Assembly (NCBI GenBank): GCA_951799445.1
Contig: OX637296.1
Coordinates: 7,750,001-7,814,000, forward strand
Direction of reading: 5' to 3'
Source of the DNA: Pseudisothecium myosuroides
Lineage: Eukaryota; Streptophyta; Bryopsida; Hypnales; Lembophyllaceae
Length of the DNA stretch: 64,000 bases
The position numbers and the translations under genes are program-made. Below are positions 1 to 64,000 of the stretch, one piece after another (positions within the stretch are counted from its first letter, which is position 1; each line of letters begins with the position of its first letter). The notes under the pieces were generated by a model that worked only from the letters and a program-made list of their open reading frames with translations, was not told where the DNA came from and searched no databases.

Positions 1-2929
1 TAATGAAAAATGTTTTTATACTATAGAATTATGTCATATTTTCTAATAAAGATTTTGTTTACATTTTATATATACTTTAAATATTTTCTAACTTGATTAT
101 ATTTTAATTTACTTTTTAGAAAAAGCTCCAAAAAATGACTAGCTTTATTTTTAAAACTACTATTTTTAAGATCATTTAAAATTGTTTAAAAAACAAAAAT
201 TGTATCCTTTCTAATTTGAATAAGGCCAATTTCTATATTACATAATGCTTTTACTATCAAGATTTGCAAAATCATTATCATTATTTTCAATAAAAATGTG
301 AACAATGTTTGTATTGATTTATTTTATATTTTAATTTTAATAAATTATTATATTGAGTTATTTGTTGAATAATAATATTAAAGTCCTTATATAAAGACAT
401 AAAAACATTCTTGAATGAACAATGAACAATGAATTTGGGTATATTCTAACAAATCAAATTTTTCTATACAAATTTTTCTTATACAAATTTTTCCACAAAT
501 TGTACAAACCTATACAAAGTCGCTATAGTACAAATATACAAATATACAAATATACAATTGTACAAATATACAAATGTACAAATATACCTGCAAAACAATA
601 TAAAAATGTTAGATTGATAGAACAAATCATTGAATTGAAATTCAAATATAAGCCAAATAATTGCAAAAGAAATGAATACTCCAACTACTCCAATATAAAT
701 CATAACTGTGAATATAATTATGATGAAAATTTCTAAAAGAAAACTTGGTCAAAACCAATGAACAAAAATTGCCTACAATACATACAAACACTTATTATAA
801 GCTATACAACACAATAGATAGATAAAACTTACATCTCTACATCAAGTTTCAATTTTTGGACTTGTAGCAAAACACATAACATGTACACGGGAATCATTAA
901 CAGGATTCCTCGACCAAATGGGGCTCCTACTTAACTGCACAACATATTTGTCGGCAAATTACTTGGTCTACTAATTGTCCTTAACTATTTCAGCCGGATT
1001 TGGTGTTTGGGAATGAACCATAGTCACGGTTGCATTTTGTTGCTGGTATGGAGACACTAACAACATAAGAATAGCTTGAAACAAGAATGGGAAATGCTAT
1101 GAGCATCCTAAAGACAAAATCATAGAAATAATTTGTTTGCACCAAAAAATTCAAGCTTGAGTTCTAAACAGAAATCTTGATTTCTTCAAACAAACAGTCA
1201 CTTTCTCAAATGCCAACTTTAGGAACGCTAGTAAATTGGAAAATCATGCCAAAGACAAACGAGAATCTTGCACAATGTTCTTCTCTTGCCAATTATCAAA
1301 GTCAGATTTTTCTTTATCTGAGGATGGCGGTTACACCATTCACTATCACACCAAAGCCCTATGGTACTGGCTCACATTACTCATTTTTTGAGTAAGGTCG
1401 TACATCAAACTTTCACACATATAGCGTCTGTTAGTGAAAAACCTCCTATTTGTGGTTTAGGTTCAACAAACTACAGTAAGTTTGAAGAATTCCAGATAAA
1501 TCTCAGGATTCAAACTAACATGGGTGCAAACAGATCACATCTAGACTCTTTACATTTACCAGAAATGGGAGTTTTCCAAGCTTCGAAAGACCCCTCCTTC
1601 AACTCAGATTTAGCTGCATAGAGACCACCATGCCTTTGATCACAGACCTCAGAAGCAACCCCGGCATGAGTGGTCCGCCAGCACGATACATAGGCCCTAT
1701 CACTATAAGAAACCCTCGTTTTAGGTGATGAGCCCTAATTTTTTATGACGGATTTTAGGTGATGTCAATGTTGACAACCCAATTTTTTTATGTCAACAAA
1801 AATGTACAATGTAACATCAATGTTGACATAAAAACATTAGATTGTTAATATTGATGTTAAGTTGAATAGCATCCGTTCAATTGTGCAAAACAACTCCTAG
1901 GTCAGAATCTTTTAGAATAACTCCTAGGTATTTCAATGACACTTCTTTATCTAGAATATTTCTTGAACAAGGCACAAATCTTCTGAAGAAAGTAAGCCTA
2001 TAACTCCACCTGGTGCTTTCCCTACAACAAATCATTGAAAATGAATCCCTGTCCTCACATATGCGATGACCAAAGAGGAGAAAATTTACCTCCTCAGCTT
2101 GTGAGCATTGAGTAGGGCTGTTTTTAAACCGTCAAACTGCAGGAGCTCTTCGAGCCTTAGGCTCGATGTCCATGGGTCCAAGCCTGCAGACAACCAACAT
2201 AAGTCTAGGTCAGAAATTCGCATCAGAGGATGTCGTCTCCGTCAGTTGCCATCTTGTGATAAATCAAAGTATGTGAGTGAATGCATGAACAAAATGCTTG
2301 AAAACAAATTGAAACGCCAGGCAATCAGACCACCGCACGTCGCAAAGTAAACAGAGTAATGTTGGATTGAGTTCGAAATCACGCACCGAGGGAAATTCAA
2401 TCCGTAAAGTGCAAATTCAAGGTGAATTTAGCGCAAATTTCTACAGCAGTGGGATTACGGTGCTGTCCACTTGAAGCTGGATCGAGGGTTTGGGAAGCCA
2501 TTGGTCCTTGTAAGCTTAGAAAACGAAACCCCAGAAGAGAACAATTGACAAAACAAACGTAGGAAGATCAACCCCGTTCTCCAAACCTAAACTTTAGGAA
2601 AAAAAGCTTCAACTACGTCAATACGTCAAGTACACGCCAGGGGGCCGCCCAGGCGGACCCTTATCTTGACCACGTCATCAGTCTTGACCACGTCATCATG
2701 TAGTGTGAACGAGGTTGTAGATAAGATTTGAAAACTCAAAACCAAAGTCGATGCGGAGTTGTTGCCATAGTCTCTGTCCAAAGGACACAGCCAATAAAAA
2801 ATAAACATGCCAATGAAGTACAGGCAGAACATTCTTCCTTCATCATTCATGAAAATGAATGGAACATGAAACTCACATACAAGCCTAATCATGCAAAAAA
2901 ATTCTTTGAAGTACAAAATCCCCGCTAAG
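1..2929. other. AT-rich intergenic DNA, no gene seen
   Basis: The first ~900 bases are extremely AT-rich and low in complexity; 900-2900 is more balanced. Short open frames on both strands have low-complexity composition, no recognisable domain and no paired splice sites. Nothing here supports a gene or a classified element apart from the small tandem repeat at 528-585. Confidence 0.6.
528..585. repeat. Short tandem repeat, unit ACAAATAT
   Basis: About seven imperfect units related to ACAAATAT/ACAAATGT follow one another. This is a simple-sequence expansion in AT-rich DNA; no function is implied. Confidence 0.7.
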
Positions 2930-3203
2930 GTAGGCACCTCCAAATGCACCAATGACCTTAAACCACCATCTACACTTTCTGTAGATTTCCAGAATCAGTT
3001 GTGTACCTATGTGGAAGAAACATTTTTAAAACCAAACTTTATTCCTTCATAACTTTTGCATACAATATCCAAATGTCGCGTTCTTTGGTGCGTTGGAAAC
3101 TCCTTTCACTTGCCAATAAGAAAATATAAAAAATTTGAATATTCTAATAATAGGAATTAGGCACAATAGCAATTAGTGGCGGTTTAAGGGATTCCCACCT
3201 TAT
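2930..3203 (+). repeat. Family G element, copy 1 (MITE-like)
   Basis: This ~270-bp sequence aligns by eye with 6192-6457, 63300-63824 (without its insert) and, inverted, 44073-44321. Shared landmarks in order are a GGTAGGCAYCYCC-like start, CACC with an ACCACCATC block, a 'GTACCTATGTKGAAGAAAC' block, CATAACTTTTGCAT, 'TTTGGTGCGTTGGAA' and a CCACC end. There is no coding capacity. The best copies have ends beginning GGGTAC, suggesting a non-autonomous DNA transposon. Confidence 0.6.
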
Positions 3204-3769
3204 ATGAAAATTAATAGTGAACCCAAATCAAGCACTAAAGTTTAAAGAAATCACCAATAGGACTTGCAATACAAACTGTGAACCTTAATCATGCCCTGAT
3301 TTCTTTCCCATTCCAAATCATTTTCTAAATGCTGTGACAAAGCAAGAGTTAACACTTCATCGTCTAAGGCCTGTTTGAGTTCAAAAACATCATTGCTTTT
3401 GAAGTATTGTAGATTTAAATGTCACTAGGTTATAGAGATCTCAACCATACAATCTTGTAGTGTATATGTTTTAGATGACGTGAAACAAATTTGGAGTCAT
3501 TTGGCCACATAAATTGCAAGATTATAATGTTTTAGTGTTGAAAAAGGATGTTGAAATTTTCCTAGCAACACATTTGGAGGTGAAATTTGATTTCTAAACC
3601 TACTCAAATGAAAAAACTTTAAACTATAAAGTGATTCAAAACCAACATACAAACACATTGGTGAAAGAAAATATCATTGAATTGACTCATTGTGTCTGCA
3701 AAATGGCTTTGAAATGTCAAAAAAATAGCAAGAAAAGTGCAAAAAATACATCTAAGGCTGAACCTCTAC

Positions 3770-4272
3770 TAAAATGCTTCTCAATCATTCATAACTTCTT
3801 GGATTGATATGAAATTTTAGCCACATAAGCTGAACTAGTATGTACAACTTTTCCAAAAACTTTTATTGGAAACTAACACTGTATGAAGAAGAAACAAGCG
3901 GCCAAAGTTCATTGTAATCCAAAAATGTCGGGATTTTGAAATTCAAATTGCTCCCAAATATTCAAAACAACTTGGATTGACATGAAAATTTTACCACAAT
4001 AACTAGAATTTAAGAGGAACATAATCCATCAAGTTTTATTGAAAACAAACATTGGATGAAGGAGATACAAGCCCCCAAAGTTGCAGCTTTCAAATGCAGT
4101 TTGGTGAACTCAAGTTGAACATGTGAACTTCGATTGGCTTCCAAGAAACCAGTATATCTTGGATTGATCTGAAAATTTTACTTCATAAACTAGAAGAGAG
4201 AGCACAAATTTTCCAACAAGTTTTATTGAGTTTGGACATCGGATGCAAAAGTTACAACACCTTGAATTAGAC
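3770..4272. repeat. Degenerate tandem array, ~170-bp unit, three units
   Basis: Three successive units share, in order, 'CTTGGATTGAYATGAAA', a TTTTAC/GCCACATAA segment, 'CAAGTTTTATTGRAA', 'RYATYGGATG' and a purine-rich 'GAAACAAGCGGCC'-like tail. Units start near 3788, 3960 and 4148. The unit resembles the CATAACTT-containing module inside transposon families A, B and G, so this may be an old relic of one of them. Confidence 0.55.
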
Positions 4273-4429
4273 TTGAAAATTTGTGAGGACACTTTTGGTC
4301 CCCTTAGGTGATGAAGGCGGGTTAAAGGAAACTTGATTTTGAACCATCCTGTGCAGTAAACAAGTAGCTGTTTAGGACCAAGGCCCCCTGTGGGTGTTAG
4401 GGGTAAAACCACACCTTATATTTAGTGAT

Positions 4430-5930
4430 GTCACAAAGTAAAACATTTGTAGTTAATATTTAACAAATAAAATTAAAAATACTCGTTAAAATTTTTGATT
4501 TTGTGTTTATGTTTAAAGTTTTGAATAACCATTTAATTTAGTATTCAATTTTAAAAAAGATATAATATTTTTTAAGTACATTATCCACTATTTTGTAATT
4601 ATTTAGTACATGGTAAAATATATAAACAAATGTCAAATAATGTTTTCCAAATTTATCACATTTAATGATTTAATATTTATAGAATGTTTTATTTCTAACT
4701 TAAAAAAAGGGTAACAACTTGCATTACTAAGTTGTCAAGGTAACCTTTACGAAGATCAAACAATTCACATGTATAGATTTTAATTTTTACTACCATAGAA
4801 TGTTAGTAAATTCAACATTCATGTCTAGAATTGAATATTATTTGCGAAAATTGGAAATAGAAAAATATTACTTTATGTGAAGATTCTTAGTGATTTCTTT
4901 TAATACATTATAAATAAAATTTAAAAACTAATTTTCTTAAAATTTTGGTAATTATTTATAGAATTATTTTATATCAAACATACTAGCAGTCTACAATAAT
5001 CAAATTCAAACATGTGGAAAAAAAGAATGGAATATTGCTATATTGCCAATAGGCTTTGCAAACATTCTTTCAACTTATTTTATAAACTCATCACTATTTG
5101 GTGATAATTTGATTGGTTCTAAGAATTTCAAATTTGGCTTTAAATTATTTTCCCACTCACACAATTACAATATGAATTTTCAAAAATTTGGGTACTCGAT
5201 GCTAACATTCAAGCCAAAAATAGAGGGAATTGTGAAACTTTTTAAGAGATCCTTGTTGAAGGAAAGAGGTGCGTATGGATGTTTTCTACATATCTTCGCA
5301 ATCAAATTAAAAAAATTCATCACCAATATTTTCTATGAATTTTCATGTAAAACCATGAATTTTGTTTTTATGGAATTGAAAATTTGGTATGCATGAGTAG
5401 GATTGCGTAAGATACAAACGTTGATTGAGGGAAACAAAAATTTTCAACTGTATTATGAGGTATGTCCAAAAAATTGAGTGGTCCAAAGAGGGGGCGTCAA
5501 CCTTTGTTGGAGGGTACTGTACAGTATAAAGGCGAGCGCGCAAAAAGATACATGATTTCAATTTGTACTATTCAAGGAATTTGCATAATATGGAATTTGC
5601 ATAATATTTTTGGTATGCAAAATCATCATAACATTCTTACACAATCTCAATTAAGTGCACCAAATTTCAATTTCAAAAATTCAAAATTCCATTTTTGATA
5701 AAAAAATTTAAGTCAATTAAAATGGTTTTACATGATAATTTATTGAAAACAATTGGTGATGAATTTTTCAAATTTGGATTGCAAAGATATGTAGAAAACA
5801 TCCGTACACTCATCTTTCCTTCTAAAAATATTTCAAAAAAGATTCAAAGTTCACACCAAAGAGAGTTCAATGTTGGGATGTCACATTTCCAAATTTCATA
5901 AAATGAATGTTTATTTATCATAAATAAATT
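4430..5930. other. AT-rich intergenic DNA, no gene seen
   Basis: Low-complexity AT-rich sequence with many short chance frames. I could not place it in any repeat family found elsewhere in the window. From 5934 to 6110 a slightly more complex stretch carries no recognisable feature. Confidence 0.5.
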
Positions 5931-6191
5931 TTGCTATTTGAACCTCACACTACAACTAGTACCTTGAAAACTTGGTCTATAGAGACGGAAAATGACTATG
6001 AGAAGACTCACCAATAGTCAAGTTTGTCATATTGATCTTCGTATGAGTCATTTCCTTGGTGTGAGTTGCAACCTAAGTTTGTACTAGTGTTGAGTCTACA
6101 CTTAGACTTTCTAAACATTCAAGGGTTAATACCTAGTTTGAACATACCTTTGGAATTTGGAAATAATTCATTTTAGTAACAACTACAAGTA

Positions 6192-6457
6192 GATACACCC
6201 AAAATCACACCATGCCTAAAACTGGCATCATCACTTTGTATACATCTCCCAAATCAATCAATATACGTAATAAACAATTTTAGAACATCTACAAAAAAAA
6301 CTTTCACCCTTCATAACTTTTGCATATGATATCCAAAGGTTGCATTCTTTGGTACATTGGAACCTCCTATCACTTGCCAACAAGAAAATATGAAAATTTG
6401 ACATGTCTAATAGTAGTACTAGGCACAATAGCAAACAATGACGATTTTGCGGGTACC
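6192..6457 (+). repeat. Family G element, copy 2
   Basis: It has the same block order as copy 1: ACACCCAAAATCACACCATG, a CATCATCAC block, 'AACATCTAC', CATAACTTTTGCAT, a 'TTTGGTACATTGGAACCTCC' block and a GGGTACCCACC end. It is a non-coding element about 266 bp long. Confidence 0.6.
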
Positions 6458-6482
6458 CACCGGCTTTGATACGATGATTTTT

Positions 6483-6630
6483 GTTATCTAAGAGCAGTCC
6501 CACTGCAACAAGCTGAAGCAACACTCTAAAAGTTCTGCACCATTGATCTTCTAATAATGAGGAATGTCCTCCATTAATTTGCTTCACAGTGTTGTTTCAG
6601 CATGTTGCAGTGAGGCTGCTCTTAGATAAC
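6483..6630. mobile_element. 148-bp MITE with perfect 15-bp inverted ends
   Basis: The left end GTTATCTAAGAGCAG is the exact inverse of the right end CTGCTCTTAGATAAC, followed by a weaker inverted segment around CACTGCAACA on each side. The interior is non-coding. It looks like the small hAT- or Mutator-like MITEs with GAGCA ends common in plants, but I cannot define the target duplication. It lies about 630 bp downstream of the bHLH stop codon. Confidence 0.65.
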
Positions 6631-6954
6631 ACAAATAATCAAATCAAGGTTTGTGAACCTCCACGGATATTCTTGGCCGAACCTGTCTGTCTCCGTCTGT
6701 CCAACCCTCCACCAACATCCAAGCAAGTAATGCCACCAAAGTGAAACTGACGTGAGCCTGGACCTGAGTACCAAGTCAATCTGGGTGAATCTGTACCCGA
6801 AATTTCTGATACAGTTCCTTTCGAAATCAAATCCATTCAGTCTCCGAATCACTGCAGTGCGTGGAGCTCGACAAGACAAGGTCTGCAATCACTTAATTTC
6901 CAACAAGACCCATCCATAGACTTAGAGATCGATCAGTCAATCAGTTCACACGAT

Positions 6955-6960
6955 TTTATT
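6955..6960 (-). promoter_or_regulatory. Candidate poly(A) signal for the bHLH gene
   Basis: The minus strand reads AATAAA about 300 bases past the bHLH stop codon. It is the only canonical hexamer I noticed in the likely 3' UTR. Plant signals are loose, so this is weak support. Confidence 0.3.
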
Positions 6961-7261
6961 GCGTACGTGCCTTGCACCCAGGCTGGAGCAAATTAATGGT
7001 GACTCTATCGATCCTACAGGAACTTAAGTTAGTGCAGGTTTTTAAATATGAAATGCATGTTTGACATGCACTGGAATTCATTTTTTATACTGGCTATGAG
7101 GAAATCGGGGTACTGTACAGTACTGTACTCACTTAGTGAATAATTTTATACTCCTTCGATCAGTTGGCCCCAGCAGTGAGTGATCGATAGAATTGAACGA
7201 GACTAAGCTAATGAAAAGAAGGTGTGAAGGAACTGAAGGAGCCGACTGACGAGCTTCGGGT

Positions 7262-10200
7262 TCACATGAATGGACGATGGTCGACAGCCTCAAGCATCTT
7301 GGCTGCTATGTAGCCTGCAAATGTTGATGGCCCTTCTAAAATCTGCAGAATGGAGCACTAAAGATTAGAGCAGTTACTCACCAAAAATGAAGCAATTTAA
7401 TTGGGTCAGCTTGTAAATAATTAATCCTCAAAATTTGGCAACAAAGACATCAAATTTAGTTGAAACTAGAATTCTTGGAATTAGATTTTGCCATGACAAT
7501 TTTCGGCACCTTAACTAAATTGGAACCTTTTTGGACGTTCACATAGCACCCATGTAAGAGTTGTTTCATATCTTTTGGAGCTTTGTGGAATTAGTTATGA
7601 ATTTTATGAAGTTGAAATGTAGTGGTCATCAATAACATTCACCTATTGAAATGTATGCTATTTGTGCAATGTTAGTGCAATGAGAAAACAAAATGTACAA
7701 ATAGTGAGCATTTCAGGAGGTGGATGCTCTTAGTGAGAGCCTGAGCTCTTTATGAACCTCCTACCTTACTTTGAATGCATGCCCCAATTTTTGAACATGT
7801 TGGAAATGCAACAAAATTTGCTGAGTCGAAAGTCGAGGGTTCAGGTTTCTTAAGGTTTTAGGGTTTTAGAGTTTCAGGATTTTTCAGGATTTTTCAGAAT
7901 TTTTTTTCAGGGTTTGGGGGTTACGCTTCTCGCACCTTGGTGTTGAAGAGAAACACGTCGTGCTCGCCCACACTCGCCCCACTCGCATGCAACACCTCCA
8001 AACGCAGCTCCTGCAACACCCCAAACACGTCCAACAGGCAGTTCTTCCTCCTGCGCTGCGTGAGCTTGATCGTCACCTCATCGTGCACAATCCTCACGTC
8101 CACTTGCGTCCCCGTCTGGGAGGTGCGCTGCAGCCAGGAGCTGCGGAGGTGCGACCCGTCCCCTGCGAACCCCCCTTCGTTTCCCTTTTGGGTTAAGTAG
8201 GGGGCGGCGGTGCTGTCGGCACTCACTTCGGGATTGGCACCGTCGCCGGGGAGATCCATGGAGTGGTGAGAGCGTTTCCGGCCGATGAGGGATCCGGCGC
8301 CGGATGAGGTTCGACGCTTCTCTTGGAGCATGAGTTGGAGCTCTTGGACGTCGCGCTTGAGTTCCTTGACGTATTCGATGGCGTCGGCCACTATAGATGC
8401 ACGGTCGGCCTGTATTGAGGGGCAGCAAAGGGTCAATCTTGATCGAGGTGCGAAAATTGAAGAACGAAAGAATCAAGGGATGGAACTCGTATATTTCAAT
8501 TCGTAATGAGTCATGGTGATATATTTGCTCCTCCTAAAGTGATCTGTATCATTGATTCATGTGCGGCATTCATTTCTTCCTTGTTTCTGTGGATGAATTA
8601 CACGATCATTCTCCTTTGAAGGATTCTCAGTGTTTTGAGAACTGCGTTTGTGAATATACAGATATCATGACATCATTTAGAAGTCCATTACACATTCCGT
8701 GTGTGTCTTGAGAATCGATCTATGTTAATGTACCAACCCTGATCGACAACTTCCACAATTCAAGTTGGGATGAATACATTGATATCAGTACTGAGTACTT
8801 AGTTTCGCATTTCACATATACCTTGAATATCTCGCGATCTCATGCATGTTACGTACAAATTTCGATTGAGCAACTCTTACATATTGAATTGTGATTGAAT
8901 GCATATCAATGTGTATTCAATGAGAAGGTCATGTCAAATTCCATATATATACAGATAGAATCTCTCGATCAAGTTATGTTTACAAATTAAATCTTGATTG
9001 AAAACTTTTCGATCACACATTAAGTTGTGAATTCATATCAATCTGCATTAGACCGTATCTGTATCTGTATCCCTGAGGCAATGCAGTGCTTACCTTGGTG
9101 GGGTTGGGAACCAAAGAGCGCAGAGTCTGGTACTTCTCATTCAGAAACTCCCGTCGCTGTCTCTCCGTGGCGAAGTGGTTCACTCCCCGAGGCTCCCCCT
9201 TCCCGAGCCCCGCCAGTGCGTGGGAATCCCCACGTTTCAAGCCAAAGGGCGACGTGGCGGCCTGCTTGCCATCCTCACCGTCGCGCTCTTGCTCGAGCTC
9301 CAGCAGAATGGGCGATGGTCGACTCAGGAGCGAGCTGGACAGACTGTTGTGGTTTCCTGTCAGGTCGCCTCGCGGCAAGCTGTGGAAGAAACTGGCGGCC
9401 GTTTGGGAGGCACCGTGGTGAAGGCTGCCGTGGCTCAGACCCAGACGTGATTCGAAAAACTCGCCTGTGTGGGCTCAATTCGGTTGAATTCACAGAATCG
9501 TTAGTACTTTGTTAATTTCACTCGACATTGTTGCATATATGTCATACAACAAACTTGCTGAATCATAAAAAAACTCTACTGTCTGTTGATCTCCTGTTGA
9601 CTGACCTTTACTAACAAGAACTCAATCATTCTTTCATGCACTTGGTACATTGGACTTCTGTTGCAAGATGGCGGTGGCATGCGTGTATTCGATCTAAGCA
9701 TGATTTAGCTAAAATGATAGGTGACCAGTAATCTTTGGATTGAATGTCCACTGTCCCTCTACAAATTTCCACTTTGAAATCGCATAACAATTCAAATTCA
9801 TACATCGATCATACATCATGTGTCATATGCATTCTTAAGCAAGTCAAGAAGCTCCCCACAATTTTCACAAGTTTACAAAAGAGGAAATGAAACGGAGTTT
9901 ACCATCTCAATAGAAGCATCACCAGTTCACCACCTCCTCAGTGGTAAACTCCGTTTCCTTACCACGACGGTAAACTCTGAAAACTCCCATGTGAATGAAT
10001 AAATGGCTAGAGACAAAATTATTTTGCAGTTGACAGACTCATAATCGCAACCAAATAGAGACAACAAGTTGCGCTTGTCTCATTGAGAGCTCCATTGTAG
10101 TCAAAAGAGTTAATGCACCCCGGTCCATCCGCATGTGATAACAGTACTATTACGACAGTGACAGAAATTTGATCTGTACCCATTCAAAGATTTGGTTCCT

Positions 10201-13200
10201 GTACCCAAAGATCTCTTCAGAACTCGTTACACCTTCCAATAACCACACTCATTGAAATCCATCCTTCTAAAAGTAGAAAGATCGACATTCGTGCAACCCA
10301 AAGGAAATGATTCTGATTTTCTGATCGAAGAGAAGCTTGCCTGTGTTGACAGGTCCGGCGATGGAGGAGGAGGAGTACAAGGGTCCCTTGCCGCGGTTGG
10401 AGCTCAAGGGAGGGAAGCCTGAGCTGGGAATGGAGGCCGATCGAGGGAGCTGCAACAAGGTCAGCAACTCGGATTCGGCATTCAAATACATAGCTGCGCT
10501 ACTCTTGGAGTAGCCTGCAGTTGAACCGCCACGGTCATGGGTACCGCCGCTGGATGGGTAAGCGTGGGAGAACACCTGCTCTGCTTGGGACTGGTAGATC
10601 TGTTGCGCTTGTTGCTGCTGTTGCAGCAGCAGCATCTCCTGCAGGACGTGCACGCTGTCTTCCCATGCACTGGCCTGCACCCATCTCATGAGCAACCAAA
10701 CCAATTTAGGAGCATTTTAATTTCGAAACGGGGCAGATCGACTACAATACTAATTAATATTTATTGGCCCTGGATCGAAGGGGAGGAGGCCTGCATCGAC
10801 AGAAGCTACTGTAAGTTTCAATACCTACCTTACTCGAAAATCGAGTCACTTTAAGGAATGAAAAAATGAAAAGATCGCTAAAGACATTGTTCCTTCATCA
10901 TCGATCGTTCCGGTTTCCTTGTTCCATTTTCTACTTCTACATGGACAGAGCCTCTGAGCCTCTCTTGTTGATCTGATGGGTGAGGTGGAGAGGGTCAAGC
11001 CACTGATATTTAGTCCAGCTGTTGGATCAAGCATATCAATCACAGCTGATGGTCTGCAGGTGCAACCATGAAATGCCCCCCACCCCCTTCTTACGTCGAT
11101 CACGACATTGCAATGGAAGAGGATTCTTTGCACTCGTAGAAAGGTGGGGGGGAATGACACCCCAAGCGGGACCCCAAGAATTAATGACCAAAAATGCCAA
11201 ATTCATTGGTTTAGCATGATCGATACGATTCAAAGCGCCAAAACTGTGACATGTGATCCGATCAATGGCACGCAGGTTTAAACTCTAGGATTTAGGTTTA
11301 CAGTCGCCCTCCTTGACAAGGTTCTTGAAACGTCGAATCTAAACTGTCTTGTCGTAGTTTTAGATCTTTCAGCACTTAAAAGCCCTGGTTTTCAGAGCAC
11401 TCGAACCTCACAAGTCACAACTTCGGCTCTGAGAACTTAGACACATTTCAATGCCAATTTTTACACAAAACTTCAAGTATTTCATTAAATTGACGCCCAG
11501 GTTTTCACAACTTCGGCTTTTTTTTCAGGGCACTTGGCCGGCCTGACATGTAATTCAGATATACTTGTCCTAGCTCTTAGATTTTTATAGATGAATGACA
11601 CATTTTTATGGCGCAGAATCAGACATTGACGATACAAAATTGACCTGTTTCAGCACACCGAATTGTCATATTAATGTGACGTTTCAAAATTGGCCTGTTT
11701 CAGGACACAAATTAAGAGTCACCGACATTTACGTGAAGTTTTTAATTGGCCCGTTTCAATGCACGAAAGTTGTGTCATATATGTTGACCTGAAGGTTTAA
11801 CTGTGTTTCAGACTTTCAGTGCACAAAACTGTTTCAGTGCACGAATATGTCATGCATTACATATATCTCTGTGAAGTTTTAATCGTATGTTTCGATCAGT
11901 GCACCAAAGTGGTGTCGCATTTATGCAAATTTATACAGTGGCCTCTGTCAATGCACCAAAGTTGTGTCACGTATATTTACGTGGAGTTTTAAGTTGGACT
12001 GTTTCTGTGCTTTCATTGTCATTGCACAACAGTGTCATTACTGTCATATATTCGTGTGAAGATTTAAACTGACCAGATTCTGTGCCAAGAAAGTGACACT
12101 GAATATAATTCTCTAAACTTCACAGATATATTTCTGTGTAGTTTTAAATTAGTCTGTTTCAATCAGTGCACCAAAGTGGTCTCATATTTATGTAAAATTT
12201 TAGAGTGGCCTGTTAATTTCAGTGTCATATTTCCAAGCGTACGAACCATGAGTTTGGACTTAAAAAACCAGGCAAGAGAGGAGCTCTAGAGATAGTTCTT
12301 TACCTGAGAGACTTGCGGCGACTGTCCGGACTGATGCGCCTGCGCTTGCTGTTGCAACATATCCTGCAACAACTGGCTATGATCCTCGCCCACATCATAC
12401 GCAGACGCGTTCAAGTCCCCAGTGAAGGATCCGTGCTCCACTCCAGACTCCATGCCCCCGGACGGAAGCTCCCCGAGCCCCGGGAACCCAGCCGATGGGT
12501 CCAGACTGCTTCCCACTGCGAAGCTTGCCAACGAGTTCACGGTGTTGCAGTTGCTTCTGCCTGCAGTAGCAGATGTCTGGCCATCCTGCGCTTGCTCACT
12601 GTCCATGCCGAAGCTCTCTTGGCCGTTGAAGTAGCCTGGGGTGTCGTCGAACGTCATGTTGGTGGTGTTGTAGCGTTGCATGTTGGTGGAGATGACTGTT
12701 GCAGCTGGGTGCTGCCACTTCAATCCTTTGCAAATCTGGACAACCAGTGCAGAATTATTCCATCAAACAGGAAAGTAGTAGACATTTAACTGCAGTTGCG
12801 GTTGTCAATTGCATGGTTCTCTGTTAAAATGTCAATCTAAACTATGCCCACAGTCTCTACAATCAGGCCAATAGCTAGATCCTGCCATCATGGACTAGGG
12901 GAATTGTCTGATTTATTCAAATGGAAAAATCTTCAAGGATTGGCAGTTTTCCCAGCTCACATATATCTACGTGAGCATTCATTTAGCAGGAAAATTAAGG
13001 GTGAAATTCGTAAGAGTATTGCAGTTGTGGACGGAGTGGTTGGATTTTAGAAGTCAATTGTCATTGAAAATTCATGGGAAAATTCATGGGAAAATTTGTA
13101 AGAGTAATGCAGTAATGGACGACTTGTGGTACTTACATCCATACCATGAGGATAGTAATCTACTTCGACCACATGTACTCTCCACATGAAATAGATCATG

Positions 13201-16200
13201 GACTAGAGAAATCCTCTTAGTTATTTGTTAAAATAGAAAAATCTGCAAAAATTGGCAGTTTCCCAGTTTTCGTTTTTAAATCTCAGTGCAGTTGAATGTC
13301 ACAATTTTATGCACCAAAACGTGTAAGTGGTTAGACCTTTTGTCAATTAAGTGGTTTCATTGAATCTTGATCGAACGTCCAGATTTGTGTTATTTAGTTG
13401 GTCAAAGCGCTCACAGAGATGAAAGGGTTATGGATTTAATAATTACATCCTTCTTCCAACTAACTTACGAAAGAGTGACATAATAGCCTTAGCTTGGCGT
13501 GCATTATGAGATGAGAAAGGCATTAGGTGACTATAGCTGTTGGATAAATAAAAGTGGTACGTTTCTATGATATTGACCTAGTTTCACTGTTCAGTCGGTG
13601 TAACTGTATAATTAGCTAGCAATATACTGTATGAATAGTTCGCTATCTGTGCTTTGACGAAAATCTGTCCAGTTTCCAGCACTCTGTTGCTACAGAAACT
13701 AAGATATAGACTCAGCGCTCGAGAATGCTTCGGAGTCTGGAGAGAGATGCTATAATTAATTGGTATAAATGAACAATTTACAGCTGAGATGTTTCTACTG
13801 TTGATAGTTGTCCCAAATGACGTTTGGTGAGAATTATCTTGAACTCTATATCAACGAAGGGGAATGTGAAATATCTCTCTCGATCGGAGGTTAGCTTCTT
13901 GCCAATGGCAGGCCCTGATATGGACTAGTTAGTACTTACTAACGGCTAACATCGATCCGTCCTCTTCGACTCAGCTTGAGCAGTAAACCAGATCGTCTCT
14001 GGCTATTTTATCTATTTTCTGTTAATTCATCGCAAATTCACCAAATTTCTACTACATGGGAACCCTCTTTAAGTCCTCCAGAAGCATACTATCATCTCTG
14101 TATCCAAACAGGAAGCAAATCTTTGAAAGTGAAGAAAAATCCCAGTTCTGGAGGCATACAGTGGACTTCTAAAATCCAACCACTCCGGTGGCTGAAGAGC
14201 TTTAAATCTTTGCAGTTCCACGCTATCCGTTCCTCACAATGTTCAGGATTTCCAGAACGGCTCTAGACCCAGAATTAATCCAAGGAAAGGAAAATGAAGT
14301 GAAGTGAAAGGTTGATGAGTCATTCAGTACTTGGAGTTGGTCGTGATGGAAGAGGCTCCACGACGACGTTGGCTTCCCGGACAGCCTTGCAATGCTCCTT
14401 GTGAAGTTGCTGACATGACGCCTCGTCTCCGACCCTAATCCTCCGCTCTCACAGCTCGAGAGCTGCACCAGCAATTAATAAATCAGCAATGCCACAATTA
14501 GAGTCTCAAATCTCACATGAATGGAAAATAATGTTAACCTTACGTTTGCTCCTGAAGACCAGATACATGTTTGTTCAATTATCTGTCACCGTCCCACATG
14601 TGCTCAATATTATCAGAAGCCTTAGCTTTTCTTCCCACCGATGAAGCCTCAAATTGACCGCTCAATAGTGACTGACATGACACTCCATGAATTAGTGCGG
14701 TCCCTAAGTGTATTTCTTGGATAGATTCTTACGTCTGACCTACTTACTAATCCAAATTGGCCCGTGGAATGCACCAGCACTAATTGGTCTCGAAAACCTC
14801 TGTCATAATTAAATCGTTTGGAGAGTCTTAGTGGACAAAATTCGGGTCGGGTTGTATTGGCCGGGTTGTGTAATGCGTTTTCAATGATCAGGCTTAACTT
14901 CCTTCTTTGCAAATTGAGCATTGGAGCATTGGAGTCCTAGCATCAAATTTCATTGCAAGCCTGCTAATTAATTAAGCAATCACACTAATCATCCTCAAGA
15001 CTGAGTCGCCGACTTGCGTTGCAAATCTACAAGTCTACAACGGGACAAGTCTGCAACATTAACTGTCTAAGTTTAGACGTACTGTATATGATTTCCCTCA
15101 GATAACTTAATATATTGGCTTCTGGACGGTTTCCCCAATTAGAATATTATATAATCTTCACTAATGATAGCTTGTAGTACCGGTTTGAAGTTATTGATTA
15201 ACAGTACTTGACATTAGAAATATGCATATCACTCTCTCGAAGTACTTGGTTTGGCTTGGGAGGGGATGGTTACAAAAGAAGCCGTGGATTGTAAAACACG
15301 ACACGATTAATTCTTTCCTGGTCACTTCTGATCATTCAAGCCTCCGAAGGCTACCATTAATTCACAAGAAGGGAGCTCTACACACAGACAGCCGGTTTGC
15401 TGACTTTGGTCTCAGTCTTGAAAGCTACTCAAACGGTTTCTTGTAAACGTTCGCCTCCCGAAATATATTATTGCAAATATCCAGATGCCTTCTGACTATA
15501 ATATAATATTCTAGGCTGCTACTTTCACTACTCTACTGATTCATTGGTGATAATTTCTCCCCCGCCCTTACGTAAGTCTCTTAAAAACGTAAGTCTCTTG
15601 AAAACCTCTTCAGAATTTGCGTTTTAAACTCGACTCGTACGTAAGAATTATTTAATTAATCAGAAGCGTCTCAAGATCCGATCCTTGCAAGACACTGCAT
15701 GTTACATTTGGTGTCACGAAGTTAGAGCCTGGTAATAGAACGTCAGAAGTGGCTACGGTTCGAAAACCAAAACCAACAGCAATCACAAAAGCCAGGGATC
15801 CAAGCTAGAGAGGACTCCAAGGGAGACAGTTCGCTACCAGGTCTCTCATGCCCTTAATATCCTCAAGCTGCAACCTTCGTCGATTTCCAGCACTCGATTC
15901 TAAGCTCCGAAACTTTCCCGCAACACAGGGGGAAGCTTCAATTATGAATTAAACCATCACCGGCCTGAAACTCCCTGCAAGAGTGCCACAACCAGCAAAA
16001 ACACAAACCGTATCAACATCATACTCACAATGCACCCAGCAAAGGTTTCTTCAGTGCAAAACTCCAGGAACATAATTCTGTACGTAACTCTGTAAGCTAG
16101 CTGTTTGATCGATCTTATTCCCCAACAACATTGCAAGCTAGCACTAAACTTGACGATTCGATCTTAGCGTCACCCAAGGAGCGCCCCAGTTGCAGAGGCC

Positions 16201-16714
16201 AATGTATATATAGCAACCGTACCAACCGATCAAATGCGTTTAGTCGGCAGCCGTTCTCGTACTACGACTCTGTCTCGTATGAGATCAACAGCAAAACGAA
16301 GGCAAAATAAAAACAAGAGACTGGGCCACCACAGAGAAGCTCCATCCCTTCCTCTGCTCCCATCTAGCTAGCCCAGTGCGCTTTGCTCTCGTTTTCCCAG
16401 GAGTGAGATGTGTGCAAGGACGTGCTTTCTCGCTTGTGGTGCAGGGCAGGAATGTGACTGCAAGGTGCCGGTACCTCTCACTCCGATCCATCGCTGGATG
16501 GGACACCCAAGCCTACCTAGCTAGCTACCTGCCACTGAGACTTGAGGTTGGGTTCAACGTTTGGTTGGTCCGGTTGAGGAGGTCGGCTGCTGCTGGATTG
16601 GTTCGAGCCCGTGGAGTAAGTTTCTGGCATGGAGTGTGGGTATCCCGCCCGGCTTTGCTTCGTCGACTTCATGACTTGATGGGGTGCCCGATCGACACCT
16701 ACTTCTTCACTCAT
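7262..16714 (-). CDS. bHLH transcription factor, bHLH010/089/091-EAT1 group
   Basis: Seven exons (minus strand): 16714-16529, 14462-14331, 12735-12304, 10674-10341, 9464-9094, 8409-7936, 7342-7262; 669 codons plus TGA. All introns are phase 0 except intron 4 (phase 1), which has a GC donor (CAG|GCAAGC). The bHLH domain (residues ~455-525) spans exons 5 and 6: basic region NHFATERQRRE keeps the H-E-R DNA-contact residues, and helix 2 contains DRASIVADAIEYVKEL. The C-terminal segment (LRSSWLQR, VDVRIVHDEVTIK, FLFNTK|ILEGPS) matches the conserved ACT-like tail of this group. Residues 210-300 are glutamine-rich, typical of activation regions. Angiosperm members regulate tapetum and pollen development and moss members sporophyte development (family knowledge); nuclear action is inferred. 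Exons 3-7 are secure. Exons 1-2 rest on frame and splice sites and need transcript support. Confidence 0.85.
7545..7790. repeat. Dispersed repeat in the last bHLH intron
   Basis: Within intron 6, a stretch with 'TTTTGGACGTTCACA', AGTTATGAATTTTATGAAGT, 'GTAGTGGTCA', 'CAAAATGTAC' and 'CCTACCTTACTTTG' follows the same order as sequence at 41445-41660. It is therefore an interspersed repeat of unknown class inserted in an intron. Confidence 0.45.
9889..9957. repeat. Intronic hairpin, 16-bp perfect stem
   Basis: GAAACGGAGTTTACCA at 9889-9904 is the exact inverse of TGGTAAACTCCGTTTC at 9942-9957, with a 37-nt loop; a third GGTAAACTC lies just downstream at ~9969. It lies in intron 4 of the bHLH gene. 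It could be a small MITE remnant or an RNA hairpin. Confidence 0.6.
11636..12235. repeat. Degenerate minisatellite in bHLH intron 3
   Basis: About nine units of 50-80 bp recur, each built as CCTGTTTCA / GTGCACCAAAGTTGTGTCA / TATTTACGTGAAGTTTTAA / ATTGG. Unit length and sequence vary, so the array is old or subject to conversion. No coding potential. Confidence 0.65.
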
Positions 16715-16932
16715 GGGCTCCCACCTGCCGTTCGGGTCATATTCGGGAAACTGGCGTCAGTGCTTCTATCGTGAGCTAGCCAGGACCTACAGCGATGGTG
16801 GAGATCGGAGGGAGAGGGATGTGTAAGGTTGCTAAACGGATCGGAGCCAATTTGGTTTACATGGAAAGTTTGAAAGATCACCCAAAATAGTGCCAATTTT
16901 AACAAAATTGGCAATTGCTGCTCAGGATCCAT
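16711..16932 (-). other. Possible upstream ORF overlapping the bHLH start
   Basis: A 73-codon frame starting at ATG 16932 ends in TGA that shares bases with the proposed bHLH start codon (ATGA). If both lie on one transcript it would act as an overlapping uORF that lowers initiation at the main ATG. Its composition gives no domain. The transcription start is not known, so this is conditional. Confidence 0.3.
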
Positions 16933-17412
16933 TAGCAGGCCTCATAATCTCATATACTGTACATTGGCCGCTATTATAAACTTATGAAGGAGTTGACTAA
17001 TGAGATTATCCAATTTAAGTTCACAAATCACGACCTTTAATTTCTCCTATAGTCTGAGTTTATTGTTATATGCCAAACTCCATCACCCACCACAATCAGA
17101 ATTCCTGTACCTGGCATCTTGCTGTAGTTGATGCTACACTATCAATTCAAGCACATGAAAACCTAGGGGAGACGCCAACAGCCATGTCATAACATGTCAA
17201 ACTCTCACTTTAGGGAGGATGTTTATGTAAAGCATCATATTTTGGTGTCAACTAAACTTTAAAGTTAGAATGACAAACTATATTGTGTATACTTTGCATG
17301 CACTCATCTTCAACATACAACCATCAACGATTTATAGGCTCTTCTTGAAAATTGAAAATTGAACTTGATACTACATAAACTTGTGCAATTCTATGCAAAG
17401 TTGTACATTTCA
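16715..17412 (-). promoter_or_regulatory. Upstream region of the bHLH gene
   Basis: About 700 bases separate the proposed start codon from the first transposon (TTAA at 17413). I see no diagnostic TATA element at a convincing distance. The nested transposon block caps the promoter at this side. Confidence 0.35.
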
Positions 17413-17695
17413 TTAACCCCTAAAGTCCCATTGTCCCCTGAGGGGACAAAATGCATCTTGGACAGGTTCCTACAGTCTCAATATTTGTTGTGATTTTCTG
17501 AATATTTTTGTGAAGGTAGAAAAACACATTAGCTTTTTGAAAATATAATTTTCATTTCAATCGATGCCTAGGGGCAAAAGTTATGGCATAAAAAATCCTT
17601 TTTTAGTTCATCGGGCAGAAAAAAACTTTAAATAAAAAAATTGAAAAATTGATTTATAATTTTAAAAAATTGATTATAATTTTACAAACATGGAA

Positions 17696-17951
17696 TGTTA
17701 CGGATCGGCTTGACCAAGAAGTCGATGCTCTACTTAGATTGCATTCAAAGCAAACCAACACTAAATAACCACCAAGTTACAATAATGACAATGAGAATCA
17801 CACTTACACATTGTATCCAAAATCATATTATCTTCATTACACAAAATGTCAAGTGAGGAACAAGCCTCCTCACTTGACTATTAAAGGGAAGGGAGAGGCC
17901 AACTAACTCAACCGTTACAACCGTTCCCTTGTTACGAACGGGTTCGTAACA
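17696..17951 (-). repeat. Chromovirus 3' LTR (256 bp)
   Basis: It starts TGTTACGG and ends CGTAACA on the plus strand, a perfect 7-bp terminal inversion. It differs from the other LTR at five positions by eye alignment with no indels. Confidence 0.93.
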
Positions 17952-17965
17952 TTACCCCCCCTTCT
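17952..17965 (-). promoter_or_regulatory. Polypurine tract
   Basis: The minus strand reads AGAAGGGGGGGTAA directly before the 3' LTR, the expected plus-strand priming site for reverse transcription. Confidence 0.8.
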
Positions 17966-18049
17966 AGGTTGGGGCCCCGGTGCCGTTGGATGGAGTTTAT
18001 GAAAATCAGCAATCGCCTCCGGTGTGTTTTCAAGATTGTCCGCCGGCTC

Positions 18050-21000
18050 CTACGAATTCTCCTCCGGGCCATAGTCCTCCCATGACACCAAGTAGTGGAG
18101 TTTTTTCCAACGACCGAATAAACATGAATCAATAACTTTGTGCACCTCCCACTCCACATCTCCAATTGGGGTAATAATCGGTGGAGGTGGTATGCGGCGA
18201 CGTCCGGGAATGGTATCCTCACGGTATTTTTCAAGTAGAGAAACATGGAAAACATTATGAATACGCAATGTCTTAGGTAGTTTTAACCGGTAAACGAGAT
18301 CGGAGAGTTTAGCTATTATTGAAAACGGTCCAAGAAACTTAGAAGCTAATTTATGAGAGGGCTCTGTAGTTGCAATATTTTCATGGCGCAAGAGGACTTT
18401 GTCACCTGGTTGAAAGGTCGGTTGTAGTTGTACCCCTCGGTCGTAATTTCGCTTAGCTTGTTTCCCCGCAATCAAAATCATAGTTTTGAGTTCCTCATGA
18501 ACTTGTTGTAGATGTCGAACCCGGTCCTCGGCCGCTGGAACAGTGGATGTTGTAGGTATAGAAAACGATAATGCCGGGTGGTAACCGTACGTGACATAGA
18601 ACGGAGAGAACCCTGTTGCCGAATGGCAGGCGTTGTTATAGGCAAATTCGGCTAATGGCAATAGATCCGCCCAATTATCTTGACGCTTTGTCATGAACAT
18701 TCGAAGAAATTGTTCAATTACTTGATTCACCCTCTCCGTTTGGCCATCCCCTTGGGGATGAAAAGCTGTCGTTGGTGATGGCTGGATCTTAAGGAGTTCA
18801 CATAGTCTACGCATAAATTTTGACACAAAAACGGAGCCCCTGTCTGATATGACCTCCTCCGGCATGCCATGATATTTCCATACATTATTTAAATTTAACG
18901 ATACAGTGTCATTGGAGTCAATGGTCTCCTTTGTAGGTACAAAATGAGCTAGTTTAGTATTCTTATCAACAACCACTAGGATAGAGTCATACCCTTTGCT
19001 TTGGGATAGTTTAACGATGAAGTCCGTAGAAACCCGCTTCCATGGAGCATGAGCGGCTGGAACCGGTTGTAGTAGGCCATATCGAGGATGACGTGTTGAT
19101 TTTGACCTCTGGCACAAATCGCACCCATCAATATATTGATGCACATAACGACGAACAGTAGGCCAATAAAAAATTCTAGTTACCAATTCTAAAGTTTTAG
19201 CCCGGCCTTGATGTCCCGCGGCGGGAGCGTCATGCCTCGATCGCAATATTTGTCGCCGAAGTTCGTCATCATTTGGCACATATATCATGTCTTTGAACCG
19301 AAGAATTCCATCTGTGAGGTTGTATTCTTGAAACCGTCGACGGATGTCATGCGGGCTCTTTTTTAATCCCCCTTTTAGAATTGCCAATAGTGGTTGCAAT
19401 GCGGGGTCTTCGTCAATGCATAGTTTTATTTGTTCTAGAATTTGAGCATCGCTCCAAACGGGGTCACAGTCCTCCAATGATGCCAAACGTAGAAGGGGGC
19501 GATTCTCTTCATGTCGGCCTTCCATGAGATCAACCCTTCTTGAGAGGGCATCTGCACGCCCATTTAATGAACCCGGCCGATGTTGGATATCAAAGTCAAA
19601 CGCGGATAAGAATTCTGACCATCGAGCTTGTCTTCTATTTAATTGCTTCGTAGTCATAAAGTACTCCAAATTTTTATGATCCGAAATTACACGGACTTGA
19701 TGAGGTGACCCCTCTAAATACACCCGCCAATCCTGGAAAGCTAAAATAATACTTAGGAGTTCTTTGTCATAAATGTCGTAGTTCTGTTCAGCGGGAGACA
19801 TTTTAGAACTCCTGTATGCACACGGATGTAAGTGACCGTCATCCCCGTGCTGCGAAAGAATTGCACCTGTTGCCATGTCTAACGCATCCGTTTCAACTAT
19901 AAAAGGCCGTGCAAAGTCTGGATGGAATAGTACCGGTGCTTGAAGAAATCTTGATCGTAGGTCGATGAATGCTTGACTTGCTTGTAGGTCCCATTCAAAT
20001 TGTTTGTTCTTTTGAGTTAGAATAGTGAGAGGAATGGTAATCTTGGAATAATCACATATAAATCGGCAGTAAAAATTCGCAAATCCAAGGAAGGCTTGAA
20101 TTTCCTTAACCGAGGTTGGAACGGGCCAATCTTTAATAGTTTGCACCTTGTCTGGACACATTTCAAGTCCTTTAGCCGAGACAATCATTCCCAAAAATTC
20201 AACGGAATGCTGATGGAATTGACATTTGGATTCTTTAGCATATAGTCCATGTTCTTGTAATCTTTGTAATACGTCCCTTACCACTTGCCGATGCTCTTCA
20301 AGATTCTTTGAAAAAATTAAGATGTCATCCAAGTATATAACAACAGATATGTCCAAAAGGTCCTTAAAAATATCTTGCATTAACGATTGAAATTGTGCAG
20401 GGGCATTAGTCAACCCAAACGGCATAACTAAATATTCAAATAATCCGTACCGCGTTTTAAAAGCCGTTTTGAATTCGTGGCCCACAGCCATACGAAGTCG
20501 ATGATAGGCTTGTCGAATGTCCAATTTGGAGAAAATCGTAGCCCCTACCAACCGGTCAGTGAGCTCTGGGATAAGGGGTAGGGGATAGCGGTTCTGCACG
20601 GTAACCTTGTTGAGATTCCGGTAATCTATATAAACCCGAATTGAACCGTCCTTTTTCCGAGCGAACACAATAGGTGCTGAAACAGGACACTTGGATCTTC
20701 GAATCCAGCCCTTGCCTAAATTCTCGTCTAATTACCTCCGTAGCTCCTCCAGCTCCACCGGGGACATTGGCTGCAACCTAGTGTTACGGGGCTCTTGTCC
20801 TTCTTTAAATTCAATCTTCATATCACAAGTCCTATGGGCTGGCAACTCATTGGATGCCACCTCACTGAAAGCTGCTTTTAAATCATGATATTCTTTTGGA
20901 ATAGAAGAAGATAGTGGAGTATCTACCTTGGAAATCTCGAGTGCATAAATTTCTGCCTCCTTTGCCGAAAGATGAAAAGCTGCCTCAAAAACCAATGCAT

Positions 21001-21795
21001 GCTTTGGAGCAATTAATTTTGAAAGTTGTTTTTCTGCCTTGAAATTCAACTCATGTTGTCCTTGAGCTCGCACCTAAAAATTCCGTCCTTGATTGGAATC
21101 CCCCGTGCCCAAAACCTCCATATTTGTGAATTGGAAACTTCCGTGGCACTCCATAGCTTTGCAATTTCCTTTTTCTCCTTGCACCTCATGCCCCATGCAC
21201 CAAGCCTGACAATATGGGGAATCAAATACCACACTTCTTTGAGACCACCGAATAGTCGGGTCATGACGGATTAACCATGGAATGCCTAAAATGCATGGAT
21301 ACTTGCCTGTATTCGTGACATCTGCTACCAATCTTTCACGATGATCTCCAATGATAACCTCTACAATAGCCTCGTGGGTTATAAGCCCGGAGCTGATCAT
21401 TCGGCCATCAATCACCCTAACTTCACGCGGCACCGGCTTTAGTTGCAGCTCCGCATTACATTGTTCCGCAAACTTGGGATGCATGAATATTCCTGTGGCT
21501 CCCGAATCCACTAACGTGAGACCTGGGACGGAATTGAGCTGTGCATCCAACGTCACATGCGCACTAGGGTCAATAGTGGCACGTAAGCACAACGGATCTA
21601 ATCCGCAATTTACCTCCTTCGAAACCTCGACATCCGTATTCGACCATATGTTACTCCATTGTAAATTCTACCAAGCGGCCGACTCAAGAGGCCGCTCCAC
21701 CATATTGCCCACCTTCCTTGTTGCGTCCAACGTGGGTGTCTTGTGGATGATGGCAGCGGCAGTTTGCACAGTGCCCGGGTACTGAAAATTTTCCT
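18050..21795 (-). pseudogene. Chromovirus pol (PR-RT-RNaseH-IN-chromodomain), broken
   Basis: One reading frame carries all pol domains. Protease: VDSGATG near 21508. Reverse transcriptase: VMPFGLTNAP and IYLDDILIFSK (YLDD near 20335). RNase H: VETDALDMATGAILSQ. Integrase: an HHCC zinc finger ending CDLCQRSK, then STDFIVKL, SDRGSVF and FHPQGDGQTERVNQ. Chromodomain: EWEVHKVIDS to LVSWEDYGPEEN near 18140-18052. The frame is interrupted by stops at 21668-21670, 21074-21076, 20732-20734 and 18050-18052; the last replaces the conserved tryptophan after PEEN/S in the chromodomain, and 20732 is a TAA where the family has a sense codon. Pol lies in the -1 frame relative to gag. Normally these proteins copy RNA to DNA and integrate it; this copy cannot make the full polyprotein. 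Confidence 0.9.
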
Positions 21796-22884
21796 TCAGT
21801 CCCGGGCTTTCTCTTTTCCCAAAGAGGTGCCTTCCGCTTCAATGGTGGCAGAGATCGACGAGGGCTTTGAGGGATTCGTGGGGCAACGCGATCGAATATG
21901 ACCTATTCCACCGCAACCCCAACAACGTCCTTGGCGTTGATATTCTTGCCGTTTCACCGCCGTTTTTGCCAAGGCTGTAGAAGGAGTACGCATCGCTCCA
22001 AGCTCCATCGGCACCGGCCCGGAGGTATTCGAGTTAGATTGTACCTTCCCCAGTGCATCTCGTGGCAAAGTTGTTGGGGAGCGGAAACTTGAAGTCTCAA
22101 AAAGTGAACGGCGGTTTTGACACCGACCCCATAATCTCTCATCGATTCGGGATGACATTGCCATCCAATCTTGTAGCCGGCGTGGTTGAGTCTCCGCCGT
22201 CGCCACCGAATCCAAAATCTCATGCTTGAGTCCTCCACGAAAGCGAGCTACCAAACTGGATTCATTCCAATCGAGTAGCGCCGCGCATTCATTAAACATA
22301 GAAATATAATTCGCGACTGACCCAGTTTGTCGAAGCTTCCCAATGCGATCCTCCGCATTGCTCCGACGGTCAATATCCCCATATACGGAAATCACGGACT
22401 CCCGAAAAGCTTGGTAATCGCCCAATAACTCGTGATCACGCTCCTCGTCCAAAGCTTGGAGAAGAGGCATAGCCCAATTTTGTGCCGCTCCAGTCATATA
22501 CGAAAGCGCATAAGCTACCTTATCTGCATTAGAGCTATAAGTGCGCGGTTTACCTCGAAATACAAGACGGAGTTGTGCAAACCACCGGTAAACTTCATTT
22601 CCCTTCTTTCCGGAAAATTTTTCCGGTTCCGCTACCTTCGATTCTTTGAGTTCCACATTGGATTCCGCACACCTCCCTCCTAACACCCCTCCGCTATTGG
22701 AGACGGGAGAGACCACCGGTCATGGTCCTTGCGCTGCTCGACTCGAAATCTCTTGTATCAATTGAGGAAGTGTGGCTTGGAACACACTTTGGATTTGTTG
22801 TTGGATGAAGGCCGCCCACTCCGACCCCATCCCATCCGGCATCAATTCTTCCCCCGGTTGGACCACCGGTGGTACTTGATCCAT
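21796..22884 (-). pseudogene. Chromovirus gag, broken
   Basis: The frame opens at ATG 22884 and is cut by TGA at 22720-22722, then continues to TGA at 21796. A retrotransposon capsid region (YRWFAQLRLVF, WAMPLLQAL, YISMFNECAALLDW) is followed by one CCHC zinc knuckle, CWGCGGIGHIRSRC, near 21890. Gag packages element RNA. The single early stop leaves most of the capsid frame open. Confidence 0.85.
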
Positions 22885-23017
22885 CGAAGGAGATTAGGGT
22901 TCCGAATTAAGTAATCCTACAAACTCTCTCATGGTAACGGCCGTTGTCCAAAGCCATCAAAGCACCTTCAACATGGGAATCCGAATTAGAGCATGGACTT
23001 TGCATGACTTGACATTA

Positions 23018-23273
23018 TGTTACGGATCGGCTTGACCAAGAAGTCGATGCTCTACTTAGATTTCATTCAAAGCAAACCAACACTAAATCACCACCAAGTT
23101 ACAATAATGACAATGAGAATCACACTTACACATTGTATCCAAAACCATATTATCTTCATTACACAAAATGTCAAGTGAGGAACAAGCCTCCTCACTTGAC
23201 TATTAAAGGGAAGGGAGAGGCCAACTAACCCAACCGTTACAACCGTTCCCTTGTTACGAACGGGTTCGTAATA
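23018..23273 (-). repeat. Chromovirus 5' LTR (256 bp)
   Basis: This is the partner of the 17696-17951 LTR. Its outer end has CGTAATA in place of CGTAACA, so one terminal base has mutated. Five differences in 256 positions suggest a fairly recent insertion compared with the surrounding decayed repeats. Confidence 0.92.
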
Positions 23274-23545
23274 TGGAAAGCTTTGATTTATTCCATTTGG
23301 ATTTGTTATGTGAAAGTTATGGACAATCTTGTTTTTCAGGCAATTAGAGCATCTTCTTGAAAAAATAACTTGTAGAATTCATTTTTCACTTGAGCAATTT
23401 TTACGATTTTTCAAAAAAAAAAGTTTCACAAGTTTAAGATTTCATACTAAAAAAATCTCACCATTATGATTAGTGTATTTCAATTCCATCTTAGTTATTA
23501 ACAATTTAGTTTTTCCTTCAATCTTGAGAACCTACTTCTACTTAA

Positions 23546-24280
23546 GGGTGAATGCAAGAAACACCTGCCGATTTTGTTGCGTTTTTACTATACTCATGAT
23601 TTTTCTTCTGGAATACTATAAAATTAGAAAAATCATTTTTAAAAAACAAATAAAATATGGCTAACGTATACACTTTTAAGATGAAGGTAACCACCAAAGG
23701 AAATGCATAGAAAAATTCTTTAAGCTAGAGAACTAGAAAAGTGCCAAATCTCAAGAAAATGGATATTTTGATGTATAAATTAGTTAAAAATAGGAAACAG
23801 AAGTAAATATATAAAATAAAAATTGGCCATTTGTAACAACTCTATGGAGATGGTCATTCAGCCAAAAAAACTCCATAATAATATTTTATGTGTTTCAAAA
23901 TGCAAGCAGAAAGAAGCACACTTTGTAGACTTCCACACCATATACAATTAATTATTTTTTATACTTCCTTTAAACGGTAGCTACAAGTCTACTAGAAGAC
24001 CATGCCCTCCAAATTTCAACTCAACATTTGTTTTCTGGATACTAAATAGTACTAAAAACCTCCAAATTGACAAGTGTGACATAAAATTGGGGCTATTTTT
24101 GGATAGTAAACTATTTTTGAAAATTACCAAAAAATTATGTAAGGTGTATACTGATAGTTATGAGTACCTTGCATATAAATCTTGAATCATTTACAGCCAA
24201 AACGCAAAACTTATAACCAAAAAACGAATCAAAACGCGAGGTATGACGCAAAATAGTACAGGTGTTTCTTGCATTCACCC
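23546..24280. mobile_element. Element K: 735-bp TTAA element with GGG ends
   Basis: TTAA at 23542-23545 and 24281-24284 bound a perfect inverted repeat of 22 bp that begins GGGTGAATGCAAGAAACACC. The host A1 has a single TTAA at this point in the other family A copies, so a 4-bp TTAA duplication is shown directly. The interior is AT-rich and non-coding. Its ends start GGG rather than CCC, so it is a separate family. Confidence 0.85.
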
Positions 24281-24728
24281 TTAAGAATTTTTTAATGAGT
24301 GAAAACTAAGTGTTTTTTTGTTTTCTTAATTTTCTAGACTCTCAACTCAAATCTTTATTATATAAAATTAGAAATTCAAAATCAATAGAGCAAAAAATTT
24401 AAGTTATGAAGGTTCAAAGCCAAACAATGTAGTTGAGCAAGGTGCAAAAAAACTTGTTTCTTTCACTTTAAATGCAAATATCTTGCAATCTACCTTGTCA
24501 AAGTTTTTGAAATTTCTTCCACACATTTTTACACTAGTATAGTACAATTGTATAAGATCCTATGGTTAGATATGCAAAAAGAAAATTTTAAAATTTTAAA
24601 ATTTCTTTTTACCATAGAAATGGTAGTTTTGAGTGTTTTTTGATGGAAAAGAGGCCTAGGAACTTTAGAGGTTAATAGCAAGAAAATATACAACAAAGCC
24701 AAATGAGAAACTATGTACAAATACATAC

Positions 24729-25745
24729 TCAATTTTGTTCTTGAAGTTTGCTACAAAACTTCAACACATCAACAATTCTTTTTAGCATGCTCTCATAAAG
24801 CGCCATGCAATCTTCTTCATTGAAATTGGAATATACAAAATATACATGCTCCCACAATTCTTGAATTCCTTTTTGAGGTGTTGTAAATTTGTTCAAGTGC
24901 CATTTGAAAAGTGCCCAAAAGTATTTAAAAGGATTCAAATCTAGAGATTGTACAAACTATTGAAAGAGTTGAAATGGTTGTGATGCCAACTATTCTTGCA
25001 CAATCTTGTTTGAATGCATGGGATGATTATTTGTTGAAAGACCAACAAAATTGGATCCAAATTGTAATTTTGTATAGTAGACCACAAGAAATTTTCTAAA
25101 ATAAATTTGTACATATATGCCTATCCATCCTATCTTCAATTCTGTATTATGATCCCCATCCAAAAGTTGTCATAAGTACATCCCCAAATCATCATTGATC
25201 CACCACTCTACTTCACAATTTAATGGACATGTTGTAGTCCAAAACATTCTCCATCTCCAATCCATGACCATGACCTATCATCTGAGTTGAACCTATTTAT
25301 CTTTGTCTCATCGCTGAAAATCACATGTTTCTAATCATCAATTGTCTAATTTTCATACTTTTGAACAAATCTCAAGGCTTGCAAGAACATATTTATGACT
25401 CAAATGTGGCTTTTTTGGTTGCACTTGTGCACCCAAATCATCATCTCAAAGCACACCTCACAATGATGTTAGACAATATTCACCTCTTTCAAAACATAGT
25501 TGTTTTGTTGTCTCAGATGCAGTTCCAAACCAACCTTCACTAACAAGAGTGACAAAACTCTTCTTCTTCCAATCTATAAGAAGCTTTGGATGCCTTCTTC
25601 TTTGTCTCTCAATCTTACTCCATACATCTTTCCTAAGCCTGTGCTACAGAAGATTGGTTCATACCCAGAGAAGCAACAACTTTTTGTATAAACACACCAC
25701 TCTGAAGCTACACCAAAGTTTGGTGCTTTTGATCCTACAAAAACA
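24729..25745 (-). pseudogene. Decayed Tc1/mariner transposase
   Basis: Fragments in several minus-strand frames follow the order of a Tc1-like transposase. An N-terminal helix-turn-helix-like piece (SLGMNQSSVAQ) lies near 25640. VTLVSEGWFGTAS is near 25530 and QPKKPHLSHK near 25420. The first catalytic block HVIFSDETKINRF is near 25310, GSMMIWGC near 25180, a degenerate NNHPMHSNKIVQE block near 25020, and DLNPFKYFWALF to KRIVDVLKF at 24938-24729. The second catalytic Asp reads Asn and the final DDE glutamate (NPIE) reads Lys; frameshifts and stops abound. Element ends are lost: A1 abuts one side (24672) and E1 the other (25759). Transposases of this type insert at TA. Confidence 0.82.
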
Positions 25746-25762
25746 GAAGCATCCAGCCTTAA

Positions 25763-25982
25763 CCCTTAAATGACGGGCTCATAGTCGTGGAAATCATCTG
25801 TTTTGTCACCATGTGGATTGTTGGATTAAAATAATGCAAAAATACTCATTGGAAGTCAAACTACTGTAGATGATCTTCCCTTTCCCCACAAAATTTGGAG
25901 GATGAATAGTCGCACTTCTATCCTACACAGGAGATTCTCTTGTCATTCATCGGCCTCAAAACGTCTGCCGCATCGTTAAGGG
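25763..25982 (+). mobile_element. Family E TTAA MITE, copy E1 (220 bp)
   Basis: TTAA at 25759-25762 and 25983-25986 flanks CCCTTAAATGACGGGC and a right end CATCGTTAAGGG. It aligns along its length with 46550-46771 and, inverted, with the two split copies at 26477-28560 and 44576-46545. Non-coding. Confidence 0.85.
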
Positions 25983-26129
25983 TTAAATAGAGAGAAGAGG
26001 CACATAGATAAGAAGAAAACTAATAGAGGCCGTATCAAAAGGGAGATCCAAACTGAGATTGAAGCGGAGCAAAGCTAAAGCTTGGCAAATTGGGGGCAGA
26101 AGGTGGCGAATAGTATTGAACAAGATTAT

Positions 26130-26300
26130 ATTTGACCGTTTGTAACTTTTGCATACAGTATTCAAATGTCGCATTCTTTGATGTGTTGGAACCTCCTTTT
26201 ACTTATCAACAAGAAAATATGAAATTTTGATTAGTCTAATATAGAAATTAAGTATAATAGCTAAGGAAAAAATATGAGAATTTGACTAGTCTAATAATAG
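26130..26300 (+). repeat. Family G element, copy 3 (partial)
   Basis: It carries the 'TTGTAACTTTTGCATACAGT', 'CAAATGTCGCATTCTTTGAT', 'TTGGAACCTCC' and 'CAACAAGAAAATATG' blocks of family G, followed by a local duplication of the 'ATGARAATTTGACTAGTCTAAT' block. Left and right ends are missing or worn. Confidence 0.55.
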
Positions 26301-26632
26301 TAATTGTGCATTAGTAAAAAAGTGTTGCTTTTAGATGTCTTTACCTTTGTCATCGATCTTGTATTCGGTGAGCTCTGTACCTCCATATATGTGGGAAACT
26401 TGACATTGCCAGAATCTATGAAAAATGGTAAAATTCAAATTGCAACGACACTTTGGTAAAACTCTTTTACAATTAACTATGTAACGTTCTTGTGGACACT
26501 AAGTGCCCAATGGATGACAAAGAATTCTTCTTTATAAGACAGATGTGTAGATATTCATCTTTGGAATTTTGTTCAAAACGGGAATCTCGGACAATAGTTT
26601 GACCTCCCATGAATGCTTTTATTTATTTTTAA

Positions 26633-28493
26633 CCCCTAAAGTTCTATGACTATGTTTTCACCGAAAACATTAACCCCTAAAGGACCAAGGCCTTTTTTCT
26701 GCCAAAAAACACTGAAAACTGCCATTTCTATAGCAAAGAATATAAAAAATTGAAAATTGTTTTTTTTTCACATCCAACCGTAGGATCTTACAGCTAACTA
26801 GTATAAGAATGTATGGAATTTTTTTTAGAATTTTTGACCGCACAGATTGCAAGATATTTGCATTTAAAGTGAAAAAAACAAGTTTTTCAGCACATTGCGG
26901 GACTAGATTTTTTGACTTTAAACATTTTTAACTTAAAATTTTTGCACTACAGAGTTTTGAGCTTTTATTTTTTATAGTGGAGAATTGAGTTGAGAGTCTA
27001 GAAAAAAAATAATATTAAAAAAAAACTTAATTATCATTCTTAACAAAATTGTTAAGTAGATGTAGGTACAAGATAGAAGGAAAATCTAAAACATTCATAT
27101 ATTTTAGATGGAATTAAAATGCACTAATCCCAATGGTGAGATTGTTCTAACAAGTAAATCAGACCATCCAAAAAAAAAAATTTGAAAAATTTGAAAAATT
27201 GCATTCAGAAATGAATCCAAAAGTTATTTTTTTCAAGAAGATGCTTTAACTGCCCGAAAAACAAGAATGTCCATAACTTTCTCATAACATATCCAAATGA
27301 AATGAATCAAAGCTTTCCGGAAAGCCAAAAATATAATCTATGAGAAAAAAAATATTAAAAAAAAAATTCAAATTTTTGTCCCTTTTTTTTTTGCTGCCCG
27401 AGCTGCCCCCCATAGCCTGTTTTGAGCTTATATGGCCATAACTTTTTTTCCCGGGCACCGATTGTGAAAAAAGTTATATTCCCTTGAAGCTAATCAGTTT
27501 TTCTACCTCCAAAAAAAGTTTCAAAAAATCAGAAGAAAATTTCAGCCCGTAGGTACCTGCCCGAAAATGCATTTGTCCCCCGTAGGGACAATGGTCCTTT
27601 AGGGGTTAAAAAACTGCCATTTTTAGTACAAGTACCAAATTTTTGAAAAAAAACTTTTTTGACACATGTAACCGTAGGATCTTATAGTAAACTAGTTTTA
27701 GAAGATGTGGAAAAATTCAGAATTTTCCACCATGCGCCGGATTGGAAGATATTAGCATTTGAATTGGCAAAAATCCTTTTTTTGTTCCTGCAAAAAGCAA
27801 GGCAGCTACACTTCACAAGGTCACATTTGTATGAAAAAATGTCCAAAATGGTGGTACTTCTTTGAATTATTTTTCCTATACAAGTTGGCTACATGCTCAA
27901 AAAATTTCAAATCATTTGGAATTGTACAACATATAGGAAAAAAATAGTAAGTAGAGAGAAGTAGAGAATGATCCAAAATACTAAAATGTTAAGAATTTAA
28001 ATATGGAATTGAAAAATGTCAATCCCAATGGTTGGATTTGTTGTAATAAACAACCTAAATCCTATGATTTTTTTTTTTCAAAAAATATTAAAAATTGAGT
28101 TAAATAAACAACTTCAAAGTTTATTTTAGAGTAGAGAATCCGTAACCGCCCGCAAACTAAAAAACCTCATAACTTTTTATTCATTGGTCGAAATGGAATG
28201 ATTTAAAGCTTTCCACGTATATATAACTCTAGAAAACCAATTTCAAATTTTTATTTTTGAAAAAAATGATTTTTTCAGATCTGCCCGGACTACCTACCCG
28301 GTGAAATAAGTAACGTATTAGGCTATAACTTTGGACTCCTATTTCGAAATGTCATGAAATTTAGTGCACATGAAAGATATTCCTTGTCCCCACCTTCTAT
28401 TAAAATTTCAGCTTAAAATATGAAAATCTCTAGTCACACGTACCTACCCAAAATCGCTATGTTGCTAAAAATAGCAGGCTGGTCCTTTAGGGG
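26633..28493 (+). mobile_element. Family B TTAA element B1, split by A2
   Basis: TTAA at 26629-26632 and 28494-28497. The left end CCCCTAAAGTTCTATGAC and right end GCTGGTCCTTTAGGGG match B2 (38926-39852). A2 is inserted at 26670. Removing A2 and one TTAA leaves 925 bp, against 927 bp for B2, and the flanking sequence CACCRAAAA...AACTGCC is restored to the exact B2 spacing. Non-coding. Confidence 0.87.
26674..27605 (+). mobile_element. Family A TTAA element A2 (932 bp)
   Basis: A near-complete reference copy: TTAA at 26670-26673 and 27606-27609, left end CCCCTAAAGGACCAAGG, right end CAATGGTCCTTTAGGGG, giving a 14-bp terminal inversion CCCCTAAAGGACCA. A subterminal GTCCC...GGGAC hairpin lies inside the right end. 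Non-coding. Confidence 0.9.
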
Positions 28494-28843
28494 TTAAGTA
28501 GATGATTCATATTGCATCCAAAAGGATGAGTTCTGTGGTGACCATCTCGTCTTTATAGGGTTAAATAGCCTTAAAAGGTCTCCTAAGCACCGTTTGTATA
28601 TACATAGTCCTTGAACAAAGCATGTTGCAATGCAACAAGCACGGTCATGTAGTTAAGGTTTAATTTAGAAGATGTTCGGATGTCACTAGAGTTTATCAAG
28701 AATGAATGAATGAAAAATGTGTGGATGAAAACATGAAGGATGAAATTGTAACATGGTTTGCATTTAATATAAGAGAGACCACAACCTTGTTAAATTTACA
28801 TCGTATTTTGAAGTACAACTTGGTATCCATGTGCACTATATAC

Positions 28844-29015
28844 GGTAAATGAGCCCATTGTGGGCCAAATGGGAGCAAGTTCATTTCAGGCAAAATTATA
28901 TTAGAAGTGTACATTTCAGAAGTAGAATATGCAAGTGTGATGTTTACTATTATGGAATACAATTTTATCCACAATGGGCTCACTCCAATTTGTTTTTGCA
29001 ATAGGCTCATTTACC
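28844..29015. mobile_element. 172-bp MITE with 17-bp inverted ends
   Basis: GGTAAATGAGCCCATTG at the left is matched in inverse by CAATAGGCTCATTTACC at the right with one mismatch. Further inverted CCCATTGTGG blocks lie inside. Non-coding; superfamily not assigned. Confidence 0.6.
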
Positions 29016-31787
29016 TTCAAATGGTTATGTGTGAATGTGATGTTTACAAATCTAATGTGAAGTTATGAGGTGAAACACGTTTTGCTTAGGCAACTATACA
29101 AACTTTTTTTTAAAGCTAATTATTTGAGGTAATGGTCGTGGAACTTTCGGGATTAAATTTTTTTGGATAGACATTGCTATCCATTAGATGAGATTCACCT
29201 ACTAAACAAGGCCATGAGTTTCCCGGAGTTCCCGGATTGTGGGAACTCTGCTGCACCAACAGTTTGACGTAGCACAACGACTATCACGTCAAATAATATA
29301 TATATATATATATTTTTTTTTATTTTTTTTAAATTTTTAAATTTATATTCAAATATTCATTTTTTTTAAAATATTTTAAAATATTTTGACTGCTGCACTG
29401 TTCATTACAGCCAGAGGAACAGGGTTGAAATGGCCCTCCAATGCCCCAAAAAAACATCTAATGTGGAGCCCAGCGTGCTTCATGACTACTAAGTTATGGC
29501 ACCTGTGGTGGCCACCTTGAGTTCGCTTGCTGCTCACTACAGACTGTGGAAATTATGTTAATCTCTCATGACGTAGCTGATTCCATTTGCTTTCACTGAA
29601 AACAAGATGGTAAATAATCAGCCGGTTTCGAAGCCCCTCATAATATGAAAATGATATGTACCTAAACCGAGGGCAGGTGATGCTCTCTCCCTCCCCTGCA
29701 GGAGTGCAGGTACGCTGCCTCTGCCCAGGCCAAACGTCCCAATCATTCCGGTGAAGTGTGCCAGCGAGAGAGAGTCCACTCAAAAAGATTCTGGGTGGGA
29801 AGCCTGCCAATTCAATCAAGTGACTACTACCCCAACCTACACAGTCAGGAGGAGCCCTCAGAAAATGCACACATGAAACCTGGTCTAACAACATTATTTC
29901 TACCATGGTCAGATTTTCAGTTGTTAAAATATTATGGTATTATTTAATTCCATTCCAGAGTGCCGAAATTGAGACATTGATTCATCAGGTGCACACATCT
30001 CTAAAAATTACGACTCCTGCATTCCTGAGGTTCCAAACCAAACATGCATCTAGAAAAAGTGTTGTTTTGATCCCTAAGGTTGGACCACCCAGGGCTGGGT
30101 TTTTTGGCGAAATTTCGTCAGATTCCAACTCTCTTTGACACATTTCTGCCACTAGAGTATGCAACCCATTCTCGATCACCTCCCTATTTTGACGACATAG
30201 GCTATTGCATTTTTGTTCAGGTGACCCTGCGTAATTGTCCAGTTGTGATGTATTACGAGCCGTTGATTTCCAGTCGATTTCTTCACTAGTCTATGGTTGG
30301 AATTAGATATACCTATATAACAAGAATAGGGTTCACAGAATCTTGACCAAAAAAATTCACAATAATTTTGTTCTTAAGCTAAAAAATGAAAAAAAAATTC
30401 AAAAGCGTCTAAAATCTATTTCTCCACACGGGGAAAAATCTCCCCCGCCAAACCTAGCCGGCAGCTATACTGAAAACCTTAAGTGGTTGGAAATAGGTCA
30501 TAAGCTGCTATGCCTAGCTCCCTCCAAATATTCACCAACAAATAGAGGGCATGCAAGTGCTACACTATTCATCTACAGTGTGGAAAAAAAACCCTGGACC
30601 ACCCATAGTTGATCACTTAAGAATATGGGGATTGCATATTTTTTAATGATTTTATTTCCAAAATTGAAATTACTATGATTTTTGGGAGCCAAAAAGTTGT
30701 ATGAACTAATAGCCAATGTTTAGGCTCTTCCAATTTTGATTAGTCAAGAGACTACTTTCCTACTTACTACTTCCTACACACTTTGGGACATGTGTCATAA
30801 CCTTATTAGTTCCAATCTTAAAAAGGAGAAAAAATAAAACATTCCAAGCTTTAATTGGGAAATTGTTCTAGTATTGGTTGGAAACAAGTGCATCCTATAG
30901 GTTGGATATGGCACTTGGGTTGGGAATGGGTGGTTTGACATAAGTAGTGGTTGAAAACATTTGTCGAGATTGTGTATAATGTGCAATAGGCCATATGCAG
31001 ATGTATTTGAAGATGCAAGAAAGTTCCAATAATTTGAATTTTTGTAAACTTAAAAAATACCAATAAAAATGCAAAAAAATACATTTGGGGGGGGACTTTG
31101 TTGTGCAATTTTCATAAAATATTGTACTCATGAAACAAACAATTTTTTACAATTCCACACGTACTAGCACTATGTCACGGCTTAGAATGTGGAAAGTAGG
31201 TGCAAATCACATGCAATTTTTTTTGTTAAATAGATATGTTAGTTGTAAGAATGAGCTTGCGTTTGCTTTGGCAATAAACACTATGTGAGTATGTTGTAAA
31301 TTTTTTATACAATATTTGGTTTGAAACACTATTAATACACTTGGTTTATATAAGGACAATGAAAAGTGTGCACAAGCCTGTGTTGATTGCATTTGGAAAT
31401 AGTGACCTCATGGCACTTGGAAGTTCATTCCTTTTTACTTGTACTTCATTCTTTGAAGAATGATATTTATTCTTTGTAGGACATGAAGACAGTGAGCGGA
31501 TTTAGAGATGGAAGTGGTTAGCAAGAAAAAAAATGTACAATGCTAATTACATGCCATGATTTTTTTTCCAAAAACTTGGACAATTTGCATCAATCCGTAG
31601 CGCAACTATTCTTAGATCATTTTGATATCCAATACAATTGTTTTTCTTGTCTAATATGAATTTCCCCACATTTTGAGGATTCTATTGGTTCTCCATTTTT
31701 TTAGGGTTAATGAACAAAAGTCTCAATAGTATGTCTAGAAGTAATAAATAACATTAAAAAATTATATAATGGAAGTGCCCCTAACTA
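29016..31787. other. Intergenic DNA, no gene seen
   Basis: It contains a short (TA)n tract with T-rich flank at about 29298-29345. Short frames at 29553-29906 and 29905-30289 show no recognisable domain or paired splice signals. Nothing here aligned with the repeat families defined in the window. Confidence 0.5.
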
Positions 31788-32476
31788 CAACCCTTATTCA
31801 AAAGGGACACCTATTGATTCTTGTCTAAACGATCAGAGTCTTGGAATGGATCTTTTAGGATTTTGGATGGATGAATTCAATTTTTACTAAAAAAATTTGA
31901 AACCTCTTTTGAAGATAAAGAGATGAGATAAATTTATGGTAATATAATTTGTTTTTCAATTGGTGCTCGGGAGCAAAATTCATGTTCTCCTAAGCACAAA
32001 ATACTTGAGAGTTGAAAACAGGCAACAAAACCAAACAAACAAAAACTCAAAATTTTCCTTTTTTTTATCATATGAATGGATTTAAATTATTCCATTTGGA
32101 TTAGTGATATGAAAGTTGCAAAGAGACTTGTTTTGTAGGCAATCAATGCATCTATTTGAAAAAATGACATATATGGTTCATTTTAAACCCAATTCTAACA
32201 ATTTAAGAAAAAAAAAGTCCACAAGGTATAGATTACTTGCAACAATAATCTCACAACTAGTATTGACAATTTTCAATTCCATTTTAGAGATACTAATGAT
32301 TTTTTTTTCATCTATTATGTTTCTATTTCTACATAACAATTTCAAAATGAATGAAAATCAATTTTTTTTCTTAATTTTCTTACACTAGATTTCTAATTCA
32401 ATTATCCACCATAAATATCTAAACCTCAAAAATATTTAGTATACAAAATTTAAGTAAAAGGAATTCAAAGTCTTAA

Positions 32477-33970
32477 CCCCTAAAAGACCAAGCGTTCAAA
32501 TTTTGAACAATGAATGAACGCAAACACATCCCAAGCACTCAAAAATGTGTTCTTTCATCCATTAATTTTTTTGAAGATTCTTGTAAGTATTTCTTTAACA
32601 TTTGTATAGCATAAACTTTAAAGAATTTGCTTTGCAAATATTCTATTATTCAGTAGGTATTGGTAGGTCTAGCCTCAAAAATACCTCATAACTTTTTTAG
32701 TTCAAGAAATGACTCTTCAAAAATGACTTGAATAAAAAATATAATAAAAATCTTCAAAAATCATTATGATTAGAATTTAAAATTTTGAACTTAAAAGAAA
32801 AAAATTCTTGTGAAAATAAAAAAAAATCAATCTACAAGCAATTGAAAAGGAATTTTCAAATTTTGGCTTCAAATTTTACTGAAAAATGTTAATTTGTGTA
32901 CAAGTTGATTTAATCATATTGATATGATCTATTTATCATATTTTACAACTATTGTTTGAAAGTCATCATTAACCCCTAAAATACCAAAGTCCCCTTGGGG
33001 GACACTTGAGATTTCGGGCAGGCCCGTGTGGCCTCAAATTTTGACCTGATTTTTGAAAACTTTTTTTGAAGATAGGGAATTACATTAGCTTTCTAAAAAT
33101 AATTTTTTTTCCAATCGGTGCTCGGGAGCAAAAGTTATGCCATCATAAAGCAAAAATGCAATTTGTTGGGCAGAAAAAATAATAATAATAATAATTTTTA
33201 ATCTTTTAATTTTTTTTTTCTCGAAGATCATGTTTTTGTCGACATTTGAAGCTTTGATTCATTTTATTTGGACTAATAATGAGAAAGTTATGGACAATCA
33301 TGTTTTTTGGGCAATTTAAGCATCTTCTTCAAAAAACAACTTATAGAATTCGTTTTTGAATGCAATTTTCAAATTTTTTCAATATTTTTTTTGATGAGGT
33401 CAAGTTTGTTTGCAAGAACAATCCCACCGTTGGAATTATGGTGTTTTAATTCCATCTAAGAGCTATTAACAATTTAGTGTTTCGATCAATTTTGGTCCTA
33501 CTTCTACTTAGCAATTTTTTTATATGTAAAAATCAAGTTTTGATATGCTAAAATTTTATTTTCCCGACTCTCAACTCAAATTTTCAACATAAAAAATTTT
33601 AACTTTATGGTGTGTAGTGCAAAAAAAATCCACAAATGGCCGTCAAAGTCCTCTGAAATTGCAGGAAACAATTCAAAAAAAGTTTTTTTTCCACCTTGAA
33701 TGCTAATATCTTCCAATTGGAATGGTCAAATTTCTTGAAATTTTTACCACATGATCTAAGATAAGTGAAGTACAAGATCCTATGGTTAGATTTTTTTTTA
33801 AATGTTCTTTTTGGTTTCTTGAGTGATCGCAGCATAAATGGCAGTTTTCAATGGTTCTAGAGCCAAAAAATGCCTTGGTATTTTAGGAGTTAAATTATTG
33901 TTCTAATTTGCATTTTATGATACATCTTTACAATTTTAGAAATTTGGACTATCCCTTGTTCCTTTAGGGG
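32477..33970 (+). mobile_element. Family C TTAA element, split by A4
   Basis: TTAA at 32473-32476 and 33971-33974 flank CCCCTAAAAGACCAAG and CTTGTTCCTTTAGGGG, an imperfect 16-bp terminal inversion. The interior differs from A and B. Without A4 and one TTAA it is 573 bp. Non-coding. Confidence 0.75.
32973..33889 (-). mobile_element. Family A element A4 (917 bp)
   Basis: TTAA at 32969-32972 and 33890-33893. The ends CCCCTAAAATACCAAAG and CTTGGTATTTTAGGAG are diverged but paired. It includes a 'GGGGGACACTTGAG' subterminal block and family A interior in reverse. It is the innermost of a three-level nest. Non-coding. Confidence 0.82.
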
Positions 33971-34438
33971 TTAAACCTAGTATGATGAGATGCATAAAAA
34001 ACTTGTTCTTTCTACTTTGAACACTTATATCTTACTATCTACTTAGTCAAAGTTTGTAAATTTTTTCCTAGACATTCTTAAACAAATGCAATGAAGGATC
34101 CTATGGTTGTAAATGCAGGAAAGAAAAGTTTTACCGGCATCTTAGTTCTTAGTACTAGAAATGACAACTTTAGAGTTTGTTTTTTGTAAAACGTAGCCAA
34201 AAAAATGATGGGGTTATTCATATAACAACCACATGATACATGCTAAAATGTCTTGGAATCCTCATTCACTTGGCATTGAGACCCATCACAAAGAAACACT
34301 ATCTAATAGCAAGAACCATGTTGAAATCATATTTGAACCTTTTTAGATGTGCATAAAATAAGTTCTTGTAATATCAAGACTAGCAAATTGTTAACTTCTA
34401 CTATTGGATGAAAATTCAATTCAATTAACCCCAAAATG

Positions 34439-35074
34439 ATCTTGAGGACAGAATGTGTCCTTGACCAATTTTTGAAGTTAAATAAAACCTTACCAAATTA
34501 TTATTTTTAGTAGTTTATATTTTTGAAAAATTCTTTTTGAAGTTTAGTTTTAGCTTCAAAAATTTGATTTTGAAAATGTGCAAATGTGATTTTTCTATTC
34601 AAGATTTTGTGCACGGGTGTCCACTGCAATCTTGACTTTTTGTAGTGTTGAGGGCTCTTGGGAATGAGCCTCAAATACACTAGATCTTTGAGAAAAAATC
34701 ACATTAAAAGTTCATTTAAAAAAATTGTAGAGTAGATTTTGAGAAGTCATAAATTGATTGGGGTTATGCATGTTAGGCCCTTTAACCTCATATTTTTTTG
34801 GTAACCAACTTTATAGATTTGACATGTGAAAAGAAGATTGAAAGACTTCAAATCACTTTCACAGTTTTAACACCCTCATGATCAAACATTATAATCTTTC
34901 AATCCATAAGAGATATTGTTGTGTTTTCTTTTCTAATGTGATCTCTAACATGTCTAGTTTGATTTTATATGGTTACAATTCAAAAAGAATTGATACATTT
35001 TATCAAAATATTGTCTTTTTTTCAATTTAGAGCAAATTCCTAGAAGTTCAGGAAATTCCAGGGTCATTTTGGGG
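34439..35074 (+). mobile_element. Family H TTAA element (636 bp)
   Basis: TTAA at 34435-34438 and 35075-35078. The left end CCCCAAAATGATC and right end GGTCATTTTGGGG form a terminal inversion with one mismatch. The interior is unlike A, B, C or E. Only one copy is seen in this window. Non-coding. Confidence 0.75.
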
Positions 35075-35078
35075 TTAA

Positions 35079-36642
35079 GTACTCAAAATGGTGAGTATGT
35101 AGTACGTAGAGGGATGACAACAATGTAGAGTTTGTGGCCATTGGGGATAAAGAATGGGTCTGTTTATAATACTACAGAGGCAAATATTTAATCTTAGGTA
35201 GTTTTTTGGTAAAGTTTATTTTCTTTAAATGTTTGCTTTGGTAATGTATTTGTACTATAAACCCATAGAAGACTCACATATGTTACACTTATAGCCTCCT
35301 ACAACCTTCACTTTTGAAAATTTATAACTAATTCAAATTGTGCCTCAAAAATTTATGCAATCAATCACTTGCATTCCATTTCAAAAGCATTTGCCATTGT
35401 GAAAAAAATTCTTCACCGTCACTTTCTCTTGCACCCCACAGTGCCTCAAGGCTATTTGGAAAATGATAGGTGCAGTTATCTAGCCTCAAAAATCTTCATT
35501 GCAATACATTGTTGCTCAGATTGCTCAGGCGATTCACTAGTAGAAAGCCACACTGATAAAAACATTCCAGATGATGGTCTTTGTGTTTAAAATAACACAG
35601 GTTTGAACACAAAACTGTCATTTGGAATGGTTTTTTCTAATGTGGATTTCTAAGTTACTAGTGATTACTACATAATTGTAACTTGAATTTTCTTTGCATT
35701 TTTGAAAAAACATTGCAAAATCAAATAAATTGGTGGCCAAAATTTGATTCTTGATATGAGGTTTGTCTATTGAAACTAAATGCGGAGACTGTTAGGGATT
35801 TATAGTGAGTCCCATCCATTTGTAGGCTACAATCTTTTTCAGTGGCCATCACGTACACATGGGGGACGATTTGCTATGTACCCGGGTACGCCCCCGTGGA
35901 GGAAACTACCAGCAAACTAAGGCTCGCCATCCCTTTCACTTTTGTCCTCGCATATCCCGTCGCATCCCTGTGATGAATTGAGGTTTATTTGTGCGAGTAT
36001 TTTGGTTCTAGGCTAAATGGCCAACGCAACCTCCCAGTACCAAATGCTCGTAACACACTTGTAGGCTGTACCACTAAGTTAGCACAGCAAGCAGCAGGTG
36101 CCCTTTCCATTGCTCTCAAATTCCTACGGAAGGTATAATAGTTAAAAACAAAACAAAATTAAAATTCAAGGACTACTATTGGAATGGTGGCAATGTAATG
36201 TACAATAAGATGAGTTTGGGGAATCTAAGTGTAAATTATATTTCATCATTGGTGAACTTTTCCTCATTACCCTTGAATTACTACTACATTAAACCCTAAT
36301 GAGTTCTTTGATGTATAGAGGCAAAACAAGCCTCAAAATTTATACTCTTTGGCAAATGAAGGCTAAAATCTTCATCGATTTATATGCTTCTATAAATCCA
36401 ACTGTATGCATAACATTCAGTAGCCTTCAGAGAGGCTGCCTTTACCTCTCTCGAGTCCTCATCCACGAAATTCATCCTCTGATAATTAATGTAAGTTTGG
36501 GTACGGGGATAGTGGCAATACATTATGGTAAGTTCCATTTTTTTTGGTTAATTTTAAGATCCGACATACAAATCAACAAATATTTGTAGAAGATGTCGGC
36601 AAAGAATCCAATAAATAATGCTACACAATTATTTTCCATCAA
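35079..36642. other. Intergenic DNA, no gene seen
   Basis: No feature could be supported. A GTACCCGGGTAC palindrome occurs near 35877. Short frames (35369-35590, 36299-36589) lack recognisable domains. Confidence 0.5.
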
Positions 36643-37460
36643 TAACTTGTGTGTTTTTTCAAGTGAAAAGACAATTCTATATATACACATGGGGTGGTAG
36701 GAGGTAGAACAACCTATGTGGGATAAATAATTTAGAATTTGTAGTTTCTTAAGCATTCATAGTTAAGTCAAAAACAAAGAATTGTGTTAAAAGTAAAATT
36801 TCAGATCACATTTAGGCATAGTAAAATAAGTTTTCTTAAAAACTTTGAACTACAAAAAGTTGGTAAATGAAGATAAATTTCACCTCCAAAAATCCGTTTG
36901 GAATTTTGAATCTCCAATCAAAAGTTATGGACAAATTTGAGAGAGGATTTTTTTAAATGTTAAAGAAAAAAGGTCCATTTCAAACCCTCTCTCAAATTTG
37001 TCCATAACTTTTGATTGGAGATTCAAAATGCCAAACGGATCTTTGGAGGTGAAACTTATCTTCATTTACCAACTTTTTGTAGTTCAAAGTTTTTTTGAGA
37101 AAATTTATTCTACTATGCCTAAATGTGGTCTGAAATTCGACTTTTAACACAATTCTTTATTTTTGACTTAACTTTGAATACTTGAGAAACTACAAATTCT
37201 AAAATATTTATCCCACATGGGTTGTTCTACCTCCTACCACCCCATGTGTATATATAGAATTGTCTTTTCACTTGGAAATCCAAAGAGTTTTTGGTTTTGT
37301 ATGAATTCAAGCTAAATGCTTGGTTCATTTTTTTTTCATTTTTTTAATGTGTTTTGTTATGTTACAAAACACCCCCAAAAAAAATGAAAAAAAAATGAAC
37401 CAAGCATTTAGCTTGAATTCACACAAAACCAAAAATATTTTGAGTTTTCAAAACACACAA
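36643..37460. repeat. Foldback element with ~290-bp arms
   Basis: The left arm 36660-36946 and right arm 36986-37274 are near-identical inverted copies separated by ~39 nt. A second hairpin follows at 37294-37432 around TGAATTCAAGCTAAATGC and its inverse. Outer TTGTGTGTTTT (36648 region) and AAAACACACAA (37450 region) may be the termini. There is no coding capacity. A transcript would fold into long double-stranded RNA, a natural dicer substrate. Confidence 0.75.
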
Positions 37461-37606
37461 TGTACGGGTGCAGAACGTTTAATGTGTTTTATTTAATAAG
37501 TGTATGAACTTTGATTTTGTTTTAAATTTAATTGTACCTTGAATTGTTATGGCTAGCTGACTGACTCATTGACAAAATCGACGTGTGTATATTAGCTACT
37601 AATGTT

Positions 37607-37661
37607 GTGGTATATTCCACACCATCTCATCCGGCGGATGAAATGGTGTGGAATATATCAC
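37607..37661. repeat. 55-bp hairpin
   Basis: GTGGTATATTCCACACCAT is inverted as ATGGTGTGGAATATATCAC with one mismatch, and the 17-nt loop contains CATCCGGCGGATG, itself a palindrome. Confidence 0.65.
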
Positions 37662-37758
37662 ACCATTCCGTGCGGGGGAAGGCAGCCTAGCAATCTGCTA
37701 CTGAATGTTATGTGATCTTATTGTTAATCTGTTTGAGTATATCTTTACAAAATTTTAA

Positions 37759-38674
37759 CCCCTAATGGCCCAAGGTCTTTTGTCTGCCAAAAAAACACTA
37801 ATAACTGCCATTTCTATAGCAAAAAGTAAAGAAAAATTTAAAAATGTTTTTTTTTAATATTTGACCATAGGATCTTATACCTAACTAGTATGAGAATGTA
37901 TGGAAAAAATTTCCAGAATTTTCGACCGTACAAATTGCAAGATATCTGCGTTTAAAGTGAAAAAAACAAGTTTTTTAGCACATTCCAGGACTAGATTTTT
38001 CGATTTTGAACATTTTTAACTTTAAATTTTTGCTCTACAGAGTTTTGAGCTTTAAATCTTTATAGTGGAGAATTGAATTGAGAGTCTAGGAAAAAAAATT
38101 CAAAAAAAATTAGATTTCATTCCTAAAAGAATTGTTAAGTAGAAGTAGGTACAAGATAGAAGGAAAATCTAAAAGATTAATATCTTTTAAATGGAATTAA
38201 AATGCACTAATCCCAATGGTGAGATTATTCTAGCAAGTAACTTGAACCATGTGGAATTTTAATTCTTTTAATTGCAAAAACTTGACATTCAAAAATGAAT
38301 CCTACAAGTTATTTTTTCAAGAAGATGCTCTAATTGCCCAAAAAACAAGATTGTCCATAAATTTCTCATAACAAATCCAAATGGAATGAATCAAAGCTTT
38401 CTAGATAGACAAAAATATAATCTATGAGAAAAAAAATTCAAAAAAAAATTCAAATTTTTGAATATTTTTTTGTTGCCCCCTCTCCCTTGTTTTGAGCTTA
38501 TTTGGACATAACTTTTGTTCCCGGACATCGATTGAAAAAAAATTAATAATCCAGCAAAGCTTATCAGTTTTTCTATCTTCAAAAAAATATTCAAAAGATC
38601 ACGACTAAAATCAGCCCATAGATACTTGCCCAAAATCCCATTTGTCCACAGAAGAGACAATGGACCTTTAGGGG
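37759..38674 (+). mobile_element. Family A element A5 (916 bp)
   Basis: TTAA at 37755-37758 and 38675-38678; ends CCCCTAATGGCCCAAGG and CAATGGACCTTTAGGGG. The interior blocks are in family order. Non-coding. Confidence 0.87.
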
Positions 38675-38678
38675 TTAA

Positions 38679-40335
38679 AGAGCAAAACCCTACTGATTGC
38701 AAGATTGTAATGCTTAAACTTCAAAAATTAGGTGAAATTTTTTAGCACTTCTTAGAGGTAAAGTTTTGTCTTTCAATATTTTTAGAAAAAATACGTGTGC
38801 CCCAATATTTGTGCATTTTGGTTTGCATGTTGGAAATTGGGTTGAAAACACATGAAATTTTTTTTAACAAAGAATAATCCTATATTCCTCTTAAAAGTAA
38901 ATTTCTAAATGTATGGTGAAATTAACCCCTAAAGTTCCTTGACTATGTTCTCACCAAAAATGCTCCAAAACTGCCATTTCTAGTACAAGTACTAAAATTT
39001 TGAAAAATATCATTTTTGGACACATGTAACCATAGGATCTTGTAGTACTCTGATTTGAAAATATGTAGAAAAAATTTCAAAAAATTTCTATCGTGTAGAT
39101 TGGAAGATATTAGCATTTAAAGTGGCAAAAGTCTTTTTTTGGGCCCTGCAAAAAAACGGGCAGCTGCACTTCACAAGGTCAAATTATTATGAAAAAATTT
39201 CCAAAATGGTTGTGCTTCTTTGGATTCATTCTTCAGGGCAAGTTGGCTACATGCTTGAACATTTTCAGACTATTTGGAATTGTACAACATATAGAAAAAA
39301 AATAGCAAGTAGAAAGAAGTAGAGAATGGTTCAAAACACTAAATTGTTAAGACGTCAATTATGGAATTGAAAAATGCCAATCCCACTGGTTGCAATGTTG
39401 TAATAAACAATCTACATCCTACAATTTTATTTTTTTTGAAAAATATTGAAAATTGAGTGAAATAAACGACTTCAAAGTTTATTTTAGAGTAGACAATCCA
39501 TAACTACCCAAAAACTAAAATTCTTCATAACGTTTGACTCATTGATCAGAATGGAATGATTCAAAGTTTTCCACGTATATAAAAAATCTAATAAACCAAT
39601 TTCAAAATTTTATTTTTGAAAAAAGTGATTTTTTTTTATCTGCCCGGACTGCCCGAGTTGAGAAACAAACAACATATTAGGCCATAACTTTTGACTCGTA
39701 TTTTCAAATGTCATGAAATTTGGTGCATATGAAAGATATTCCTCGTCTCCACCTTCTTTAAAAAATTCAGCCCAAAATATGCAAATCTCCAGTCACAGGT
39801 ACTTGACCAAAATTTCTATGTTGCCAAAAAACGCATGTTGGTCCTTTAGGAGTTAAGATTTGTCAATCCTAATGGTGAAAATGTTCTAATAAGTAACACA
39901 TATCCAATGTATTTTTATTTATTTGAAAATTCTTCTAATTGAGGTAAAAAAAAAAACTTGTAAAATAAAACTATGTTTTAATTTCTTCATTGCCTATAAA
40001 AAAAAAGTATCCATAACTTTCATCTCATTAATTTGAAGATGATGATATAATTTTTTTGGTACAAGAGTTTGTCAATCCAATCAAATGAAAAATTAATAAT
40101 TTCTATAATTAATAGAAATGTATGTTTTTAGTTGCCCACTTTGACATTTGACATCACATAAGTCATTATAACTTTGTCAATATTATTGGAATGACATGAA
40201 ACAAAGTTTCACATGTAGAGCATGATGATACGGAATTACCATTAAAAAATTCTAAAAAAATTCTAAAATTTGAATTCAAAAGAGCCTACCCAAGTTCTCA
40301 AAAAGCCCAAAGTGGGCTCTTTAAAACTTTAGGGA
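38679..40335 (+). mobile_element. Relic of an old family A-like element around B2
   Basis: 38679-38921 (GATTGCAAGATTGTAATGC...) and 39857-40335 ('CCTAATGGTGAAAATGTTCT', 'CCATAACTTTCATCTCATTA', ending AAACTTTAGGGA before TTAA at 40336) follow the family A order. B2 is inserted at TTAA between them, and A5 abuts the left, so the left end is displaced or lost. Divergence is high. Confidence 0.5.
38926..39852 (+). mobile_element. Family B element B2 (927 bp)
   Basis: TTAA at 38922-38925 and 39853-39856; left end CCCCTAAAGTTCCTTGAC, right end TTGGTCCTTTAGGAG. It provides the uninterrupted reference for B1. Non-coding. Confidence 0.87.
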
Positions 40336-40868
40336 TTAAACATATCACTTACTCATGTAACTCTACCAACATTCACACATTTCTTTCATGAACCTTGCAA
40401 CCATTCATAAAACCTTTTGGGTACTATTGCATTGCAACAAGCTCCATTCTAATATGAATAAACTATGAATTTCAAGTTTATTAAACATTGATATGATTTC
40501 CCAAAACCTATTGCAAACAATCATATTCATACGCAAGTGTACATTTTAGGCAAGAATATCTAGGGTCATTTTTGAAACATGTTACGTTATTTACAACTAC
40601 CAAAATGACCAATTGTTGTCACCTTGACTGACTTGACCTTGTTCTGGGTTTTTTTACCACCAGAACTTTAAATTCACGGGACAACCAGGTAACCACCTTC
40701 ACATCCCAAGTCAAAAATGGGTCCAACACAGGTGCAAACTGAAGGTACTGACAGGGGTCTCTATCTCCGCTAAGCTATAAGCAACCAAGTTTGGGAATAC
40801 AGTGTTGGTTACTAATGGTCGGGTGCAAGTGGAGCGGGACAAAGACTTGTATTTACTCCGCATATGAT

Positions 40869-41247
40869 GGAAACACCCAAAATCGTCAATATTAGCAATT
40901 CAGCATAGTTGGAGGCATTTTTTCTGAATTATAATATTTTTGTAGTATTAGTGAGTGAAAATCATGAATATTAAAAAATAAAAATAAAAATTTGGATGTG
41001 GTATGTAATTTCTATGATTTTTCAAAGTGCCGTCTCCCTAGACCACTGAAACTGTTACATAGGTGCACCCTAAACTGAAATCTGCAAAAATTAGTAGTCA
41101 ACAAATCAGAGTGAAGTATGTGTCCTTCAACTTCATCAACAAATCAAAGTTAAGCATCTATAGGACAGATTAACAAATGTCTAGGGACACATTTAGTGGA
41201 CCTTTAGGAAACAGGAATGGGAGCAGGGATGCTTTTGGGTGTTTCTA
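40869..41247 (+). mobile_element. Family F MITE, copy F1
   Basis: It begins GGAAACACCCAAAATCG and ends CTTTTGGGTGTTTC, an inverted pair. It contains 'ATTCAGCATAGTTGGAGGCA', 'GTGAAAATCATGAATATT' and 'CCTAAACTGAAATCTGCAAA' blocks shared with 49450-50740 and 61618-62713. The nearby CGCATA on both sides could be a target duplication. Non-coding. Confidence 0.65.
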
Positions 41248-41252
41248 CGCAT

Positions 41253-44072
41253 ACTACAAGTTAGGGCAAGCAACGACAAATTGATAGCGGATCCGAGGTG
41301 CTTGGTATAGGTAGTCTGCTCTTGAAGCAACCTCTTACGAACTGATTGCATTTGGGGGAAGCTAAACTCCTTGAAACAATTATTGGTGAATTTTCATAGG
41401 AAGAAAAATGAAATTGGCATCTATCCACCCCAAGCTGCTTCAAATTTTTGGACCTTCACGGAGTTAGTTACAAATTTTTGAAGTGGAAACGCAGTAGTCA
41501 CTCAAAACAATCCCCTCCTAAAATGTGCACTATTGATACATTGAAGAAAGCAAAATGTACCTCTGTGTTAGTGATCACTTTTAGAGCAAGGTCACTTTTA
41601 GGGCACCCTACCTTATACATTTTGGGATACAAGGACCTCCGCATCAATGGGTTGAACATTATTATGCTGCCAGCCAGTCAGAGAGTTTGTTACTTGCGGT
41701 AGCCCTAACTTATTTGGTGGAGGAAGTCCTGAATTATGTGAAGTGTCGTTGTTGTCCTGTTTTCGGTTTGAACGGAGTCAAGACAACGGAGTTTCATGCA
41801 CTTTGTACTGTCAACAAGATGAAATTTCTTGAATAATATTGGATGAGAATTTCTGTCATTGCCCTCGATAGGCACCTTGTTGGGTGGCCTCGCTATCACC
41901 ATCTTGTACAGTGGATTTGACAATGCACACCACAGTCTAGCCAAGAGCAGATCAAAGTTGAAATATGAATTTTTGAAAGTGCTGAAAATGTTGTACCCTA
42001 AATCGACCCTAAAATCTCTCATGTCTGGAGGCCTTACATTTTAGGCAAGAATCTAAATGGGACGGTTTTGCAAACAAATTGCAATTGCAAGCAATTATCT
42101 TATTGACCCTGTCTCAATATTGACTCCAAAATTATGAGCACAAATAGTAAAGGATGACTTGGTAGACAACCTTTGACTCAAGGAAGACACCATTGAATGG
42201 GTGTGATTAGAATTATTCTAAAAGTCATGAAACTTCACCCTCCATTTGGTTCCTAGTTCAAGTAATTTTCTAAATTGCATTTGAATTCTTATTCAAGTTG
42301 CGGGTTTTTCTATGACAACAATGCATGATCAATTGCAATCTAATGACATTGAGTTGTAGTCTTCTGCAATTGAGGTTTACATCTTGCAATTTGCGAACTA
42401 GAGAGAACAAGATGAAAGGATTGCTAAAATACCATGGCAAACCTAAAACTTTCAATTCTTCCAATTCTTGGCCATCAATTCTTAAGTAAGAACTTATTTG
42501 TTGGGCTTCTAAACCCTTTTGTTCAATCACAGAATGTATATATACCTTGTCCTATTTATGATTGTATTGTGCACAACCTTCTATAAGTTTTCCTTGGACA
42601 CAACTATTTCTTCTAATGCTTCAACCAATACTATCATGTATATTGTTCAAAGAAAACTATATAACTGATACAAATTCATGACTCCTACACAAGCCCATAG
42701 TACCTGCTGCAATAGAACTCCCATCACTCAATAGGTCCTTGACCACTTGACAAAATGAATTTAGAGAGGGTCTGCACATTAGAGAGGGTCTACACATGTA
42801 GTCTTGGCACCTTGAGTTTTGTTGATTTCTTGTCAAAGGACACTTGTCGAGCTCATTGTATAGTACCATTTTTTTGTTTTTGTTTTTGTTTTTAAGACAT
42901 GACTGTGGGGACCGGATGCATTACAAAGGTTTATTGAGTCATGGAAAGTGTACTTATGGGAGTTCTATTGTATTGCAAATGCCAAACTTGTACTAACAAC
43001 TATACATACAAAGTTTTCATTTGGCTAAAGTGCCCATTTTCTCCACCTTTACATATGAAGTCTGCCCAATGTATCCAACTCCGGAGCTTCTAACCTTGCT
43101 TTCACATCAATCTTCATTCATTCTTGCCCTTTTTCGTATAACAAAACTTGACCACAACTAGTGGAAACATGGATTGCATCAAACAAGGGAAGTGACTCAC
43201 AGGAAGACATGACAAATTAAATGAGTGGTATGGTATTCTTGTTGCCATTTCCTTGATCTGCACAGACCATGTTCCCACTCATGAAATTCAAAGAAATTTT
43301 CAAATCAATGCGGCTTAGATTTAGAGTTACAATAAACACATGTAGGTAAAAGCATCACGCAATAGTTTTATGGATCTAGATAGCGTAGCTTGGAATAAAT
43401 TTGAAAATTATTGAACTTGGACTACGTCATGTGAATGATTTTGATGATGGAAGGAGTCACAAGTAGTATTCTGGTTGAAGATGTTCTCCCACAAGAGAGT
43501 AGTAACTTTGTACTTAACCTTATGACTAATTCATCTATTCATATGCAGTACAAAACACGTCAAAAATGTATGAAAGTAGTATAATGGAGTGAGCTTTCCT
43601 CTCTGCATTGCAGTGAAGTTGAGCAAAATTTTCATGTGAAAAGCACAACAGAGATCCATTTAGAATTGCAATGGCAGAAGTGATTACAAATTCCCAAAGT
43701 CAACCCTCCAAGTTAGCCCTTGAGTGATGCTGAGGATCAAAAGTGTCTAATGGATGACTTCATTGTGATTACAAATTCTCAAAGTCAACTCTTCAAGTTA
43801 GCCCTTCAGCAATGCTGAGGACCAAAAGTGTACAATGGATGATTTCATTGTTCACTATAGGCACAAAGAATGTACCTACTAGTTCAATAATCAGAGTATT
43901 TTGGTGACTACTTTGGTCATAGGAGGTCGCGTCCTTCCAAGGTTAGAGTCGTGCGCATAAAATTCTAGAGCACACTAAACGTATACCCTGCCTTTGGCGT
44001 GTGTGAGCTCATTGCATTCATTGTCTGCCATTCAACCATTTAGATTTACATATTCTCTTCAGATTGATGTAA
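41253..44072. other. Intergenic DNA, no gene seen
   Basis: 41445-41660 is the second copy of the repeat found in the last bHLH intron, and a MITE lies at 42710-42970. The frame at 41705-42022 (minus) has reasonable composition but no domain I recognise. 43670-43860 contains two ~95-bp similar segments beginning TGATTACAAATTCYCAAAG, a short direct duplication. Confidence 0.45.
42710..42970. mobile_element. Family N MITE, copy 1
   Basis: CAATAGAACTCCCATCACTC at the left is inverted by TATGGGAGTTCTATTG at the right. An internal TTGACAAAATGAATTTAGAG block recurs inverted in 48499-48816. Non-coding. Confidence 0.5.
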
Positions 44073-44321
44073 GGTAGGCATCCCCCAAACCGCCACATTT
44101 TCCTACTATATCTAGTTACTATTATTAGACTGGTCAAAATTTCATATTTTCTAGAATAAAAGGAGGTTCCAACGCACCAAAGAACACAACATTTGGATAT
44201 TGTATGCAAAAGTTATAAAGGGTCAAAGTTTTTTTTGGTAGAGGTTCTACAACTGCTTCTTCCACATAGATACAAATTGATTTTGGAGATGTACCTAAAG
44301 TGATGATGGTGGTTTTGGGTT
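44073..44321 (-). repeat. Family G element, copy 4
   Basis: Inverted relative to the other G copies: GGTAGGCATCCCCC at one end, then 'AGGAGGTTCCAACGCACCAA', 'TGCAAAAGTTATAAAGGGTC', 'TCTTCCACATAGATAC' and 'GTGATGATGGTGGTTTTGGG'. Non-coding. Confidence 0.6.
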
Positions 44322-44729
44322 AGTGGCACATTTGGGGGGAACCCTCTTTAAGTTGGAGATTCAATTGAAAGAACTCCAAAGCTCTAAGTTGATATCCTAT
44401 GGACTAGGTAATATGAAAGGAGAGCATCGTTAGAATGTCGTTTCTTATAATGAGACTCTACTTTCATAGTACAGGATATATCTCCAATAGTTGAATCTTG
44501 ATTAATCATGCTCAATCAAGGGTCTAAAAGAAAGACTTTACAATGCTAAAGTAGTTGAAGAGAGGGTCAAATTAACCATGTAAGGATGTTGCGGACCAGA
44601 GTAGTCCGATGGATGATAGAAAATCCTTCTATGTAAGACAAAAGCGCATATGTTCATCCTTAGACTTTTGTGTGAAAAATGAAGTCTTGCACAATAGTTT
44701 GACTTCCAATGAGTGCATTTGTTTTTTAA

Positions 44730-45661
44730 CCCCTAAAGGCCCAAGGCCTTTTTCTGCCAAAAAACACTCAAAACTGCCATTTCTATAGCAAAGTATAAAA
44801 AATATTTAAAAATATTTTTTTTGAACATCTAACCATAGGATCTTACACCTAACTAGTATGAGAATGTATGGAAAAATTTTCAGAATTTTTGACCGCACAG
44901 ATTGCAAGAAATCTGCGTTTAAAGTGAAAAAAACAAGTTTTTCAGCACATTGCGGGGCTAGATTTTTTGGCTTTAAACATTTTTAACTTAAAATTTTTGC
45001 ACTACAGCGTTTTGAGCTTTAAATCTTTATTGTAGAGAATTGGGTTGAGAGTCTAGGAAAAAAGAAAATTCAAAAAAACTTAATTATCATTCTTAAAAAA
45101 ATTGTTAAGTAGAAGTAGGTACAAGATAGAAGGAAAATCTAAAATATTCATATTTTTTAGATGGAATTAAAATGCACTAATCCAAATGGTGAGATTGTTC
45201 TAGCAAGTAAATTAAACCACGTAAAAAAGAAAAATTTGAAAAATTTGAAAAATTGCATTCAGAAATGAATCCTACAAGTTATTTTTTTCAAGAAGATGCT
45301 ATAACTGCCCGAAAAACAAGAATATCCATAACTTTCTCATAACAAATCCAAATGAAATGAATTAAAGCTTTCCAGATAGGCAAAAATATAATCTACAAGA
45401 AAAAAAATATTTAAAAAAAAAATTCAAATTTTTGTCCATTTTTTTTTGGCTGCCCAGGCTGCCCGCCGTCCCCTGTTTTGAGCTTTTTTGGTCATAACTA
45501 TTGTTCCCGGGCACCGATTGTGAAAAAAATTATATTCCCACAAAGCTTATCAGTTATTCTATCTTCAAAAAAAGTTTCAAAAAATCAGGACAAAATTTCA
45601 GCCCGTAGGTACCTGCCCGAAATCCCATTTGTCCCCCGAAGGGACAATGGGCCTTTAGGGG
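44730..45661 (+). mobile_element. Family A element A6 (932 bp)
   Basis: TTAA at 44726-44729 and 45662-45665; ends CCCCTAAAGGCCCAAGG and CAATGGGCCTTTAGGGG. The right end keeps the GTCCCCCGAAGGGAC hairpin. It is the same length as A2. Non-coding. Confidence 0.9.
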
Positions 45662-45665
45662 TTAA

Positions 45666-46478
45666 AACCCTAAAGTCCCAAGAGTCCCCTCAGAGGGCTC
45701 TTGAAGGTTTGGGTACCTATGATCTCAATTTTTGACATGGTTTTTTGAAACTTTTTGTGGAGATGAGGTGTCTGAAGAGCTTTACGAGTACATAATTTAT
45801 TTTCAAATTCAACTAATGGTTGACAAGTTACAACCATTTGGGGGAAAATGGGGGAGAGGAGGTAGCACATGCTTGTTGAATCTCATTGACTTTCACTAGA
45901 GTTGCTGGAATGGGCAAGGACCACTACAAAAAGGGGCTCCAAGTGCAAATTCTAATCCACATTAGGGGGTAGCTACTACCGTAGTGGATAACTGCTAGAT
46001 AGGAGGCTTGGAAATACTGTACATAATTAGCAAGTTCAATTTAAATTAATTAAAAAAAAGTGCTGAATTTTTTTGCTAATTTACAAATAAATGTAAAGAT
46101 GGCTTGCCACTAAAAAGTATAGAAATTCCATTGAGTCAAATACCAATTCACCAATTTGACCATCTCCCATTAAGAAAAAAATTTAACCTCAAAGATTGTA
46201 GTGCAAAAAAATTCAACAAACAACAATCAAAGTCATCTAAAATTCTCAAGTACAACAAAAAAAAACTAGTATTTTCACTTTGAATGCAAATATCTTTCAA
46301 TCTATATGGTCAAACTTCATTAAAAAAAAACTTTCTACATGATCTAATACGAGTTAAGTACAAGATCCTATAGTTACACTCTCAAGAAGTCCATCTTGTA
46401 AACTTTTTCGATCAACGCAATTGAAATGGTAGTTTTGAGTGTTTTTTGTATGAAAAAATGCCTTGGGGACTTTAGGGG
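45666..46478 (-). mobile_element. Family A element A7, internally deleted (~813 bp)
   Basis: It shares the TTAA at 45662-45665 with A6 and has its own at 46479-46482. It begins AACCCTAAAGTCCC (two extra A) and ends CTTGGGGACTTTAGGGG. The middle (about 45780-46170) is diverged or shortened. A6 probably jumped into the TTAA flanking A7, or the reverse. Confidence 0.68.
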
Positions 46479-46549
46479 TTAAGTAGATGATTTATCCTAT
46501 ATCCAAAAGGATGATTTCTATGGTGACCAGCTCATCTCTACAAAGTTAA

Positions 46550-46771
46550 CCCTTAAACGATGGGCTCATAACCGTGGAAATCATTTATTTTGTCACCGTA
46601 TGAATTGTTTGATTAAAATAATGCAAAAGCACTCATTTGGAAGTCAAACTGCTATAGATGATCTTCCCTTTTCTCACAAAATTTGGAGGATAAATAGTTG
46701 CACTTCTGTCCTGCACGAAGAGATTCTTTGTCATTCATCGGTCGGAAAACATCTTCTATGGCATTTATGGG
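46550..46771 (+). mobile_element. Family E copy E4 (222 bp)
   Basis: TTAA at 46546-46549 and 46772-46775; the left end CCCTTAAACGATGGGC and right end CATTTATGGG. It is clearly the sister of E1. It has landed in the TTAA that flanks E3. Confidence 0.85.
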
Positions 46772-46807
46772 TTAAATAGGTTTGAGTGTGCGCAGACTTC
46801 GTTTTAA

Positions 46808-47736
46808 TCCCTAAAGGACCAAGGCCTTTTTTCTGGCAAAAAACACTCAAAACTGCCATATCTACAGCAAAGAGTAAAAAAAAATTGAAAATTGTTTTTT
46901 TTTCACATCTAACCGTAGGATCTTACACCTAACTAGTATGAGAGTGTGTGGAAAAAATTTCAGAATTTTTGACCGCATAGATTGCAAGATATCTGCGTTT
47001 AAAGTGGAAAAAACAAGTTTTTCAGCACATTGCGGGACTAGATTTTTTTACTTTGAACATTTTTAACTTAAAATTTTTGCACTACACATTTTTTAGCTTT
47101 AAATCTTTATAGTGGAGAATTGAGTTGAGAGTCTAGGAAAAAAAACTCAAAAAAACTTAATTATCATTCTTAAAAAAATTGTTAAGTAGAAGTAGGTACG
47201 AGATAGAAGGAAAATCTAAAATATTCATATACTTTAGATGGAATTAAAATTCACTAATTCCAACGGTGAGATTGTTCTAGCAAGTAAATCAGACCATGTA
47301 AAAAAACAAAATTTGAAAAATTAAAAAAATTGCATTCAGAAATGAGTCCTACAAGTTATTTTTTTCAAGAAAATGCTCTAACTACCCGAAAAACAAGAAT
47401 GTCCATAACTTTCTCATAACAAATCCAAATGAAATGAATCAAAGCTTTCCAAATAGACAAAAATATAATCTATGAGAAAAAAAAATTCAAAAAAAAATTT
47501 CAAATTTTTGTCTATATTTTTTTGCTGTTTGGGCTGCCCCTAGTCCCTTGTTTTGAGCTTATTTGGTCATAACTTTTGTTCCTAGACACCAATTGTGAAA
47601 AAAATTATATTCCCACAAAGCTTATCAGTTTTTCTATCTCCAAAAAAAGTTTCAAAAAATCACAACAAAATTTCAGCCCGTAGGTACCTGCTCGAAAACG
47701 CATTTGTCCCCCGAAGGGACAATGGACCTTTAAGGG
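46808..47736 (+). mobile_element. Family A element A8 (929 bp)
   Basis: TTAA at 46804-46807 and 47737-47740; ends TCCCTAAAGGACCAAGG and CAATGGACCTTTAAGGG. Each end has one change from consensus. Non-coding. Confidence 0.87.
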
Positions 47737-47740
47737 TTAA

Positions 47741-48224
47741 CCAGTGAATTCAGCAAGCAGATTCTGATTATAAGGGCCCATTCACTAATTAAAGATGACA
47801 TTCTGTTTATGTTATGGTGCAAGTAAGTTATATGCACTCGGAACATGCCAAAATTTGAGGCAACCTCGGTAATTATACAAGAGGTGCCATATCCACAATG
47901 GCTTACCGTAACCAAGCTCCACATGTAGGTGAAGAGTAGCCCTCACACGTGGGGTTCCTCAGCAGCCTTCAAACTTCAAAGTTCAACACAAGTAAGAATC
48001 TTCTGGTCTACCTAATCGATGGGAGGAGCGCGATTTTCTTTTAATGAAGCCAGGGGAGCGGGATCAATTAAGGGAAGGGGGATCAGGCGTCGTTGTCGAC
48101 AGAACAGTAACGTGGTGGAATAGTTGACTAAGAAATCCCAGGGAAGGAGGACTGGTGGGGCGGAGCCATCAGGGTGGCCTTGACTATTACGCCTTCTTGG
48201 CTTAGTTTGCTGGGGACTGCCTAA
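47741..48224. other. Intergenic DNA, no gene seen
   Basis: More GC-balanced than its surroundings but with no supported frame or repeat; it runs into the CCCCT array. Confidence 0.4.
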
Positions 48225-48270
48225 CCCCTCCCCCTCCCCTCCCCTCCCCTCCCCTCCCCTCCCCTCCCCT
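48225..48270. repeat. (CCCCT)n microsatellite
   Basis: About nine CCCCT units in a row. The minus strand is runs of four or five G separated by A, a strong G-quadruplex candidate. Confidence 0.9.
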
Positions 48271-48498
48271 GAGACTCAAGGACTCCAATGCGACCACGGC
48301 CCTAATCATTTGTTTGCCCAAGGCTAATGTACCTCACTTCACTTGCCATGTGTCTCGGTAGCATTCGCTGTTGGGAGAATTGTTTGGCTGGATTCTACGA
48401 ATATTTACATCTGCATATAGTGTAGAGGGACCTTATGTGGACCCTTTTCATGAACACACTTAGAGAAGTTCACATTTACGTTTACCAAAACTTTATAT

Positions 48499-48816
48499 AG
48501 TAGAACTCCCATAAGTATATCCTTCATGATTCAGAAAACCTCTGTAAGTAACAAGTCCGAGCAGTCTCGGCTTTTGGAATAAAATAAGTGCTAGCAATTA
48601 ATGAGAGCCTGCCAAACAAATTGTGGTGGCCCTTGCACTTTGTCAAAAAAAGGTAGAAAAATATTCTTATAAATAAGCTTTGTTGGCCTCAAGATGTAGC
48701 ATGTATACCTTTGTGGCAACTTCCTATCTAGTGCGGACCTTCTCTAATGCCTGAAACCTCTCTAAACTCATTTTGTCAGGCGGTCCGGGACCTGTTGAGT
48801 TATGGGAGTTCTATTG
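48499..48816. mobile_element. Family N MITE, copy 2
   Basis: AGAACTCCCATAA near the left end is inverted by TTATGGGAGTTCTATTG at the right. It shares 'CTCTAAACTCATTTTGTCAG' with the inverse of copy 1. Non-coding. Confidence 0.5.
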
Positions 48817-49449
48817 TACTCTTACTTGTAAGGTAACTACACCTAATTTTGGCATGTGTGTAAAATTGATCCCTATGTATTCTTGCCTAAAATGTACAAC
48901 CTCTAACATGAGAAACTGTGAATTTTCAGAGTGCTAAAATAGCTTCTCCAAGGTGCTTGGTAATAGGCATGTTTGGTAATAGGCATGTTTACCTGATCTT
49001 AGTATCCCTTCTACACGCAATGCTATTGTCGCCATGCTACAGAAGTCTAGGTGCCTCATTTTACCATGTTTTTTTATTTTTTATTTTTCCGTAGGCTTCA
49101 CAGCTGGGTGGCTCAGAGACTGCAGCCTCAGGCAAATCATCTCACTGCAGATTGAATGGTTCCTTCACAGTGGAGTTACTTGATCATGCCAAAGAAACCA
49201 AAATGTGGTATAACTATGCGCTCATTTGCAGAATTGACAGAAACATGCCATTTGAGAGAGTCAACTGGTGGACTTCCGTAGTTTGGTGTTTTGTTAAAAC
49301 ATTGCACCTTCCCAACCAAGAGTCAAGAAGGGCAGACTTTCGCATGCCCCCGCGAAGTCAGCGAAGGTACAAAGACATTTACAAGATTCAGCAAAGTATC
49401 TTCTCATATTGGCAAGCATAAGATTCATCAATCACTCAACCCCTAAAGC
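48817..49449. other. Intergenic DNA, no gene seen
   Basis: A plus-strand frame at 49152-49421 has ordinary composition but no recognised motif and no convincing splice partners. Otherwise nothing supportable. Confidence 0.4.
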
Positions 49450-50740
49450 TGAAAACACCCCAAAAAAACATCAATATAAGCAAATTCAGCATAGTTGGAG
49501 GCACCTTTTTTAAGAAAAAAATATTTTTGTAGCATTTGCAAATGAATATCATGAATTTTCAAATAAAAAAAAGAATTTTTGGATAAGATAGGTAATTATC
49601 ATGAATTTTCAAAGTGGAAGCTCCCTAAATCACTAAAACTGTCACATATTGTAAGTTGGTTAACCCCTAAAGGACCGGCATGCGTTTTTTGGCCGTATAG
49701 AAATTTTGGGCAGGTCCGTGTGACTAGAGATTTCCATATTTCAAGCTGAAATTTTAATAGAAGGTGGGCGCGAGGAATATCTTTCATATACACTAAATTT
49801 CAGGACATTTGGAAATAGGAGTCAAAAGTTATGACCAAATATGTTACTTTTTTTCGTAATTGGGCAGTCCGGGCAGCAAGAAAAATTTGGCAAAAATTTG
49901 ATTTTTTTTTTTTTTAATATTTTTTTCTTGTAGATTATATTTTTGTCTATCTGAAAAGCTTTGATTCATTTCATTTGGATTTGTTATGAGAGAGTTATGG
50001 ACATTCTTGTTTTTTGGGCAGTTAGAGCATCTTCTTGAAAAAATAAACTTGTAGGTTTCATTTCTAAATGCTATTTTTGCAATTTAAAAAATAAATAAAA
50101 ATTCTCATGGTTTAGTTTACTTGCTAGAACAATCTCACCATTGGGATTAGTGTATTTTAATTCCATCTAAAATATATTAATGTTTTAGATTTTCCTTCTA
50201 TCTCGTACCTACTTCTACTTAATAATTTTTTTAGGAATGATAATTAAGTTTTTTTGAATATTTTTTTTCCCCCCAGACTCTCAACTCAATTCTCCACTAT
50301 AAAGATTTAAAGCACAAAACTCTATAGTGCAAAAATTTTAAGTGAAAAATGTTTAAAGTCAAAAAATCTAGTCCCGCAATGTGCTGAAATACTTGTTTTT
50401 TCCACTTTAAACGCAGATATCTTGCAATCTGAGTGGTCAAAAATTCTGAAATTTTTTCCACACATTCTCATACTAGTTAGGTGTAAGATCCTATGGTTAG
50501 ATGTGCAAAAAAAACATTTTTCATTTTTTTTTACTCCTTGCTATAGAAATGGCAGTTTTGATGTTTTTTTGGCAGAAAAAAGGCCTTGGGCCTTTAGGGG
50601 TTAAAAAACCGAAGTCTAAAAAATAAGCAATCAACCAATCGCAATTAAGTATAGAAACGGTTTAATTGCACTTTGGGGGACACTTCCAATAGAAGTCTAC
50701 TTGTTAGGAATGGATAAACCGACAGTTTTGGATGTTTTCA
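49450..50740 (+). mobile_element. Family F MITE, copy F2, split by A9
   Basis: It starts TGAAAACACCCCAAAA and ends TTTTGGATGTTTTCA. The left part shares 'ATTCAGCATAGTTGGAGGCA' with F1. A9 is inserted at TTAA 49661; without it, about 351 bp remain, near the length of F1. Confidence 0.62.
49665..50600 (-). mobile_element. A/B chimeric TTAA element A9 (936 bp)
   Basis: TTAA at 49661-49664 and 50601-50604. The first ~200 bases are the family B right end in reverse (CCCCTAAAGGACCGGC, then AAGTTATGACCAAATATGTT). From about 49900 on it is family A in reverse, ending CCTTGGGCCTTTAGGGG. It is thus a recombinant subfamily. Non-coding. Confidence 0.8.
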
Positions 50741-51121
50741 CCTTAATTGAAATTGAGAACCAAATGAATCTTTGAAATGTATGGAAATCTGAATTTGCCA
50801 AGGCAAACTATTGTATTGGATGTTGAATCGAGCTAGGAATAGTTCCATCATGTTATAATGCAAATTGTCCAATTTTTAGGAAATAAAACTAAATCCCATG
50901 ATGTACTCTTAATTAGAATTTGACAAGGCAAATTGTTGTATTGGATATTGCATCAAACTATGAATAGTTGCATCGTGACAAGATGCAAATTGTCCAATTT
51001 TTAGTAAGAAAACCTAAACCCAACAATGTATTTTATAGCCTACTATACGAGGCAATATATTCTAAATCAAATACTCCACAATACAATTCATTGAAGCATG
51101 TGAGGTTAGGCGAAGGTATAT
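50741..51121. other. Intergenic DNA with a short local duplication
   Basis: Two similar ~110-bp segments (about 50795-50895 and 50920-51015) share 'GCAAATTGTCCAATTTTTAG' and 'TTGTATTGGATRTTG' blocks. No gene. Confidence 0.5.
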
Positions 51122-51125
51122 TTAA

Positions 51126-52043
51126 CCCCTAAAGTTCTAAGGCTTATTTTCTACCAAAAGACACTCAAAACTGCCGTTTCTATAGCAAAGAGTAAAAAAA
51201 AAATTTAATTGTTTTTTTCACATCTAATCGTAAGATCTTACACCTAACTAGTATTAAAAAGTGTGGAAAAAATTTCAGAATTTTTGACCGCACAGATTGC
51301 AAGATATTTGCGTTTAAAGTGGAAAAAACAAGTTTTTCAGCACATTGCGGGACTGGATTTTTTGACTTTGAACATTTTTAACTTAAATTTTTTGCACTAC
51401 AGAGTTTTGAGCTTTAAATCTTTATAGTGGAGAATTGAATTGAGAGTCTAGGAAAAAAAAAGAAATTCAAAAAAACTTAATTATCATTCTTCAAAAAATT
51501 GTTAAGTAGAAGTAGGTACAAGATAGAAGGAAAATCTAAAATATTTATATATTTTAGATGGAATTAAAATACACTAATCCCAATGGTGAGATTGTTCTAG
51601 TAAGTAAATTAAACCATGAGAATTTATTTTTTTGAAAAATTGCAAAAATAGCATTCAGAAATGAATCCTACAAGTTATTTTTTTCAAGAAGATGCTCTAA
51701 CTGCCCGAAAAACAAGAATGTCCATAACTTCCTCATAACAAAGTCAAATGAAATGAATCAAAGCTTTCCAGATAGACAAAAATATAATCTATGAGAAAAA
51801 AAATATTTTAAAAAAAAATTCAAAATTTTGCAAATTTTTTTTGCTGCCCCCCGTCCCCATGCATTCCAAGAAATGGCATAACTTCTCGCTTGAAGGTCCG
51901 ATTTCAATTTTTTTTTCTGCCACGTACCTCTCTCAATTCTTCACATTCACGAAAAGTTTCAAAAAATTAGGAGAAAATTTCAGCCCGTAGGTACCTGCCC
52001 CAAGTCCCATTTGTCCCCCGAACGGACAATGGTCCTTTAGGGG
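51126..52043 (+). mobile_element. Family A element A10 (918 bp)
   Basis: TTAA at 51122-51125 and 52044-52047; ends CCCCTAAAGTTCTAAGG and CAATGGTCCTTTAGGGG. The segment 51850-51950 differs from other copies ('GGCATAACTTCTCGCTTGAA'), perhaps a small exchange. Non-coding. Confidence 0.85.
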
Positions 52044-52047
52044 TTAA

Positions 52048-53548
52048 ATTTGAAGACATGATTGCATATTCAAATCAAAGGTGCAGTGCTTCCACAGGGT
52101 GATTGACATTGGTTTCTATAGGTTGCCTTATTTCAAAAATAACAACTCAAAACACTCAAAAATCCAAGTATCCTTTATTTTATCATTATGACTGATTATG
52201 TAAATTAGCGCAAAATGTCATGAAAATAGCATCCAAGGACCTCCAATAGCCTAAAGAGTGTACACCACATTCAAGATGCTGAAATAGTGGCACAGCCTAT
52301 ATGCAGGCCTCACACGGAAATGATTCTCAAGTAAACCCGACTGGTGATCACGACTGGATAACGCCGAGCCAAGGGGAGCTGTGTGAGGACCACTTTGACA
52401 GAAGAATGGTCCAGAAACAGCCATCACAATCACATCTTCTTCATCATGTCCACTAGGAAATATTATACGATCTTGCAATGGCAAGCACTTCTTAGGGCGC
52501 TGGCAATGGAATTGTAGAAAACAATTTGGGATTCATGAGGTGTACAAAACCTCCACACACACACAAGCTCACTGTTAGTATCATGCAAATGGTCAATTGA
52601 TTAATATTTTCATGAATTTTGAATGTGAGAATAGGGGATAAAAGGACAATTACTTCAGTTAAGCTGTACTTCACGTCAATGTTTTAATCCATTCAGGTCC
52701 GCCATTTAAAATGTCCCCTGTGCAGTACAAAAGCAGGTTCATGTCCTGTAAACAGTTACCCTGGGAAAGAGGTTGTGAAGCAAGACAACAAGGATTAGAA
52801 GACAATGGGGAGTTAGCATTTCATTCTATTATGTTCAGTGAGGCTAAGATTTCTACATGATTGCTACAATATATTGTAAAAGAAGTCATTGTGGAAACAC
52901 ATCATAATTCCATTGTATTCACATTCGTTCCTACAAACTTTCTAACTGAATGACATCAACAGGACCCATGATCAAAATAGTCTATAAAAAGTGTGATCTG
53001 CAAACAGATGCATGCACAGATAAGAATAAATGAACTTGTGAAGTCAGACATCATAAGTAATCAGGATTTTAATGTTACATAAACGTGCACAGTTTATGTA
53101 AGAAAGAGTAGTTAAGTAGGTGTTACAAAACACCGTAGCAAGAACTGATGAAGCTACTACAATGAAGCTACTATGAACTTGCTCTGATAGATAGTCCTGA
53201 CTAGTCCTGTGTCTCCCACGAGAAGTTCAATTGAACCACCAAGTTTAAAGGAGGAATTTTCTAAATTCTGAGTTACTTGTCAAAGCACGTGCCAAATTGC
53301 CACGCCTGCAAAGCTAATCCATATTTGTACAAGGAAGTTGATTTGAAATTCTGCCTCTACGGATGTCAACACTGATCTCAAGCACCGTGTGCACCAGTCA
53401 AACCATGGATTGCTGCAATTCTGGGAAAATGATAGATCAATATGGACATAATAGAGAAAAGTTCCGATGAAGGCCAACCAGAACAAGATGAATCCACTTC
53501 GCCATGGTGCAGTATTTCGCCATTGCAGTGTCGTTGAGTTGCTGTGGC
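52048..53548. other. 3' flank of the SMP-C2 gene
   Basis: No domain is recognised. Minus-strand frames at 52251-52484 and 53280-53486 are plain in composition; the latter begins just past the SMP-C2 stop and most likely lies in its 3' UTR. I see no AATAAA at a sensible distance; an ATTAAA occurs at 53068-53073 on the minus strand. Confidence 0.45.
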
Positions 53549-56500
53549 CTAAATGAAGCCCCCCATCGCTTGCTCCAGCTCCCTCACCTTCGCAATTAAG
53601 AGGTCACGGTCTCTTTGAATCTGTGAAATGGACATCTCGCGCTCCTCTTCAGCACTTTCCAGTTCTTCCAACATTTGCCGAATGTCTTCAGTTTCCTCTT
53701 CTTCTTCAGCAAGAGCCATGGCCTTTCGAATCAATGCCCGCACCTGCCATTGTTCCAGTGAATGGTATCAGAAACTACTCTATTTGTGTATGATACACTG
53801 CTCAGTAGATTCAATGCCAATTCAAACACTGTAATAGTGGATCGCTGGATGTAATAATTGGGGCACCATTTGACAAAAAAGTAAATCCCGAGACACTCGC
53901 TGATTGACTCACTAGTCACTCAAAAGCTACTCTCTCGGTGATGGTCCCAAGGTTGAACAAAGTACATCATCTACCCAAAAGAACTTCATTTACTATGGCA
54001 CACTATTTTGGTGGCACATACAGTGACACTAAATAGAGAAGAGTGCCTTAAGAGATATCCATAACCCTTTCCCAGTCATTAAACTGATGATATGAAACTT
54101 AGAAACACAAGATATTCGCACAGAATAAGCCACAAATCCCCAACTATGTGCCAATATTATTTACTCTTGACTCAGGTGTCCAACCAGAAATTATTTAAGA
54201 GCAGAATGATACAAACTCATTCACGTACCTTGCCAGCATTTCGCAGAAGTTTCGTATTCCCAGTAAGGATAGGAACAAGTTTCGGGGGCTCCGCTTCAGA
54301 AGGAGCCTTGGATTGCGGCTCGGGTACTCTGCGCGTCACTTGAATGTGGATTTCGCCCTTGTTGACGCCTTGCAATGGCAACCACTGATCTAACATCTGA
54401 TTTGATGGTAGTTGCTCGTAATCCACATCACAGTGACCTATACTAGACGTGGGAAGTATAGTATTATAGTCCTTCACATGAAGAACTAAAGGACTTCCGT
54501 CGTCTGGAAATTCCAAAGTCTGGTTCCAGGATGGAGTTAACGTTTTGTAGACAACCTGCAGTGGCAGAAAGAGTTGCACAGCTCAATTAATACCGCGATC
54601 AAATTCACAACTTTACTAACTAAATGAATCTGGACTGATTAAAAGACACAAAAACCTCGAAGGCAAACTTACAAGGCCCGGAAAAATCTTTCTGCCCTAG
54701 AATAAATATACAGATAATTACTGAATATTACCTTTGTGCGTTTTTTGGTGTTGCCATATCGAACACTGACATACGGATCACTCGTACCTCCCCAGTCAGC
54801 CGCTACGAGGTCCCGAGCCTCAACCAGTACAACCTCAACCACGCATCCATCTCCAACTGAATGTGATGCATGTTCAGAACCATTCTGCAGCCAGGCACAT
54901 GCAAAATACCAGGTCAACTTCATCGTAGAACAACGTAGCATTAGCCACACCCACGCGTGCATTATTACCAGATTAACAAAACGCAGATAGTATGTAAGAT
55001 GACCTTGTCCACAACAGTTATAGCAGGGATGATCGTGTATTTCACATCAGGTAACAGCTTTCATGATTTGAGGGGATTTAATGTGTGTCTTTGAAGTAGG
55101 AACAAGTTGTTGTACTTCAAACAAGTTGTTTATCTATGTTCATCTATGGTTTAACAGTTATAACCCAAGTAGAAAAAATTAAACTCTTACTTAAAAGATA
55201 GTGCACTTCTAGCATAAAACCAAAACCACCCTCCAACCCCAAGTGATTGGCCAAATCTATTGTCAAGGCACAACATACCTCCCAATTAATCCACATCCGT
55301 CTATAAATTTCTAAAAATACTTCTCAATTAACTACTGATTCCTATACAGCTATCCTGAACATCAGAACTTCAGATAGAAACATCGAGAGTCGAGGTTAAC
55401 TTGAACGGTATGTCGGACCCACCTGGGAAGGAATTGGTGAGAGCTCAGAGGCAACAACTTCGATTCTAAGATGGATTTCCCCTTGTTTAATTTTCTCCAA
55501 AGGTACCCACACATTCCTAGGTTTACCCTCCTCTAGTCCTTGCAAATTCACTCGTGCACTTCCCAAATTCTCGTCTCCAAACCGATCCGCATCGTAACAC
55601 TTGATTTTGAGATATTCTCCTCCCCCTACTTCTTGAAATAAAAAATCTTGGTTCCAGGTTGGGTTCAAATCTTGATTCACAGTTTTCGTCTTGCGAATAA
55701 GCTATTGCAACAAAACATAATTAGCCAGAAATTAAGAAAGACAATCCATTACTTCACAGAAAGAATTTGATATGACGGTCTTAGAAGGCCAACTGGCTTC
55801 ATCAAAACTTAAATATGATGCACCCCATCTGCAATTCAGAATGGCTCAAACACAAATACAAAGACAAAATCAAGTATGTCCTGTGAAAAGGAAGACATGA
55901 CCTCTTGAAAAGAACAAATGCTCGTACCTTGCCATAAAACAACTTCAAGTACGGGTCGCTTTTACCAGTCCTGTCCATGGGAGCCAAATTTCTGCCCTCG
56001 ATCGCATGAATACGTAACTTTCTACCAGTGTAAGGACTTAAACTTGGTTGACTTCCAAGAGATGTCTGATTCGCATGAATCACAGCAGCAGGAGTGTAAT
56101 TTGCCACTGCTTTTGAGCCATCAGCAAATTGCCATTCCTTCAGTGAAAGCCTCACGGTCACCTGCCAGGTATTGGAATCGATTGATTAACCAAATCAAAA
56201 CCTTGCCGGCAACAAAGCCTATTAGGCAGGGTATTCATGCAGAGAAACCAAGAGTGAGAAGGTCCTCAAAAGCCTACCCTAATCTGGCATGGTAAGGACA
56301 TTATCAACCACTCTATAATATTCATACAGTGTACCCGACGAAATTTAAAACCCGACATGAACTCCCAAAATCCTATTACTGTCACCTCAATCTAAACACG
56401 TTGCAGGAAAACTTGAGCACCATTCACAAGGCTAATCATCGAAAAGTTTCAAAGAAATGTCAAATTCGAACGAATGCCAGCTCATATTGGTGAAAAGGTC

Positions 56501-59500
56501 GCCAGACCCCTCTCCATGAAGAATAAGGAGCGGAGAAAGAATGCTGAATTACCTCTCCACTTGTTGCGCTTTCCAGCGGTATCGTTAGCTCAACATCTTT
56601 CCCACAATGTTCAACTCGAGAAGCAAGTACACTTTGACCTGGACCCACAGCCCAAAAGATCGTCGAGTCGTCGTCTACATACTTCACCTGAAACGTAAAA
56701 AACCATGGAGACACGTGATTTAGCTTCCCAGTAAACAAAAAACAAACAGTTGCTTTCATCATCCTCAATATTGACACCGAATACACTCAACACGGTGTCT
56801 ATTCTGACTCACTTAAACCCTAAATGCACAACAAAGGGTCAACGGTAGAAGCTTCCATATCTACAGGAGTTGAGATAAAGCATTTAGGAAGATGACAAAA
56901 GAGGGTACCAATAAAGAATATGTTTTGAAAGTTACTCTAATTGGATATTAGATTCCAAAGTGAACTTTCAATTCAGACTTTGGGCAATCAGGGTAAAGAC
57001 AAATCACTGGAAGACTGAGTGAGTTAAGGGTCTGTATACCCCTGTCAGTAGTTAGGAATGACAGAATATATATGAACGTGCAGAATATGATACTAAAAAC
57101 AGTCATTTAGAGAGGAGAGTACCCACCTTGATCTCACAGCTTCCTAAGAAGTCATATTTGACGTTGTTGTGGCCTTGCTCGTACACATTGAGGTGCACAT
57201 TGCCCACGTTGTCATGCAAGACCATATCATAAGTCTCGTTCCACTCGTGAGGAAAGGGGCCACTCTTCATGCCTGTCCGACGCGTCAAATCTTCACACGT
57301 AATCTCCACAAATCTCAGTTTCTCGGACCTCTTATTCACAGATCCTCCCGTACCATGACTGCTGTTATTGCTGTGACTGCTACCACTGCTCCCATTGCTT
57401 TTCCCATGACCACTTCCATCGCCGTTCGCCAACTTCTCACTGCTGTGGAATCTAGATTCTCGGTGTTCGAGTTTCGCCAAATTCTGAGCTGAAACAATCG
57501 TTACTGAAAAAATGCCCCCAACAGCCTTCTTTTTCAGATCCACAGCAGGTAGTGAAAAGCATCTCCTTCGAGGCTCCACCATTGTACGATTGAGAGTATC
57601 AATGAACAATTTCTCCTGTTTCAATTTGGACATACATTATAGGAAAAAGTCAATGCCTCATTTCACAACCAAACATATATTTAGAGACTAGCCATCCTAA
57701 AGAAAATAATGTAATGCATCAAGAATGAACAACCACATAGATTTCAGCAGACTGACCAGCCAAGATGAGATAAAAAGGAACTCTGTTTGAGGAGCAGATC
57801 CGGTGCCAAAGGCCAATCCTATTCTGACTTCTGGGGTGTTCACGAATGAATAGAGCACAGCTTGACCGTCCAGAATAGGCAGCAGGCGCAACTGGACATC
57901 AAAATCCACCAAGAATGTTAAACTTCAGGGTCAGTAAATCCAAAATCTGCCAAGAGAGAAACATTCAAGTAATGAACATCAGATTTCACACGCAATGGCA
58001 GCTACTATGACAGAACCATATTATTTCACTACATTGAGAGCTGATTAGAGTGCGAATAAATCAAATAAAAGATCACGGACACATACATCACCCTTGACAT
58101 GGATGCTATTGATGATAATGCGAGCAGTTGTTCCACGCAAGGGGCCCGCCAATTTGGCAGCAATAAGCACGCTCATCTCATTAGTGTCCCACTCGAAACC
58201 CATGTTCAACACCGCCTGCCAAAAGAAAAAATATTGAGTTATACGGGTCTACTCCGCAGGATCAATCTGATATCCAACTCCAATTAAACCTAAACAGCCA
58301 CTTTAATCAAAACATCACAGGGAGCAATTGTAAATTAGTACCTGCTTGCCGCCCTCCATCGACCAGTAAGCTCCCTGCAGCCCAAACAAAGGTGGCGTTG
58401 TTCCCAACGAAAACTCCTCCACCTCCATACTTAACTGTAGGAGTCGAAAAAACACAAATAAGTTTTTGGCACTGTCGACTGTGCTGAACCTTATGCAAAC
58501 CACAAGACAATTCAGAAGAACACCAACTGCCTCATGAACAAATGTTTTTTAATGTTCTATTCTTTTCCTTAAAAAAAGAGTAAGAAAATAATTTGGCACT
58601 CTACAGTCAGAGCAAGCATAACAAAAAACTCATCTGCCGGCTGGGACTTACGATGGGTCTCGGCCTTCTCTCCTTCAACCGGTTCTGCATGTCACAACAA
58701 CGATCCCAAAGAATACATGAGATGCATACCTCCCAGTTTAAGACTTGTTTCAGATCAACAGAAGCCACACCGTACGAGTAGTTCAATAAGATACCGCGTA
58801 CTAATATTTGCAGGAGAAGACTCAGGTGATGTGCAATCCTCGGAAAACTATGGTGAGTTCTAAAAAAATAAAGTTCCTGTGCAAAATGAGGGCACAATTT
58901 ATGCATAATTTCTACTTTGAGGTTGTGACAATCCACATTGCCTCTAATAAAATTGGAAAGACAAAGTACTAAAAGCCTATTAGTACTATCTAATCAATTT
59001 GGCCATGAATGACGACCTGAACACTGTGAAGCAGTCGCCGAACAAGCTTGGGCTCCATAAAGTTGGGCCAGACATTCATCAGCAGCTTGTTGAGCCATTC
59101 ACAAGGCTCTATCGGTGTGCTAGGCTGGCACAGAAAAAACGACGAAAACTAGGAATGTGAGCAAATAGTATAGATTTTTTATCATTAAATCTAATTCAAA
59201 AATAGCTGTACTACCATCACAGCACTTCCCAGAACACAACCTCGTACTTTACATCCACCTCAGATGTCCTTATACGTGAGCTTTCGTTTCAATCCAAGTC
59301 GCTGTAGATTGGCATTGCAAGTTAAGCACCACGTCCCACACTCTCACGTTGAAAATCAATAAAATATACAAGTACATAGCCAGTAGATTCATGTAGTCCT
59401 CAAATTGAGTTAATGTTCGCGCAATGCAAATCTTGTTAATGTTATTGTGATGTAAGAATCATTGGAATTAACTTGATATTACATTGCCAACTAGTCGGTT

Positions 59501-60462
59501 TACATTAAAATATCAAAATAAACTTGATATTAATTTTAACATAATATTCACATTGATCTACTGCCGAAGTGGCAAATCAGAACACTCGAAAGATACCAGT
59601 GTAGACAATAATTATAATAATCATTCACACTAGGTCAATCGATGGGAATAAACCAGACCTGACTGCAAAGTATGTGTCGCCTCCATCGATTATTCAATTC
59701 CTCAAGGGCGCGTTCACGTCGATACTTGCCATACTACACACATAGAACTTAATCAGAAACTGTGGCCTTACAAATCAATACTAAAATACGGTATGAAGAT
59801 GCAGAATTGCACGTCTCGAAATAAATTCAGCTACTGCAATTTGGATTCACACTTGCTTTTTCCATCTGAAAGTGAAACAATCCAGCAGCGATCGACCCCC
59901 AGCTAATATAGCCCCTAGCTAGATCACATTACTATGATAACGAAGAAGATCCTATAACCGCTAGGAACCTAATCCAGTCTCTTATGCTGATCCATTGTAA
60001 CAATACCATATATTCATACACTTGCTGGTACTTAGTAGCCAGCGGTGCTAGAATGCCTTGGCTGAATGTCCCTGGCCACTGATCTTTGAAATCCTTAAAA
60101 CAGACCAGATAGTGGCTTACGCCAGAACGAGATTGAAAAGTGGATGGCATTCTGAGACAAGTTTAAATCAGATTCTAGGATTACCGACTGTTCACATTTA
60201 GGTTAAGCTTAATTCCTCAGAGTGAAACCTCGGCTCCTATGAAATGCTGAACCGCAAGTCTAGTACATACCTGAAGAGAAGCCCAGACGGTGACGAACAC
60301 GGGAACCCAATTGGAGAAGGAAGCCAATATCCAGCGCTCCAGAATCCAAGCCAATATGAACACCGGGATCAAGTAGGGCAAAACTGGCTTCTCCAGCAAC
60401 AGATGATCCCAAAGCTCCTTCGCTTCCTGAGCAGCCCCATCCACCAGCTTCCGATTCGCCAT
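53549..60462 (-). CDS. NTMC2T3: SMP and C2-domain tether protein, NTMC2T3/SYTF family
   Basis: Fourteen exons (minus strand): 60462-60271, 59733-59659, 59124-59017, 58684-58652, 58434-58342, 58215-58087, 57891-57757, 57615-57127, 56687-56553, 56161-55928, 55701-55423, 54884-54732, 54555-54229, 53743-53549; 858 codons plus TAG. All 13 introns are GT-AG and phase 0. Residues ~27-64 form the membrane hairpin or anchor. Residues ~85-255 are the SMP lipid-binding domain (PCEWLNKLL, VRIGLAFGTG). A first, diverged C2 lies at ~270-460, C2 two at ~509-625 with loop acids (MDRTGKSDPY, CYDADRFGDEN), C2 three at ~645-770 (EARDLVAADWGGTSDPYV; its loop 3 lacks a D-x-D pair). Residues 795-858 are an acidic coiled coil. 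Order and sequence closely follow Arabidopsis At3g18370 as I recall it. The expected role is ER-anchored tethering and lipid transfer at membrane contacts (family inference). Confidence 0.93.
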
Positions 60463-61617
60463 GCTCACCCTAGTTTCCAATTCTTCCCTTCATCCACTCC
60501 TTCCCACACCACAAGACACTTCTCCCACACCCTAACACTAAATTAAAAAAAGCTCCCACTCTTTCGTTCTTGACTTCTCTCCTCAGTCAACAAAAGAATA
60601 CGAGTCCATCCATCTCACCGCTAAATCTAGAAACTCCAAAAAGAGTCTCGCATCCGTCTTTCTCCGAACTCCTCCCTCACACAATTTTCTCACACGCGAG
60701 ATCTCAATGTAACCACAAACAAGAGCAGCTGCTGCCCCTGAAGCTGAAGCGATCACAAATCTTCTTACCCCCCAAAAAAAGTGGCAACGAAAAAAGAATC
60801 CAGAAAAGTTTCAAAAAAAAAAAAGAATCCAAGGAAAGAACGTTGTCACGCTCAAAAAACAACAACCATCACCGAGCCTCCACTTCACATCACGAGAGGA
60901 AGCTCAAAAATCAAACTCTCTCACCGCGGCACATCTCGTCCCAGATTCGAACCCCCTCCAAGCCGAAAACGCGGCGCTACATCTGCCAAATCCCACACGA
61001 CTCCAACCCGAACTGAACGAACTCGGCTGGCTGTTGATGGCAGATCTACAGTACACGGCTGAGAACGCCAAATCCGGCTCCAAGTTGCGGACTGCTCGCA
61101 CTCATCCCCAGTCGAATACGTACAAATGTGCAAGCAGTAGTAATGGCACCGCGAAACCCGATGAGCTCCGACTTAACCCTCATTCAGAGCATATCCTCAT
61201 GATTCCGGCCAAACCCCAGAAAACAAAACAAGCTCAACGCAGGAAAAGGAACGAGTTCGTTCAAGCTGGAGCCAGGGAGCACCAAATTCTGCGCCGTGTT
61301 CGGGAGTTGGGAGCAAATGGATTTTGGCGATCGGGGACGATGAGGCGGAGCACCACTAGGGCGAGAAATTCGGGGAATCTGGTGCATGGGATTCCGCATT
61401 CGGTTGTCGAGGTGGGTGGGAGACTTTGAGGGAACTGAAGGCTGGAGTAAGTACTGTGCAGGACAGGACAGTCAGCCCTCCTCCGTAAGTCGGGCGCACG
61501 CAACTCTGTACCACATGATAAGTTAATAGAGTATTCACATTTAACACTTAATGGAAATTGATAACATTTTCAAAAGTAAACATTTTATAATAAGAGTTCA
61601 AAAGTAGGTAAATACAC
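60463..61617 (-). promoter_or_regulatory. Upstream region and 5' UTR of the SMP-C2 gene
   Basis: Less AT-rich than the repeats. 60480-60700 on the minus strand is purine-rich (GAGA/GGAG), as in many plant 5' leaders. Open frames on both strands at 60570-61503 overlap each other, have biased arginine/proline/serine composition and no domain, so I do not call a divergent gene, though one is possible. Confidence 0.4.
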
Positions 61618-62713
61618 GGTGGAAACACCCAAAATCGTCAATTCAGCATAGTTGGAGGTACATTTCCCTAAAAATAATATTTTTGTAATACTAGCAAGTG
61701 AAAATCATGAATATTCCAAAAAAAAATAGATTTTTTGGATGTGGTGTGTAATTTCTATGATTTTTTAAAGTGCCGGTTGCTTAGACCACTGAAACTCACA
61801 TAGGTGAATCCTAAACTGAAATCTGCAAAAATCACCAGTCATCAAATCACGATGAATATCTTTCATATGCACTAAATTTCAGGACATTTGGAAATAGGAG
61901 TCAAAAGTTATGGCCAAATATGTTACTTTTTTTCGTAACTGGGCAGTCCGGGCAGCAAGAAAAATTTGGCAAAAATTTGATTTTTTCTTTTTAATATTTT
62001 TTTTCTTGTAGATTATATTTTTGTCTATCTGGAAAGCTTTGATTCATTTCATTTGGATTTGTTATGAGAAAGTTATGGACATTCTTGTTTTTCGGGCAGT
62101 TAGAGCATCTTCTTGAAAAAAATAACTTGTAAAATTCATTTCTAAATGCTATTTTTGCAATTTAAAAAAAAAAAAAAAAATTCTCATGGTTTAGTTTACT
62201 TGCTAGAACAATCTCACCATTGGGATTAGTGTATTTTAATTCCATCTAAAATATATTAATGTTTTAGATTTTCCTTCTATCTCATACCTACTTCTACTTA
62301 ATAATTTTTTTAGGAATGATAATTAAGTTTTTTTGAATATTATTTTTTTTCGTAGACTCTCAACTCAATTCTCCACTATAAAGATTTGAAGCACAAAACT
62401 TTGTAGTGCAAAAATTTTAAGTGAAAAATGTTTAAAGTCAAAAAATCTAGTCCCGCAATGTGCTGAAATACTTGTTTTTTCCACTTCAAACGCAGATTTC
62501 TTGCAATCTAAGCGGTCAAAAATTCTGAAATTTTTTCCACACATTCTCATACTAGTTAGGTGTAAGATCCTACGGTTAGATGTGAAAAAAAAACATTTTT
62601 CATTTTTTTTTACTCCTTGCTATAGAAATGGCAGTTTTGATGGTTTTTTGGCAGAAAAAAGGCCTTGGGCCTTTAGGGGTTAAGGAACAGGGATGGTTTT
62701 GGGTGTTTCTACC
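61618..62713 (+). mobile_element. Family F MITE, copy F3, split by A11
   Basis: The left end GGTGGAAACACCCAAAATCG and right end GGTTTTGGGTGTTTCTACC form the clearest terminal inversion of family F. The left part shares all F1 blocks. A11 fills 61854-62679 and a deletion removed part of both. Confidence 0.7.
61854..62679 (-). mobile_element. A/B chimeric TTAA element A11, truncated (826 bp)
   Basis: Starts inside the B-type right end (GAATATCTTTCATATGCACT) and then matches A9 nearly base for base to CCTTGGGCCTTTAGGGG and TTAA at 62680-62683. The first ~110 bp and one TTAA are missing. Confidence 0.8.
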
Positions 62714-63299
62714 TTATATAATGCTTTAAAAAATTAAAGAATGAAAAATAAAAAAAATATGAGTCATCATTCATCTATGTTGGTTGAAAGAAAGAATCTA
62801 TAAAGTAATTGACCCTATTGTGGACACACATCTTTGAAAAAGCCCGTTACATGCACAATTCTTTATGTAAAATGTATATCTCACAACACATGTACATCAC
62901 AAGAAATTTTGTGCTTGCAATAGGCTTGTCCAAACTTGTGTTTGGAATGGAGTTAGTTACATTAGTAATTAGATGAGATTCTTCTATTCGCCAAGATTGT
63001 ACTTGCTTCTAAAGTGCTTAGATATTCGTGATGAATCACATCATGTCATTAAGTCTTTGCTCCAAAAAGTTCTTCAAAGTCTCAAGTGCACTGTCAGCAT
63101 CTTGAATCCCACGACTTTTCCAACATTTTCTAAATTTACCACAACTTTTTTTCAACTTTATTACTTATCAAAGTCAAATCAACGACATAGGCTGGAAGCT
63201 AAACATTTCATATCACTTAACACTTAATAGTTATAGGACAGCACAAATCTCCTTACACACGTGATGAAATTTTCACATTCACGGAAGTTACCTTACAAT
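62714..63299. other. Intergenic DNA, no gene seen
   Basis: The plus-strand frame 62973-63227 has no recognisable domain. No repeat match found. Confidence 0.4.
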
Positions 63300-63824
63300 G
63301 GGTACATCCAAAATCGCACCATACCTAAAACAACCACCATCACTCTATGCATGTACATCTCCAAAATCAATATGTACCTATGTTGAAGAAACGATTTTAG
63401 AACATCTACGCACACAAACTTTGACCCTTCCTAACTTTTGCTCACGTATCCGAGTTGTGTTCTTTGGTGCGTTGGAACCTCCTTTCACTTACCAACAAGA
63501 AAATCAATGAAAATTTGATCAGTCTAACGAGTAGTAACTACTCCCTCAGTCCCACTAAAAAGCTCCAAATCGGTTTAGGGTTTGTATCACTAAACTGCTT
63601 CATTTATTGATTTTGATCATTGAGCAATCCATCTAGAATTCAAATCATGTGTGTAACCATTCCGCCCCCCATTTCACATTGCTTGCTCAACAATCAACAA
63701 TCAAAATCAATAAATGGAACCCTTTTTGTGAAACAAACCCTAAACCGATTTGGAGCTTTTTAGTGGGACTGAGGGAGTAGTAAGTAAGCACGGTAGCAAA
63801 AAGCGGTGATTTGGGGGGGTACCC
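63300..63824 (+). mobile_element. Family G element, copy 5, split by a Stowaway-like MITE
   Basis: It begins GGGTACATCCAAAATCG and ends with GATTTGGGGGGGTACCC, inverted ends of a MITE. Without the insert it is ~286 bp, in line with copies 1, 2 and 4. Non-coding. Confidence 0.65.
63541..63777. mobile_element. Stowaway-like MITE (237 bp)
   Basis: TA at 63539-63540 and 63778-63779 flank a perfect 45-bp terminal inversion that begins CTCCCTCAGTCCCACTAAAA. This is the Stowaway (Tc1/mariner) terminal motif CTCCCTCCGTCCC with one change. Further inverted sequence (ATTTATTGATTTTGAT) continues inward. The perfect ends suggest recent activity. Confidence 0.9.
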
Positions 63825-64000
63825 ACCTCTGACTGTAGAGCTGTGGATGCCGCGGTTTAGTGGGGACTGGGGAGCCCGCCTTTTTAGGGGTCCACCTAGG
63901 CGTGTTTTGATTGGCACGGACCTGCTATGCTGTCGTCATGCGGTGTCAGCATGCTGACCGGAGGAGGGTTCGGGAGGAAGGTTCCGGGTACTTTATTAAG
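63825..64000. other. Right edge, GC-richer, unassigned
   Basis: Too short to interpret; no supported feature. Confidence 0.3.

What the first reader, a model, noticed from the sequence alone, without database searches (positions are those of the whole stretch)
17417..52043. piggyBac-like TTAA MITE community in a plant genome
At least six unrelated small families (A, B, C, E, H with CCC ends; K with GGG ends) all sit between TTAA sites. About thirty element ends were inspected and all keep TTAA except the worn A3. TTAA duplication plus CCC termini is diagnostic of piggyBac in animals, fungi and algae. I do not know of an established land-plant piggyBac population, and the families share only termini, which suggests one transposase mobilising many passengers.
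Basis: partly seen in the sequence, partly recalled or inferred. Interest (0 to 1): 0.9.

Follow-up and report, generated by a model that had tools for sequence, protein, structure and literature searches.

The report
Recently active piggyBac transposons in moss
This moss genome is full of piggyBac-type jumping genes, best known from animals, including nearly identical intact copies and thousands of short derivatives, which suggests recent activity in a land plant.

Summary
The host is a moss (a window gene is 74% identical to Ceratodon purpureus, 63% Sphagnum, 59% Marchantia). Families A, B, C and E sit between TTAA with CC(C) ends. Genome-wide, 8,083 of 9,184 exact copies of the A-type terminal 14-mer follow TTAA. 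Related empty sites with a single TTAA exist for window elements A33 and B28 and for two transposase-bearing elements. 116 PF13843 transposase domains were scored of 899 candidates, all over cut-off. Full-length elements carry such termini; two families have 5 and 6 copies on different contigs, with 7 and 3 variable columns. A/B ends match the ends of transposase families F3/F4 over 100-375 bp; E matches F2 over 52 bp: they look like internally deleted derivatives. A/B/C/E-like DNA is 10.8% of eight arbitrary 8-kb samples. Nine own transposase domains group with unnamed environmental proteins, apart from eight animal ones. K is not piggyBac: five copies carry five different 4-bp duplications. 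Not shown: present activity and seamless excision.

The parts
17413..24675 (-). Family A copy interrupted by a Ty3/gypsy element (about 17695-23274) and by K (23542-24284); right end at 17413, left end at 24675
   Evidence: blastn of window against itself: A pieces 17413-17595, 23271-23545, 24280-24675; termini
23542..24284 (+). K element, matching TIRs (GGGTGAATGCAAGA...), inserted in the A copy with TTAA duplication; NOT piggyBac (other copies have TAGA, CATC, CCAA, TATT duplications)
25759..25986 (+). Family C MITE, TTAACCCTTAA ends, TTAA both sides
   Evidence: 85% identical to 46546-46775; ends
26629..28497 (+). Family B copy with the A copy 26670-27609 nested in it
   Evidence: five related empty sites (69-73% identical) in L013, L024, L019, four of them with a single TTAA
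26670..27609 (+). Family A MITE, 940 bp, perfect 14-bp TIR CCCCTAAAGGACCA
32969..33893 (-). Family A MITE, 925 bp; both ends match F3 (L022) termini (100 bp 84%, 303 bp 73%)
   Evidence: related empty site L021:9425-9221 (81%) with single TTAA
34425..35078 (+). Family E MITE, 654 bp; left end 85% identical over 52 bp to the 5' end of F2
37755..38678 (+). Family A MITE, 924 bp
38922..39856 (+). Family B MITE; right end 82% identical over 375 bp to the 5' end of F4 (L023)
44726..45665 (+). Family A MITE, 940 bp, perfect 14-bp TIR; genome query
46175..46482 (-). Partial family A-type end
46546..46775 (+). Family C MITE
46804..47740 (+). Family A MITE, 937 bp
49660..50604 (-). A/B hybrid MITE, 945 bp: A-type left end, right end matching F4 over 227 bp at 78%
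51122..52047 (+). Family A MITE, 926 bp
61850..62683 (-). Truncated A/B hybrid outside the given range, 96% identical to 49771-50604

Best explanation
Families A, B, C and E are non-autonomous piggyBac-superfamily MITEs in a moss. A and B derive by internal deletion from transposase families of the F3/F4 type; E probably from the F2 type (one end, 52 bp); the parent of C was not found. Full-length partners (F1-F4 5.4-6.2 kb, F5-F7 5.0-5.4 kb; DDD transposase with a C-terminal Cys/His stretch; CC-starting TIRs) are present in several divergent families, and two of these have spread so recently that their copies are nearly identical. Mechanism: transposase binds the TIR and subterminal DNA of its own element or of a matching MITE, excises it, and inserts it at TTAA, which is duplicated. 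Shown: TTAA targets and duplication, TIR sharing, subterminal homology, catalytic motifs, near-identical dispersed copies, thousands of termini. Inferred: that these transposases move the MITEs, that excision is seamless as in animal piggyBac, and that the system is active today.
For: PF13843 in own genome: 116 of 899 candidates scored, all over cut-off, none in 14 control genomes; 73 of the 116 have no stop inside (hand count of that listing). F1 (L009-L013, 5414-5416 bp, 5 contigs, 7 variable columns) and F2 (L016-L021, 5632 bp, 6 contigs, 3 single-copy differences) have TTAA at both ends, and the about 310-bp flanks of different copies show no similarity at 1e-5. PDB: F1 to piggyBat 9c0f 3.3e-37 and T. 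ni piggyBac 6x67 1.2e-29; F4 to 6x67 2.2e-29 and 9c0f 5.3e-27. DDD motifs in 9 of 9 examined domains (8 by pattern, the third Asp of the ninth as GIDVVDQ). A-type TIR: 9,184 exact 14-mers, reversed control 1; 8,083 with TTAA in front, control 0. A45: 7,987 candidate places, 40 scored, giving 41 full-length matches (itself and 40 at 92-95%) and 3 short ones. Subterminal homology. Empty sites with one TTAA: A33, B28, F2 in L021 and F6 in L027. Tree: own domains apart from named animal ones, 100/99. Host moss.
Against: 1,101 of 9,184 exact TIRs (12%) lack TTAA in front; decayed or truncated copies would explain this but were not examined. In the eight samples 14 of 20 looser matches follow TTAA. 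Three sets of related sites lack TTAA at the junction or align poorly (A27, A50; F1 in L011), one of five B28 relatives lacks TTAA, and most elements gave no spanning relative (8 of 13; 13 of 16; F7 was not tested). L023 and L025 share a left flank; the left and right flanks of L010 and of L011 resemble each other over 44 and 39 bp. No transposition, excision or expression was observed. F7 ends match only 10 of 14, L014 gave only a poor pair, L015 and L028 none. The parent of family C was not found. The Pfam zinc-finger family PF13842 did not match the four frames scanned.
Confidence: 0.93

Rival explanations
1. The MITEs belong to another TTAA- or TWA-duplicating superfamily (Kolobok, PIF/Harbinger, Tc1/mariner) and the piggyBac transposases are unrelated residents.
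For: Kolobok also duplicates TTAA (recalled). Family C has no matched transposase element here. Transposases of these superfamilies were not searched for.
Against: A and B share TIR plus 100-375 bp, and E 52 bp, with transposase-bearing piggyBac elements F3, F4 and F2; empty sites show a 4-bp TTAA duplication.
Confidence: 0.04
2. A recent horizontal transfer or assembly contamination from an animal brought piggyBac into this genome.
For: All nine listed relatives that bear an organism name are from animals.
Against: Transposase hits lie on C1-C11; the window holds plant genes beside the elements; divergent families lie with unnamed environmental proteins on one side of a 100/99 branch and eight named animal ones on the other; elements are nested in repeats of this genome.
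Confidence: 0.02
3. One transposase moves all families including K.
For: All but K share CC(C) termini and TTAA.
Against: K uses other 4-bp sites in four of five copies; A/B match F3/F4 while E matches F2 beyond the TIR.
Confidence: 0.1
4. About K only: K is a MITE of a superfamily with 4-bp duplications of free sequence (perhaps Sola- or Chapaev-like; names recalled), independent of piggyBac.
For: Five copies with both ends found have TTAA, TAGA, CATC, CCAA, TATT, each the same on both sides.
Against: No parent transposase was found; the genome search with K did not complete. Other K-type ends without a found partner (L027, L028, L035, two in L038) were left out of the count. L014 resembles K only over 106 bp (72%) and the terminal 30 bp (90%).
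Confidence: 0.85

Closest known systems
piggyBac (IFP2) of Trichoplusia ni, PDB 6x67/6x68
   Same: Transposase alignable over the catalytic domain (1.2e-29 and 2.2e-29); TTAA target, CC-starting TIR and C-terminal Cys-rich domain (features of piggyBac recalled)
   Different: F1-F4 are 5.4-6.2 kb (PMC10813416 gives 2,472 bp for a well-defined piggyBac); F1/F2 frames of 1056-1091 codons with a long N-terminal part; own lineage in the tree; plant host
piggyBat of bats, PDB 9c0f (called naturally active in PMC12732532, passage)
   Same: Best PDB match of F1 (3.3e-37); an active piggyBac in its native host is the nearest precedent
   Different: Mammal; activity here is inferred only from near-identical copies
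piggyBac annotated in other land plants (Ceratopteris repeat table, PMC6890710; table in PMC4438587)
   Same: Superfamily label, land plants
   Different: There table entries (Ceratopteris: 1,230 fragments, 122 kb); here intact full-length elements, empty sites and thousands of termini. Passages seen only.
PIF/Harbinger (Tourist) and Tc1/mariner (Stowaway) MITEs of plants
   Same: Short inverted-repeat derivatives in high copy number (recalled)
   Different: TWA or TA duplications and other transposases (recalled); here TTAA and PF13843

Membership tests
piggyBac superfamily (A, B, C, E and F1-F7) | Transposase with PF13843 (DDE_Tnp_1_7) | tested here: met
   116 of 116 scored places over cut-off; F1-F4 frames 2.6e-76 to 2.5e-84. 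The MITEs themselves carry no transposase.
piggyBac superfamily (A, B, C, E and F1-F7) | DDD catalytic residues | tested here: met
   9 of 9 domains examined by motif; aligned to 9c0f and 6x67. That these Asp are the catalytic ones is recalled.
piggyBac superfamily (A, B, C, E and F1-F7) | C-terminal Cys/His domain | tested here: met
   Seen by eye at the end of 9 of 9 frames printed; PF13842 gave no match in the 4 frames scanned
piggyBac superfamily (A, B, C, E and F1-F7) | TTAA target duplicated on insertion | tested here: met
   8,083 of 9,184 A-type termini genome-wide; empty sites for A33, B28, F2, F6; uninformative for A27, A50, F1 in L011; C and E by ends only
piggyBac superfamily (A, B, C, E and F1-F7) | TIR starting CCY | tested here: met
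   CCC in A, B, C, E and F1-F7; single ends altered (46804 TCCC, 33893 CTCC)
piggyBac superfamily (A, B, C, E and F1-F7) | Seamless excision | not testable with these tools
   needs an excision assay or resequenced individuals
piggyBac superfamily (K) | TTAA target | tested here: not met
   TAGA, CATC, CCAA, TATT in four copies, TTAA in one
Kolobok (K) | TTAA target (recalled as its rule) | tested here: not met
   same five copies; transposase not searched

The most novel reading that the evidence does not exclude
A plant-specific, ancient branch of piggyBac is active today in a moss; it has filled roughly a tenth of the genome with TTAA MITEs and gives a land plant a native transposon that leaves no footprint on excision.
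Probability: 0.45. Interest if true: 0.85.

Novelty: new member of a known kind. Interest (0 to 1): 0.72.

Why it matters
A plant review states that all DNA transposons found in plants leave a footprint, and describes the use of insect piggyBac in rice for footprint-free excision (PMC10905368, passages); a 2025 paper calls piggyBac occasional in plants, naming red algae (PMC12732532, passages). Intact, near-identical, dispersed copies in a moss make native seamless excision in a plant directly testable, offer plant-adapted transposases as tools, and suggest that piggyBac can be a major genome component in a land plant. Insect piggyBac was still untested in Physcomitrella in 2017 (PMC5505980, passages).

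Tried and rejected
Plasmid collection search with an A copy: no match. tRNA and Rfam scans: nothing. Raw inverted-pair count as proof: rejected, AATT and AAAA score as high. Kolobok for K: considered, dropped when K duplications proved not to be TTAA. No window frame of 100 codons or more was recognised by eye as a transposase of this kind; the seven frames scanned gave none. Literature: 10 of 10 searches used; none listed a paper that I recognised as describing a moss piggyBac population, in a library of open-licence papers only. PMC10619864 holds only the word 'piggybacking'. The GBE paper on piggyBac evolution was not held. Papers seen as passages only: PMC10619864, PMC10794571, PMC6890710, PMC4438587, PMC12660440, PMC10905368, PMC10813416, PMC12732532, PMC5199201, PMC5505980. 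No structure prediction was run. One search also held one entry (x6) that was not an element; it is left out of the counts.

Full report
What was claimed and what is there. The window (G000:C10:7750001-7814000, a 388-Mb assembly in 222 contigs) holds 32 TTAACCC sites against 9.5 +/- 3.3 expected and twelve delimited TTAA-bounded inverted-repeat elements in families A (924-945 bp with the hybrid), B (about 935 bp without its insert), C (228-230 bp) and E (654 bp). A raw count of inverted pairs next to TTAA is not enough, since AATT and AAAA give 25 and 47 pairs against 22; the tests below carry the case. A, B, C, E and K-like DNA covers 19.1% of the window and 6.2% of the 20 fetched transposase loci.

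Host. The gene on the minus strand at 53552-60489 (exons joined by me, approximate) is 74% identical to a Ceratodon purpureus plant synaptotagmin, 63% and 60% to Sphagnum, 59% to Marchantia, 52% to Cryptomeria. A bHLH frame matches the plant bHLH ACT-like model slightly below its cut-off (26.8 against 27.6 bits) and another matches HLH above it. The host is a moss.

Transposase. PF13843 gave 116 scored places of 899 candidates, all over the cut-off, on each of C1-C11, with none in 14 control genomes. By hand count 73 of 116 have no stop in the match. Twenty loci were fetched. They show full-length elements: F1 (5 copies on C2, C3, C4, C9, C10; 5414-5416 bp; TIR TTAACCCCTCAGGGCCGG), F2 (6 copies on C1, C4, C5, C8, C9, C10; 5632 bp; TTAACCCCTAAA), F3 (L022, 5626 bp; TTAACCCCTAAAGGACCA at both ends), F4 (L023 and L025, 6140 and 6159 bp, 98.75% identical; TTAACCCCTAAAGGAC[CT]A), F5 (L026, 5370 bp), F6 (L027, 5098 bp), F7 (L024, 5011 bp, 10 of 14 TIR positions). 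L014 gave only a poor TIR pair, L015 and L028 none. F1 copies differ at 7 of 5416 columns and F2 copies at 3 of 5632; flanks of different copies are unrelated at 1e-5, so these are insertions and not segmental duplications. Taking 3 changes in 6 x 5632 bases and a plant rate of about 7e-9 per site per year (recalled), F2 spread within roughly ten thousand years; indicative only.

Protein evidence. F1 matches piggyBat (9c0f, 3.3e-37) and T. ni piggyBac (6x67, 1.2e-29); F4 matches the same two (2.2e-29 for 6x67, 5.3e-27 for 9c0f). Catalytic Asp motifs are present in 9 of 9 domains and a Cys/His-rich end, judged by eye, in 9 of 9 frames. The closest relatives of F4 are environmental proteins without an organism name (up to 73% identical); among the 107 proteins found, the only one with an organism name is from a butterfly, at 25%. 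For F1, 120 of 495 were listed, and the eight with an organism name are animals. The same database holds Ceratodon, Sphagnum and Marchantia proteins, so their annotated proteomes show no relative of F4 at this sensitivity (the search needs shared 5-residue words); repeat masking before annotation could cause that. In a tree of 38 rows that I chose (9 own domains, 8 of the 9 animal-named proteins, 21 other proteins), the 9 own domains and 15 unnamed ones lie on one side of a 100/99 branch and the 8 animal ones with 6 unnamed on the other.

Link between MITEs and transposase elements. Beyond the TIR, A33 matches F3 at both ends in the right orientation (100 bp at 84%, 303 bp at 73%), B39 matches the F4 5' end over 375 bp at 82%, the A/B hybrid at 49660 matches F4 over 227 bp at 78%, and E matches F2 over 52 bp at 85%, at one end only; an E copy in L035 has the TIR CCCCTAAATGCCCA, near the F2 end CCCCTAAATGTCC. 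This is the anatomy of internal deletion. C has no parent here. F4 itself seems to carry an inserted A-type copy (my reading).

TTAA as target. Of 9,184 exact CCCCTAAAGGACCA in the genome (4,606 + 4,578; reversed control 1 + 0), 8,083 (4,077 + 4,006; control 0) have TTAA in front: 88%. In window plus 20 loci it is 38 of 41 at up to 2 mismatches, in eight arbitrary samples 14 of 20 at up to 3. Joined-flank tests: of 13 window elements, five had a spanning relative. A33 (L021, 81%) shows one TTAA. B28 has five relatives at 69-73%, four with one TTAA. K in its A host has 15, of which 10 show one TTAA. A27 and A50 are uninformative (no TTAA at the junction, or poor alignment). Of 16 transposase-bearing copies, three had one: F2 in L021 (L018 90%, L010 88%) and F6 in L027 (L038 96%) show exactly one TTAA; F1 in L011 has relatives without TTAA at the junction. 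Two of six F2 copies (L016, L019) abut the TTAA of a B- or C-type MITE.

Abundance. The A45 query gave 7,987 candidate places, of which 40 were scored: 41 full-length matches (itself and 40 at 92-95%) and 3 short ones. In eight 8-kb stretches at round coordinates, A/B/C/E-like DNA covers 10.8% and occurs in 5 of 8; reversed controls gave 0 hits. With so few samples I judge that the true share could be several-fold lower or up to about double.

K is different. Its window copy lies between two TTAA inside an A copy. But K relatives at L014:7733-8500, L030:3113-3858, L026:9698-L029:412 and L033:4915-5659 have TAGA, CATC, CCAA and TATT on both sides. Only copies with both ends found are counted; single K-type ends in L027, L028, L035 and L038 are not. 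K therefore makes 4-bp duplications of free sequence and is not piggyBac; its superfamily is unassigned.

Verdict. A, B, C and E are piggyBac-type MITEs (C by ends only); full-length transposase elements with matching ends exist, and two of their families have spread very recently. Piggybac membership is met on each feature tested; seamless excision could not be tested. What is new is the host, the diversity and the scale, not the mechanism. That excision leaves no footprint is an inference from animal piggyBac and is the test that matters most.

Noticed in passing
17695-23274: Ty3/gypsy LTR retrotransposon with 258-bp LTRs 98% identical, gag and pol frames, inserted in an A copy. Described only.
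   Followed up: partly
L013:2572-5742 and L017:2161-5436: F1/F2 transposase frames have 580-617 codons before the PF13843 domain, with a Gly/Arg-rich stretch and a motif shared by eye (GEV.R.F.H.ITG..TY.V.F), and an upstream overlapping frame of 257-281 codons that looks alike in F1 and F2, which suggests a spliced first exon.
   Followed up: no
L023, L025 left flanks: The two F4 copies share the left flank but not the right one at the junction; unexplained.
   Followed up: no
L016, L019: F2 copies sit exactly at the TTAA of existing MITEs (2 of 6); could be chance or a preference.
   Followed up: no
36656-37451: Adjacent long palindromes (187- and 120-nt arms at 93-94%, 74-nt arms at 91%), not assigned to any family.
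   Followed up: no
L016-L021: Each of the three F2 differences is an A in one copy where the other five have G on the transposase strand, as expected if methylated C decays on the other strand.
   Followed up: no
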